Positions 1 through 64,000 of a DNA stretch of 64,000 nt are shown here, one piece after another. Numbering within the stretch: position 1 is the stretch's first letter; every line of letters begins with the position of its first letter. This stretch comes from Litoditis marina (Eukaryota; Nematoda; Chromadorea; Rhabditida; Rhabditidae). A program made the translations under genes and the position numbers. The notes beneath the pieces are model-generated. The model had not been told where the DNA came from. It did not search any database and saw only the letters and a program-made list of their open reading frames with translations. The DNA lies in assembly GCA_964036275.1 (NCBI GenBank), contig OZ038439.1, positions 5,475,912-5,539,911 on the forward strand. Reading direction: 5' to 3'.

Positions 1-144
1 CTCATCAGTGTCACTTTTCTTTTCAGAAATTCTTACACGATATAAAACGGCCTCGATAGAATGCAAAATATAACAGAACAACATTAAAACCTGATCAAAA
101 CGATAAGGAAGCAAGGAAGACCGAAAATCGCAGAATAAACTCAC

Positions 145-3100
145 TTTCTCAAAACAGGGTCGTATTTTGAGTAGAACCTGTGGTAGAATAGCCTTCAACT
201 GCTGGTCATCTGTTCGCGAAACCAGTTTGGACAGCGAGAACATCGACTCCATTGCTACCTTAAACAAGAAAAAGAATGAAAAAGAGAAATCACTCAAGAT
301 AAACCGCCGCTATTCATTTCATTTTATTGAACTTTACTTGGGAAAGAATGTTTTTACATGAAAGGTTAGGTAAGAAAATAAATTTTCCCTACACATCAAG
401 GAACTAGAAATTGTTTTACAAATTGACAAAAACAAATTAGCTCTTCTCTAACCATTCTCTACCAGAATCGAGAAACCTGCCCCAATCGACCTACCGCATC
501 TTTCCTGTCCCCCAGATCGTCGAGACCGCCCATCGCCGCTTCTACGGCCATGTTGGTGAATCTGGCTGTGACGTCAGAACTTGGGCAATCTGCCAACTCC
601 CCCAGACCACGAATGCACAACTGAAAGCATGCCAAACATCAAGAACTCTTGGAAGAAGTTCTTACAAGTAATTGATCAAAAATAGTAAAAAACATTAAAT
701 AAATGTGCACTTTGGAATTCAACGTTTCTGAAATCGGATTTGTTCCACTCGTTCCCACGTTTTTGGAATGCAGGTGTATGGCCGCATGCATACTTTTTAC
801 TTTTACGTCGGCTTTCCACCCCGGCGTTAACAGTGAAGAAAACATATGTATTGATTCACGCCGGCGTTAACGCCAATAAATAAATGTTTTCTTTACCATA
901 ACGCCGGCGTTGGACGCCGACGTAAAAAGTATGAATGCGGCCTATGACTGGCAATACTTTTACTTGTACATCCACAACAACTTGTAAATCATTTCGACTT
1001 TCCCCTTGAAACGAACCATTTCTGGCGACTTCCTATGACCATTTCTGCAATTTGTCGCGCGTCTACTTCAACCATTACCTATGACCATTTACCTATGACA
1101 AACCTATGACCATTTCTGCACTTTTCAATGTCCAACCTAAATCAAACCAAACAAACCATTCGTATGCGAAGACTTTGGTCCGTGAGTTCATTTTGCAGTA
1201 GACGAACGCATTCGATCAACAGCTTCTCGTTGAATTTCCCCGTCGAGTCGGGGCAGCTGGAATGACATTACGAAATGGTACAAGGCGAAATCTGGCCATA
1301 ACGAATAATGCAATTTATGAAGTCTCCTAGTGTGAAACTTTTCTGTAGGTTTTCTGCAGTTTCCGAAAAGAACCCAGTTTTTGGATTAAATTAAATCAAG
1401 TTTTCAAAAAAAGAATGAGAAAACACAGCCTAGATCATTCAAAACATGAGAAATTCCAGTGATGCAGCATGCAGCCTTTTCTAGGGATATTTCTAACTCG
1501 AATTGTCTGTATTATACAGATTGTTCGTAATACAACAATGTCGAAAAACGCTGAAAACTCCAAAAAGAATATCTCGGAGAAAGGACCAACTTCCGTATGA
1601 GCGCAGCCGCCACAATGACGGAATTGAGTCGAATGGGTTCGCTCTCGCTGTCTGCTCTCTCCTTCACACTCGTCCAGAGGGGAACGGCCCAGTCCGGGCG
1701 GTGATTGGCTATGGAACGGACCAGCTGGGATAACTGGAAAAAACTACATACTACAACAACAAACAGTGAGAGAACTGCTAAAACGTGTGGACAAACATAA
1801 TTTGTAAGCTGTGAACATCGCAAAAACTGTCATGATTCATGAAGGAACAAAGTTTCGTGAAGAACCAATTTCATATAGGTTAGAAGGCTACGAGCTCGTG
1901 TAAAAGACGCGTACCTCGAAACGAGAACGAGCACATTTCTTGCGCATATCGAGAACAAATGTATTTATATTTGGGGCCATACCCCCAAACGGACCACTTT
2001 TTCGCCGAAAAGAAGACAATCTGTCTACTTTCGATGAAAAACGATAAATTTTCAGTTGTTTACGTACGGAAACGGTCTAACTTATGTCGCTTAGTCAGAG
2101 CGTACTGGTGTGTGTTTGGGGCTCAATCACAGTCTCACGTATTTGAGTAAAAGAGGGCTTATTTTTCGTAGGATAGTCACACTTCACTGGTGTATACTGG
2201 TACACACCCTCAAGTGGAGAGTGAAATTCCTAAGTTAAAATGCTGCAATCTCGTGTAAAAGACTATAAATCTCGAGAATAAACTGACCGCCCCGATGAAA
2301 AGATCCTTGTCAATGCATTCGGACCAGCCGCGGGCCTGGTTCATGTCCTCCACGATATTGGTCGCGTGCAGTCTGGAAATATGAACATTAGGATTAATAA
2401 ATATAACGTTTATGTTTATAAAATAATGTTTCACTGAGATCGCTGATAGAGTTCGAGTTGAAACTTTCAAGAAAAAAGTGAAGGAGAGAATAGTAAGACC
2501 TAAGTGGGCTGCTCCTGAAACCTTTCTGACAATTTTCATCCTCTAGCTCTTACCTAACGCGATGTTCTAAAATCGCTCTTTTCGCGAAAATAATCGATAA
2601 ACCTCCGAAATGCCGAGAAAACGTATAAGTAAGAAAGTGAATCAGATTTCAGATACCTGTTGAGAACTCCTCGAATGGCAGCCACTGCCAAATTGGCCGG
2701 TTTCTCCACACCACGACGCAGTTCTGGGGTGATGATCAGAGGGTGTTTAGAGCCTGGAAAAGAGAGATATAAGGAGAGAGAAAGAGAAGATAGAGAGAAA
2801 TGAAAAGAGAGTGTTTGGCTCTGCCAAACGTTTGCTAACAACTACTCGCACTTTTGGACATTTGCATACAGGAGTGCGCATGCGTGAAACCACGTTGGAA
2901 CGTGTAAAGAAGAATGGACGACTGAACAGACTGATTCACTTCTTGTTATGTTAATGGTTCTGTCTACTCGCTCTCTCCCGGTGTTCTTCTACAGACCCGT
3001 ACTTCTGTCATCACCCTTCATGTGAGATAAACTTACTGTTACAACTTGTTCTGTACCATTACAACTACAGTTTACTACTAATGTTATTCATATGTTTCTC

Positions 3101-6100
3101 TCTAAGAATTAATACATAATACCGCGTGGCAATAGTTTCTTAGAATAATAGGCAAAGAGGATGTGCCAAACTAGTTCGTTTCAGAAAACTGACCCACCTA
3201 CTTGTCATTTACAGGTAGGTATGTCTGTTTGGAGTTGAGGTGTATTAGAGAAAACTCCCAGCTCGGATGAATATATTTGTTTTTTTTATAGTATAGTTGG
3301 GTAGTAAAAACAGAAAATAAATATCAGGAAAACGCACCATCTTTGCTCTCCTTCTGCAGAACGGGGAATTGCGTGTCGGAAACAGAACAAACATGGCTCA
3401 TCAGCACGGCCAAAAGGGCGGGAACTCGCTCGTTCAAACACCATTCCGAGTCGCCGTTCTGAAATGAGAAATATTGCGCCCCTACCTCTCAAAAATAGGA
3501 ATTCTCAAAGACTATAGAATCATTCTTTCAAATTGGCAGAAGTTCACAGAAATTGGCAAAAAATCTTGCACACATGCAAGTCGTGCTCACACCTTCATGC
3601 GACATTGCTGATATCGTCCAACGAAAAAATACCACACCTTGACTACTTCCGTAATGGCCGCCGCGTATTGACACGGTTCCACGTGGACTATCTTGACCAC
3701 GTTATTTCCACCCGTGTCCATGACGTCATAGGGAGAATCGAGAGAGGCTGTCAACAACTCCAGCAAATAATCGATAATTGTCGAGAACAGATTACGCTCA
3801 CGGGACAGACTTTCCCACGCGTCACATGGGTGGCTGAAAGTGAACAAACAAAATATCAATTTGAACTGCTCGATTTCCAGGTTTCCACACCTAGGTATGA
3901 AACTGGCTGAACTGTGTTGAATTGCAAATAAATGTATTCTATTCATATTTAATGAACCCTGAAATATGCGCAGACATGTTAAAACATACAACATGAGCTT
4001 TTAGTCCAGTGTGGTTACGTCTTGAGAACTAAATCATGTGCGTTGTGTTTATCACGTTCACGCAATCAACTTTTATAGGGGTTCCAAAGGTATGACCGTA
4101 AAAAACTCGATTTGCTCCAAATTTCTATCCACTCGCATGGCATAGACTCGATTAACAACCGTCATTGCTGAGTGACCTTTTTCCCAAACCCCAACTCAAA
4201 TTGATATGAGCAAGTGAAAACACTAATTGTTCTGTTGTATATGATTGCACCCAGCGTATAAAGAGTAAATGCGTATCTATAGTCTTTTGAATCTAGCAAC
4301 TCACATTGTTCTGAAACTCGATTTGATATATTCGGATAAATTTAACAACAATGATATTTATCTATACTTTTCCCCAACTCACATCGAGATAGGCAGCGGT
4401 TGTTTGAGAAGGACGTCGCAAACGACGTGCGTCTGATGGTTGGCGAAGGCAACGAGGGCCGAAAGGAGGTCCGAATACGTATGGACACACGAATGGACCG
4501 AGGGGAGATGGTCCAGCATGGAGGAGACCAGAAGGGGACCCTGCAATATGGAGGTCCCGTTGGGGGGGGGGGGCGATTCTATCATGACAGATGATTCGAG
4601 ACTAACAATTCTTACGAAAAACCGGTATTCGTGAGGAGTCTGTGCAGGGACCGAGAAACAAGACTCCTACTGAAATGTTCATTTTCAGACGACTATCTCA
4701 ATTCGTATTTAAAAAAATACGTAGTTCCCCGAGTGATAGGCAAAATTATCCCCCCCCCTCCCTCAGAATACCGATTCGTAACTTCAGAAGGTCATAATGA
4801 GAGGTTTCTTGTGCTCGTATGAATAGAAAAACATGCCTCAGACCTCAGACACGAGAGTCGTCCCTCTCTATGTGAGAACTGAGAAAATAGGTGAGACTAA
4901 CCACAACTCTCACACTTCCTGGTCAACACTTTCTATTAATAATCTATTCTATTCTAGCATACCTCTGATACGGGACTACAGATATTTTTAGTGAAAATAC
5001 GGTAGTAACATAAATATTCTATTCCAATCCAACATACCTCCGCAACAAGATTCGCTCCCCTCTGTGTGAGGAAATAAGTGAGAAGTTGTGCGGCGGCGGC
5101 ACTGACTTGGCTCTGTCGGTCAGTGACCATCTCGAGGAGACCAGAGAGGTACAGTTGCATCTGGGAGGAGGGCAGGCGAGAGTCTATCACCTGCGAAGGG
5201 GAAGAATATTATATATCTAACTATTACCAGTATTGTTATTATTATTCTATCCCAATGCAACATAAACTATTCATATCTATTATTCAAGGAGACCGGAACA
5301 CAACTTGAGCAGAGGTTTTGTTTCGAGCTGCTTTCAACTGTATTGAGATCAGAAAGCACAATAAACTGGTATGGTAGTTTGATCAGTCCACGTGACATTC
5401 ACATGACAATGCCGGGCGACACGCAACGCGTCCAATCAAAAGTAGAATACAGCAGCTTTACGAGAAACCATGTTGCTCTCCGGTCTCTTTTAACTCAACT
5501 TTCGACACTGACACATTTTCCAGTACCACAAACTCTATGCAAATATTAAAACCAAAATAAAAAAATTGGAATCTATCCAGAAACCAAAAGGTTTAACATA
5601 TTTTAATCGGCAAGATGTGCACTAAAGGTAAAACAAGCAGCTGTGTTGGTCCTGAAAGATCCCCCAAGAAAAGATATATTTGTCCAATTACAACCATATA
5701 CCAGTAAGATCTGACTGAGCGACGAAACGTAGTCCGTTTTCAGATGTCAACACATGAAAATTAATGATATTTCATCAAAAGTAGACCGATTTTCTTCTTT
5801 TCGGCGATAAAGTAGTCCGTTTTTCAAATTTTTCTGACTATTCGGACAACTTTACAGGTGTATGATTCCAACCCACCTCAGCCATCTCCCTGACTGCCTT
5901 CTTTGCCAGTTGCATCTCCAGTTTCCCCTCTCCACTCAGATAATCCTGGGAAAATGACGTCACCGAAAAGAGACCCGGGTCCGTGTCACGACCGTGACCC
6001 TGGAGAAAGAATACGGTATGTGTGGGGGGGGGTATAGTATACTGATTGTGAACCCCGAAAAACAATGAGTAAGTATAGCAGTGGGAACTTTTCGATTGGC

Positions 6101-9100
6101 AGTGAATGCATCACAAGTATTCTCGTTACCTGCCGGTATTTTCATGCAGAAGCTTTTTTGAAAACTTTATTGGTGTACGATTCTAGTAAACTCTATTGAA
6201 TATACAGTGAAGACCCTTGAAACACCATTAACAAGATTATTACTCACCTTATGTACATGTGAGAGTCGCATGGCCCAATGAATGGCACAGAGGGCCTGAT
6301 ACCGTACTTGGGCCAACGAATCGGAGAGACGAGGGGCCAGACGGGCCAAGAGAGAAGAGAGCGGAGAGAAGTCAGACGCATGCTGCAAATGGAGGAGATT
6401 ATTCTGACAGAAACTTGTAACTAACTCGGAATCGAAACAATTTGCAGAACAGAATTGGATAGCCCAGATAGCAGGCAAAAGGTGATTATCGACCTTTTTT
6501 TTTAAATACTTTATACTCAACGATTTCTCAACGCAATACGACCACAAGAACTTCAAGGAGAACATAATCACACCATTCATGTTATTTCTGTTTGCTCTGT
6601 GTTATAACTCTTTGCAAATCAACGTTATACTATAATTATTATTATTATTAAAATAGTTACCCCCAAAACGATATCCTCGGCGGTCTCGAAATAGACCCTG
6701 AGTACCAATACAGTTGCATCGATGGCCCGACATCTCTCGTGGTCCGCCGATCGACCGTAGAACTGTTGCAACATCTGAAATGGAGGGGGGGGGGTTATAT
6801 TATCAGATACGCATACGAGTATAAAATATGGGTTCGTGTAATGTGGATTCAGATTACAAGCTCACATTTCAATCATATTTCGATGTAGAATTATGGTAAC
6901 ATTGCCTGGTGCCTACAACTACATTACCACCGGAAGTTTTGAGAACAATAGCAGAATTCATCAACCCAATTTCTAATTCTAATCAAAATATTACTGTATG
7001 ATGGTGAGCCATTCATGAAAAACAACCAGAAAATTTCTTGATGATACTGACCAAGCCTCGCGTAAGAAACAAAGTCCATAGATGGACTGACCACATATTC
7101 GTTATAGTTTTATACACGGATTGAACACACGGTGTTACGCTTTTGTAAGCAATGATATGTGAACTGTCGCGCACGACCGCGACGCATGAGATATTACTGT
7201 AAATTACGAGAATAGTTGGATTTCGTGGGCAGACTCTCTCGCTAGTCCACACTATTCCCTGTGTTAACCGCTCGCGTCTGAGACGCGTAGGCGTCAAATC
7301 CTCTGGCGCGAAAATTCAAATGAGGGGTGCTCGCTCAGAAAATACACCGTGAAACGCACAAACGGGTAGGTGGTGGGACGAGCAAAATCTGTACCTTGAG
7401 TACGATAGTGACCGTGTTGAGTGTGGGTTTCGTGACAACCAACGCCTCGAGGGCCGTCCCGTATTGACAGACGGTCGCATCCATTACGGTAGCCGATTCA
7501 TCGTCGTCTATCTAAATACAGTAACTATGTATTTAAACTAATTCACAAGAATACTGTATTTACACTCCTTTTTCATATCTACTTCCAACTCTTCCTCTGA
7601 TTCTTTCATTCATAGAAAGTTTTCTTTCTATATATTGATCTGTTTATTACAACATCAAACAATCAATATTTTTCAGTGCACAGCTCCATTGACCACAACG
7701 ATACGAGTTTTCACCACGAAATTACAAAACTCTGCATAAAGCCACACTGTGCTGGACTGGAGAGAAATTGAGAAACTCAAATCAGACCCCTTTACTTATA
7801 AGTGAGACGAGATAATAAAAAAAACAGAATTTAGTGCTCGTTTGAAAAGAGAGCTAAATTCTCCATTTGAGCTATTCAATTCGCTGCTTTCAAACGGCAA
7901 AAACAAAAACCAGTCATGATTGTCAATCCATTTGCCTGGAGGTCTCTCGGTCCAGCTTGAACCTCCCGGCGATGGCGCGAGCGTGGAAAACATACAATCG
8001 ATCTATTCCGAGATCTCAATCGATATTCATGTTTTGCACATTCGCCAACCAGGTGGCTTAAATTACGAACCCAACGTGGGAAAATGGCTGGCAAGTGGTA
8101 AATTCACTAGCAAACAGCGAATGGGAACGACAGAGATAGTGGGGGAGAATAGAAGTCTCTTCCTGACCTTTCGATATCCATATTCGATGACGTCATCGAA
8201 AGGGGGCGGAGAAAGGGGCGGAGCTTGGTCGAACAAATCATAGGTCAACTAAAATGTGTGTGAATGGAAAGAGGGAATTAGCCGAGCATGCCCGCAAATT
8301 GTGCATTTTGAACATTTTGCGAAGAAGTTACATTTGCACTTTTTCTTACCAAAGTCAAATTGAAACGTGCGATAAAGTGCAATACACTCATGGCTATCAC
8401 TGATAAGTTTTAACCTGAAGAGTTCTTTTTTTCCCAGTAACCCTTCACTGAAGATGAAAATGCACACGTGCGACAGATAGAAAAACTTCCAGAAGAACAC
8501 ACAAAATTCAGCTGGGGGCGTGGCTTAAATTCTGCATTCGATAACGTAAGCGAGGGAGTTTGACGTAAGCAGAAATATCAGTTTTACGTTTTACGTCTGT
8601 AGCTTGGTAATAACGACTGTCAACAAAATACAACGCATGGAACTCATTTCCCAAAAATAAAATCCCTGTTAAACAAAATAGCCAACAAAACCCGTAAATT
8701 AAGAAGGTGAAACGTAAAAGTTGTTGAAAAACGAAAAAAACAAAGACCAACCGTCTTGAGTCCACTCTTTTCTCTACACATTGGTAGAATATTCTGCGTG
8801 AGAACTTGACTCAAATCTTTCAAGTCGGCGTCGTTCAAAGCTGGTTCGAGACGCCTGAAACAACCACAACCAATCCGTTTCCCAACCCAAATACAAAGAA
8901 ATCATAATTTTGCCTCAAAATCAGGCGAATTTTCTCCAATAATGGCAAAAATGAGTTTGTTGAATTTTATTTGACTATTCGGACAACTTCAGTAAAGTAT
9001 GTTAGAAAAATGAAAAAGTGTGCCAAACGTACACTAGTGCTGCGGCTGCCTTTGCAGCCAGAAGTCGCAACGAGCTGGCTAGTAGCTCCGGAGACTCGCT

Positions 9101-12100
9101 TTTGATGTAGTCCTTGATGTATCCGAGCAGCTCATTCCTCACTTCCAATCGATACTCGGCACCCAATCTAAATAGTTACAAGCTACTACTAATAACAGAA
9201 AAGAAACTTATTTCATAACGGTACCTAACCTTACATATTAAACATACCCTAAATGCTCAGCGTTTTGAGAACCCCCCCCCCCCCCCTGTTTTTGGTCCGA
9301 AGATTTGGGCAAACCGCCCCCCCCCCCTCAAAAATTGTCTGATTTAGCGATTTCCTAAATTAAGGGCAAAACCCCCTTATAATGGCTGAGGGGGAGGGCA
9401 AAACCCCCCTGTTTGAAAAAGTCACAACTCTGAGGGTCTGAGGCATTTAGGGTATGATATTAGAGAACTTTAAAGTCATGATCGATGACTGTTGTGAAAA
9501 GATGGGCTCAGTGGAAGAAAATCCAAATAGCTCTGTGTAATCTTTCTTCTGTAGCTGGACATAATGGCTAACAAAACAGACATTTGTGACGCGATTACAC
9601 TTAAAGAAGGACGATTGAGTGGTCCAATCCCAACGCGTCAGTCCTTCAAACTGCAATACTGCTTGTTCAAAGGACCGTTGACGCGGCATTGGTCCACATA
9701 ATCGACCTGCATTAAATACAAAACCACTACATATTACATAACTGTTCCAACTCTTCTCATTACCAACCGTGATGGCTGAACCGCAACTGCAATCAGCCGC
9801 ATTGTTTCCAACATCGCCTCACGAACCACCGTTTCTTGCTGGAAAAAGATCAAACAATCAGCAGCATTGATACATACGTTAAAGGACGCCAGACACCAAA
9901 ATTGAGAGATCACGTTCTGACCCGCGGCAAATTAAGTTCTGTCCCAGGGACATTTTGTACAACCATCTAACTTCTCTTCATTTGCGTTATGTCTCGTCAC
10001 ACAGCGCGCTATGCTAATCTATAATAACTCTTATAAGCGCTACGCTAATTTCTAGCCTCGACAGTAGTAAATTGTTCCACTTTAATAAAACTGTAATTTT
10101 TTGTAAATCATTAAATTTTCTCCATTTTCATATAAAATGTTTTTCTCAACGCCTAAAGCTGATCAGAATCATGTACATTTCTTTATTGGTGTCCTACCTT
10201 CTTTAACATACATTACAGACATTCTGAATAACTATTTCACCCCTTGCTCTTACTTTCTATTCTATATTTGGTAAAGTGTGCCTTAGCAACAAAAACTCCC
10301 GTTCTTCTCGTTATACACGCTTTTTGAATCAAAAATGAGCAAACTCCTCCGATATGGTCGAAAAGGGAATCCGGAAAGGAACTTATTCGAACCATTTTAC
10401 TTTTTTATTGTATTTACTAAGACTAAGCTAAGCTCAAACGGGCGAGCTCTCTCTCTATATTTGAACAGTATGGAGATATGTAGTAGAACTTAACCGAAAG
10501 ACATAGAACCAACCTTATTATCGGCGAAATAGTGTCTGAGGAACAGAATGATGGTGTTCCTTAGTCTCTGTACCACCGTATCCAGGGAACATGCCATTAT
10601 CACGTGGCCATAGCTGAGCATTATGGTCGCCCGAAGATTGATCATATCCACGTCAGAATAGGCTCGCATCGGCATCGCGTCCTGCAGACAATAAACACAC
10701 TTTGAAAACTGTGATTCATTTTCAACATCAACCTTTACTGTACACGTTTCTCAGGTAGATACATACACCAGTAAAGTTGTCCGAATAGTCAGAAAAATTC
10801 GGAAAACGGACTATTTTTTAGCCGGAAGGAAGAAAATCGGTGTACTTTTCATTGAAAATCCTTAATTTTCCTGTGTTTACTTCTAATAACGGACTACTTT
10901 TTGTCGCTTAGTCGCACCTTACTGGTGTATGGGTAGATACCAACCCCACGATATTTAAATGTCAGTGTGTTTGACCTATATTCACTATTTTTACAAGGCC
11001 AGAGAAGAAGAGTATGAGGAGATTTATTAAACTTCAAAACAGCATGATTTTCAAACTTCCGGACATCTCCGCTGAAATAACATAACCACCAATAGCCGCT
11101 TACGAAATGAAACATCAAAAACTCGTAATACAGTATAGTATGAACCCTAAGCTCGATAAGTTACTCAATTACCATATAATACCTTAATGAACCCGAATAT
11201 TCCGCTGCTCTTCTTTGCGTGTTCCCATTTGGACACATTCTCCAGTTCAATCAATACCGTATCCGTGTGAACTGAGGCGCAGGCCCCCACTCCCCGTGCA
11301 CAGCCGAGACGCTCCGTCGCATTCGAGTGGTGGGTTGTTCTGGAACATGATATGCGAATATCTGATGAAATTGCGGCATGTAAGTTTTTGAAATCAAGGC
11401 CTTCAAAACATTTTGAAGGGTCCGTCCCTGAAGCTGGAAAAGGTATCTATGTTTGCTTAGTAAAAACTAAAATTAAGAACCACTAAGTATGCAAATCGGC
11501 TCCTCTCTTTCGGTTGTGTATTTCTCAAAGAGTCGAGCCTAACATGCTCAATGGGAAATTATCGGTGATCAGGGCCTCCATGTTATATCCTCTTATATCG
11601 TCAAATATATCGACAGAAAATCCATGAAACATTGTTTATCGTACAAATTATTTTTCTACCTTGATCTCCTCACGCAAAACCAAAACAGAGTACTGAAAAC
11701 TTGAAAAACTAAAAAAAATAAGGAATTGTAAATCATTCAAGATATATTACTACAAAAGAAATACCGGAAACCAATAAAAAATTCTGAAGAATTTAACTGT
11801 GTTATTTGTTCTTTCTTTAGTAACTTAACACCATACGTAAAATACCCCCTCATTCTGATATTGGCTGATGCTCACTTTTGCCCGATTCCGATTGTGCTAT
11901 GATCACTTTTTAGGGTAAATGATGAAGATTCTAGGCAACATTACTGTTATTTTGTGTTTTCGGGACTGCTCATGCTCACTTTTTGGACAGCTCATGCTCA
12001 CTTTTTTCGCCCCGATTCTGAACTATTTCACGTATGCTTAACACCATCTAATAAAGCTATTAACTTCTGTCTCAGTGAAGAAAGACAGCAATGGACAATC

Positions 12101-15100
12101 ATGTCTTCGCAGTCACGCTTCATACATTTTACATTATTTTTATTCAAAAAGTATACTCACTTGAACATTAGCATGAGATGTTCCACCACAAATGACTGTA
12201 GAGTGATTTTGGCCAGTGTAGTTCCTAGACATCGGAGAAGGAACGCCTGCAATAATATTGAATGTGGAAAAAGATGTTCGCACATAACACACACAAAGAT
12301 AATATAGTGTGCCTTATGTCGTAGTTCAGTGTGGACAATATCTACAACTCTTCTTAGTTCCGGTCATCCCCACTTGTGGTTTTTCACGATGTTGGAGTTC
12401 TTTGCAAAATAACCAATCTCTGTGAGTGGTTGTTCAGTTTCATAAGGATACGTGGGAGTAAAACAATTGCGGTTGAGAAGGGCCCGTACTACAATCGCCC
12501 CCCACCTTTGGGAGGCGATTATACACTATGCTTATTTAATGCAGGCTTGGGTTGAGTGGGAGGTGGGGGGGGGGGGGGGGGGGGGGGGGGTGATTGTTCA
12601 TCAGTTCCGGGTATTTACTATCACCCCCCCCCCCCTTTTGTATTGTGGGGGGTGAATGTTCATCGTCAAAGAGGTACAATGTCCCCGCACCCATTTACCA
12701 ACCACCCCCCACCTTCGCGCGATTTTTTCAGTATTTCAATTAGGTGGGGGGTAATAGTACCACGAGGGGGGGGGGATAGTTGGGTGGGGGCGATTGTACA
12801 TTTTCCCCCAAAAACAAACTTTTTAAAAACTCATTTTGCTCTAAGACTAAGAATTAATAATCCGAAAATCTTGGCGCGATGCCAATAAGTCTTAATGCGA
12901 ATCTCAGAACGATTTGCGATTTGGCCCACTTTTGCGATTGGCCAGCTATAAAAGCGAGAGAGCAGATCAATGAGGCCGCAGATATGCTGCGTCTCCCTGA
13001 CCTGCACACTCTCTCGTCGAGGCCGCTACAAGAGTGGCTGGGAATTGTCTGCGATGGAACGAACTACACAACTGTACCAACCAACCTTCTCTTCCGGGGC
13101 CTCCTTGTATAGATCCAATTGCTTTGCCATCGCTGCCGCCAAATCTTGTCGCCAGTCACCGTCGATCACGTGAGAAATACACGCGGATAACATGTCCACG
13201 CAAGAGTCGTGCCAGCTGGAATACTGGCAAAATTGCAGAAAGACTTTGTTGAATACATAACCAATACGAAAATTTGGAACAAACGTTCTAGGACTGTTAT
13301 CCGAAAAACATAATAGGATTACTTTTTAAGAAGTTGCGCTGACAAAAAGACATAACTACACCCGGTTTATTGACAATTGCCATTCGGTTGACGGGAACAT
13401 TATACTTACGCCCCCCACTTTTTCCGTTTAAGCCGAAATAAGTCCTGTGTTATTTTCACCCCCACCATGGGCGATTGTTAAAGATTGCCAGGCATGCTAC
13501 TTTCACCCCCAATTTACGTGTGGGGGGTGATTGTACAATGTCGACATTGAACTCTAGCCCCCATCCTACCAAACATTTACCGTTTACCCCCACCATTCAC
13601 CATTTTCTGTTGAAACTAGGGCGGCTGAAACTACTATCATGGGGGGAAGGGGGTGCGATTATACGATGGCGGCGAAAGTAAAATTTTCCCCGGTTGACTT
13701 TACTGGAGTATGCTAGAATCCCCCCCCCCCATTTTCTTGCCAACGACTAACCGTGCCACCCTGCGTCCTCTCAATTCAATCAACGGGGTCGATCGAGTGG
13801 TGTTCGGAGGAGAAGAGAGAGACGCGTTCGACAGTTCTGCAAAGAAGGGATTCATGAATTTAAAAGAATTAAACATGGGAAATACTTAAAGGTGGTCTGA
13901 CAGGAACCGAATCTCGTGCCTTGCGCTCCACGGTTAATCCCGTTGCTAATGCGCTACAAAAACCCATTTATTGATATTTTTCTGGAAAATCACTATTCAT
14001 TTGCGGATATTCTAAAACTTGGTTTTTGAGGCGTATTTGCATTGGAGCGACGGGATTAACGTTGGAGCGACAAAATTCGGTTTCTGTCAGACCATCTTTA
14101 ACTGTTGTGAGTCGTCCACATTAGCATACATGCCTTGTTGTAATGTTGTCTTCTTCCGTTGTCTGACTAATTATCATAGTTACGTGAACGTGTCTCAATT
14201 GCTTCTAGACTAATTAGCATAGTTACGTGAACGTGTCTGGCATTCTCCACCTCGTGTACCTACTGGGAACTAGATCGGTACTGTTTTACATTAGCATTTC
14301 GCCGTTCCATCTACATCAAGAACCCAATATCCAACTGGAAAGGGTGGCGATAGTAAAGTATTCTACATCTATTCCAAAAAAATCGATAACCCACCATCGA
14401 GTAAAGGTTCCATGCGAGTCGTCCATTTTTCGATTATTTCCACGAGCGAGGGATCGAACCATGCGGCAACGGCATTCAGAAACAGCATCGACTCTCTGAA
14501 AACAAACTACAAATTATCATGGGAAGAATCAATTCAGTCCGAGTTACAGTAACCCGATGAATCCCATCCCCTCAGACAACTCCCCAGTCAAATAAATAGT
14601 ATGCTGATTGATTCTTTGATTCGCTGGTCGCTGGAGATAGTGTGGATAGCTGGATAGAGTCGAGAAGGTACTCCCTGCGTCTCTCTGATCTACACACTAT
14701 TTCGATTTCTCTACCTGGCCGAGTCGAAGACAGTATTCTAACTCCCACCTTGCTCTTCTAGCGAGTAATCCATTGAGAGGTGCATTGCATAGGCCCACGA
14801 ATAGACGAGCCAGAACTGCATGACGACCGGCCACACGAACTGCAATAGAAAGATGGTTTTTCATTATTACAATAATAATAACAATGATTTATATTATTAT
14901 TACTTATACTATACTATTTCGAGAACATGTTATTCACAGCGGTATCCAATTATATGATACAATGGCCAACTGGCATAAATCTCACGGCCGCCAAATTGTT
15001 AACTTTCAACTTTGTTGAACAACAAAATTGGAAAACGCGTTCATTCAGTTAAAGCTGGATTCTACCACAGGCACTACGATCGATGAGTTTCGCACATACA

Positions 15101-18100
15101 ACATAAGTGAAGGATAGAAAACATACAAAATAATGTATAATACATTTAGTTCTCAGCACAGCAGCATGTTGACTAGCCACAAACCCCAGTGAAGATAAAC
15201 AGTGACTATAATTTTATTTTGTTGAAGCCAAGCTTTCGATTCTGAAATTTTTCCTTGTTTCAGTTCATTCTATATATTAATTCTAAAATATAACATTTCT
15301 TATTTTGAATATACAGCTTAGTTAACTAAACATAATTGTAAATTTAAATACTACTTATATTTAACTCATCATATTTTAATTTATCATAACTTTTCCTTAC
15401 TCTTTTAATTAATGCAACTCAATGTCCAAATCAGCGACACGTACCATTATCGAAGCCAGTGACGTAATCAATGTCTCGCCCCGCCTCCTTTTCGCGGGAA
15501 ACGAGGGTTCGGAGGGATTTGCACAGATCTCCCACGACCGGATTGAATCTATCCACACACAACACTTCTAGAAGATACGGCCACAGCAACTGGAATTATA
15601 AGCCAGTAACATACGTGAGGCGACTTTGTTGTTTTGAAAATCAGGTGTTTTATCTGCGAAAATGAACTAAAAACTAGGTAGAAGGAGAGGTTTTCAATTA
15701 TGAAGGCGACATTTCCTGAAACTAGGGTAGTTGGTAGAAACTAGGGTATAATTACCCCATTTCGAAGCGAAGGGGTAATTCAATGGGCAATCCAACAAAG
15801 TCGCTCCACGTTTGACCAGTAAGGTCCAACTATTCGACAGAAAATGATCCTTTTTCAGATTGAAACGAACGAATGTGAGTAAAATTTAACATGAATGAGG
15901 TCAAACTACAAAATATTCAATCATACTCTCCTCTCAGCGAACACAACAAATAATTGGACCTTTTTGAGAGTGAACTAAAAAAATGAAAGCGCGCATTAGC
16001 CGGACCAAAGACAAATCTCGCACAGCGCTTCGCGCTGCGCGCGATAAACATACACCAGTGAAGTTGTGCGAATAGTCAGAAAAGTTCGAAAAACGGACTA
16101 CTTTTTAGCCGGAAAGATGAAAATCGGTCTACCTTTGATGAAAAATCCCAAATTTACACGTGTTTACATCTAAAAAGGGATTACTTTTTGTAGCTTAGTC
16201 AGACCTTACTGGTGTATGAATATAAATATTGATGTATTCTCGATTGGAAGAGAATCAAGATCGAGCAGCAGAGAGCTGTGATAACACCATATGTGATATG
16301 TATGATGATTACCAAACGATGCGAAGTGAAATAATAACATTTAACAGACGTGTTAAAAACATGAAATCAGTATCGCTTACCTTGTTGGCACAAACACAAG
16401 TGCTGGCGATGGTGTGAAGGGCCTGTGCACATTGGGTTCGCAGCTGGTTCGAGCCGGCTACATCCAATTCAATGCGACGAGTCTGAAATGGAAAGACTGA
16501 AGAACTGCAATTTGATGCAACCCTGTAACCCCTTTTTAACTCCAAATTTCGCAGTTTACCACAACCTCCAGAAAAAGACGTGAAATTTGTGTGAGGTTCA
16601 ACGCCGATACCCCACTATTGTAAACTGCGCAAAGTGGGTGTATGAATTGTTCATCCCCACAGTGTCAGCAATCAATAAATCGATAACCGAAATTATCGAT
16701 GAAATTCCCCTACCTGTACATCATTGTCCGATGGCGGTACCAGATTTCTGACGAGGAAAGCGATGACGTAGTCGCCTCCTTCTGAATCCACGTAGGCGTG
16801 GTCGGCCAGCGCAACACACAACTGCACTATGGAACGTTTCACCTGGAAAACACGCGACAGTTCGGAAAATGTTACTGATTCCGTATACCAATTAGGTCCG
16901 ACAATTCGACCAAAAAGGTAGTTCGTTTTGTTTTGACGTGAAAATTAATGATTTTACATCGATTTTTTCCGGCAATTAAACAACTTCACTCGGGTATGCT
17001 GATTTCTGTTTGTTTGTAAACTTCTGCGCACGAACCTGCGACCCATTTTGAGAGCTTAAAGAAGGACGATAATGTGGACCAATCCCGTGTCAACGGTCCT
17101 TTGAACTGCAATTGAAAAATGTATTGCGGTTTAAAGGACTGAACCGTTGCGATTGGACCACATAATCGTCCTTCTTTAACACGAGATAATTTTCTATGAA
17201 AGAAACTTTAAAGATGGATAAACTTTTTTCCATTAGAAATCTGATTTGTCACAAATAGTTTTGCGTTATTTAGTTTTAGTTCAGAGATACACGGAATACC
17301 CAAACATTTGAACAGGGAACAGCAAACAATAGTAACCGAAATTGAAAAAAAATCAAAACGTACCCGAATAGAGGTGGTCTGCTCGGCAGCCAATAGTTTG
17401 CGGAGTCCCATCATGACAAGACTTCGCTTGTCCTCCATGTATTTACCTGCAAAATATACAATCATTTTACAATTTTACTAGTCAGTATTGCACTGCTTCC
17501 AAAACCTTTGACGTGTAAAAGCGAATGACCGATGCATTTCTTCAAAAGGTGGCAATTACATTTGTTCCCTATTTCCTGTGAAACCAAGTTTGCCGGTGCT
17601 GCTATTTTGGTTACTTTTTCAGAAATATTCTACTCGGCTCGCTAAATATTCTATATCTTATGTTTACGAATTCATTCCAAATAGCTGACGAACAGACAAC
17701 AAACAAACAAACAGTAAACAAAAATACCAACCAGACGAGTTGAGTAGATGACGTAATATATTGATTGCAGCCAGCTTCTGAATATCGGCCACATTCTGCA
17801 TCTTGTGTAGCAGATAGTAGACTATTTTATCGGCGAAACGGGCGGCTGCAAAACAATATATGGTCTCAGACTAGTGTTTCTTACTCCGTTTCGATATCTA
17901 CCATCCATCAACAAAATGTGGAGAAGAACGAAAAGTACCCCCTCGAATACCACAGCTCAGTCAAATATCCAATCTGGCTTCAATTTCATGCTTTTTTATG
18001 TATTGTAAATTGATCATTGATCTTTTTCGATAAGAACAACAAGAAACCAGACTCTGAAACAAATTTGGTTGCGCGTCTAGTGTGAAAATTGTGCCGTGAG

Positions 18101-21100
18101 GGAAGAAAAAACCAGAACTCATATCAAATATAGAATACCACGTAGTTTGAACTTTATACACGCCATAGCTTCACCGAATTTCAGGCGAAAATATCGGAAT
18201 CAGACTACAAACCCAGATAGGAAACAAACAGCGAAGATTATACGCTGAAAGACTAAATAACAAAACGTACCGGCCACATGGAAACATCGAAATGCCTCGC
18301 TGTGGTTCTTGATGGCATTCGAGTTGAGGGAGGCGGAGGCATCGTCCGGGTCCAGACAGGCATTGGGGAAAAGGGCCCCCAGAATATCCTCCACGTAGGG
18401 GTCCAGGGGGCAGAGGTCATCCATACACGTCGACTCCAGGAAACGACACATCGCCTGAGGGCATGAGCACAATAAAGGAAGATCATTGCGATGAAAACTC
18501 ATATAGTTATAATACTGAATTACTAGAGACTTGGTATGGTTCTATTTGATAACTGAACCAAACGCCAGCACACAAGGAATACGATGGAATGGTTGACCTG
18601 ATCGCCATTTTGAGAGAGTGGAGAATAAATACATCAAATTCACTGAGTAAATGTCAATGCCGGTTGTATTCTCTATTCCACTAACCACTAACCCATGACA
18701 TCGCGACATAATGCGTCATAAGAAACAGTTTCCAACTGTTCAAGAGTTCGAATAATAAAATAATAAGTAAATACCAACCATAGTAATAGTATGTTGTTCC
18801 GTGTACGCCTTTCTGTACAGTCCGATGAGCGTCGTCACCAGTTTCTTCAAATCGTCGACCACTTTGGATGGGCGGATGATCAGACACAACTCCCCTATGC
18901 ACTCTCCCGCCTCCGCGCGAGTCTGCAAGTTACATCCACTATTCATACTACATACCAAAAGTATGTCGAATAGTCACGCGAAAACCTCCTCCCAATCATA
19001 AGTATACCGAACCAGTTCTGACCGGGGCGATCCTAAACTTTTCCTCTATTTAAGCATTGGGCTAGGGGGAGGCCATAGCCATAGCTGATATTAGCTCAGA
19101 AAAGCACCAAGTGAATAAAAAAGTTCTAATAATCCAGAATCCTCTTTTAACGCTTTTTCATATCTTCGCTGCATTTCTAGATGGTAACTTGCAATTATGA
19201 AAATGAAAACATGAAATCTACACTTCTGAAGGAGATAGAGAACGGAGAAAAAATAAATAAATCGCAGCCAATTCTACAACTAACCGGGTTTTTAGGTAAC
19301 CTAACCTTTTTTTGGTACCTTCGTAGGTAACCTGAAAGTAACCTGAAACTAAAATCCGGTTACCGTTCAAACTAACGGTAAAAACCACATTTTGCGTTAG
19401 AAAAACAGGTAACCGGTTTTTCATTTTAGGTTACCAACCGGTTACCTACTGGGGTAACTTGAAAAATAGGTTACCAAAATAGGGTTAGGTTACCTAAAAA
19501 CCCGGTTAGATATAGAATTCACCATACATCGCTTACCTTGGGGTCTTTGGATGACATCCACGGGAAAATGACGTCATAGATGGCCTCCGCCTGATCGGAA
19601 TAGATTATTCGACTGGACAAATCAGATGAGGGCAAAGTGTGCTGGGGAGAACCGTTTTCTGGAACATATTCTTTCTTTCAACCCGTACTAAATACGATTG
19701 GAATTTGGAATTTCAAACAGCTTTCTGTATTATACTAATTTTCTCCCAAACACCCGATGTCGTTCAACTTTCTCAAAAACCTACGATAATATCCTACTGT
19801 TCACTAGACGTGATGAGGTGTCGAAAACTAATAACCATGTTCATTTATTCAAATTGCCAGATTGTCAAATACAAAATTAGCTCAAATAGAATTCTTTCCT
19901 GTTACAGTTTCGTTCACCGATTCTTCGCTTATGTATTCTTCATAAACCGATATATGCTCAACTGATCAACATAAACAAAAACACACAAGATGCGTGAACA
20001 AATATAAAACTCTAAGGGAAGATCAACATTTTCGAGAGAATCGTGAGTTCACGTGAAATGCACGTACCTTCCACGTGTTCAACTGCCTCTTTTGGTCGTT
20101 CCGTTTGACATTCTCGAATCGCCTCGCAAAAGGAACAAATCGCACGCGCCCAAGCACATCTAAAAACAAGAAATAATGTGGACATGAGGCATTACGATCT
20201 TCATCAGATTTTAATTAGAATTAGAACGTAAAAAACCGAATTCGATGTGAGGTTACCCCAGAAAATCATGTCTCGAAATAAGATGGGCACATCGTGTTTG
20301 AGCTCTCCTCCTACACTTCAAACCAGTGTTCACAGCTGGGCTTACAACCCTAATGAACAAACAACGAAAGAGGTAACTGACTTGAGTGTGTCTGTTTTCA
20401 CGTGAGGGAGGAGAGGGACCGTGCGAGACAGAATATCAATTAGGAATGGAATCAGACCGAGGGCTGGAAGTATACTCATTATAGAATATATATTGGGTTT
20501 TTGAATAAGTACAAAATTAACAATCAATAAACAACACAGGATAGAGGCACAAACTAAGCACCGAACCATTCGTATTCAGTATTCATATATCCTGAAAGAT
20601 AATTTATTGCAAAAACTGTACTTTAGAGTTGTGAAGATAGCCAGAACCCCGAAACGCTTACGAAGCGAACCCGGTTTTGATAAATATCGGAAAACTTCTC
20701 CTATATTTGCGAAGTAGCGAAAGTGCCAAAGTACACAATTTCCCAAAATATTGAATTAAAACAGTGAAAACACTAACAACACACATAATCTTCGAACAGC
20801 TTGAAGAGCATACAAAAAACAGAATCCTCCCCAAAAAGAACCTCAACATGAGATATTAATATGAACTGTCTCGAAAAACCAACGATTCTGTTGTGCCAAG
20901 GTAGCCATGGTGAGTACAATGTACTTGTGGGGGGACACTGTCAGTCCTGGGGGAAACTTCTGTAGAACTGCGTCCATGACATGGGAGACGAAACGGGCAG
21001 AACTACCGAAAGCCACGAGGACTCGGTGGGCGGACTGGGCCCATTCTGCGTCCGAATCCTAAAAGTATAATGATGATATAGCAGCATCCTAACGCCAGTA

Positions 21101-22875
21101 AAGTTGAAAATTTCAGCCGAGAAGAAGAAAATCGGTCTACTTTTGATGAAAAATCTGAAAACGGACTACTTTTTGTCGCTTAGTCGGGCCTTACTGGTGT
21201 TTGGCAACATGAAAATACTTGAAACTAACCAAATAAACAATTTTTTGGCTTTTTATGTTGACGGGCTTTGCCAAATACTACAAATTTGGCCTCTTACGAC
21301 TCTGTAACAACTCATTTTTCATCCATTTGGTTGTATGACTGTGTCTCTGTGTCACCTTCTCGGTTAGTAATTCTACCTTTGTGGTCATAGTCATATCCTG
21401 AGTGGCCAGATTGATGATCAAAAGTACGAGTTGTTCATCCAATTTGGCCACAACCTCAGAATTCGTCGCCAACGAATGAACAGTATTGAACACGAAGGCT
21501 TTGTTCGAGGGTTGCAGCTGGAAAAGAGAAAATATTACCCAATCAAGTTGATCAAGTTGAGCAGGTTACTCAAGTTGCATCTGCAGAATACAATATACAA
21601 TACACTGTACAACAAGCTGTTACGGTGAAATAAAATGGTAAGGTCCAAATCATGCCTTCTTTTTTTCGATTTTCACTCCGATTGTTGCATTTTCAAATTT
21701 ATGCCCTACCGTACTTCGGTTTACCAATGGTAAAACGTTACCGGGTTCTCTTATACTTGAAATTCAGACATCGTTAAGATATATCTAGCAGAAAATTTAA
21801 AAGAGTAGATGGTAAAATAAATACAAAAAAGTAGATGTAAAATAAAGACTAACCCTGGGATTCTGTAGCAGGTAATGATGACATGATGTGAGGACAGTGT
21901 TCGGTTGATGTTCACCTATAGTGGACAGAGAATCAGAGACCTGGAAAACGATGACACATCAGAGAATTTTCAAATCAATGAGGGATTCATAATATGCCCG
22001 GTGAGATGATCGAGAGATCCTTAACTTTTCTCAGAAGTGAGCTCGAGGAATCCATAACTTCTCCGCAATGTTTTATTCTTTCCGGAACTTCACATATAAA
22101 GAGGCTATGACGAACCCAGAACATACCCTGAATGCCTCAGAGTTGTGACTTTTTCAAACAGGGGGGTTTTGCCCTCCCCCTCAGCCATTATAAAGGGGTA
22201 TTGCCCTTAATTTAGAAAATCGCTAAATCAGACAATTTTTGAGGGGATGGGGGGGTGGGGGGTTTGCCCAAATCTTGGGACCAAAAATAGGGAGGGGGGG
22301 GGGGGTTTCTCAGAGCATTTAGGGTATGAACCAGAATCCAGAAACCTTTTGTGTGCGCTAAAGTCTTCTAACTATCAAAGCAGCCCACTTGTGGGTGGAA
22401 TTAATGAGAAGCACTGCGAGGCAAAAAAACGAGCAGCTCTCACGTTAGTGGATTGGAGATGAAAATGACCCTTCGAAAAGAAAGGACCCGGATAAAAATA
22501 TTGAGAAATCAACCAACGACTCACTAGCACTACAAAACTAGAAGCATAGCAAGAATGCAAAAAAACGGTGCGAAAAGGTAAATAAAGCTGACAAAACCCA
22601 ACCTCTTTAGTGATAGCTTCACAAGTCGAATAGGAAGAAGAACAGTCGAGTAACGAAGAGATCAAATCTGAAACAAATACACATTGTAACAGCTTATACT
22701 AAATCCAACGCAAATTGCACAGAAACGCCTGGAAAATCATAACATAAGTGTATTTTATTCGTGCGATACTTTAAATTCGTCCACGATATAGAGCGACTTA
22801 CAGTTACAGACACCAAAACAGTGAAAGTAAAACAAGCTCACCTTCTAAGCATTGCACTTGTACGTGAGTCCCCAT
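145..22875 (-). CDS. MROH1: MROH1-like HEAT-repeat protein, 39 exons, C-terminus outside window
   Basis: Seen: 39 exons with GT donors and AG acceptors join without a phase break into 1,536 codons from an ATG at 22,875-22,873. The protein is almost wholly alpha-helical repeats. It follows vertebrate MROH1 (HEATR7A, about 1,640 residues) segment by segment as I remember it, for example QKLAAINILRHLLNSSGKY then MEDKR (exons 11-12), LLWPYLLEVL (exon 15), YKEAPEEK (exon 19), ATIMLSYGHV (exon 22), LARLAPRLSDSLAQVR (exon 28) and AAMGGLDD (exon 38). Family knowledge: MROH1 is a cytosolic HEAT/armadillo scaffold; in Dictyostelium a homologue was linked to lysosomes and WASH-made actin (from memory). 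Missing: by comparison with the human length, roughly the last 100 residues lie to the left of base 1. Exon coordinates are in the three exon entries. The gene is divergent from the MMD-like gene. Individual splice sites are predictions. Confidence 0.93.
777..945. mobile_element. Foldback/MITE-like element in MROH1 intron
   Basis: Inverted ends match: the left end has GGCCGCATGCATACTTTTT and the right end AAAAAGTATGAATGCGGCC, each followed inward by ACGTCGGC-type and CCGGCGTTAAC/GTTAACGCCGG motifs. There is no ORF. It is a non-autonomous palindromic element within the intron after exon 37. Confidence 0.65.
1977..2210. mobile_element. Degenerate MITE family 1 remnants
   Basis: The stretch holds CATACCCCCAAACGGACC, a diverged CTACTTTCGATGAAAAA core, TCGCTTAGTCAGAGCG and ACTGGTGTG. 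A second partial end (CTTCACTGGTGTATACTGG) follows. The order matches family 1 but the sequence is strongly diverged. Confidence 0.4.
5695..5864 (-). mobile_element. MITE family 1 copy (ends CATACACCAGT/ACTGGTGTATG)
   Basis: This is a 170-bp copy in reverse orientation to the copies at 10762 and 16049. It shares their internal blocks, including the TAGACCGATTTTCTTC segment and the TCTGACTATTCGGACAAC segment, and has terminal inverted repeats of about 10 bp. It lies in the intron directly after exon 29. Confidence 0.7.
9244..9455 (+). mobile_element. MITE family 3 copy (ends CATACCCTAAATGC)
   Basis: The ends CATACCCTAAATGC and GCATTTAGGGTATG are inverted repeats. The interior has poly-C tracts and AGGGGGAGGGCAAAACCCCC-type sequence. 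The same element occurs inverted at 22122-22328. It lies in an MROH1 intron. Confidence 0.75.
9601..9714. mobile_element. Foldback element family 2 (AAGAAGGACGAT ends)
   Basis: This palindromic element starts TTAAAGAAGGACGAT and contains inverted GTGGTCCAATCCCAACG / GGCATTGGTCCACATAAT arms around two copies of a CTGCAAT-type core. A second copy is at 17056-17179. Confidence 0.6.
10762..10931 (+). mobile_element. MITE family 1 copy
   Basis: The 170-bp element is bounded by CATACACCAGT and ACTGGTGTATG. Subterminal GTCCGAATAGTCAGAAAAA and GTCGCTTAGTCGCACC blocks recur in the other copies. It is non-coding and lies inside an MROH1 intron. Confidence 0.75.
12482..12805. repeat. G/C homopolymer-rich low-complexity tract
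   Basis: It contains a run of about 27 G near 12564-12590 and several runs of 8-11 C or G, repeatedly next to GCGATTGTACA-like or GTGATTGTTCATC words in both orientations. Similar words continue at 13400-13730. It is probably a decayed foldback element; such G runs could form quadruplexes. Confidence 0.6.
12934..13053. mobile_element. Foldback element family 8 copy beside exon 19
   Basis: It begins GCGATTGGCCAGCTATAAAA and ends near GCTGGGAATTGTC. The inner arms CGAGAGAG...TCAATGAGGC and TGACCTGCACACTCTCTCG are inverted. It ends only about 32 bp from the donor of MROH1 exon 19. A clearer copy is at 27634-27766. Confidence 0.65.
13887..14101. mobile_element. MITE family 6 (TTAAAGGTGGTCTGACAGG ends)
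   Basis: About 25-bp inverted ends: TTAAAGGTGGTCTGACAGG and GTCAGACCATCTTTAA. Inner arms with GCGCTCCACGGTTAATCCCG face CGGGATTAACGTTGGAGCG. It is non-coding and lies in an MROH1 intron. Confidence 0.7.
14164..14238. repeat. Short direct duplication
   Basis: A segment of about 30 bp (GACTAATTATCATAGTTACG...AACGTGTCT) occurs twice in direct orientation about 43 bp apart, with one difference. It looks like a local tandem duplication within an intron. Confidence 0.6.
15613..15811 (+). mobile_element. MITE family 5 copy (ACGTGAGGCGACTTTGTT ends)
   Basis: The left end ACGTGAGGCGACTTTGTTG faces CAACAAAGTCGCTCCACGT at the right end. A related copy is in the MMD-like gene at 25526-25710. It starts 23 bp upstream of exon 15. 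Confidence 0.65.
16049..16218 (+). mobile_element. MITE family 1 copy
   Basis: Full-length 170-bp copy with the same inverted ends and internal order as the copy at 10762. It has no coding capacity. Confidence 0.75.
16883..16997 (-). mobile_element. MITE family 1 copy, internally deleted
   Basis: This 115-bp degenerate copy runs from GTATACCAATTAGGTC to ACTTCACTCGGGTATG. It keeps the ends and part of the centre of family 1. Confidence 0.5.
17056..17179. mobile_element. Foldback element family 2 copy
   Basis: The 124-bp element has TTAAAGAAGGACGATAA at its left end and the complementary TCGTCCTTCTTTAA at its right end. The arms are long and nearly complementary, with GGACCAATCCC facing GATTGGACC. 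Confidence 0.7.
19280..19509. mobile_element. MITE with perfect 27-bp terminal inverted repeats
   Basis: Positions 19280-19306 (CTAACCGGGTTTTTAGG...) and 19483-19509 are exact reverse complements over 27 bp. The 230-bp interior is packed with GGTAACC-type palindromes and has no ORF. It lies in an MROH1 intron about 30 bp from exon 8. Confidence 0.8.
21091..21202 (+). mobile_element. MITE family 1 copy, internally deleted
   Basis: This 112-bp copy retains GCCAGTAAAGTTG, the AGAAAATCGGTCTACTTTTG core and the GTCGCTTAGTCGGGCC to ACTGGTGT end. About 60 bp of the internal sequence is missing. Confidence 0.6.
22122..22328 (-). mobile_element. MITE family 3 copy, inverted
   Basis: This is the reverse-oriented copy of the element at 9244-9455, colinear over its whole length, including TTTGCCCTCCCCCTCAGCC and the CTAAATCAGACAATTTTTGA block. 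The homopolymer lengths differ. Confidence 0.75.
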
Positions 22876-24364
22876 TTCAGAGCAATATATTGCGGGATAT
22901 CATGAGATGAATTCAGCCTGAAACATGCTATATAGTAACTAAGAGCACTGATAATCGAATTATTGAATTGAGGAACAGAAATGAATTCCTTAAAGAACAA
23001 AGCAGGATTTCGCAATCATAAACATTGATCACGCGACCGGCGACTGACATGAAGCAGAGGAAGGAAATGTGTTTAGTTGAACTTCCAAGGATAAATTGTT
23101 ACACAACGCAGAAAATACTTGCTGAGATCGGTATTTGACACATTTCCTCAGCTAAATTATCGGTGCTAGTGCAATATGTCAACAACTACGGAAATGCTTA
23201 TGGAAAACCGGTTATGAAAGTTGCACCTGGGAGTTCACCCAGATAACAGGGTATAATCGAGTGTGAAACTTCTTAACGGAGCTCATTTGAGTGACATGAT
23301 AGACCAGCATTTGCGATAAGATACGATTAAAGCATAATTATGCATTTGCACGCATAAACAGCTTTTCTAGTTGTACACTGGTATTTCGGTGAAAACACCT
23401 CTACTACTTGACCTACATCGCATTTTCACATTACCAGAACTTCTAACTAACAATTAGTTCATTATTAACGAAAATAAAACATGGAAAGGAATGTAACGAC
23501 CAGATATAACCAAAAACACAGCAAAAATTTATGCCAGCATTTTTCCTACTGTAGTCTCGATTGCAAAAGCTTTGCGACCAAACGTCTCATTGCGTCTTTT
23601 CGATTTTCTTGGTCGATTTTCAAAAAAGTTCACTCCCCGCCACGCTTTTTCTTTTCCCTTATCTTTAGTTTAGCCGTACTTTGGCTTTTGTGCTTGTAAA
23701 ATCTGTATGATTATTTGCTCCAACATCTAGATGGCGAAAAACTACACACGTACCACAAGATATAGACAACTTACTTCTTATTTTTTCCACACACTTTTAA
23801 CGATGACACGTAGTGCCGGAAAAAACCCTCGAAACGGTGGTTTGCCTAAGCCTAAGCCTTAAATCGAAAGTGAGGCCAACTTTTATGTTAATTAATTGAA
23901 ATAAGTAATCATTTGATGAAGAAAATAAAAATGATGAACCCAATAGGTTGCGAAATATTCACACAGATGAATAAAAAACAGCAGTTTGTGTTGTAGACGT
24001 AGTGTTAGGTTGAAAATCTGAGGATATCCCGAATATTATACGTTTTTCTGTCGTGTTTGAAGTTAAGTTATGTACTCAACCAGTGAATTCAGCTATAACA
24101 GTGTAAAGTGTATGGCGAGTGCGGTATTATTAGCTCTGCAAAGTTCCGCGTGGAACTTTGAAGTACAGGGGTAACTTTAACTTTAACTAAATACCGCTGT
24201 AAGAATTCTGGAAAAACATGAGCCAATGAGTGTTATATTATTAGCTGCAGCCGGGTATTAGGAGGCTTAGGCTTTCTTGCTTGTAGTATTATTGTTATCT
24301 TGTAATATTATTGATATACACTTTGCAGGGGAACGGGTTCATGATCTAACCGTGAAATCAAAAT
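22876..24364. promoter_or_regulatory. Divergent intergenic region between MROH1 and the MMD-like gene
   Basis: About 1.5 kb separates the two head-to-head start codons, so both promoters should lie here. No TATA box stands out. Each gene has a good 3' splice acceptor close before its ATG: TTTCAG on the minus strand (exon would start at 22917, 42 bases before the ATG) and TTTGCAG on the plus strand (exon would start at 24329, 36 bases before the ATG). These could be cis acceptors of 5' UTR introns or trans-splice sites. The short ORFs within the region have no recognisable features. Confidence 0.5.
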
Positions 24365-27300
24365 ATGAGTGGCAGCTGCGGTATTGTGAAGTGAGTTGCT
24401 CAAGTCAAGTTTGCATTGTTCGTTCTTTTCTTCACCTCACCTCAGATGCGATGTTTAAGGTTTTCACGTTCAATATAGCGTAATTGAAGCCAAATGCATC
24501 GTTATTTCCAGTATTAGCCGACCAAATTGTTGTTTTTATGGCCGATATGAGCTCAGTTACTGTTGCATTCGAGCACACCATTTGCCGAGCAAATTTGAGG
24601 TGGCCAATTTCTTCTCGATTCAGTTGGTTCGATCGTTCGATAAGAAACCAAACCGATACGGAACCGAGCCAAAGCAATCTAGCATTAACTAGTGAATCGG
24701 TTCTGTTCCTTTCATTTCAATCCCTTGTTTCAGCCCGTATTCCTATAAAAACAAGCGCGCCACCAATGGAGAAGCCTATGAACCAACTCAACACGAACAT
24801 GTAGCCAACACTCTGTCGCATGCGGTCAGTTCAACTAAACGCCTGTAACTTCGGCTAAATAGTAAGAAAAATGACAAAATGGGCTTTATTTTGGAAGAAT
24901 TTCGGAAGCTTGATTATTTCGGATGATGCTAAAACAAAATCGGACTGTGTACATTATAAATATTAGGCAATTGGTGAAGAGATCGTGGTGTATACCATAA
25001 CTATGCCCCTCAGACAAACTACCGTTTTATTATGACCATGTGTACCAGTAACTCGTTTTGTATCTAAATATTGAAAAAACCATTGTTTTGCTAAGGTTTT
25101 TACACTGATTGTTTTTAGGTAGGTATCGTTCCCTCTGTGATAGTTTTCTATCACATGGTTCAAGCCTCTCACCGCGATTTACAGTTCTATTTGATGATAG
25201 TTTATGGAGTATTCACTACACTGCTATTCTCATTTTCTACCTGTTACCACTACTGTGAATTGTGTTATAGACAGCAGAAGAGGTAACTTTATCTTCTAAG
25301 TATACTGATTCAGATAACATTGTTTTGTTTTGATTGTTAACTTTGCTAGTGAAGTCTTGATTTATGGAAATTTCAGCTCTAAATAAGCATGTGTGAGTTT
25401 TTCCAACAGCTCTGCACTCTTCTAGTCGCACTAGTTGTTTATAGGTCTGAGATGCCCGTTGCTATTGAATTTGACAGGTTCCTAGTAAGCTGGCTGGCTG
25501 GTGTACTTGCATACATGTGCTGCATACGTGGGGCGACTTTGTTTTCAACAGAGCTTTTTTGGAAATTAGGTGTTTGATCTGGGTGAAGATACTACAAAAC
25601 TAGATTTTCACCAGTAAATGTGACATTTTTGGAACTGGATCAGTTCAAACTCTTGACTTTGAAGAAAAACGGGTGATTCAACTTTCAATCCAACAAAGTC
25701 ACCCTAAGTTTGATGTGCTGGAAGCTGGAAATGAGAAAAGACGCAAACAATTGAAGAAAGAGCAGAAAATACTGGAAAAAAAGTTATCATACGATGTTAC
25801 ATTTTGCGCTAAGGATATATTTTCGTTTGTAAGAACCGTCAAAGGGAACCAGATGAATGAATCCTTGTAGTTCCTTTAGGTTCGCGTTTGACATCTCAGT
25901 TTAATCTAGTGTAAGTTTTCAGTCAAAGTTTCCGGCTCAGTAGTGAATTTTTAAACCTTTTACAGTTCGTAATGTTGTATTCTGCAAAATTGAATTATTT
26001 CAGCCACGTGAAACTCCGCTACTACCTGCATATCTGTGATCGAGTTGCCATTTATCTGTTCATTGCTGCTTCCTATACACCCTGGCTGTGCTTGAGGTAC
26101 TCTCATATCTCAGTAAAGTTGTCCGAAGAGCCGGAATTATTCATTACATGGGTTATATTATCGCAAATCCGGAGAAATTTGCGTTTTTAAAGGCGAACCA
26201 TTGACTTTTAACGTTTAGATACTTTTGTGCATAAAACAAACCTATTCGCGATTTTGCTTCGAAAGTAGGCTTTTTTTGTCATTTGTTGAGCGTTCGGAAA
26301 ACTCTGCTACACGGAAGCATGTCCCTTTCCCTGTCAACAATAAAAAAAGCTAGCTGCTAGAGAAGAAACATTAATAAAATCGTGCTATTCATTTTGTCGG
26401 TTTTGAGCAGAGTTAAATGATGACTTTATTTGCAGACATTGTGGACTGACTGGCGTCAACATGAAAGTACTCGTCTGGGTTTTCGCTCTACTCGGTATAC
26501 TGTATCAGTATAACTTCCACGAAAGGTACATTTTTTGTGAATTTGGAACACAATAACTAGGGTTGTTAATCAAGTTCAAAATTTCGAGTTTTCGAGTTTG
26601 GCGAAAAATCGAGTTTTCAAGTTTTGGAATATTTCGAGTTTTGGGAAATTTCGAGTTTTCGAGTTGGACTCGACTCGAAAATTTTCGAGTTTTCTCGAGT
26701 CGAGTTTTGAGTGTGTTTGGACCCAAAAAGTCCAATTTTCGTGTCCGAAATTTCGATTTTCGAGTTTGGCGAAAAATCGAGTTATCGAGTTTTGGAAAAT
26801 TCCGAGTTTTCGAGTTTTGGCAAATTTCGAGTTTCGAGTTCGACTTTAACAACCCTAACAATAACACTAAAGAAAAATAATGTTTGGATTTAAAACTGAT
26901 TTGGACATTGTAGTTCACCTATATTTACAGAAAATCGGTCAAAAAAAGTACTATAATTTTACAGTTGTAAATGTCATAGGCAGTATGTTAATAGGAAACT
27001 TCAATGAAATTGTGAAGAGCTTGTGTCTAGCAGTGAGAATATGATACTAACAGTCAGTATAGGAGATGGGGACTATAATCAATAGTCAGTAGTTATTGTT
27101 ATTTATATAGCATCATCTCATTGGGGATGGGCGCCAGCTTTTGATTAATATTCAATAAATGGTCGTGGTTTTAATTCCGCTATTGGTTCAATGTTGGACT
27201 GAAAGTGGACTGGGGAATTATGAATATGCATGAGATATGCTGAGAAATCCGTTTCAAAGGGTTATGAGAAAGATAAAATGACGGACAGTAAGCTTCTTTT

Positions 27301-29019
27301 CTGCTTAATCCCCGAATTTTCGGACATTTTGTGAGGCGAACTTTGGCATTTGGCTTGTTTTAATCGAAAAAAAACGGCTTCATTTTCAAGAATAGTGAAA
27401 ACTCCACTAGTGTATGTAGTTGAGTTATTATAATATACTGAAAACTGCCAGTCAGCTGTGAGCAATAACTGTTTGCGTATGCATGTATCAACAAGGCCTG
27501 ATTGATATCTCAATAAAAAATAATCCGTTTCGGTGAAGAATTACTAGAGAAGAATCGGAATAATATCCGGAAAACTCTGGAAAGTTGCCAAACAACCCGC
27601 TGTTTACTCAGAACGATTGGCGCCAATTTTGTTCGATTGGCCAGCTACAAAAGCGAGAGAGTGTGCAGGTCAATGAGGCCGCAGACATCTGGGTCTCTCT
27701 GACCTGCACACTCTCTCGCTCAGGCAATAAAAAAATGGCTGGCTAATTGGCTGGGAATCGTCTGAGTGCCTGTCACCAATAATGTGTTTATATTTAAAAT
27801 ATGGAAAAGCAGCATGGTAAACTAACCATCTATGATGCGTACAGAAAGTTATTCATTTGAGAAGCAATAAAGTTGTCACGATTCATCAATTATAAAACTA
27901 TTATGTAAACCCGACGAAACTTGGAATTGATGAATAAGCTATCACGAGTGCGTGTTTCCCCAACTTAAAGTTATAAATTTCGAATACGGAATGTGTGGTG
28001 AACTGTGTTTTATATAAGCTCAGCTTAATTTATATTTTGTTTTCTCTCACCTCCCCTTTTCCAGATACAAGACACTGGAAACTGTCATCTACATTGCAAT
28101 TGCGGCTGGTCCTTCTGTCGCCATTTTCACTATGGTCAGCTGGTTTTTCAATTCTGGCTTACAGTCTGCCACGCCATATTATATATTGCGATATAAGAAA
28201 AATCTAAATGTGCCAAGCTCTCGTTTACGCTTTTTCGGATGTTTTGATGTTCATGATTTTTTACACTATTACATTATGGCGAGCTTAACTATTACATTAT
28301 GTTAAGCTTAACTTCGCACGACTTTTCACATAATATATTCATTTAAAAATATGATGTCCTGCTCAATTGTTTCAAAATCTCACATTTGACTTGTTCAAAT
28401 CGAAAAATGGGTTCGCTTTTTCGTGATAAGTTGGTACTACTGTGGTATGCTACTCAAATATAACGTGTGTTTTGCAGAATGATAGAAGCGGACTAGATAT
28501 CATGATGTATGGTGGAGTCGTTTATTTGGTCGGGGTCGTTTTTTTCAAAATGGACGGAATTATTCCCTTCGCGCACGCAATTTGGCACCTTTTCGTCATT
28601 GCTGGTACGTTTTTTTAATCTTTCATGGTAGGGAATGAAGAAATCACAGCTGTAGATCAGGTTTTAATAGCAGAACTTTCCATAAAAATATTCTTAGCAC
28701 ACTGGGTTAGCTCAGGCAAGAGCCGGTACATATTGGTCTGTTCTGCTGTGTGTGTAGTTTGATGTTGCGATATTTGGGTAAACTACTGTGAGTGAGTTTT
28801 CACAATTCGATCACAGTAAGGGCAAATCTGGTGTGGCACACGAAATAATCTAGTTCCTTGTGGACTTTGCCCATAAAAAAGAGATTCTGTCTTTTTATTT
28901 CCGCCAGACGTGTGTTAATTACAGGTGCCAGCATTCACACCTACGGAGTGTATTCTACATTATTGGGTCCCGACAAGAATAACCCCGTACCACCCATTGT
29001 ACCGTATGATGAATTGTAG
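24365..29019 (+). CDS. MMD: MMD-like progestin/adipoQ receptor (PAQR) membrane protein, 8 exons
   Basis: Exons 24365-24390, 24734-24824, 25119-25282, 26004-26096, 26436-26525, 28065-28134, 28478-28604 and 28925-29019 (TAG) join in phase to 251 residues; human MMD has 238. Seen: several hydrophobic spans and the hallmarks of the hemolysin III/PAQR fold, namely SxxxH in [11 protein letters not shown] before the third span, the diagnostic [13 protein letters not shown], and HxxxH in [28 protein letters not shown] matches the MMD cytosolic entry to helix 1. Family knowledge: MMD (PAQR11) and MMD2 (PAQR10) are Golgi-associated seven-pass proteins that influence Ras and macrophage signalling; the His/Asp residues resemble a metal site. 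Odd: the C-terminus after helix 7 is Pro-rich ([12 protein letters not shown]) and unlike human. The 8-codon first exon is the least certain part, chosen for its GTGAGT donor and fitting phase. Confidence 0.92.
25526..25710 (+). mobile_element. MITE family 5 copy
   Basis: ACGTGGGGCGACTTTGTT at the left end and CCAACAAAGTCACCCTAAGT at the right end match the element at 15613-15811 in order and orientation. Internal AGGTGTTT-ATCTG and ACTAAA/ACTAGATTTT blocks are also shared. Confidence 0.6.
26559..26856. mobile_element. Foldback element of TCGAGTTTT repeats
   Basis: The ends AGGGTTGTTAA and TTAACAACCCT are inverted. The interior is a degenerate array of TTCGAGTTTTGG-like units with a central palindrome around TCGAGTTGGACTCGACTCGA. 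The three plus-strand ORFs here are by-products of the repeat. It lies in the intron after exon 5 of the MMD-like gene. Confidence 0.65.
27634..27766. mobile_element. Foldback element family 8 copy
   Basis: Arms CGAGAGAGTGTGCAGGTCA and TGACCTGCACACTCTCTCG are exact reverse complements over 19 bp, flanked by GATTGGCCAGCTACAAAA and GGCTGGGAATCGTC. It lies in an intron of the MMD-like gene. Confidence 0.75.
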
Positions 29020-29741
29020 ACAGTGTCACGTAGCTTGTAGATCAACCCCCCTTTATGTCCCACTGATTAACCCTCACTAGTCTGTACCGATTACCACGGT
29101 TTACTAACAAAAACAATGCGTTCTGAGAAGTGAATCGGACTATTTATACTTTTATACTCGATGTAGTTTTTAGTGTGAATCTCGTATTGACTCGATCGAT
29201 GGTAAGATGAAGTTTTAGAAGTATGTATTAGCTGATTGAGATATTTTGAAGTTTCTAGGCACCGCACTGTAAAATTTCGAATTTGTAGATAGGAGCAAAC
29301 TCTCAGAAAGAAAGCCATAGATAACTGTGCTTGGTAGTGCAAACGAAATTCATTGTAGTAATACAAATTTCTTTCATTTATTTTTATTGAAATACGTTTA
29401 ATGCATATTGATTTTTTCTAGACGCTGCATGGTAATGTTCTGATCGTTTGAGCCCTTCGTTTTCACTCCAGTACTTACTTTTCTACTAGTTTATAGGTTA
29501 TTTATTTGAATAGTTATTTATCTAAATGATCGCATAATTACACAATCGCCTCATTCCTGTGAATCCCAAAGCACATTTGTTGCCATATGCTTGCAGTTAC
29601 GTGTTGAGAATAGTTTTGTATTGTACAGAGATGTATATGTATGTAATCTAAGTTGTATCTTATTTTTTAGTACAATTTGAAATATGAAAAGCATAATATA
29701 TGTATTATGCGAAAGTTTTAGAGAATTGAGCGAATAATAAA
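29020..29741 (+). other. 3' UTR and downstream sequence of the MMD-like gene, with poly(A) signal candidate
   Basis: The sequence after the TAG stop is AT-rich and has no convincing coding ORF. A canonical AATAAA lies at 29736-29741, 717 bases beyond the stop and about 220 bases before the SL array begins. Whether the transcript really extends that far is not shown by the sequence. Confidence 0.45.
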
Positions 29742-30007
29742 CTGATTAAACAATAATTCTATGCGCACATCAGAGAAAACATGTACAGTCTTGATTTGGT
29801 TCGTGAATGGCAGGCAGTCTACAATAGTGACGGGTGAATAGTGAAGTAGGAAAGGAAAATACTAGGCTCGCAATAGTAGACGGACAGTTTTGCATAGATC
29901 AAACCATACCGAGACCGAACTACAATGAAGATGATGTAAATCCCTTCACTAAACCAATTGTAAAAACAGCTAAAGTACTACCAATTTCTGCTTTGAACCT
30001 TTTTATC

Positions 30008-30105
30008 GCTCACCCGGATACCCCGAGCAAGCTTTCCAAAAATTAGGTTCAAACACATCTTTCGATGGTTTTCTCCTAAGTACCTTGAGATACTGGGTTT
30101 AAACC
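30008..30105 (-). ncRNA. SL2-like spliced leader RNA gene, copy 1
   Basis: In transcript sense: the leader starts GGTTTAAACCCAG and ends CTCAAG at a GT donor (22 nt). The donor sits in the loop of a short stem (AAG/CTT). A CATC-GAAA-GATG hairpin follows, then the Sm-type site AATTTTTGG and a 10-bp terminal stem (GCTTGCTCGG / CCGGGTGAGC, loop GGTAT). The leader differs from C. elegans SL2 at 3 of 22 positions (from memory). An RNA of about 98-105 nt is expected. Known role: SL RNAs donate the leader to pre-mRNAs by trans-splicing in the nucleus; SL2-type leaders resolve operon transcripts. Exact ends are inferred. Confidence 0.87.
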
Positions 30106-30411
30106 AACGAAGAGGAGAAATGGAATCAGGACGTCCCCTGGTTCGTCGTATCTAATATTGGTAGTGCGACAGACGAGAGCAGTTAGACGCAGACAGTAAG
30201 CGAATGCGAGAGCAATGATAAAAGATGGAGAGAACAGAGCGAGATCTAACATTTGATCAACTAACTCGCTCTGTGAACCGATAAGTAGCTTGCTGAGATG
30301 ATATATTCCGTTGAGTTGTTGCTGTGTTTTTAGTTTGATCTCGTTGAATGTCGAAAATTATGATGTGTAACAGCTAAAGTACTATCAACTTCTACTTTGA
30401 ACCTTTTTATC

Positions 30412-30509
30412 GCTCACCCGGATACCCCGAGCAAGCTTTCCAAAAATTAGGTTCAAACACATCTTTCGATGGTTTTCTCCTAAGTACCTTGAGATACTGG
30501 GTTTAAACC
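30412..30509 (-). ncRNA. SL RNA gene, copy 2
   Basis: Same leader, donor, Sm site and stems as copy 1, 404 bp away. Confidence 0.87.
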
Positions 30510-30815
30510 AACGAAGAGGAGAAATGGAATCAGGACGTCCCCTGGTTCGTCGTATCTAATATTGGTAGTGCGACAGACGAGAGCAGTTAGACGCAGACAG
30601 TAAGCGAATGCGAGAGCAATGATAAAAGATGGAGAGAACAGAGCGAGATCTAACATTTGATCAACTAACTCGCTCTGTGAACCGATAAGTAGCTTGCTGA
30701 GATGATATATTCCGTTGAGTTGTTGCTGTGTTTTTAGTTTGATCTCGTTGAATGTCGAAAATTATGATGTGTAACAGCTAAAGTACTATCAACTTCTACT
30801 TTGAACCTTTTTATC

Positions 30816-30913
30816 GCTCACCCGGATACCCCGAGCAAGCTTTCCAAAAATTAGGTTCAAACACATCTTTCGATGGTTTTCTCCTAAGTACCTTGAGATA
30901 CTGGGTTTAAACG
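30816..30913 (-). ncRNA. SL RNA gene, copy 3 (+1 C variant)
   Basis: Identical body, but the first leader base is C instead of G (TTTAAACG on the plus strand). This may shift the transcription start or alter the cap-adjacent base. Confidence 0.8.
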
Positions 30914-31219
30914 AACGAAAAGGAGAAATGGAATCAGGACGTTCCCTGGTTCGTCGTATCTAATATTGGTAGTGCGACAGACGAGAGCAGTTAGACGCAG
31001 ACAGTAAGCGAATGCGAGAGCAATGATAAAAGATGGAGAGAACAGAGCGAGATCTAACATTTGATCAACTAACTCGCTCTGTGAACCGATAAGTAGCTTG
31101 CTGAGATGATATATTCCGTTGAGTTGTTGCTGTGTTTTTAGTTTGATCTCGTTGAATGTCGAAAATTATGATGTGTAACAGCTAAAGTACTATCAACTTC
31201 TACTTTGAACCTTTTTATC

Positions 31220-31317
31220 GCTCACCCGGATACCCCGAGCAAGCTTTCCAAAAATTAGGTTCAAACACATCTTTCGATGGTTTTCTCCTAAGTACCTTGA
31301 GATACTGGGTTTAAACG
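31220..31317 (-). ncRNA. SL RNA gene, copy 4 (+1 C variant)
   Basis: Same +1 G to C change as copy 3; the donor, Sm site and stems are intact. Confidence 0.8.
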
Positions 31318-31623
31318 AACGAAAAGGAGAAATGGAATCAGGACGTTCCCTGGTTCGTCGTATCTAATATTGGTAGTGCGACAGACGAGAGCAGTGAGAC
31401 GCAGACAGTAAGCAAAAGCGAGAGCAATCATAAAAGATGGAGAGATCAGAGCGAGATCTAACATTTGATCAACTAACTCGCTCTGTGAACCGATAAGTAG
31501 CTTGCTGAGATGATATATTCCGTTGAGTTGTTGCTGTGTTTTTAGTTTGATCTCGTTGAATGTCGAAAATTATGATGTGTAACAGCTAAAGTACTATCAA
31601 CTTCTACTTTGAACCTTTTTATC

Positions 31624-31721
31624 GCTCACCCGGATACCCCGAGCAAGCTTTCCAAAAATTAGGTTCAAACACATCTTTCGATGGTTTTCTCCTAAGTACC
31701 TTGAGATACTGGGTTTAAACC
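31624..31721 (-). ncRNA. SL RNA gene, copy 5
   Basis: Consensus leader and body. Confidence 0.86.
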
Positions 31722-32027
31722 AACGAAGAGGAGAAATGGAATCAGGACGTCCCCTGGTTCGTCGTATCTAATATTGGTAGTGCGACAGACGAGAGCAGTT
31801 AGACGCAGACAGTAAGCGAATGCGAGAGCAATGATAAAAGATGGAGAGAACAGAGCGAGATCTAACATTTGATCAACTAACTCGCTCTGTGAACCGATAA
31901 GTAGCTTGCTGAGATGATATATTCCGTTGAGTTGTTGCTGTGTTTTTAGTTTGATCTCGTTGAATGTCGAAAATTATGATGTGTAACAGCTAAAGTACTA
32001 TCAACTTCTACTTTGAACCTTTTTATC

Positions 32028-32125
32028 GCTCACCCGGATACCCCGAGCAAGCTTTCCAAAAATTAGGTTCAAACACATCTTTCGATGGTTTTCTCCTAAG
32101 TACCTTGAGATACTGGGTTTAAACC
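32028..32125 (-). ncRNA. SL RNA gene, copy 6
   Basis: Consensus leader and body. Confidence 0.86.
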
Positions 32126-32431
32126 AACGAAGAGGAGAAATGGAATCAGGACGTCCCCTGGTTCGTCGTATCTAATATTGGTAGTGCGACAGACGAGAGC
32201 AGTTAGACGCAGACAGTAAGCGAATGCGAGAGCAATGATAAAAGATGGAGAGAACAGAGCGAGATCTAACATTTGATCAACTAACTCGCTCTGTGAACCG
32301 ATAAGTAGCTTGCTGAGATGATATATTCCGTTGAGTTGTTGCTGTGTTTTTAGTTTGATCTCGTTGAATGTCGAAAATTATGATGTGTAACAGCTAAAGT
32401 ACTATCAACTTCTACTTTGAACCTTTTTATC

Positions 32432-32529
32432 GCTCACCCGGATACCCCGAGCAAGCTTTCCAAAAATTAGGTTCAAACACATCTTTCGATGGTTTTCTCC
32501 TAAGTACCTTGAGATACTGGGTTTAAACG
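32432..32529 (-). ncRNA. SL RNA gene, copy 7 (+1 C variant)
   Basis: First leader base C, otherwise consensus. Copies 5-8 repeat the variant order of copies 1-4. Confidence 0.8.
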
Positions 32530-32835
32530 AACGAAAAGGAGAAATGGAATCAGGACGTTCCCTGGTTCGTCGTATCTAATATTGGTAGTGCGACAGACGA
32601 GAGCAGTTAGACGCAGACAGTAAGCGAATGCGAGAGCAATGATAAAAGATGGAGAGAACAGAGCGAGATCTAACATTTGATCAACTAACTCGCTCTGTGA
32701 ACCGATAAGTAGCTTGCTGAGATGATATATTCCGTTGAGTTGTTGCTGTGTTTTTAGTTTGATCTCGTTGAATGTCGAAAATTATGATGTGTAACAGCTA
32801 AAGTACTATCAACTTCTACTTTGAACCTTTTTATC

Positions 32836-32933
32836 GCTCACCCGGATACCCCGAGCAAGCTTTCCAAAAATTAGGTTCAAACACATCTTTCGATGGTTTT
32901 CTCCTAAGTACCTTGAGATACTGGGTTTAAACG
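32836..32933 (-). ncRNA. SL RNA gene, copy 8 (+1 C variant)
   Basis: First leader base C, otherwise consensus. Confidence 0.8.
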
Positions 32934-33239
32934 AACGAAAAGGAGAAATGGAATCAGGACGTTCCCTGGTTCGTCGTATCTAATATTGGTAGTGCGACAG
33001 ACGAGAGCAGTGAGACGCAGACAGTAAGCAAAAGCGAGAGCAATCATAAAAGATGGAGAGATCAGAGCGAGATCTAACATTTGATCAACTAACTCGCTCT
33101 GTGAACCGATAAGTAGCTTGCTGAGATGATATATTCCGTTGAGTTGTTGCTGTGTTTTTAGTTTGATCTCGTTGAATGTCGAAAATTATGATGTGTAACA
33201 GCTAAAGTACTATCAACTTCTACTTTGAACCTTTTTATC

Positions 33240-33337
33240 GCTCACCCGGATACCCCGAGCAAGCTTTCCAAAAATTAGGTTCAAACACATCTTTCGATGG
33301 TTTTCTCCTAAGTACCTTCAGATACTGGGTTTAAACC
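33240..33337 (-). ncRNA. SL RNA gene, copy 9 (leader position 19 variant)
   Basis: The leader ends CTGAAG instead of CTCAAG (C19 to G), so a transcript from it would be recognisable on mRNAs. Last copy before block B1. Confidence 0.82.
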
Positions 33338-33576
33338 AACGAAGAGGAGAAATGGAATCAGGACGTTCCCTGGTTCGTCGTATCTAATATTGGTAGTGCG
33401 ACAGACGAGAGCAGTTAGACGCAGACAGTAAGCAAAAGCGAGAGCGATGATAAAAGATGGAGAGATCAGATCGAGATCTAACATTTGATCAACTAACTCG
33501 CTCTGTGAACCGATAAGTAGCTTGGTGAGATGATATATTCCGTTGATTTGTTGCTGTCTTTGTAGTTTGAATTTCG

Positions 33577-36500
33577 TGAAATCGGCTACCCACAGAATTT
33601 TGTTAACTTGTTACTCACAGAATTTTGTGTTGGTTACTCACGTAATGATGTTAATTTGTTACTCACAGAATTATGTGAGTGAGTAAGATTGTAAGCAAGT
33701 TCAACTTTACTTTATAGTTCCTAATCTTTCTTTCTTGTAAAACGATTAGCAAAGTACAAACCAACGTGTCAAACAGGCTGAACATTGTTTTCAACTTTTC
33801 TGAGGCTCACTCACAGAATTATGTGAGTGAGTAAGATTGTAAGCAAGTTCAACTCTACTTTATAGTTCCTAATCTTTCTCTCTTGTAAAACGATTAGCAA
33901 AGTACAAACCAACGTGTCAAACAGGCTGAACATTGTTTTCAACTTTTCTGAGGCTCACTCACAGAATTTTGTGAGTGAGTAAGATTGTAAGCAAGTTCAA
34001 CTCTACTTTATAGTTCCTAATCTTTCTCTCTTGTAAAACGATTAGCAAAGTACAAACCAACGTGTCAAACAGGCTGAACATTGTTTTGAACTTTTCTGAG
34101 GCTCACTCACAGAATTATGTGAGTGAGTAAGATTGTAAGCAAGTTCAACTCTACTTTATAGTTCCTAATCTTTCTCTCTTGTAAAACGATTAGCAAAGTA
34201 CAAACCAACGTGTCAAACAGGCTGAACATTGTTTTCAACTTTTCTGAGGCTCACTCACAGAATTATGTGAGTGAGTAAGATTGTAAGCAAGTTCAACTCT
34301 ACTTTATAGTTCCTAATCTTTCTCTCTTGTAAAACGATTAGCAAAGTACAAACCAACGTGTCAAACAGGCTGAACATTGTTTTCAACTTTTCTGAGGCTC
34401 ACTCACAGAATTTTGTGAGTGAGTAAGATTGTAAGCAAGTTCAACTCTACTTTATAGTTCCTAATCTTTCTCTCTTGTAAAACGATTAGCAAAGTACAAA
34501 CCAACGTGTCAAACAGGCTGAACATTGTTTTGAACTTTTCTGAGGCTCACTCACAGAATTATGTGAGTGAGTAAGATTGTAAGCAAGTTCAACTCTACTT
34601 TATAGTTCCTAATCTTTCTCTCTTGTAAAACGATTAGCAAAGTACAAACCAACGTGTCAAACAGGCTGAACATTGTTTTCAACTTTTCTGAGGCTCACTC
34701 ACAGAATTATGTGAGTGAGAAAGATTGTAAGCAAGTTCAACTTTACTTTATAGTTCCTAATCTTTCTTTCTTGTAAAACGGTAAGCAAACTATAAAACAA
34801 CGTGTTAAACAGGCTGAACATTGTTTTCAACTTTTCTGAGGCTCACTCACAGAATTATGTGAGTGAGTAAGATTGTAAGCAAGTTCAACTTTCCTTTATA
34901 GTTCCTAATCTTTCTCTCTTGTAAAACGATTAGCAAAGTACAAACCAACGTGTCAAACAGGCTGAACATTGTTTTCAACTTTTCTGAGGCTCACTCACAG
35001 AATTATGTGAGTGAGTAAGATTGTAAGCAAGTTCAACTTTACTTTATAGTTCCTAATCTTTCTTTCTTGTAAAACGGTAAGCAAACTATAAAACAACGTG
35101 TTAAACAGGCTGAACATTGTTTTCAACTTTTCTGAGGCTCACTCACAGAATTATGTGAGTGAGTAAGATTGTAAGCAAGTTCAACTTTCCTTTATAGTTC
35201 CTAATCTTTCTCTCTTGTAAAACGATTAGCAAAGTACAAACCAACGTGTCAAACAGGCTGAACATTGTTTTCAACTTTTCTGAGGCTCACTCACAGAATT
35301 ATGTGAGTGAGTAAGATTGTAAGCAAGTTCAACTTTACTTTATAGTTCCTAATCTTTCTCTCTTGTAAAACGATTAGCAAAGTACAAACCAACGTGTCAA
35401 ACAGGCTGAACATTGTTTTCAACTTTTCTGAGGCTCACTCACAGAATTATGTGAGTGAGTAAGATTGTAAGCAAGTTCAACTTTACTTTATAGTTCCTAA
35501 TCTTTCTCTCTTGTAAAACGATTAGCAAAGTACAAACCAACGTGTCAAACAGGCTGAACATTGTTTTCAACTTTTCTGAGGCTCACTCACAGAATTATGT
35601 GAGTGAGTAAGATTGTAAGCAAGTTCAACTTTCCTTTATAGTTCCTAATCTTTCTTTCTTGTAAAACGATTAGCAAAGTACAAACCAACGTGTCAAACAG
35701 GCTGAACATTGTTTTCAACTTTTCTGAGGCTCACTCACAGAATTATGTGAGTGAGTAAGATTGTAAGCAAGTTCAACTTTACTTTATAGTTCCTAATCTT
35801 TCTTTCTTGTAAAACGGTAAGCAAACTATAAAACAACGTGTTAAACAGGCTGAACATTGTTTTCAACTTTTCTGAGGCTCACTCACCGAATTATGTGAGT
35901 GAGTAAGATTGTAAGCAAGTTCAACTTTCCTTTATAGTTCCTAATCTTTCTCTCTTGTAAAACGATTAGCAAAGTACAAACCAACGTGTCAAACAGGCTG
36001 AACATTGTTTTCAACTTTTCTGAGGCTCACTCACAGAATTATGTGAGTGAGTAAGATTGTAAGCAAGTTCAACTTTACTTTATAGTTCCTAATCTTTCTT
36101 TCTTGTAAAACGGTAAGCAAAGTACAAACCAACGTGTCAAACAGGCTGAACATTGTTTTCAACTTTTCTGAGGCTCACTCACAGAATTATGTGAGTGAGT
36201 AAGATTGTAAGCAAGTTCAACTTTACTTTATAGTTCCTAATCTTTCTTTCTTGTAAAACGATTAGCAAAGTACAAACCAACGTGTCAAACAGGCTGAACA
36301 TTGTTTTCAACTTTTCTGAGGCTCACTCACAGAATAATGTGAGTGAGTAAGATTGTAAGCAAGTTCAACTTTACTTTATAGTTCCTAATCTTTCTTTCTT
36401 GTAAAACGGTAAGCAAAGTACAAACCAACGTGTCAAACAGGCTGAACATTGTTTTCAACTTTTCTGAGGCTCACTCACAGAATTATGTGAGTGAGTAAGA

Positions 36501-37344
36501 TTGTAAGCAAGTTCAACTTTACTTTATAGTTCCTAATCTTTCTTTCTTGTAAAACGATTAGCAAAGTACAAACCAACGTGTCAAACAGGCTGAACATTGT
36601 TTTCAACTTTTCTGAGGCTCACTCACAGATCTGTGAGTGAGCAAGATTGTAAGCAAGTTCAACTCTACTTTATAGTTCCTAATCTTTCTTTCATGTAAAA
36701 CGATTAGCAAAGTACAAACCAACGTGTCAAACAGGCTGAACATTGTTTTCAACTTTTCTGAGGCTCACTCACAGATCTGTGAGTGAGCAAGATTGTAAGC
36801 AAGTTCAACTTTACTTTATAGTTCCTAATCTTTCTTTCTTGTAAAACGATTAGCAAAGTACAAACCAACGTGTCAAACAGGCTGAACATTGTTTTCAACT
36901 TTTCTGAGGCTCACTCACAGAATTATATGAGTGAGTAAGATTGTAAGCAAGTTCAACTTTACTTTATAGTTCCTAATCTTTCTTTCTTGTAAAACGATTA
37001 GCAAAGTACAAACCAACGTGTCAAACAGGCTGAACATTGTTTTCAACTTTTCTGAGGCTCACTCACAGAATTATGTGAGTGAGTAAGATTGTAAGCAAGT
37101 TCAACTCTACTTTATAGTTCCTAATCTTTCTCTCTTGTAAAACGATTAGCAAAGTACAAACCAACGTGTCAAACAGGCTGAACATTGTTTTCAACTTTTC
37201 TGAGGCTCACTCACAGAATTATATGAGTGAGTAAGATTGTAAGCAAGTTCAACTTTACTTTATGGTTCCTAATCTTTCTCTCTTGTAAAACGATTAGCAA
37301 AGTACAAACCAACGTGTCAAACAGGCTGAACATTGTTTTCAACC
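33577..37344. repeat. 148-bp satellite, block B1 (about 25 units)
   Basis: After a short transition module (GGCTACCCACAGAATTTTG...), about 25 units of 148 bp follow, each starting with the palindrome CTCACTCACAGAATTATGTG(AGTGAG). Two main unit types alternate: one with GATTAGCAAAGTACAAACC and one with GGTAAGCAAACTATAAAAC. There is no ORF and no recognisable RNA gene. Confidence 0.9.
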
Positions 37345-37413
37345 CGTTGAATGTCGAAAATTATGATGTGTAACAGCTAAAGTACTACCAATTTCTGCTT
37401 TGACCTTTTTATC

Positions 37414-37511
37414 GCTCACCCGGATACCCCGAGCAAGCTTTCCAAAAATTAGGTTCAAACACATCTTTCGATGGTTTTCTCCTAAGTACCTTGAGATACT
37501 GGGTTTAAACC
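37414..37511 (-). ncRNA. SL RNA gene, copy 10
   Basis: Consensus leader and body; first copy after block B1. Confidence 0.86.
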
Positions 37512-37817
37512 AACGAAGAGGAGAAATGGAATCAGGACGTTCCCTGGTTCGTCGTATCTAATATTGGTAGTGCGACAGACGAGAGCAGTTAGACGCAGAC
37601 AGTAAGCAAAAGCGAGAGCAATGATAAAAGATGGAGAGATCAGAGCGAGATCTAACATTTGATCAACTAACTCGCTCTGTGAACCGATAAGTAGCTTGCT
37701 GAGATGATATATTCCGTTGATTTGTTGCTGTCTTTGTAGTTTGATCTCGTTGAATGTCGAAAATTATGATGTGTAACAGCTAAAGTACTATCAACTTCTA
37801 CTTTGAACCTTTTTATC

Positions 37818-37915
37818 GCTCACCCGGATACCCCGAGCAAGCTTTCCAAAAATTAGGTTCAAACACATCTTTCGATGGTTTTCTCCTAAGTACCTTGAGA
37901 TACTGGGTTTAAACC
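37818..37915 (-). ncRNA. SL RNA gene, copy 11
   Basis: Consensus leader and body. Confidence 0.86.
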
Positions 37916-38221
37916 AACGAAGAGGAGAAATGGAATCAGGACGTTCCCTGGTTCGTCGTATCTAATATTGGTAGTGCGACAGACGAGAGCAGTTAGACGC
38001 AGACAGTAAGCAAAAGCGAGAGCAATGATAAAAGATGGAGAGATCAGAGCGAGATCTAACATTTGATCAACTAACTCGCTCTGTGAACCGATAAGTAGCT
38101 TGCTGAGATGATATATTCCGTTGATTTGTTGCTGTCTTTGTAGTTTGATCTCGTTGAATGTCGAAAATTATGATGTGTAACAGCTAAAGTACTATCAACT
38201 TCTACTTTGAACCTTTTTATC

Positions 38222-38319
38222 GCTCACCCGGATACCCCGAGCAAGCTTTCCAAAAATTAGGTTCAAACACATCTTTCGATGGTTTTCTCCTAAGTACCTT
38301 GAGATACTGGGTTTAAACC
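38222..38319 (-). ncRNA. SL RNA gene, copy 12
   Basis: Consensus leader and body. Confidence 0.86.
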
Positions 38320-38625
38320 AACGAAAAGGAGAAATGGAATCAGGACGTTCCCTGGTTCGTCGTATCTAATATTGGTAGTGCGACAGACGAGAGCAGTGAG
38401 ACGCAGACAGTAAGCAAAAGCGAGAGCAATCATAAAAGATGGAGAGATCAGAGCGAGATCTAACATTTGATCAACTAACTCGCTCTGTGAACCGATAAGT
38501 AGCTTGCTGAGATGATATATTCCGTTGAGTTGTTGCTGTGTTTGTAGTTTGATCTCGTTGAATGTCGAAAATTATGATGTGTAACAGCTAAAGTACTATC
38601 AACTTCTACTTTGAACCTTTTTATC

Positions 38626-38723
38626 GCTCACCCGGATACCCCGAGCAAGCTTTCCAAAAATTAGGTTCAAACACATCTTTCGATGGTTTTCTCCTAAGTA
38701 CCTTGAGATACTGGGTTTAAACC
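38626..38723 (-). ncRNA. SL RNA gene, copy 13
   Basis: Consensus leader and body. Confidence 0.86.
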
Positions 38724-39029
38724 AACGAAAAGGAGAAATGGAATCAGGACGTTCCCTGGTTCGTCGTATCTAATATTGGTAGTGCGACAGACGAGAGCAG
38801 TGAGACGCAGACAGTAAGCAAAAGCGAGAGCAATCATAAAAGATGGAGAGATCAGAGCGAGATCTAACATTTGATCAACTAACTCGCTCTGTGAACCGAT
38901 AAGTAGCTTGCTGAGATGATATATTCCGTTGAGTTGTTGCTGTGTTTTTAGTTTGATCTCGTTGAATGTCGAAAATTATGATGTGTAACAGCTAAAGTAC
39001 TATCAACTTCTACTTTGAACCTTTTTATC

Positions 39030-39127
39030 GCTCACCCGGATACCCCGAGCAAGCTTTCCAAAAATTAGGTTCAAACACATCTTTCGATGGTTTTCTCCTA
39101 AGTACCTTCAGATACTGGGTTTAAACC
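39030..39127 (-). ncRNA. SL RNA gene, copy 14 (leader position 19 variant)
   Basis: The same C19 to G leader change as copy 9, and the same position beside a B block, consistent with duplication of the composite segment. Confidence 0.82.
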
Positions 39128-39360
39128 AACGAAGAGGAGAAATGGAATCACGACGTTCCCTGGTTCGTCGTATCTAATATTGGTAGTGCGACAGACGAGA
39201 GCAGTTAGACGCAGACAGTAAGCAAAAGCGAGAGCGATGATAAAAGATGGAGAGATCAGATCGAGATCTAACATTTGATCAACTAACTCGCTCTGTGAAC
39301 CGATAAGTAGCTTGGTGAGATGATATATTCCGTTGATTTGTTGCTGTCTTTGTAGTTTGA

Positions 39361-41654
39361 ATTTCGTGAAATCGGCTACCCACAGAATTTTGTTAACTTG
39401 TTACTCACAGAATTTTGTGTTGGTTACTCACGTAATGATGTTAATTTGTTACTCACAGAATTATGTGAGTGAGTAAGATTGTAAGCAAGTTCAACTTTAC
39501 TTTATAGTTCCTAATCTTTCTTTCTTGTAAAACGATTAGCAAAGTACAAACCAACGTGTCAAACAGGCTGAACATTGTTTTCAACTTTTCTGAGGCTCAC
39601 TCACAGAATTTTGTGAGTGAGTAAGATTGTAAGCAAGTTCAACTTTCCTTTATAGTTCCTAATCTTTCTCTCTTGTAAAACGATTAGCAAAGTACAAACC
39701 AACGTGTCAAACAGGCTGAACATTGTTTTCAACTTTTCTGAGGCTCACTCACAGAATTTTGTGAGTGAGTAAGATTGTAAGCAAGTTCAACTCTACTTTA
39801 TAGTTCCTAATCTTTCTCTCTTGTAAAACGATTAGCAAAGTACAAACCAACGTGTCAAACAGGCTGAACATTGTTTTGAACTTTTCTGAGGCTCACTCAC
39901 AGAATTATGTGAGTGAGTAAGATTGTAAGCAAGTTCAACTTTACTTTATAGTTCCTAATCTTTCTTTCTTGTAAAACGGTAAGCAAACTATAAAACAACG
40001 TGTTAAACAGGCTGAACATTGTTTTCAACTTTTCTGAGGCTCACTCACAGAATTATGTGAGTGAGTAAGATTGTAAGCAAGTTCAACTTTACTTTATAGT
40101 TCCTAATCTTTCTTTCTTGTAAAACGGTAAGCAAACTATAAAACAACGTGTTAAACAGGCTGAACATTGTTTTCAACTTTTCTGAGGCTCACTCACAGAA
40201 TTATGTGAGTGAGTAAGATTGTAAGCAAGTTCAACTTTCCTTTATAGTTCCTAATCTTTCTCTCTTGTAAAACGATTAGCAAAGTACAAACCAACGTGTC
40301 AAACAGGCTGAACATTGTTTTCAACTTTTCTGAGGCTCACTCACAGAATTATGTGAGTGAGTAAGATTGTAAGCAAGTTCAACTTTACTTTATAGTTCCT
40401 AATCTTTCTTTCTTGTAAAACGGTAAGCAAACTATAAAACAACGTGTTAAACAGGCTGAACATTGTTTTCAACTTTTCTGAGGCTCACTCACAGAATTAT
40501 GTGAGTGAGTAAGATTGTAAGCAAGTTCAACTTTCCTTTATAGTTCCTAATCTTTCTCTCTTGTAAAACGATTAGCAAAGTACAAACCAACGTGTCAAAC
40601 AGGCTGAACATTGTTTTCAACTTTTCTGAGGCTCACTCACAGAATTATGTGAGTGAGTAAGATTGTAAGCAAGTTCAACTCTACTTTATAGTTCCTAATC
40701 TTTCTTTCTTGTAAAACGATTAGCAAAGTACAAACCAACGTGTCAAACAGGCTGAACATTGTTTTCAACTTTTCTGAGGCTCACTCACAGAATTATGTGA
40801 GTGAGTAAGATTGTAAGCAAGTTCAACTTTACTTTATAGTTCCTAATCTTTCTTTCTTGTAAAACGGTAAGCAAACTATAAAACAACGTGTTAAACAGGC
40901 TGAACATTGTTTTCAACTTTTCTGAGGCTCACTCACAGAATTATGTGAGTGAGTAAGATTGTAAGCAAGTTCAACTTTCCTTTATAGTTCCTAATCTTTC
41001 TCTCTTGTAAAACGATTAGCAAAGTACAAACCAACGTGTCAAACAGGCTGAACATTGTTTTCAACTTTTCTGAGGCTCACTCACAGAATTATGTGAGTGA
41101 GTAAGATTGTAAGCAAGTTCAACTCTACTTTATAGTTCCTAATCTTTCTTTCATGTAAAACGATTAGCAAAGTACAAACCAACGTGTCAAACAGGCTGAA
41201 CATTGTTTTCAACTTTTCTGAGGCTCACTCACAGATCTGTGAGTGAGCAAGATTGTAAGCAAGTTCAACTTTACTTTATAGTTCCTAATCTTTCTTTCTT
41301 GTAAAACGATTAGCAAAGTACAAACCAACGTGTCAAACAGGCTGAACATTGTTTTCAACTTTTCTGAGGCTCACTCACAGAATTATATGAGTGAGTAAGA
41401 TTGTAAGCAAGTTCAACTTTACTTTATAGTTCCTAATCTTTCTTTCTTGTAAAACGATTAGCAAAGTACAAACCAACGTGTCAAACAGGCTGAACATTGT
41501 TTTCAACTTTTCTGAGGCTCACTCACAGAATTATGTGAGTGAGTAAGATTGTAAGCAAGTTCAACTTTACTTTATGGTTCCTAATCTTTCTCTCTTGTAA
41601 AACGATTAGCAAAGTACAAACCAACGTGTCAAACAGGCTGAACATTGTTTTCAA
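39361..41654. repeat. 148-bp satellite, block B2 (about 15 units)
   Basis: Same transition module, same unit and same right junction as block B1. The offset between the left borders of B1 and B2 (5,790 bp) and their right borders (4,310 bp) differs by exactly ten 148-bp units. Confidence 0.9.
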
Positions 41655-41725
41655 CCCGTTGAATGTCGAAAATTATGATGTGTAACAGCTAAAGTACTAC
41701 CAATTTCTGCTTTGACCTTTTTATC

Positions 41726-41823
41726 GCTCACCCGGATACCCCGAGCAAGCTTTCCAAAAATTAGGTTCAAACACATCTTTCGATGGTTTTCTCCTAAGTA
41801 CCTTGAGATACTGGGTTTAAACC
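41726..41823 (-). ncRNA. SL RNA gene, copy 15
   Basis: Consensus leader and body; first copy after block B2. Confidence 0.86.
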
Positions 41824-42129
41824 AACGAAGAGGAGAAATGGAATCAGGACGTTCCCTGGTTCGTCGTATCTAATATTGGTAGTGCGACAGACGAGAGCAG
41901 TTAGACGCAGACAGTAAGCAAAAGCGAGAGCAATGATAAAAGATGGAGAGATCAGAGCGAGATCTAACATTTGATCAACTAACTCGCTCTGTGAACCGAT
42001 AAGTAGCTTGCTGAGATGATATATTCCGTTGATTTGTTGCTGTCTTTGTAGTTTGATCTCGTTGAATGTCGAAAATTATGATGTGTAACAGCTAAAGTAC
42101 TATCAACTTCTACTTTGAACCTTTTTATC

Positions 42130-42227
42130 GCTCACCCGGATACCCCGAGCAAGCTTTCCAAAAATTAGGTTCAAACACATCTTTCGATGGTTTTCTCCTA
42201 AGTACCTTGAGATACTGGGTTTAAACC
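42130..42227 (-). ncRNA. SL RNA gene, copy 16
   Basis: Consensus leader and body. Confidence 0.86.
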
Positions 42228-42533
42228 AACGAAGAGGAGAAATGGAATCAGGACGTTCCCTGGTTCGTCGTATCTAATATTGGTAGTGCGACAGACGAGA
42301 GCAGTTAGACGCAGACAGTAAGCAAAAGCGCGAGCAATGATAAAAGATGGAGAGATCAGATCGAGATCTAACATTTGATCAACTAACTCGCTCTGTGAAC
42401 CGATAAGTAGCTTGGTGAGATGATATATTCCGTTGATTTGTTGCTGTCTTTGTAGTTTGATCTCGTTGAATGTCGAAAATTATGATGTGTAACAGCTAAA
42501 GTACTATCAACTTCTACTTTGAACCTTTTTATC

Positions 42534-42631
42534 GCTCACCCGGATACCCCGAGCAAGCTTTCCAAAAATTAGGTTCAAACACATCTTTCGATGGTTTTCT
42601 CCTAAGTACCTTGAGATACTGGGTTTAAACC
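42534..42631 (-). ncRNA. SL RNA gene, copy 17
   Basis: Consensus leader and body. Confidence 0.86.
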
Positions 42632-42937
42632 AACGAAGAGGAGAAATGGAATCAGGACGTTCCCTGGTTCGTCGTATCTAATATTGGTAGTGCGACAGAC
42701 GAGAGCAGTGAGACGCAGACAGTAAGCGAATGCGAGAGCAATGATAAAAGATGGAGAGAAGAGAGCGAGATCTAACATTTGATCAACTAACTCGCTCTGT
42801 GAACCGATAAGTAGCTTGCTGAGATGATATATTCCGTTGATTTGTTGCTGTCTTTGTAGTTTGATCTCGTTGAATGTCGAAAATTATGATGTGTAACAGC
42901 TAAAGTACTATCAACTTCTACTTTGAACCTTTTTATC

Positions 42938-43035
42938 GCTCACCCGGATACCCCGAGCAAGCTTTCCAAAAATTAGGTTCAAACACATCTTTCGATGGTT
43001 TTCTCCTAAGTACCTTGAGATACTGGGTTTAAACC
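42938..43035 (-). ncRNA. SL RNA gene, copy 18
   Basis: Consensus leader and body. Its upstream spacer is shortened by the B transition module, about 130 bp upstream of the start. Confidence 0.83.
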
Positions 43036-43166
43036 AACGATAAGGAGAAATGGGATCACAACGTTCCCTGGTTCGTCGTATCTAATATTGGTAGTGCGAC
43101 AGACGAGAGCAGTTAGACGCAGACAGTAAGCAAAAGCGACAGCGATGATAAAAGATGGAGAGATCA

Positions 43167-43462
43167 GATTTGCACACTCACAAAATTTCGTGAACTCCGC
43201 TACTCGCATAGTTTCGTGAAATCGGCTACCCACAGAATTTTGTTAACTTGTTACTCACAGAATTTTGTGTTGGTTACTCACGTAATGATGTTAATTTGTT
43301 ACTCACAGAATTATGTGAGTGAGTAAGATTGTAAGCAAGTTCAACTTTCCTTTATAGTTCCTAATCTTTCTTTCTTGTAAAACGATTAGCAAAGTACAAA
43401 CCAACGTGTCAAACAGGCTGAACATTGTTTTCAACTTTTCTGAGGCTCACTCACAGAATTAT
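43167..43462. repeat. Short 148-bp block B3 next to an inversion point
   Basis: A transition module and only about one 148-bp unit are present. The sequence then turns into the reverse complement of the transition module (from ATTATCATCATTACGTGAG, about 43463), marking an inversion breakpoint. Confidence 0.8.
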
Positions 43463-43759
43463 CATCATTACGTGAGTAACCAACACAAAATTCTGTGAGT
43501 AACAAGTTAACAAAATTCTGTGGGTAGCCGATTTCACGAAACTATGCGAGTAGCGGAGTTCACGAAATTTTGTGAGTGTGCAAATCTGATCTCTCCATCT
43601 TTTATCATTGTTCTCGCATTCACTTACTGTCTGCGTCTCACTGTTCTCGTCTGTCGCACTACCAATATTAGATACGACGAACCAGGGAACGTCCTGATTC
43701 CTTTTCTCCTTTCCGTTGGTTTAAACCCAGTATCTCAAGGTACTTAGGAGAAAACCATC
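43463..43759 (+). repeat. Inverted transition module and SL spacer
   Basis: This is the reverse complement of the arrangement seen at 51304-51590: transition module, spacer, then the start of an SL gene, all in plus orientation. It ends where the NeSL element tail begins. Confidence 0.8.
43718..43759 (+). pseudogene. SL RNA gene fragment, inverted, cut by the NeSL element
   Basis: The only plus-strand SL copy. The leader (43718-43739), the GT donor and about 20 further bases are present; at +42, within the 5' arm of the second hairpin, the sequence changes to the NeSL 86-bp repeat. The Sm site and terminal stem are missing, so no stable SL RNA is expected. Confidence 0.85.
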
Positions 43760-44489
43760 CGTATCCCGTATGGGTAGCTAGATTTATGCGGAACTGTCTG
43801 ACTTTAGATTTCTCTATGCTCTCTTCTCTCTACCCCTTGTTGCGCCGTATCCCGTATGGGTAGCTAGATTTATGCGGAACTGTCTGACTTTAGATTTCTC
43901 TATGCTCTCTTCTCTTTACCCCTTGTTGCGCCGTATCCCGTATGGGTAGCTAGATTTATGCGGAACTGTTTGACTTTAGATTTCTCTATGCTCTCTTCTC
44001 TCTACCCCTTGTTGCGCCGTATCCCGTATGGGTAGCTAGATTTATGCGGAACTGTCTGATTTTAGATTTCTCCATGCTCTCTTCTCTCTACCCCTTGTTG
44101 CGCCGTATCCCGTATGGGTAGCTAGATTTATGCGGAGCTGTCTGACTTTAGATTTCTCTATGCTCTCTTCTCTCTACCCCTTGTTGCGCCGTATCCCGTA
44201 TGGGTAGCTAGATTTATGCGGAACTGTCTGACTTTAGATTTCTCTATGCTCTCTTCTCTCTACCCCTTGTTGCGCCGTATCCCGTATGGGTAGCTAGATT
44301 TATGCGGAACTGTCTGACTTTAGATTTCTCTATGCTCTCTTCTCTCTACCCCTCGTTGCGCCGTATCCCGTATGGGTAGCTAGATTTATGCGGAACTGTC
44401 TGACTTTAGATTTCTCTATGCTCTCTTCTCTCTACCCCTTGTTGCGCCGTATCCCGTATGGGTAGCTAGATTCATGCGGAACTGTCTGA
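43760..44489. repeat. 86-bp tandem repeats in the NeSL 3' tail
   Basis: About 8.5 nearly identical units of 86 bp starting CGTATCCCGTATGGG, separated by few substitutions. One further unit lies at about 44863-44928. In the element's sense these are 3'-terminal repeats, as seen at the ends of some site-specific non-LTR elements. Confidence 0.88.
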
Positions 44490-44490
44490 A

Positions 44491-45061
44491 ATATTTCCTC
44501 ATACGGGTACCCCCACAAACACGGTGGGCACCTGCCGGGGCAGGGTAAAAATCCCCCCTTCCTCCCCTCGTGGGTCACGGGTTCGGTCATCGGGTCATAA
44601 GGATTTAAGGCACAGCAGAATCATAGGAGAGTCCCCATCTTCACCACGTGTGCCCCTTGAGTTGGTACTCTTGCAATACTGGACGTGGTTTTTAGTCTGT
44701 ATTGAACAAAAGCTCGCAGGGTGTGGATCGCTGAGTCTCGTGCAAAAGGGACGCGCGTCAAAAATTGGAAATTGCCCTGTCCTCGACTCTCTTGCGGCTG
44801 GGATACAAGATGTAAACCAGCGAAAGTCTCCAAGGGTAGCCAATAACTGTCTTTTTCTCTATGCTCTCTTCTCTCTACCCCTTGTTGCGCCGTATCCCGT
44901 ATGGGTAGCTAGATTTATGCGGAACTGTATATTTCCTCATACGGGTACCCCCACAAACACGGTGGGCACCTGCCGGGGCAGGGTAAAAATCCCCCCTTCC
45001 TCCCCTCGTGGGTCACGGGTTCGGTCATCGGGTCATAAGGATTTAAGGCACAGCAGAATCA
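44491..45061. repeat. Duplicated 132-bp segment of the NeSL 3' UTR
   Basis: Positions 44491-44622 and 44930-45061 are almost identical direct copies (TATTTCCTCATACGGGTACC through GGCACAGCAGAATCA), separated by about 307 bp. An 86-bp unit precedes each. The plus-strand ORF across this region is antisense to the 3' UTR and probably not a gene. Confidence 0.8.
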
Positions 45062-45295
45062 CGGGAAAGTCCCTACCGCCCCACAGCTTTCCTTTCGAAT
45101 TTATCCCGTAAGCACAAGACTTGATTTGTAGTCTGTATCTTTTAGGGTTCTCGAGGGGTGGATTAGTATGTCTTGAAATAAGCATGGAAAACATAAGGCA
45201 CATTAAGCACAATTAGTTTGGAGTCTTCTCTGATAGTACGACAGATTTGGTTAGTGAAATCTATTTTGTTGGTACATCAGTATACTAAACCGTAT

Positions 45296-46327
45296 CTAAT
45301 TGTCCATTTGATCACTTGATTCGAAGATGGATTGGGGATCAAGCATTCTCATAGTCGTTATTCTTTTCCATCTCGCACCCTTTAAGGTGACTGCAGGTAT
45401 GAATCTGGACTTGATTGCGTAATTGTCCCCGTGTAAATGCTTCCAGTATATATTCTTACTGTATTCTAGCACGGTAGCAGTAACAACTTTGACCAGGAGT
45501 TTATTGTAAGGTCGCGAAATGCCTAATGCTCTCGTCGCCTTATCGTTTTCTGGTCTCCAGTTTCCAAGAGAGCCAACTACAATTGGTAGTTGTTGCACTT
45601 TGTAGCCTTTCAATTCGTATTCAGCTTGAATTCCGAGATATTTATCGATTTTTCTCTGGTAAGCTGTTTGCATGGCTGCCTCTCTGTTCTCGAAAGGACA
45701 TGTAACATCAGATATGATTAATTCCTTATTTTCCTCATCAAATAGCATAATGTCCGGTCTCTGTCTATTTGAACCATGGTCAGATTTTCTGTCTACTGTA
45801 AGGCGTAGATGTTTCTTGGTTCCTTCTCGGATACCTTGCACTACTCTTTGTAGAACAGAATCATGACGTTCCGATATCAAAGTACCCAAATGGGTTTTAC
45901 ACTGATTCAATACATGTCCCAAGGTTTCCCATTCGTAACCACATCTCCGGCATGTTTTATCTGAATCTTCTTTGTTGTATTGAATAGCACATACTTTCAG
46001 TCTGGTTTCCAATCTTGCCTGATGAACGAATGAGTTTGAACTGTAACTCAACATTCCACCATCTCTGACAAATTGGTTGTTTCTGGAATCTCTACCCACC
46101 ACTTCACTCACTCTTCCCATACGTTTGTATTCAGAGGTGAAATTTGTATAAATATGTTCCTGCACAGCACTGCGCAGTTTTAAGTGCAACACTTTAGCAT
46201 TCTGACTAGTGAGTACAATTTCCGGCAGTTCGGATGTAGCTTGTAGTTTGAGTTTCAATTCATCGTATTCCCAAACAAATTCAAACTTGTACAAGTGTCT
46301 GCGTAAATGAACTGTAGCTTCTCTCAT
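45296..46327 (-). CDS. NeSL C-terminal part: zinc knuckle and restriction-like endonuclease
   Basis: 343 codons in the same frame as the preceding ORF; its ATG follows the upstream TGA without a gap. Seen: a CCHC-like motif (CRRCGYEWETLGHVLNQC, about residues 134-151), then a PD-(D/E)XK-type nuclease core with RPDIMLFDE, ELIISDVTCPFE and the basic YQRKIDKYLG helix. Known: in R2/NeSL-type elements this domain nicks the target DNA and belongs to the C-terminus of the same protein as the reverse transcriptase. As written, the domain is separated by one stop codon. It could be a nonsense mutation, a readthrough site or an assembly error. Confidence 0.88.
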   Translation of the reverse strand: MREATVHLRRHLYKFEFVWEYDELKLKLQATSELPEIVLTSQNAKVLHLKLRSAVQEHIYTNFTSEYKRMGRVSEVVGRDSRNNQFVRDGGMLSYSSNSFVHQARLETRLKVCAIQYNKEDSDKTCRRCGYEWETLGHVLNQCKTHLGTLISERHDSVLQRVVQGIREGTKKHLRLTVDRKSDHGSNRQRPDIMLFDEENKELIISDVTCPFENREAAMQTAYQRKIDKYLGIQAEYELKGYKVQQLPIVVGSLGNWRPENDKATRALGISRPYNKLLVKVVTATVLEYSKNIYWKHLHGDNYAIKSRFIPAVTLKGARWKRITTMRMLDPQSIFESSDQMDN

Positions 46328-49300
46328 TCACGAGAAAACGTTGTAAACGTTGACCGATTTGTTATTATCGATTCTGTTTATAAAATCAACAGCGTCCAAC
46401 TGACTAACTACTGTTTTATCTTTGTAGTATCGATCGGTAGTTGAAAGAAGAAAGTCCCAGAACATTCGTTTGATAAACGGTTCATCTGACCACAGTCTCT
46501 TCAAGTTGGAAACAATATTTCCTATCATCATGGTTGTCTTCGGGCACAAAACTCCCAATCCACCACGTTTGATAGGCATCTGTACGTAATCACGGGGACC
46601 ACCTTTAATAGGGATGTTGTGTATTATTCTAGCTGCATCCATAACATTGCTAGAGAATTCAGTTATTTCTTTCATTAGGGGCGTGGCATTGCTCCCAATG
46701 TAGGTCACTCGAGGTAAAATAAACGTCTTAAGTGCGTCTAGTTTCTGATGTGGTTGTAGTTTACTGTCTGTTAACTTTCGCAGATCTTGACTACTCTGTT
46801 TGAATATATCGACACAGCTGGATTTGTGTTTTGCACTGAGATTGACTCCCAGGTATTTGTAGCTTGAGTTGTTATCGAGGACTCGAATCGGTTCGTTTCT
46901 GATACTCAGTGGGTTATGGTACAAAACTTTACCCCTGTGTATTGTCAGAGTGGCACACTTTCTGGGTTTGAAAACCAAGTTTAGTTTCTGAGCTTCCCTA
47001 TCCATAGAGTTCAACTCATTCTGGAGGTTGGCTACATTGTTGCACATAATAACCATGTCATCCGCAAAGGCCAGCAGTTTAATTCTGCTCTCAATAAATC
47101 GATGCCCAAGCGCTGTTTTGAGATGGTTTCTGATAAGATATTCCAAGCTAATGTTGAAGAGTGTTGGACTTATTGGGTCCCCTTGTTTAACTCCAGAATG
47201 CAGCGTGATAGGGTTGGTCAAATCGTCATTTGATGCCACCCGCATAGTACTATTGCAGTAGAAGTCACGTATAATACCAATAAATTCGGGTGGAAACCCG
47301 AACGTATCAAGAGAATGTAATATGAGTTCATGAGGTACAGAGCCAAAAGCATTGGTGAGATCTAGGAATGCTACTGAAATATTTCCTTTGGCAGCTCTGG
47401 CTTCATCTATTGCCGATCTGAGGATGCAGATATTTTCCGCGCATCCCTCTCTCTCTGAGAATCCCTTTTGGGCTTTGCTAATAAGACCAGAAACATTTTT
47501 CAGTCTGTTATTCCAAAGGCTACTGTATACCTTGTATAATGTACTCATTAAACTGATAGGTCTCCAGTTGCTCACATCAGACTCGTCTCCGTCTTTATAA
47601 ATGAGAACTGTTTCGGCCTCTTTCCAACAGTCTGGAATTTTCTGAATGAATTTGCATTCATTATATAGTGTAAGAAGTACTTCCATAGTCGGGTCCATAT
47701 CTCGCAAATGTTTGTACCGTAGCCCGTCTGGTCCAGGTGCAGTATCTTTTGCTTTTTTGAATACTAGGTCGATCTCTGACTTGGTAAAGTTTGCCATAAA
47801 ATTTGGAGGAATTCGAGCCTTTGTAATATCTGCACTCAATTTGTCTAGATCTTTCACATCAGTGTGAGTTTGTTTAGTGGTGTTTTTGAAGTATTTTTCC
47901 ACTTCAGTAGTAACAATCTTGCATTTCACACTCTCTTTTCCAGTAACCACATTGAAAGCCTTGGTGCGGTTTGTAGAATATAATTCTTTCATAACGGTTA
48001 TTGACTTTGTGTCAATGGTACGTTTTTCTTTAACAGTACGAGTTTTCACAGTCTGAACAGCCATTTCTCCCTCGATTCGGTCGGGAGGGGGTATTCTTTT
48101 GGTGATTTTCTCAACCGCTTCTAAATTGCCATTTGAGTTTTGTAGTGTGGCTACTGCCAGCTGGTCTACAACCCAATTCAAACGAGATAAACTTGAGCCT
48201 GCTTTTTTGTAATCAACAAACTGTTCTAAAAACCAATTTTTAATCAGTTCGGGATTTGTTGCAGTCTTTTCACGTTTACGTGTACAATTGTCTGCAGGTT
48301 TTGCAGGCTTGGGAACATTCATTTCAAGTAATTTGGGTATCATATACCTCTGTTCTGGAGTCAAGTGACGTAAAATACGTTGAATCTGCAAGTTGGACAT
48401 ATCGGGTGTAATTTGATCTACATCCCATCTTTTCTCTACTTTTGTCGAGAGAGACAGTGATCGCATTGTATCAGTTACTGTACATAATATTTCGGGTTCG
48501 GATAATGTTTTGAATGGGCTATCTTCAGCGATTTTTCTCTTATCGGGAGAATCAACGTTGGTTTTCAAATCTGGTGGTTTCGACATGATTTGCTTTGCCA
48601 CCTGGCTAGTGGGATCACTGACCACCTCATTTTGGGTGGTTAATAAAGTCGATTTCTGATTTACCCTGCAATCCAGCAGTCTGGTAGGAATAGTGCAAAT
48701 TGTTTGCCTTCTTTGTTGTGGGGTGGAACTGTCAATAGAACCAGTAGTTGATTCTGAGTTCTCTATGCCCCAATTCTGAAGTTCTTTGCGAAATGTTGTA
48801 CGAAATGAACGAAGTTCGTCCTCAGAGATTACGGTATTGTTCTGATTTATATATGCTTTTGAATACAGACATACATAAATGCCACAGTTAACTGTATCAT
48901 TTTTAGGCTGAGTAAGAGTATTGGTATACGAATGTTCAAAAATAGACACACCAAGAACCTCCTTGAACGTATTCTGGATAGTGCAGCTCATGGGCTCGCG
49001 ATAAGGATCGATATAAATTGCACTCTTTCCATTTCGAGAAATAATAGCTAGTCTCCAATGGCTTTCGTGACAGAAAGGAAATAACTTCTTTTTCGGTACA
49101 GATTCAATTGTAGTCAGTAAACTGGATAGATTGGGAGAAGAGTCTAATTTCTCATTTATCAGAATTGATTGCCAAATGCACGGATCAATTACTTCATAAT
49201 CGCCTTTTTGGTTGGACTGTTTGATGTATTCCAAAATCAGCTCATCATTCAGCCACGCTTTTGTACCGGTAGTATATTGAAGACAGTTGTACGGTAGCTT

Positions 49301-51076
49301 ACGGTTGGAGATGTTGGTAGCTCCCTTTATATGGGATGTGGTACAAGTAGAGGCAGACTGACTGGAACGAAATAGGTTGGCAGTACGGGCTGTCGTTGAG
49401 CTCAGCCTCTTTCCGTTGGTCACGTTATCGGTACACTCAGAAATAGTAGATAAATTCGGGTTTTGTAGTTTTTTCACCACATTTTCCGTCGCCAAATCTT
49501 TGGTAGCTGATCTAGTAAGCACACGATCAGATTGTTTGTGAAGGCTCAGTATAACACTTTGTGATAATTTTTCCGGAGAAATTTTCTTTACCGGGCTTAT
49601 TTGTACCGAATTAACTTTCGCTCTAGTGACACGCTTTTGTATAACTTTCATTTGTTCGGCCACTTTCATCGAACCTTTGTAAGCATCTCTAATTCCGGAT
49701 TTTTGGGCTGGACGGCGAATTTCCGTATTTCGCTTAATAACTGGTTTGGGGGGAATACGACCACAGAAACACGTGGTTTTAATTCTGGAAACAGTCAGGT
49801 TGGGAACATATCGTTCACAGGGAAACACATCTGAACACTCTCCTTTAACTTTTCGAAGACTGGAGTGGTGTTCATCAAAATGGTCTTTCATCACGTGTGA
49901 GTTCGCATGGCTACTACCAACTAAATTACAGATGTGGCATTTCAACACACATTGGGTAGGTTTTGCCTTCTTAAGCGAATGGACAGATTTCATATGAGCT
50001 TTCAATTTGTACCTAGCGGAAGTACTATTATCGCTATTAGTAATGCTGTTGAACACAATGTCTGTTTTTCCATTCTCATAACAAACTGGGCAATGTAAAA
50101 CCCTAGATTCAGGTATGGTAACAATAAGTTTCTGGTCCTCACTGTTCCATTCGGGAATGGTACAATCTGGAATATGAATGGAAGTCTTTTTTACAATATA
50201 CTTTGATACAGTTGAAACTATGAGTTCTTTCGAACACGGAATACCAGTATTTGTTGTCGACTCTTCAGTCCTATGTCCACCCCCAACTATAACACGTTTC
50301 CGTAAGTCAGGTGGTTTCAAGTGTTTTTCTAACTTAACTCTCCTCCACCCAGTCATGGTTAGGTTGACTGTGCAAAGTAGGGCAAAGAAGATGTGTCCAA
50401 TACAAAGAAAATCAATTATTGTCTCAGTCTGTGAATGTCTGTTCCCACCCTCACGTATGTTACTTGCCAACAGGGTTTGTTTGCTAGCAGGTTGAACACA
50501 ATCTAAGAGGTCAGGATGATATCGATTGTCCAAAACATCAGGCCGGTGTGAAAATGATGGAGATTCTATTATTAGGAAAGAATCAACCAAACATAATTTA
50601 CACCATTTTCCTGTACAAAACATATACGAAAAATCGTCTTTTATCACGGAACCCGAACCCGTGAGAAAAGAGTAAGCAGAGTTGAGATTTTTGGTGCCGA
50701 ATAGCACTCTATCTCGAAAAAAGCTACCTGTGTAATCAGTGTTGCTAGCACTCTCACACAGGGATCCAGCTGATAGAGTCTTTCCGGAATCTACACGGTA
50801 GTGATCTCCGACAACTGTACGTCCGACCCTTTCCAAGTGGTCGATCCGTTTTCCTCCAACCTTATATTGGGGAGGCTTGGGTGGGTGAGTTGTCACAAGA
50901 CAAGTGTCAAGTGGTCTCGGCAACAAGGCATTGGTAACTGGGTTCTCACTCCTTAATCCATCTACTTCCGCACTTGCTAATATCTCAATGGTAACCAAGG
51001 TTAGCCAAACGAGGAGGGGGCGCAGAGGTGGGTAAGCTGCCAAACACGGGCGAACGACGAACATAGAGATAATCAT
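46328..51076 (-). CDS. NeSL polyprotein: zinc fingers, Ulp1 protease, reverse transcriptase
   Basis: 1,582 codons. Approximate residues: C2H2-type fingers 328-405 (CPVC...HMKSVH and CHIC...HFDEHH); Ulp1/SENP-like cysteine protease 605-765 with WLNDELI, catalytic His in ESHWRLAII, Asp in YIDPY, then Gln and Cys in TQPKNDTVNCGIYVC; reverse transcriptase about 1100-1430 with APGPDG, NWRPISL, FLDLTNAFGSVPH, HSGVKQGDPISP and the catalytic AFADDMV. These residues are intact. Known: the enzyme primes reverse transcription from the cleaved target; the protease's role in NeSL elements is unknown. The first ATG is only about 7 bases from the 5' junction and a stop lies upstream in the flank, so the true start may be lost. 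The frame ends at a TGA directly followed by an in-frame ATG. Confidence 0.92.
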   Translation of the reverse strand: MIISMFVVRPCLAAYPPLRPLLVWLTLVTIEILASAEVDGLRSENPVTNALLPRPLDTCLVTTHPPKPPQYKVGGKRIDHLERVGRTVVGDHYRVDSGKTLSAGSLCESASNTDYTGSFFRDRVLFGTKNLNSAYSFLTGSGSVIKDDFSYMFCTGKWCKLCLVDSFLIIESPSFSHRPDVLDNRYHPDLLDCVQPASKQTLLASNIREGGNRHSQTETIIDFLCIGHIFFALLCTVNLTMTGWRRVKLEKHLKPPDLRKRVIVGGGHRTEESTTNTGIPCSKELIVSTVSKYIVKKTSIHIPDCTIPEWNSEDQKLIVTIPESRVLHCPVCYENGKTDIVFNSITNSDNSTSARYKLKAHMKSVHSLKKAKPTQCVLKCHICNLVGSSHANSHVMKDHFDEHHSSLRKVKGECSDVFPCERYVPNLTVSRIKTTCFCGRIPPKPVIKRNTEIRRPAQKSGIRDAYKGSMKVAEQMKVIQKRVTRAKVNSVQISPVKKISPEKLSQSVILSLHKQSDRVLTRSATKDLATENVVKKLQNPNLSTISECTDNVTNGKRLSSTTARTANLFRSSQSASTCTTSHIKGATNISNRKLPYNCLQYTTGTKAWLNDELILEYIKQSNQKGDYEVIDPCIWQSILINEKLDSSPNLSSLLTTIESVPKKKLFPFCHESHWRLAIISRNGKSAIYIDPYREPMSCTIQNTFKEVLGVSIFEHSYTNTLTQPKNDTVNCGIYVCLYSKAYINQNNTVISEDELRSFRTTFRKELQNWGIENSESTTGSIDSSTPQQRRQTICTIPTRLLDCRVNQKSTLLTTQNEVVSDPTSQVAKQIMSKPPDLKTNVDSPDKRKIAEDSPFKTLSEPEILCTVTDTMRSLSLSTKVEKRWDVDQITPDMSNLQIQRILRHLTPEQRYMIPKLLEMNVPKPAKPADNCTRKREKTATNPELIKNWFLEQFVDYKKAGSSLSRLNWVVDQLAVATLQNSNGNLEAVEKITKRIPPPDRIEGEMAVQTVKTRTVKEKRTIDTKSITVMKELYSTNRTKAFNVVTGKESVKCKIVTTEVEKYFKNTTKQTHTDVKDLDKLSADITKARIPPNFMANFTKSEIDLVFKKAKDTAPGPDGLRYKHLRDMDPTMEVLLTLYNECKFIQKIPDCWKEAETVLIYKDGDESDVSNWRPISLMSTLYKVYSSLWNNRLKNVSGLISKAQKGFSEREGCAENICILRSAIDEARAAKGNISVAFLDLTNAFGSVPHELILHSLDTFGFPPEFIGIIRDFYCNSTMRVASNDDLTNPITLHSGVKQGDPISPTLFNISLEYLIRNHLKTALGHRFIESRIKLLAFADDMVIMCNNVANLQNELNSMDREAQKLNLVFKPRKCATLTIHRGKVLYHNPLSIRNEPIRVLDNNSSYKYLGVNLSAKHKSSCVDIFKQSSQDLRKLTDSKLQPHQKLDALKTFILPRVTYIGSNATPLMKEITEFSSNVMDAARIIHNIPIKGGPRDYVQMPIKRGGLGVLCPKTTMMIGNIVSNLKRLWSDEPFIKRMFWDFLLSTTDRYYKDKTVVSQLDAVDFINRIDNNKSVNVYNVFS

Positions 51077-51083
51077 TGAAACT

Positions 51084-51437
51084 CTTGCTGAGATGATATA
51101 TTCCGTTTATTTGTTGCTGTGTTTTTAGTTTGATCTCGTTGAATGTCGAAAATTATGATGTGTAACAGCTAAAGTACTATCAACTTCTACTTTGAACCTT
51201 TTTATTGCTCACCCGGATACCCCGAGCAAGCTTTCCAAAAATTAGGTTCAAACACATCTTTCGATGGTTTTCTCCTAAGTACCTTGAGATACTGGGTTTA
51301 AACCAACGATAAGGAGAAATGGGATCAGGACGTTCCCTGGTTCGTCGTATCTAATATTGGTAGTGCGACAGACGAGAGCAGTTAGACGCAGACAGGAAGC
51401 AAAAGCGAGAGCGATGATAAAAGATGGAGAGATCAGA
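51084..51437 (-). repeat. 404-bp satellite, block A4 (one SL RNA gene)
   Basis: Starts with CTTGCTGAGATGATATATTC at the NeSL 5' junction, so the unit is cut in its spacer, and includes the SL gene with leader start at 51304. It then changes to the B transition module. Confidence 0.85.
51207..51304 (-). ncRNA. SL RNA gene, copy 19
   Basis: Consensus leader and body, with one change (TTATTGCTC) at the terminal stem edge. It is the SL gene nearest to the NeSL 5' end. Confidence 0.83.
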
Positions 51438-54400
51438 TTTGCACACTCACAAAATTTCGTGAACTCCGCTACTCGCATAGTTTCGTGAAATCGGCTACCC
51501 ACAGAATTTTGTTAACTTGTTACTCACAGAATTTTGTGTTGGTTACTCACGTAATGATGTTAATTTGTTACTCACAGAATTATGTGAGTGAGTAAGATTG
51601 TAAGCAAGTTCAACTTTCCTTTATAGTTCCTAATCTTTCTTTCTTGTAAAACGATTAGCAAAGTACAAACCAACGTGTCAAACAGGCTGAACATTGTTTT
51701 CAACTTTTCTGAGGCTCACTCGCAGAATTATGTGAGTGAGTAAGATTGTAAGCAAGTTCAACTTTCCTTTATAGTTCCTAATCTGTCTCTCTTGTAAAAC
51801 GATTAGCAAAGTACAAACCAAAGTGTCAAACAGGCTGAACATTGTTTTCAACTTTTCTGAGGCTCACTCACAGAATTATGTGAGTGAGCAAGATTGTAAG
51901 CAAGTTCAACTTTCCTTTATAGTTCCTAATCTTTCTTTCTTGTAAAACGATTAGCAAAGTACAAACCAACGTGTCAAACAGGCTGAACATTGTTTTCAAC
52001 TTTTCTGAGGCTCACTCACAGAATTATGTGAGTGAGCAAGATTGTAAGCAAGTTCAACTCTACTTTATAGTTCCTAATCTTTCTCTCTTGTAAAACGATT
52101 AGCAAAGTACAAACCAACGTGTCAAACAGGCTGAACATTGTTTTCAACTTTTCTGAGGCTCACTCACAGAATTATGTGAGTGAGTAAGATTGTAAGCAAG
52201 TTCAACTTTACTTTATAGTTCCTAATCTTTCTTTCTTGTAAAACGGTAAGCAAACTATAAAACAACGTGTTAAATAGGCTGAACATTGTTTTCAACTTTT
52301 CTGAGGCTCACTCACAGAATTATGTGAGTGAGTAAGATTGTAAGCAAGTTCAACTTTCCTTTATAGTTCCTAATCTTTCTTTCTTGTAAAACGATTAGCA
52401 AAGTACAAACCAACGTGTCAAACAGGCTGAACATTGTTTTCAACTTTTCTGAGGCTCACTCACAGAATTATGTGAGTGAGCAAGATTGTAAGCAAGTTCA
52501 ACTTTCCTTTATAGTTCCTAATCTTTCTTTCTTGTAAAACGATTAGCAAAGTACAAACCAACGTGTCAAACAGGCTGAACATTGTTTTCAACTTTTCTGA
52601 GGCTCACTCACAGAATTATGTGAGTGAGTAAGATTGTAAGCAAGTTCAACTCTACTTTATAGTTCCTAATCTTTCTTTCTTGTAAAACGATTAGCAAAGT
52701 ACAAACCAACGTGTCAAACAGGCTGAACATTGTTTTCATCTTTTCTGAGGCTCACTCACAGAATTATGTGAGTGAGCAAGATTGTAAGCAAGTTCAACTT
52801 TCCTTTATAGTTCCTAATCTTTCTTTCTTGTAAAACGATTAGCAAAGTACAAACCAACGTGTCAAACAGGCTGAACATTGTTTTCAACTTTTCTGAGGCT
52901 CACTCACAGAATTATGTGAGTGAGCAAGATTGTAAGCAAGTTCAACTTTCCTTTATAGTTCCTAATCTTTCTTTCTTGTAAAACGATTAGCAAAGTACAA
53001 ACCAACGTGTCAAACAGGCTGAACATTGTTTTCAACTTTTCTGAGGCTCACTCACAGAATTATGTGAGTGAGCAAGATTGTAAGCAAGTTCAACTTTCCT
53101 TTATAGTTCCTAATCTTTCTTTCTTGTAAAACGATTAGCAAAGTACAAACCAACGTGTCAAACAGGCTGAACATTGTTTTCAACTTTTCTGAGGCTCACT
53201 CACAGAATTATGTGAGTGAGCAAGATTGTAAGCAAGTTCAACTTTCCTTTATAGTTCCTAATCTTTCTTTCTTGTAAAACGATTAGCAAAGTACAAACCA
53301 ACGTGTCAAACAGGCTGAACATTGTTTTCAACTTTTCTGAGGCTCACTCACAGAATTATGTGAGTGAGCAAGATTGTAAGCAAGTTCAACTCTACTTTAT
53401 AGTTCCTAATCTTTCTCTCTTGTAAAACGATTAGCAAAGTACAAACCAACGTGTCAAACAGGCTGAACATTGTTTTCAACTTTTCTGAGGCTCACTCACA
53501 GAATTATGTGAGTGAGTAAGATTGTAAGCAAGTTCAACTTTCCTTTATAGTTTCTAATCTTTCTTTCTTGTAAAACGATTAGCAAAGTACAAACCAACGT
53601 GTCAAACAGGCTGAACATTGTTTTCAACTTTTCTGAGGCTCACTCACAGAATTATGTGAGTGAGTAAGATTGTAAGCAAGTTCAACTTTCCTTTATAGTT
53701 CCTAATCTGTCTCTCTTGTAAAACGATTAGCAAAGTACAAACCAAAGTGTCAAACAGGCTGAACATTGTTTTCAACTTTTCTGAGGCTCACTCACAGAAT
53801 TATGTGAGTGAGCAAGATTGTAAGCAAGTTCAACTTTCCTTTATAGTTCCTAATCTTTCTTTCTTGTGAAACGATTAGCAAAGTACAAACCAACGTGTCA
53901 AACAGGCTGAACATTGTTTTCAACATTTCTGAGGCTCACTCACAGAATTATGTGAGTGAGTAAGATTGTAAGCAAGTTCAACTTTCCTTTATAGTTCCTA
54001 ATCTGTCTCTCTTGTAAAACGATTAGCAAAGTACAAACCAAAGTGTCAAACAGGCTGAACATTGTTTTCAACTTTTCTGAGGCTCACTCACAGAATTATG
54101 TGAGTGAGCAAGATTGTAAGCAAGTTCAACTCTACTTTATAGTTCCTAATCTTTCTCTCTTGTAAAACGATTAGCAAAGTACAAACCAACGTGTCAAACA
54201 GGCTGAACATTGTTTTCAACTTTTCTGAGGCTCACTCACAGAATTATGTGAGTGAGTAAGATTGTAAGCAAGTTCAACTTTACTTTATAGTTCCTAATCT
54301 TTCTTTCTTGTAAAACGGTAAGCAAACTATAAAACAACGTGTTAAATAGGCTGAACATTGTTTTCAACTTTTCTGAGGCTCACTCACAGAATTATGTGAG

Positions 54401-55106
54401 TGAGTAAGATTGTAAGCAAGTTCAACTTTACTTTATAGTTCCTAATCTTTCTTTCTTGTAAAACGGTAAGCAAACTATAAAACAACGTGTTAAACAGGCT
54501 GAACATTGTTTTCAACTTTTCTGAGGCTCACTCACAGAATTATGTGAGTGAGTAAGATTGTAAGCAAGTTCAACTTTCCTTTATAGTTCCTAATCTGTCT
54601 CTCTTGTAAAACGATTAGCAAAGTACAAACCAAAGTGTCAAACAGGCTGAACATTGTTTTCAACTTTTCTGAGGCTCACTCACAGAATTATGTGAGTGAG
54701 TAAGATTGTAAGCAAGTTCAACTTTACTTTATAGTTCCTAATCTTTCTCTCTTGTAAAACGATTAGCAAAGTACAAACCAAAGTGTCAAACAGGCTGAAC
54801 ATTGTTTTCAACTTTTCTGAGGCTCACTCACAGAATTATGTGAGTGAGTAAGATTGTAAGCAAGTTCAACTCTACTTTATAGTTCCTAATCTTTCTCTCT
54901 TGTAAAACGATTAGCAAAGTACAAACCAACGTGTCAAACAGGCTGAACATTGTTTTCAACTTTTCTGAGGCTCACTCACAGAATTATGTGAGTGAGTAAG
55001 ATTGTAAGCAAGTTCAACTTTACTTTATGGTTCCTAATCTTTCTCTCTTGTAAAACGATTAGCAAAGTACAAACCAACGTGTCAAACAGGCTGAACATTG
55101 TTTTCA
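51438..55106. repeat. 148-bp satellite, block B4 (about 24 units)
   Basis: Transition module, then about 24 units. Many here have GAGTGAGCAAGATTG and AACTTTCCTTTATAG. A variant with TCTGTCTCTC and CCAAAGTGTC occurs several times, showing local spread of sub-variants. The right junction reads TTTTCAACCTGTTGAATG. Confidence 0.9.
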
Positions 55107-55178
55107 ACCTGTTGAATGTCGAAAATTATGATGTGTAACAGCTAAAGTACTACCAATTTCTGCTTTGACCTTTTTATC

Positions 55179-55276
55179 GCTCACCCGGATACCCCGAGCA
55201 AGCTTTCCAAAAATTAGGTTCAAACACATCTTTCGATGGTTTTCTCCTAAGTACCTTGAGATACTGGGTATAAACC
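55179..55276 (-). ncRNA. SL RNA gene, copy 20 (leader position 7 variant)
   Basis: The leader begins GGTTTATACCCAG (A7 to T). Such TATA-containing leaders also exist in nematode SL2 families, from memory. The body is intact. Confidence 0.82.
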
Positions 55277-55582
55277 AACGAAAAGGAGAAATGGAATCAG
55301 GACGTTCCCTGGTTCGTCGTATCTAATATTGGTAGTGCGACAGACGAGAGCAGTGAGACGCAGACAGTAAGCAAAAGCGAGAGCAATGATAAAAGATGGA
55401 GAGATCAGAGCGAAATCTAACATTTGATCAACTAACTCGCTCTGTGAACCGATAAGTAGCTTGCTGAGATGATATATTCCGTTGATTTGTTGCTGTCTTT
55501 GTAGTTTGATCTCGTTGAATGTCGAAAATTATGATGTGTAACAGCTAAAGTACTATCAACTTCTACTTTGAACCTTTTTATC

Positions 55583-55680
55583 GCTCACCCGGATACCCCG
55601 AGCAAGCTTTCCAAAAATTAGGTTCAAACACATCTTTCGATGGTTTTCTCCTAAGTACCTTGAGATACTGGGTTTAAACC
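55583..55680 (-). ncRNA. SL RNA gene, copy 21
   Basis: Consensus leader and body. Confidence 0.86.
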
Positions 55681-55986
55681 AACGAAAAGGAGAAATGGAA
55701 TCAGGACGTTCCCTGGTTCGACGTATCTAATATTGGTAGTGCGACAGACGAGAGCAGTGAGACGCAGACAGTAAGCGAATGCGAGAGCAAAGATAAAAGA
55801 TGGAGAGAACAGAGCGAGATCTAACATTTGATCAACTAACTCGCTCTGTGAACCGATAAGTAGCTTGCTGAGATGATATATTCCGTTGATTTGTTGCTGT
55901 GTTTGTAGTTTGATCTCGTTGAATGTCGAAAATTATGATGTGTAACAGCTAAAGTACTATCAACTTCTACTTTGAACCTTTTTATC

Positions 55987-56084
55987 GCTCACCCGGATAC
56001 CCCGAGCAAGCTTTCCAAAAATTAGGTTCAAACACATCTTTCGATGGTTTTCTCCTAAGTACCTTGAGATACTGGGTTTAAACC
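55987..56084 (-). ncRNA. SL RNA gene, copy 22
   Basis: Consensus leader and body. Confidence 0.86.
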
Positions 56085-56390
56085 AACGAAAAGGAGAAAT
56101 GGAATCAGGACGCTCCCTGGTTCGACGTATCTAATATTGGTAGTGCGACAGACGAGAGCAGTGAGACGCAGACAGTAAGCGAATGCGAGAGCAAAGATAA
56201 AAGATGGAGAGAACAGAGCGAGATCTAACATTTGATCAACTAACTCGCTCTGTGAACCGGAAAGTAGCTTGCTGAGATGATATATTCCGTTGAGTTGTTG
56301 CTGTGTTTGTAGTTTGATCTCGTTGAATGTCGAAAATTATGATGTGTAACAGCTAAAGTACTATCAACTCCTACTTTGAACCTTTTTATC

Positions 56391-56488
56391 GCTCACCCGG
56401 ATACCCCGAGCAAGCTTTCCAAAAATTAGGTTCAAACACATCTTTCGATGGTTTTCTCCTAAGTACCTTGAGATACTGGGTTTAAACC
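56391..56488 (-). ncRNA. SL RNA gene, copy 23
   Basis: Consensus leader and body; last copy before block B5. Confidence 0.84.
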
Positions 56489-56611
56489 AACGAAGAGGAG
56501 AAATGGAATCAGGACGTCCCCTGGTTCGTCGTATCTAATATTGGTAGTGCGACAGACGAGAGCAGTTAGACGCAGACAGTAAGCAAAAGCGAGAGCAATG
56601 ATAAAAGATGG

Positions 56612-59600
56612 AGAGATCAGATTTGCACACTCACAAAATTTCGTGAACTCCGCTACTCGCATAGTTTCGTGAAATCGGCTACCCACAGAATTTTGTTAAC
56701 TTGTTACTCACAGAATTTTGTGTTGGTTACTCACGTAATGATGTTAATTTGTTACTCACAGAATTATGTGAGTGAGTAAGATTGTAAGCAAGTTCAACTT
56801 TCCTTTATAGTTCCTAATCTTTCTTTCTTGTAAAACGATTAGCAAAGTACAAACCAACGTGTCAAACAGGCTGAACATTGTTTTCAACTTTTCTGAGGCT
56901 CACTCACAGAATTATGTGAGTGAGTAAGATTGTAAGCAAGTTCAACTTTACTTTATAGTTCCTAATCTTTCTTTCTTGTAAAACGGTAAGCAAACTATAA
57001 AACAACGTGTTAAATAGGCTGAACATTGTTTTCAACTTTTCTGAGGCTCACTCACAGAATTATGTGAGTGAGTAAGATTGTAAGCAAGTTCAACTTTACT
57101 TTATAGTTCCTAATCTTTCTTTCTTGTAAAACGGTAAGCAAACTATAAAACAACGTGTTAAATAGGCTGAACATTGTTTTCAACTTTTCTGAGGCTCACT
57201 CACAGAATTATGTGAGTGAGTAAGATTGTAAGCAAGTTCAACTTTACTTTATAGTTCCTAATCTTTCTTTCTTGTAAAACGGTAAGCAAACTATAAAACA
57301 AAGTGTTAAACAGGCTGAACTCTGAACATTGTTTTCAACTTTTCTAAGGCTCACTCACAGAATTATGTGAGTGAGTAAGATTGTGAGCAAGTTCAACTTT
57401 ACTTTATAGTTCCTAATCTTTCTTTCTTGTAAAACGGTAAACAAACAATAAAACAACGTGTTAAACAGGCTGAACATTGTTTTCAACTTTTCTAAGGCTC
57501 ACTCACAGAATTATGTGAGTGAGTAAGATTGTAAGCAAGTTCAACTTTACTTTATGGTTCCTAATCTTTCTTTCTTGTAAAACGGTAAGCAAACTATAAA
57601 ACAACGTGTTAAACAGGCTGAACATTGTTTTCAACTTTTCTAAGGCTCACTCACAGAATTATGTGAGTGAGTAAGATTGTAAGCAAGTTCAACTTTACTT
57701 TATGGTTCCTAATCTTTCTTTCTTGTAAAACGGTAAGCAAACTATAAAACAACGTGTTAAACAGGCTGAACATTGTTTTCAACTTTTCTGAGGCTCACTC
57801 ACAGAATTATGTGAGTGATTAAGATTGTAAGCAAGTTCAATTTTACTTTATAGTTCCTAATCTTTCTCTCTTGTAAAACGGTAAGCAAACTATAAAACAA
57901 CGTGTTAAACAGGCTGAACATTGTTTTCAACTTTTTTAAGGCTCACTCACAGAATTATGTGAGTGAGTAAGATTGTAAGCAAGTTCAACTTTACTTTATG
58001 GTTCCTAATCTTTCTTTCTTGTAAAACGGTAAGCAAACTATAAAACAACGTGTTAAACAGGCTGAACATTGTTTTCAACTTTTCTAAGGCTCACTCACAG
58101 AATTATGTGAGTGAGTAAGATTGTAAGCAAGTTCAACTTTACCTTATGGTTCCTAATCTTTCTTTCTTGTAAAACGGTAAGCAAACTATAAAACAACGTG
58201 TTAAACAGGCTGAACATTGTTTTCAACTTTTCTGAGGCTCACTCACAGAATTATGTGAGTGATTAAGATTGTAAGCAAGTTCAATTTTACTTTATAGTTC
58301 CTAATCTTTCTCTCTTGTAAAACGGTAAGCAAACTATAAAACAACGTGTTAAACAGGATGAACATTGTTTTCAACTTTTCTAAGGCTCACTCACAGAATT
58401 ATGTGAGTGAGTAAGATTGTAAGCAAGTTCAACTTTACTTTATGGTTCCTAATCTTTCTTTCTTGTAAAACGGTAAGCAAACTATAAAACAACGTGTTAA
58501 ACAGGCTGAACATTGTTTTCAACTTTTTTAAGGCTCACTCACAGAATTATGTGAGTGAGTAAGATTGTAAGCAAGTTCAACTTTACTTTATAGTTCCTAA
58601 TCTTTCTTTCTTGTAAAACGGTAAGCAAACTATAAAACAAAGTGTTAAACAGGCTGAACTCTGAACATTGTTTTCAACTTTTCTAAGGCTCACTCACAGA
58701 ATTATGTGAGTGAGTAAGATTGTGAGCAAGTTCAACTTTACTTTATAGTTCCTAATCTTTCTTTCTTGTAAAACGGTAAACAAACAATAAAACAACGTGT
58801 TAAACAGGCTGAACATTGTTTTCAACTTTTCTAAGGCTCACTCACAGAATTATGTGAGTGAGTAAGATTGTAAGCAAGTTCAACTTTACTTTATGGTTCC
58901 TAATCTTTCTTTCTTGTAAAACGGTAAGCAAACTATAAAACAACGTGTTAAACAGGCTGAACATTGTTTTCAACTTTTCTGAGGCTCACTCACAGAATTA
59001 TATGAGTGAGTAAGATTGTAAGCAAGTTCAATTTTACTTTATAGTTCCTAATCTTTCTTTCTTGTAAAACGGTAAACAAACAATAAAACAACGTGTTAAA
59101 CAGGCTGAACATTGTTTTCAACTTTTCTAAGGCTCACTCACAGAATTATGTGAGTGAGTAAGATTGTAAGCAAGTTCAACTTTACTTTATGGTTCCTAAT
59201 CTTTCTTTCTTGTAAAACGGTAAGCAAACTATAAAACAACGTGTTAAACAGGCTGAACATTGTTTTCAACTTTTCTGAGGCTCACTCACAGAATTATGTG
59301 AGTGATTAAGATTGTAAGCAAGTTCAATTTTACTTTATAGTTCCTAATCTTTCTCTCTTGTAAAACGGTAAGCAAACTATAAAACAACGTGTTAAACAGG
59401 CTGAACATTGTTTTCAACTTTTTTAAGGCTCACTCACAGAATTATGTGAGTGAGTAAGATTGTAAGCAATCTTTCCATGTAAAACTATTAGCAAAGTACA
59501 AACCAACGTGTTCTTTCATGTGAAAAGGTAAGCAAACTATAAAACAACGTGTTAAACAGGCTGAACATTGTTTTCAACTTTTTTAAGGCTCACTCACAGA

Positions 59601-59690
59601 ATTATGTGAGTGAGTAAGATTGTAAGCAATCTTTCTTTCATGTAAAACGATTAGCAAAGTACAAACCAACGTGTCAAACACACAATTTTC
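56612..59690. repeat. 148-bp satellite, block B5, more diverged
   Basis: About 20 units, mainly of the GGTAAGCAAACTATAAAAC type, with more substitutions than the other blocks (CTAAGGCTCACTC, CTTTATGGTTCC, a CTCTGAACATTG insertion). The last units are deleted and rearranged from about 59460. Confidence 0.88.
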
Positions 59691-59842
59691 CTACAAGCTG
59701 AATCAAGATATTTTAATGGGTTTTTTTTCACATACGAAACAAATAATACCCAAACGCCGACACATTTCCTTTCGCAATCTTGCTGATTGGAAACATTCCA
59801 GGTATCGATAATGTCGATTTCAACACAAAGTTTAATAATAGC
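59691..59842. other. Unique sequence between block B5 and the last SL block
   Basis: About 150 bp unrelated to either satellite, with no ORF or RNA recognised. It directly replaces the 3' two thirds of an SL gene, whose start is at 59878. Confidence 0.5.
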
Positions 59843-59878
59843 TTTCTCCTAAGTACCTTGAGATACTGGGTTTAAACC
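59843..59878 (-). pseudogene. Truncated SL RNA gene (5' part only)
   Basis: The leader and donor are intact, but similarity stops at about +36 and unrelated sequence follows. There is no Sm site or terminal stem. Confidence 0.8.
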
Positions 59879-60184
59879 AACGAAGAGGAGAAATGGAATC
59901 ATGACGTTCCCTGGTTCGTCGTATCTAATCTTGGTAGTGCGACAGACGAGAGCAGTGAGACGCAGACAGTAAGCAAAAGCGAGAGCAATGCCAAAAGATG
60001 GAGAGATCAGAGCGAGATCTAACATTTGATCAACTAACTCGCTCTGTGAACCGATAAGTAGCTTGCTGAGATGATATATTCCGTTGATTTGTTGCTGTCT
60101 TTGTAGTTTGATCTCGTTGAATGTCGAAAATTATGATGTGTAACAGCTAAAGTACTATAAACTTCTACTTTGAACCTTCTTATC

Positions 60185-60282
60185 GCTCACCCGGATACCC
60201 CGAGCAAGCTTTCCAAAAATTAGGTTCAAACACATCTTTCGATGGTTTTCTCCTAAGTACCTTGAGATACTGGGTTTAAACC
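60185..60282 (-). ncRNA. SL RNA gene, copy 24
   Basis: Consensus leader and body with minor flank changes. Confidence 0.84.
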
Positions 60283-60532
60283 AATGAAAAGGAGAAATGG
60301 AATCAGGACGTTCCCTGGTTCGTCGTATCTAATATTGGTAGTGCGACAGACGAGAGCTGTGAGACGCAGACAGTAAGCGAATGCGAGAGCAATGATAAAA
60401 GATGGAGAGAACAGAGCTAGTTCAAACATTTGATGATTGTTTCTGTGTTTGTAGTTTGATCTCGTTGAATGTCGAAAATTATGATGTGTAACAGCTAAAG
60501 TACTATCAACTTCTACTTTGAACCTTTTTATC

Positions 60533-60630
60533 GCTCACCCGGATACCCCGAGCAAGCTTTCCAAAAATTAGGTTCAAACACATCTTTCGATGGTTTTCTC
60601 CTAAGTACCTTGAGATACTGGGTTTAAACC
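60533..60630 (-). ncRNA. SL RNA gene, copy 25
   Basis: Consensus leader and body in a unit shortened to 348 bp. Confidence 0.83.
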
Positions 60631-60874
60631 AACGAAAAGGAGAAATGGAATCAGGACGTTCCCTGGTTCGTCGTATCTAATATTGGTAGTGCGACAGACG
60701 AGAGCTGTGAGACACAGACAGTAAGCGAATGCGAGAGCAATGATAAAAGATGGAGAGAACAGAGCTAGTTCAAACATTTGATGATTGTTTCTGTGTTTGT
60801 AGTTTGATCTCGTTGAATGTCGAAAATTATGATGTGTAACAGTACTATCAACTTCTACTTTGAACCTTTTTATC

Positions 60875-60972
60875 GCTCACCCGGATACCCCGAGCAAGCT
60901 TTCCAAAAATTAGGTTCAAACACATCTTTCGATGGTTTTCTCCTAAGTACCTTCAGATACTGGGTTTAAACC
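60875..60972 (-). ncRNA. SL RNA gene, copy 26 (leader position 19 variant)
   Basis: C19 to G leader variant as in copies 9 and 14; the body is intact. Confidence 0.82.
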
Positions 60973-61273
60973 AACGAAGAGGAGAAATGGAATCAGGACG
61001 TTCCCTGGTTCGTCGTATCTAATCTTGGTAGTGCGACAGACGAGAGCAGTGAGACGCAGACAGTAAGCAAAAGCAAGAGCAATGATAAAATATGGAGAGA
61101 TCAGAGCGAGATCTAACATTTGATCAACTAACTCGCTCTGTGAACCGATAAGTAGCTTGCTGAGATGATATATTCCGTTGATTTGTTGCTGTGTTTTTAG
61201 TTTGATCTCGTTGAATGTCGAAAATTATGATGTGTAACAGCTAAAGTACTATCAACTTCTACTTTGAACCTTT

Positions 61274-61603
61274 TCATCGCTCACCCGGATACCCCGAGCA
61301 AGCTTTCCAAAAATTAGGTTCAAACACATTATTCGATCCCAACTGCTCGAATTTGGAGCTGATATTACCGAAAAGATAGAGTTCAACGTGAAGATGTGCT
61401 TCTTGTTGAGCCTGTCTCCAAGCTATACGTTGTTCTCGCTCTGTCAGATTATGGAAGTGTTCGTTATCTACCAAAGTATTATCCTGTTCGTTTGAGCTAT
61501 CGAGTTCTTCTTTACGTTGATTCGGCTTTCTCAATGGTGTAAAGAAATTTTCAATTGAACTGTCGTCCGAACTATATTTGTCCTTGTTTGTATCAAAGGA
61601 CAT
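61274..61603 (-). CDS. Unidentified ORF running into the SL array edge
   Basis: 109 codons from ATG at 61603. The first about 88 residues are hydrophilic and acidic (SSDDSSIENFFTPLRK; EREQRIAWRQAQQEAH), plausible for a real protein or a transposon ORF. The last about 18 residues are antisense-derived from the truncated SL gene. I do not recognise the family. It may be the N-terminal remnant of a gene or mobile element cut by the array junction, or chance. Confidence 0.3.
   Translation of the reverse strand: MSFDTNKDKYSSDDSSIENFFTPLRKPNQRKEELDSSNEQDNTLVDNEHFHNLTEREQRIAWRQAQQEAHLHVELYLFGNISSKFEQLGSNNVFEPNFWKACSGYPGER
61279..61337 (-). pseudogene. Truncated SL RNA gene (3' part only)
   Basis: The terminal stem, Sm-type site and GTTCAAACACAT segment are present, but similarity ends between about +48 and +40. 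The leader and promoter side are replaced by unique DNA. Confidence 0.8.
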
Positions 61604-62465
61604 GCACTAGGTTACGTGTGTGCCAATTCTCATGCACCTGCCATGAGTTGAAGCACTATGAAATACTTAATGTACCTTAGGGCAATGTTAGTGATGGTTA
61701 ATTTATCAATAGGTTGCAAGCTTTCAGTAGTCACCTTCTCTGGTGGTTGCCGACTGGTCGGACTCGTGTGCCAGTTTCGAAATTGCTGCCACCCTGCTGG
61801 CTCTGCCCCCTGGGAGAGTGCAGACAGCGAGAGCGATCAGAACGTAACTCGTGTGAGAGCGTCCAGAGAAACACGACTACCGTAATCTTATTTCTCCAAA
61901 TGAAGTGCAGTTTGAATTTGAACCTCTAATGCTCAACATTTAGATAGAAATTTATACATAATAATCCAGGGAATTTCTGGAAAAGCATGCCACTATCTTA
62001 TATTAACTCATCAATTGTTTTGGTTTGTGATTAAGTCAGGGAAACAAAATGGTGAATGACAGTACTTCTGCTTAATGCTCTGTATTCGTTGCGTGAAACA
62101 TTATCGCAAGATATACCAATTTTCAGTTCCACTGAAGAGAAACTGTTGTTAGCAGATTTCAAGTTCGACTAGATTGTTTTTGTCAAGAAGTGCTAAAAAC
62201 TATCGCGAAACTTTTCGAAATCTTTAACTTGAGTTTTCACTATGTATATCGAAAATCGGATAATATTCGTCTGTTGACTTGATAGCGGGCCTTAGGATTA
62301 GCGCCTAATTCATTGTCTTACACCGATGGTTTATGGTGGCAATCCGATTTGTCACCTGATTTATATTTGTTTTGCGGCTGACCTTATGTTCCTATCGTAA
62401 ATACGGCCCTCGGACAAATTTGTTTACTGGGATGAACAGATTTATAGTTTGCGCGTCTGTTCTAT
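61604..62465. other. Non-coding or unassigned stretch right of the array
   Basis: AT-rich with only short ORFs and no recognisable domains. Nothing else could be assigned. Confidence 0.4.
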
Positions 62466-62512
62466 TCTTGCATAAAAGGCTGCCCAGAGCGCCTCTCCGT
62501 TAGTCATCATGT
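62466..62512 (+). promoter_or_regulatory. Possible TATA promoter
   Basis: TTGCATAAAAGGCTG at about 62468 is a TATA-like box, and about 30 bp downstream lies an initiator-like TTAGTCATCATG. A GTAAGT donor candidate follows at about 62557 (GTCGCA/GTAAGT), consistent with a short 5' exon. This is inferred from spacing only. Confidence 0.3.
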
Positions 62513-62641
62513 CTGGAGATTCGCTCAGCTAAGAAGAATGCCTAGATCTTGTCGCAGTAAGTTAGATTGTGTTCATCGAAACTGTTTCTGATTATCATTC
62601 GAATCAGTTACTGATAGTGGGCCGCAACTAGCAAAAAATTC

Positions 62642-62696
62642 TACCAAAATAGACTGAGCAGATGTTGATAAAATAGACTGAGCAGATGTAAATAGA
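62642..62696. repeat. Short tandem duplication
   Basis: AATAGACTGAGCAGATGT occurs twice in tandem (about 62648 and 62672) with a short spacer. Local duplication only. Confidence 0.6.
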
Positions 62697-62984
62697 CAAA
62701 TGTTGAGCTTGGGTAGACCTACTTGGGAAAGAGAACTCCTGTGTGTAAATGAATTTCTTTTCAAGCGAATTTGCTTTAAGTTTAGCTGCTAAGTTTACAT
62801 TCAAATGATGGTTCCAATTTTGTTCAGCAGGTCTCTTTTAAGTGAACTTATGTGAAGTAAGTACCGGGTTGATTTTGCTGTTGTGAAACTTGTTCTCCTA
62901 ATATGTTTGATAGTGAGTTATGTGATTCCTAAGATAGTTCAATTTACTTTTTAGGGGAATTTCAATCTTTCCTCTGCTCTCAAC

Positions 62985-63183
62985 ATGGCAATTTTTTTCG
63001 CGGTTCCGCTACCTGCCCTAGGTTCTCCTGAAAGTATCCCAAGTCCCCAGCATTATCGAGCTGCTGTTCATCATGCTATACTTGGACATCTTTCTCGATC
63101 GGAGGTGGATACCTGCACTATCGAAACTGCCCCGCTAATGGTTAGCACCTTCAGTGTCAGCAAGGGAGATCGCCTCATCAAAG
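62985..63183 (+). CDS. Possible first coding exon of an unidentified gene
   Basis: ATG in CAACATGG context, 66 codons (MAIFFAVPLPALGSP...GDRLIK), then one base and a plausible donor, GTATAG. A TTTTTAG acceptor at about 62949-62955 precedes it. The composition looks protein-like (HYRAAVHHAILGHLSRSEVD), but I recognise no family. No second exon was found before the window end; a foldback element begins about 100 bp further on. Confidence 0.3.
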
Positions 63184-63280
63184 GTATAGTCTTCTCCATT
63201 CCTACTGAGACTTCTACAGTAGGATTTCGAAACTTCCAAGCCGTTTTGTTCACTTACTTTTGATCGGAGGATCAGAGGCG

Positions 63281-63999
63281 GTATGCATGAACATCCCTAG
63301 CCGGGATGTGATCCCGCCGGGATGTAACCCGGGCCCGTCCCGGGTTGGGATAATCGATATGCACAGGCATCCCGGCCGGGTTGGGCTAGATCCCGGCGGG
63401 ATGAGGTCGGGATGGGCTGTTTTCATGTAAACAATGCACTTTTGTTAGCCAGTAGGTAATCAAAAGAGTAGCATATGTGGTAGTTTTCGAATATGCAAAA
63501 CAAATTTATAGTTTTGCATAGTATATGAATATGTAAAACAAATTCGTAGTTTTCTATACTATCAAAAACAATCTGGATATTTGATGAATTGGTGTTTTTC
63601 AATGTATTAGATACTTTACGGAATTCGTATAATCAAAGTTATGAAAACCCCATTAGATCCGTGACAGAATACTATAAAGTGATATAGAAATGTTTTTGAT
63701 GAACAATATAATTTTTCCAACATCGTCCAAATAAACCAAATCTTATGTTCACGGAATCAGCTTATCTTCCTTATTTCATAAATGATCATTTACATTGATG
63801 ATGTTTGTAAAATTACGTTAATTACAATAAAAACGATGAAATTTGAGCCGAACCCGACCTCTCTAGCTCGGGATGAAATTTGCATCCCGCCCGGGATGTG
63901 AACCCGGGCGGGATGCGTAGTGCATACCGGAATGGCCATCCCGGGCTGAACCGAGCCCGGGATCACATCCCAACCCGGCCCGGGATCTTTCATGCATAC
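63281..63999. mobile_element. GC-rich foldback element at the window end
   Basis: The left end GTATGCATGAACATCCC and right end GGGATCTTTCATGCATAC are inverted. Each end carries about 130-150 bp packed with CCCGGG, CGGGATG and GATCCCG motifs in both orientations, around an AT-rich centre of about 430 bp without an ORF. It resembles a foldback/MITE element with repeated subterminal binding sites. Confidence 0.7.
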
Positions 64000-64000
64000 G

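Follow-up and report, generated by a model that had tools for sequence, protein, structure and literature searches.

SL2 genes and satellites of the array

Twenty-six full-length SL2-type spliced leader RNA genes, every one of them on the minus strand, and three broken copies were found between positions 29965 and 61337 of the window, which is the whole stretch of 64,000 nucleotides that was analysed. All 26 genes exceeded the gathering score of the Rfam model RF00199 (SL2), with 44.9-50.5 bits against a cut-off of 41, and extended from 30004 to 60972; comparison with the Rfam SL covariance models had been proposed in an earlier note on this DNA. A leader-pattern search of the window allowing up to 2 mismatches returned 51 matches where 1.7 were expected, a count reached in 0 of 100 shuffles, and about half of the matches were palindromic overlaps on the opposite strand. 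Mapping of the 404-bp monomer located one broken copy on the plus strand at 43585-43759, a second from 59843 and a third up to 61337. The SL2-like tandem array of 26 full and three broken copies described in the earlier note was thus borne out by Rfam, leader pattern and monomer mapping, and its 404-bp unit applied in general, although two units at about 60437-60834 measured 342-348 bp.

29965-33570, minus strand: SL2 block 1, nine 404-bp units, within them a four-unit higher-order repeat of 1616 bp
30147-30162, minus strand: PSE-like motif ACCAATATTAGATACG, an example upstream of an SL2 gene
33571-37343, unstranded: junction (25-bp-type repeats, 33571-33660), then 24.9 copies of the 148-bp satellite (33661-37343)
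37345-39360, minus strand: SL2 block 2, five genes
39361-41655, unstranded: junction and 148-bp satellite, 14.9 copies (satellite 39451-41655)
41657-43168, minus strand: SL2 block 3, four genes
43169-43448, unstranded: junction and one 148-bp satellite unit (43301-43448)
43449-43763, plus strand: inverted junction and inverted SL2 piece retaining SL RNA nt 1-42
43759-44488, minus strand: 86-bp satellite, 8.5 copies
44489-44853, minus strand: second element copy, 5'-truncated, 365-nt 3' end
44854-44928, minus strand: 75 bp of 86-bp satellite separating the two elements
44929-51083, minus strand: NeSL-clade non-LTR retrotransposon, near full-length, 6.2 kb
45296-46327, minus strand: open frame with zinc knuckle and part of a restriction-like endonuclease
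46331-51106, minus strand: open frame with Peptidase_C48 (Ulp1-type) and RVT_1, its opening bases outside the element
51084-51437, minus strand: SL2 block 4, a single gene (51203-51304)
51438-55108, unstranded: junction and 148-bp satellite, 23.9 copies (satellite 51570-55108)
55111-56621, minus strand: SL2 block 5, four genes
56622-59680, unstranded: junction and 148-bp satellite, about 19 copies, more divergent (satellite 56754-about 59680)
59843-61337, minus strand: SL2 block 6, three full genes plus two broken copies, one from 59843 and the other up to 61337

The array had been called a pure satellite, but the SL blocks alternate with the 148-bp satellite, and the retrotransposon together with the 86-bp satellite, each unit of which contains a PSE-like motif, occupies 43759-51083 in its middle. 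Successive four-unit blocks within SL2 block 1 were identical at 1610 of 1613 bases, the junction at 39361 was identical to that of SL2 block 1, and SL/satellite junctions were identical among two (alpha) and three (beta) blocks. Both the growth of the array and the likeness of its copies would be explained by unequal exchange and by the duplication of entire blocks of SL units with their satellite. The inverted SL2 piece (43449-43763) pairs with the left side as a palindrome, 95% over 303 bp, adjoining long near-identical repeats as might be expected if this piece and the mid-array element were an assembly artefact. That explanation is unlikely since both ends of the element are typical of its family and the 86-bp satellite with element ends recurs at a second locus (C2:10372469-10391587), although the palindrome itself may in part be an assembly error. 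In each of the three broken copies the break lies at SL RNA nt 36-42, yet a simulation of three of eight breakpoints falling within 7 bp gave p of about 0.045, and therefore no weight was put on a site-specific break in the SL2 RNA.

The 22-nt leader was GGTTTAAACCCAGTATCTCAAG in 18 of the 26 genes, with variants beginning in C (n=4), ending in CTGAAG (n=3) or reading GGTTTAT (n=1); GGTTTAAACCCAG... and the CTGAAG ending were specific to the array. The earlier description of a leader ending in CTCAAG at a GT donor therefore held for the donor, which directly followed the leader in every copy, while both the start and the end of the leader varied. Only five distinct 102-mers were present among the 26 genes (17 were identical), and all five contained the donor, a terminal stem and the Sm site AATTTTTGG as had been noted, the stem consisting of seven Watson-Crick and three G-U pairs rather than a perfect 10-bp helix. 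Guiliano and Blaxter give GGTWW, 3-4 nt and CCCA as the criterion for an SL2-like leader (PMC1657053), and GGTTT-AAA-CCCA spacing was found in 21 of the 26, the exceptions being C at nt 1 (n=4), which may mark weak genes, and T at nt 7 (n=1). By sequence, the members of the array belong to the SL2 class.

Genomic context and conservation of the SL2 genes

A flanking PAQR-type gene grouped with strongylids, Caenorhabditis, Auanema and Diploscapter (9-row set, 98/95), nematodes in which SL2 is standard. The host belongs to clade V of the nematodes; an early-branching host was rejected by this tree, and the suggested link to early-branching nematodes was not supported.

Eighty SL2 leader sites (up to 2 mismatches) were identified in the organism's own 262-Mb genome, with 64 in three arrays (C17, n=28; C3, n=25; C151, n=11) and sixteen dispersed. 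One of the dispersed genes bears the Haemonchus contortus leader GGTTTTAACCCAGTATCTCAAG, which as given in PMC7652881 is one base different from the array leader. Leader type, donor, Sm site and terminal stem are shared with the SL2 RNA genes of other Rhabditina (C. elegans, P. pacificus and H. contortus), whereas those of C. elegans are described as scattered (PMC11822377, PMC1657053) and 64 of 80 sites are arrayed here. SL1 lies in a separate 5S-linked tandem with the 5S end 161 bp before SL1 and a unit of about 1367 bp (two SL1 loci scanned). Neither 5S, SL1 nor any further Rfam family scored above threshold in the window, in agreement with the claimed lack of 5S, and 5S was also absent from the scanned SL2 loci of C3 and C151 (L014 and L004). 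The 5S-linked SL1 arrays are likewise tandem Pol II small-RNA genes, and since they occur in the same genome the contrast drawn earlier between 5S-linked SL1 and SL2 holds within one genome. With most SL2 sites arrayed and SL1 in its own array with 5S, it follows that SL2 genes can form arrays without 5S.

No paper on SL2 gene arrays was found among the matches listed in a literature search. A precedent of SL1 type for an SL gene as satellite DNA is MelSat01 of Meloidogyne, a satellite described in PMC9673304 as an SL1b gene with conserved leader and Sm site. MelSat01 belongs to clade IV, while the array here is of SL2 type, in clade V and interleaved with a second satellite. As SL2 genes were previously taken as scattered, 5S-free SL2 arrays beside 5S-linked SL1 provide a way to ask how the dosage and uniformity of an operon-resolving leader are kept.

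A strict PSE-like pattern was present upstream of 25 of the 26 full-length genes, and the motif likewise preceded SL1 and U2 flanks. Mismatch cells, counted inside homologous stretches only, were rare in the SL2 gene (9/2652) and in the block from -70 to -31 (3/1040) relative to the rest of the unit (75/1560 at -130 to -71, 43/780 at -30 to -1 and 24/1614 downstream). The SL2 gene and this promoter-like block are conserved while the remainder of the unit drifts. Likeness inside an array can arise from gene conversion as well as from selection, and concerted evolution alone could keep the copies of a mostly dead, SL2-derived satellite alike while working SL2 RNAs came from the sixteen dispersed genes. 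One dispersed copy (C2:12923661, 53.5 bits) indeed outscores every array copy, and donor or leader bases are missing from some members of the C3 and C151 arrays. However, donor, Sm site and leader frame are kept in 26/26 window copies, one dispersed copy (L011) is without a PSE-like motif, and the gene and its -70 to -31 block are about ten times less variable than the adjacent columns within those units, so that homogenisation alone is insufficient and a dead satellite appears quite improbable.

We hold with good confidence that this is a clade V array of SL2-class genes, grown by unequal exchange and block duplication, together with an element family found at the starts of small-RNA and histone genes. 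Each 404-bp unit carries its own PSE-like promoter and would produce an Sm-class RNA of ~102 nt, the first 22 nt of which would be trans-spliced onto mRNAs, most likely those of downstream operon genes as in other Rhabditina; a NeSL-clade retrotransposon now resides inside the array.

The retrotransposon within the array

The earlier note had missed the element. Its frame is broken by one in-frame stop (46328-46330), and another copy of the family, on C19, is open over 1934 aa. Upstream of the stop, an Ulp1-type protease (Peptidase_C48, E 3.6e-5, 24.2 bits, cut-off 20.7) and a reverse transcriptase (RVT_1, E 4.9e-38) were recognised. The frame beyond it (45296-46327) is collinear with the C-termini of Caenorhabditis relatives and R2 proteins, and its restriction-like endonuclease matched R2 proteins of solved structure (E 3.3e-10); a Pfam zf-RVT match in the element was below its cut-off. 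The reverse transcriptase grouped with 16 Caenorhabditis, Logan and JGI sequences (96/99), none of them named NeSL in the database, and the NeSL assignment was made through the domains and the description in PMC4640811. Matches to DUF805b cis-regulatory RNA (26.3 bits, cut-off 35.6) in the element, and to miRNAs and snoRNAs, were below cut-off and taken as chance, and neither leader nor element was found in the viral and prokaryote contigs searched.

The window copy is flanked by 86-bp satellite and SL spacer in opposite orientations and so lies in a rearranged context rather than being inserted cleanly at the start of an SL2 gene. An inversion restoring a simple insertion in the array failed to explain both ends. 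The 86-bp repeat was rejected as the element's own tail because other copies end at window position 44489 without it.

Related elements found at gene starts

Forty-three element 3' ends were examined, and twelve lie directly against the 5' end of a gene for SL1, SL2, U1, U2, U5, an Sm-type RNA or a histone; five others were at the 86-bp or a related satellite, eleven in four recurrent unknown families and fifteen unclassified. In one subfamily 10 of 14 3' ends abut such gene starts, where relatives of the window element lie in sense orientation. Related subfamilies had insertions at SL genes, at SL1 in the case of L082 and L052 and at SL2 in that of L083. For one SL1 copy the start-site insertion is clean on both sides, with flanks from one 5S-SL1 unit (99.4% and 99.5% identical; 618 bp and 817 bp), 6 bp missing and the insertion between -5 and +3. 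NeSL-1 and its relatives are described with the same Ulp1-type protease, reverse transcriptase, restriction-like endonuclease and insertion into SL genes with a small target deletion, for which PMC3636483 gives a deletion rule. Unlike NeSL-1, relatives of the window element are also found at the starts of U1, U2, U5 and histone genes. A literature search for start-site-targeted retrotransposon insertion at snRNA, histone or SL genes showed no paper on the subject among the matches listed.

These junctions could instead be template-jumping chimeras, in which the reverse transcriptase started out on a small RNA or a histone mRNA and jumped from its 5' end to the element 3' end; the small RNA would then be a retrocopy and not a target gene. 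The reverse transcriptase of R2 is known to jump between templates, and the model predicts the order seen, that is element 3' end, T-run and RNA 5' end. It is excluded for the SL1 copy, where both genomic flanks derive from one 5S-SL1 unit and run well past the RNA. In the H2B copies the 3' flanks begin at unit positions 1730 and 1724, in the H2A copy the 5' flank ends at 1729 of the same unit, and U2 copies keep a PSE-like motif on the 5' side of the element, so that template jumping is very unlikely overall.

The mix of targets might also reflect several families, each with its own sequence-specific site and with no recognition of promoters. SL specificity has been described for the known NeSL families (PMC4640811), and a third, more distant family in this genome (about 50% identical), which resembles Utopia, a related clade with U2 targets, had U2-internal 3' flanks in 4/4 cases examined, read by eye. 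Elements of the window family and of a 70% subfamily instead adjoin the 5' end of U2 (L075, L086 and L087), in contrast to the internal site of Utopia. A single subfamily with 91-92% similar 3' ends adjoins SL1, SL2, U1, U2, U5, Sm-like RNA, H2A and H2B genes, and the only evident feature shared by the junction sequences is that a gene starts there, which makes separate sequence specificities a rather doubtful account.

We somewhat favour the reading that a NeSL-derived lineage integrates at the starts of Pol II small-RNA-class and core histone genes through a promoter-bound factor and not through target sequence; the start-site pattern, if general, is promoter-directed rather than sequence-directed integration. 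Relatives of the element would then reach SL1, SL2, snRNA and histone starts probably by a shared promoter feature. Were this so, SL and snRNA arrays would be a refuge for the lineage, a non-LTR element able to find such starts would offer a natural means of probing which mark unites Pol II small-RNA and histone genes in one class, and it would suggest how the SL-specific targeting of NeSL and the U2-specific targeting of Utopia could arise from one another. The PSE of the small-RNA class targets (SL1, SL2, U1, U2, U5 and Sm RNAs) lies 50-67 bp upstream. Nearly the same gene set (U1, U2, U4, U5, SL2, SL1 and histone) is bound by ATTF-6 in C. elegans as described in PMC11822377, and this protein is one candidate tether for the element.

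SL2 genes and the architecture of the array

An Rfam scan of the window returned 26 SL2 RNA matches, each of which exceeded the curated cut-off and lay on the minus strand within 30004-60972. The earlier note had proposed an SL2-like array from the sequence alone. Its tally of 26 full-length and three broken copies was confirmed by mapping with one 404-bp unit, and the leader pattern was 30-fold above chance expectation. Five distinct 102-nt SL2 genes were present, variable at positions 1, 7, 19 and 99, with 17 of the 26 copies carrying an identical gene. The predicted fold included the expected terminal stem, with seven Watson-Crick and three G-U pairs.

The array consisted of six SL blocks alternating with blocks of a 148-bp satellite and connected to them by short junctions of 25-bp-type repeats. 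The SL-to-satellite junction sequence was identical in two blocks and likewise in three blocks, and the first SL block included a 1616-bp four-unit repeat (1610/1613 bases the same), which together show that the array has grown by duplication at several scales. Relative to a reference unit and over homologous stretches only, mismatched cells numbered 9/2652 inside the SL2 gene, 3/1040 at -70 to -31, 75/1560 at -130 to -71, 43/780 at -30 to -1 and 24/1614 just 3' of the gene. Such a contrast fits selection acting on the RNA and on a promoter element, with gene conversion at work as well.

In the 262-Mb L. marina assembly, where the window lies at C17:5475912-5539911, the SL2 leader with its donor occurred at 80 sites (at most two mismatches) and a control pattern at none. 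These comprised 28 sites in the window's array, 25 in a second array (C3:21849767-21860686, spacing about 403 bp), 11 on contig C151 and a further 16 at other places on C1, C2, C3 and C4. The SL2 genes of C. elegans are described as scattered (PMC11822377), and for P. pacificus 16 were reported first and later at least 41, with no statement on SL2 arrays in excerpts of that source (PMC7986045). In the SL2 array, a known gene class is organised in a new way.

SL1 leaders numbered 864 (at most one mismatch) and were assigned via the leader, since the Rfam SL1 model stays below threshold in this species (at locus L082, 51.6 bits with a cut-off of 75). Among the 100 listed, 11 lay in C1:64508-90922 with a spacing of mostly 1367 bp, and in two scanned loci there a 5S gene ended 161 bp before SL1. 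SL1 leaders with a donor were thus very numerous, and many of the 100 stood singly and dispersed, outside the 5S tandem.

A retrotransposon family and its 3' junctions

The family of the element located within the array is the more surprising part. The features concerned are:
44929-51083, minus strand: non-LTR retrotransposon with Ulp1-type protease, reverse transcriptase and restriction-like endonuclease
43759-44489 (also C2:10372469-10391587): 86-bp satellite, in which element ends were inserted

This domain make-up is that of the NeSL clade (PMC4640811). The window element had one in-frame stop ahead of the endonuclease part, both of its pieces were collinear with single Caenorhabditis proteins, and its reverse transcriptase grouped with Caenorhabditis proteins (support 96/99). 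Copies 96-98% alike were located on C19, C16 (two), C4, C69 and C2, the C19 copy being open over 1934 aa, and further families were 70-73% and about 50% alike. The window copy adjoined SL spacer at its 5' end and the 86-bp satellite at its 3' end, 60 bp past a PSE-like motif; the same rearranged block also held an inverted SL piece and a second copy truncated at its 5' end.

A search with the element 3' end gave 133 matches, the majority being 86-bp satellite units, and by our own count at least 42 matches reached the 3' end, with 40 of 185 candidates scored. Forty of these 42 and three further copies provided 43 inspected 3' flanks. Twelve adjoined an identifiable gene at the 5' end of that gene (two SL1, one SL2, one U1, three U2, one U5, one H2A, two H2B and one Sm-type RNA with an Sm site and SL2-like 3' part), giving eight gene classes; the U1, U2, U5 and SL2 genes scored above their Rfam cut-offs. 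As one cluster held all three U2 copies and a second held the three histone copies, these junctions are not all independent. Of the remainder, five adjoined the 86-bp or a related satellite, 15 were unclassified, and 11 fell into four recurrent families of unknown nature (L054, L057, L071, L106, L108; L043, L048; L045, L107; L056, L111). These recurrent sequences directly followed the element 3' ends, some had a U-rich Sm-like site, and it is possible that they represent undescribed small-RNA genes. Within a 14-copy subfamily with 91-92% similar 3' ends, ten adjoined SL, snRNA, Sm-type RNA or histone genes, two the 86-bp satellite and one a recurrent flank, and one was unclassified.

A third, more distant family (reverse transcriptase about 50% identical) lay at C4:13252093-13275579, 13767221 and 13844534 and at C17:4071852-4147589. 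In all four of its copies examined, the 3' flanks were U2 genes broken inside the RNA, resembling Utopia.

Insertion at start sites and a PSE-like motif

The SL1 copy at C4:45621015 was flanked on its 5' side by the 5S-SL1 unit until 5 bp before SL1 nucleotide 1 (99.4%) and on its 3' side by the same unit starting at nucleotide 3 (99.5%, 817 bp), and thus the element inserted at the SL1 start with a loss of 6 bp. A tandem histone cluster (C3:13132939-13200471, spacing mostly 3351 bp) had its final units invaded by the element. Within the histone unit, the 3' flanks of the H2B copies started at 1730 and 1724, and the H2A copy had a 5' flank ending at 1729; the latter copy is rearranged, since it links the promoter side of H2B with H2A. 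These flanks mark the SL1 and histone copies as genomic insertions at start sites rather than retrocopied RNA, with a retrocopy excluded for the SL1 copy. For the SL2, U1, U5 and Sm-like copies the identified flank was the 3' side only. In the Sm-like copy (L095, C1:14841400-14842200), the 5' flank coded for a GIY-YIG-like stretch resembling another retroelement. At the gene junctions among the 43 inspected flanks, the targets have gene class and start site in common rather than sequence.

The motif ACC-NRTA-YKRK-RTACG preceded the start or the point of insertion by 51-67 bp in SL1, the C17 SL2 array, the two U2 flanks and, for the C16 and C19 copies, the 5' flank. It lay at -49 in the flank of the SL1 copy, and each 86-bp satellite unit had it at -60. 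Five of eight scanned element 5' flanks carried it, two of these being near-identical U2 flanks, while it was absent from the H2A, H2B and Sm-like flanks among the eight. Its core, TAGATACG or TATGTACG, was present at five of six other SL2 loci, L011 being without it. The strict pattern, derived from these same sequences, occurred 36 times in the window versus 0 expected, 25 of them preceding full-length SL2 genes. Its position, together with the PSE-type SL2 promoters of C. elegans (PMC2527325), suggests that the motif is a PSE bound by SNAPc.

Host placement and flanking features

SL2 leaders are usual in Rhabditina (clade V). The earlier note had linked the array to early-branching nematodes, and this link was not upheld by a PAQR-type gene at 24.7-29.0 kb, to the left of the array, whose exons were joined by eye. 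Its protein shared 70-76% identity with proteins of strongylids, Caenorhabditis and Auanema and fell in a set of nine with these and Diploscapter (support 98/95), which places the host within Rhabditina. The leaders of the window and of H. contortus are one base apart (PMC7652881). Further features flanking or near the array were:
1-24000, minus strand: Maestro-type HEAT repeat exons, flanking the array
24700-29020, plus strand: PAQR/MMD-type gene, flanking the array
26541-26860: AT-rich tandem repeats of the TTTCGAGT type, intronic in the PAQR-type gene
63311-63402 and 63869-63929: GC-rich inverted repeats that may be the ends of a short DNA element
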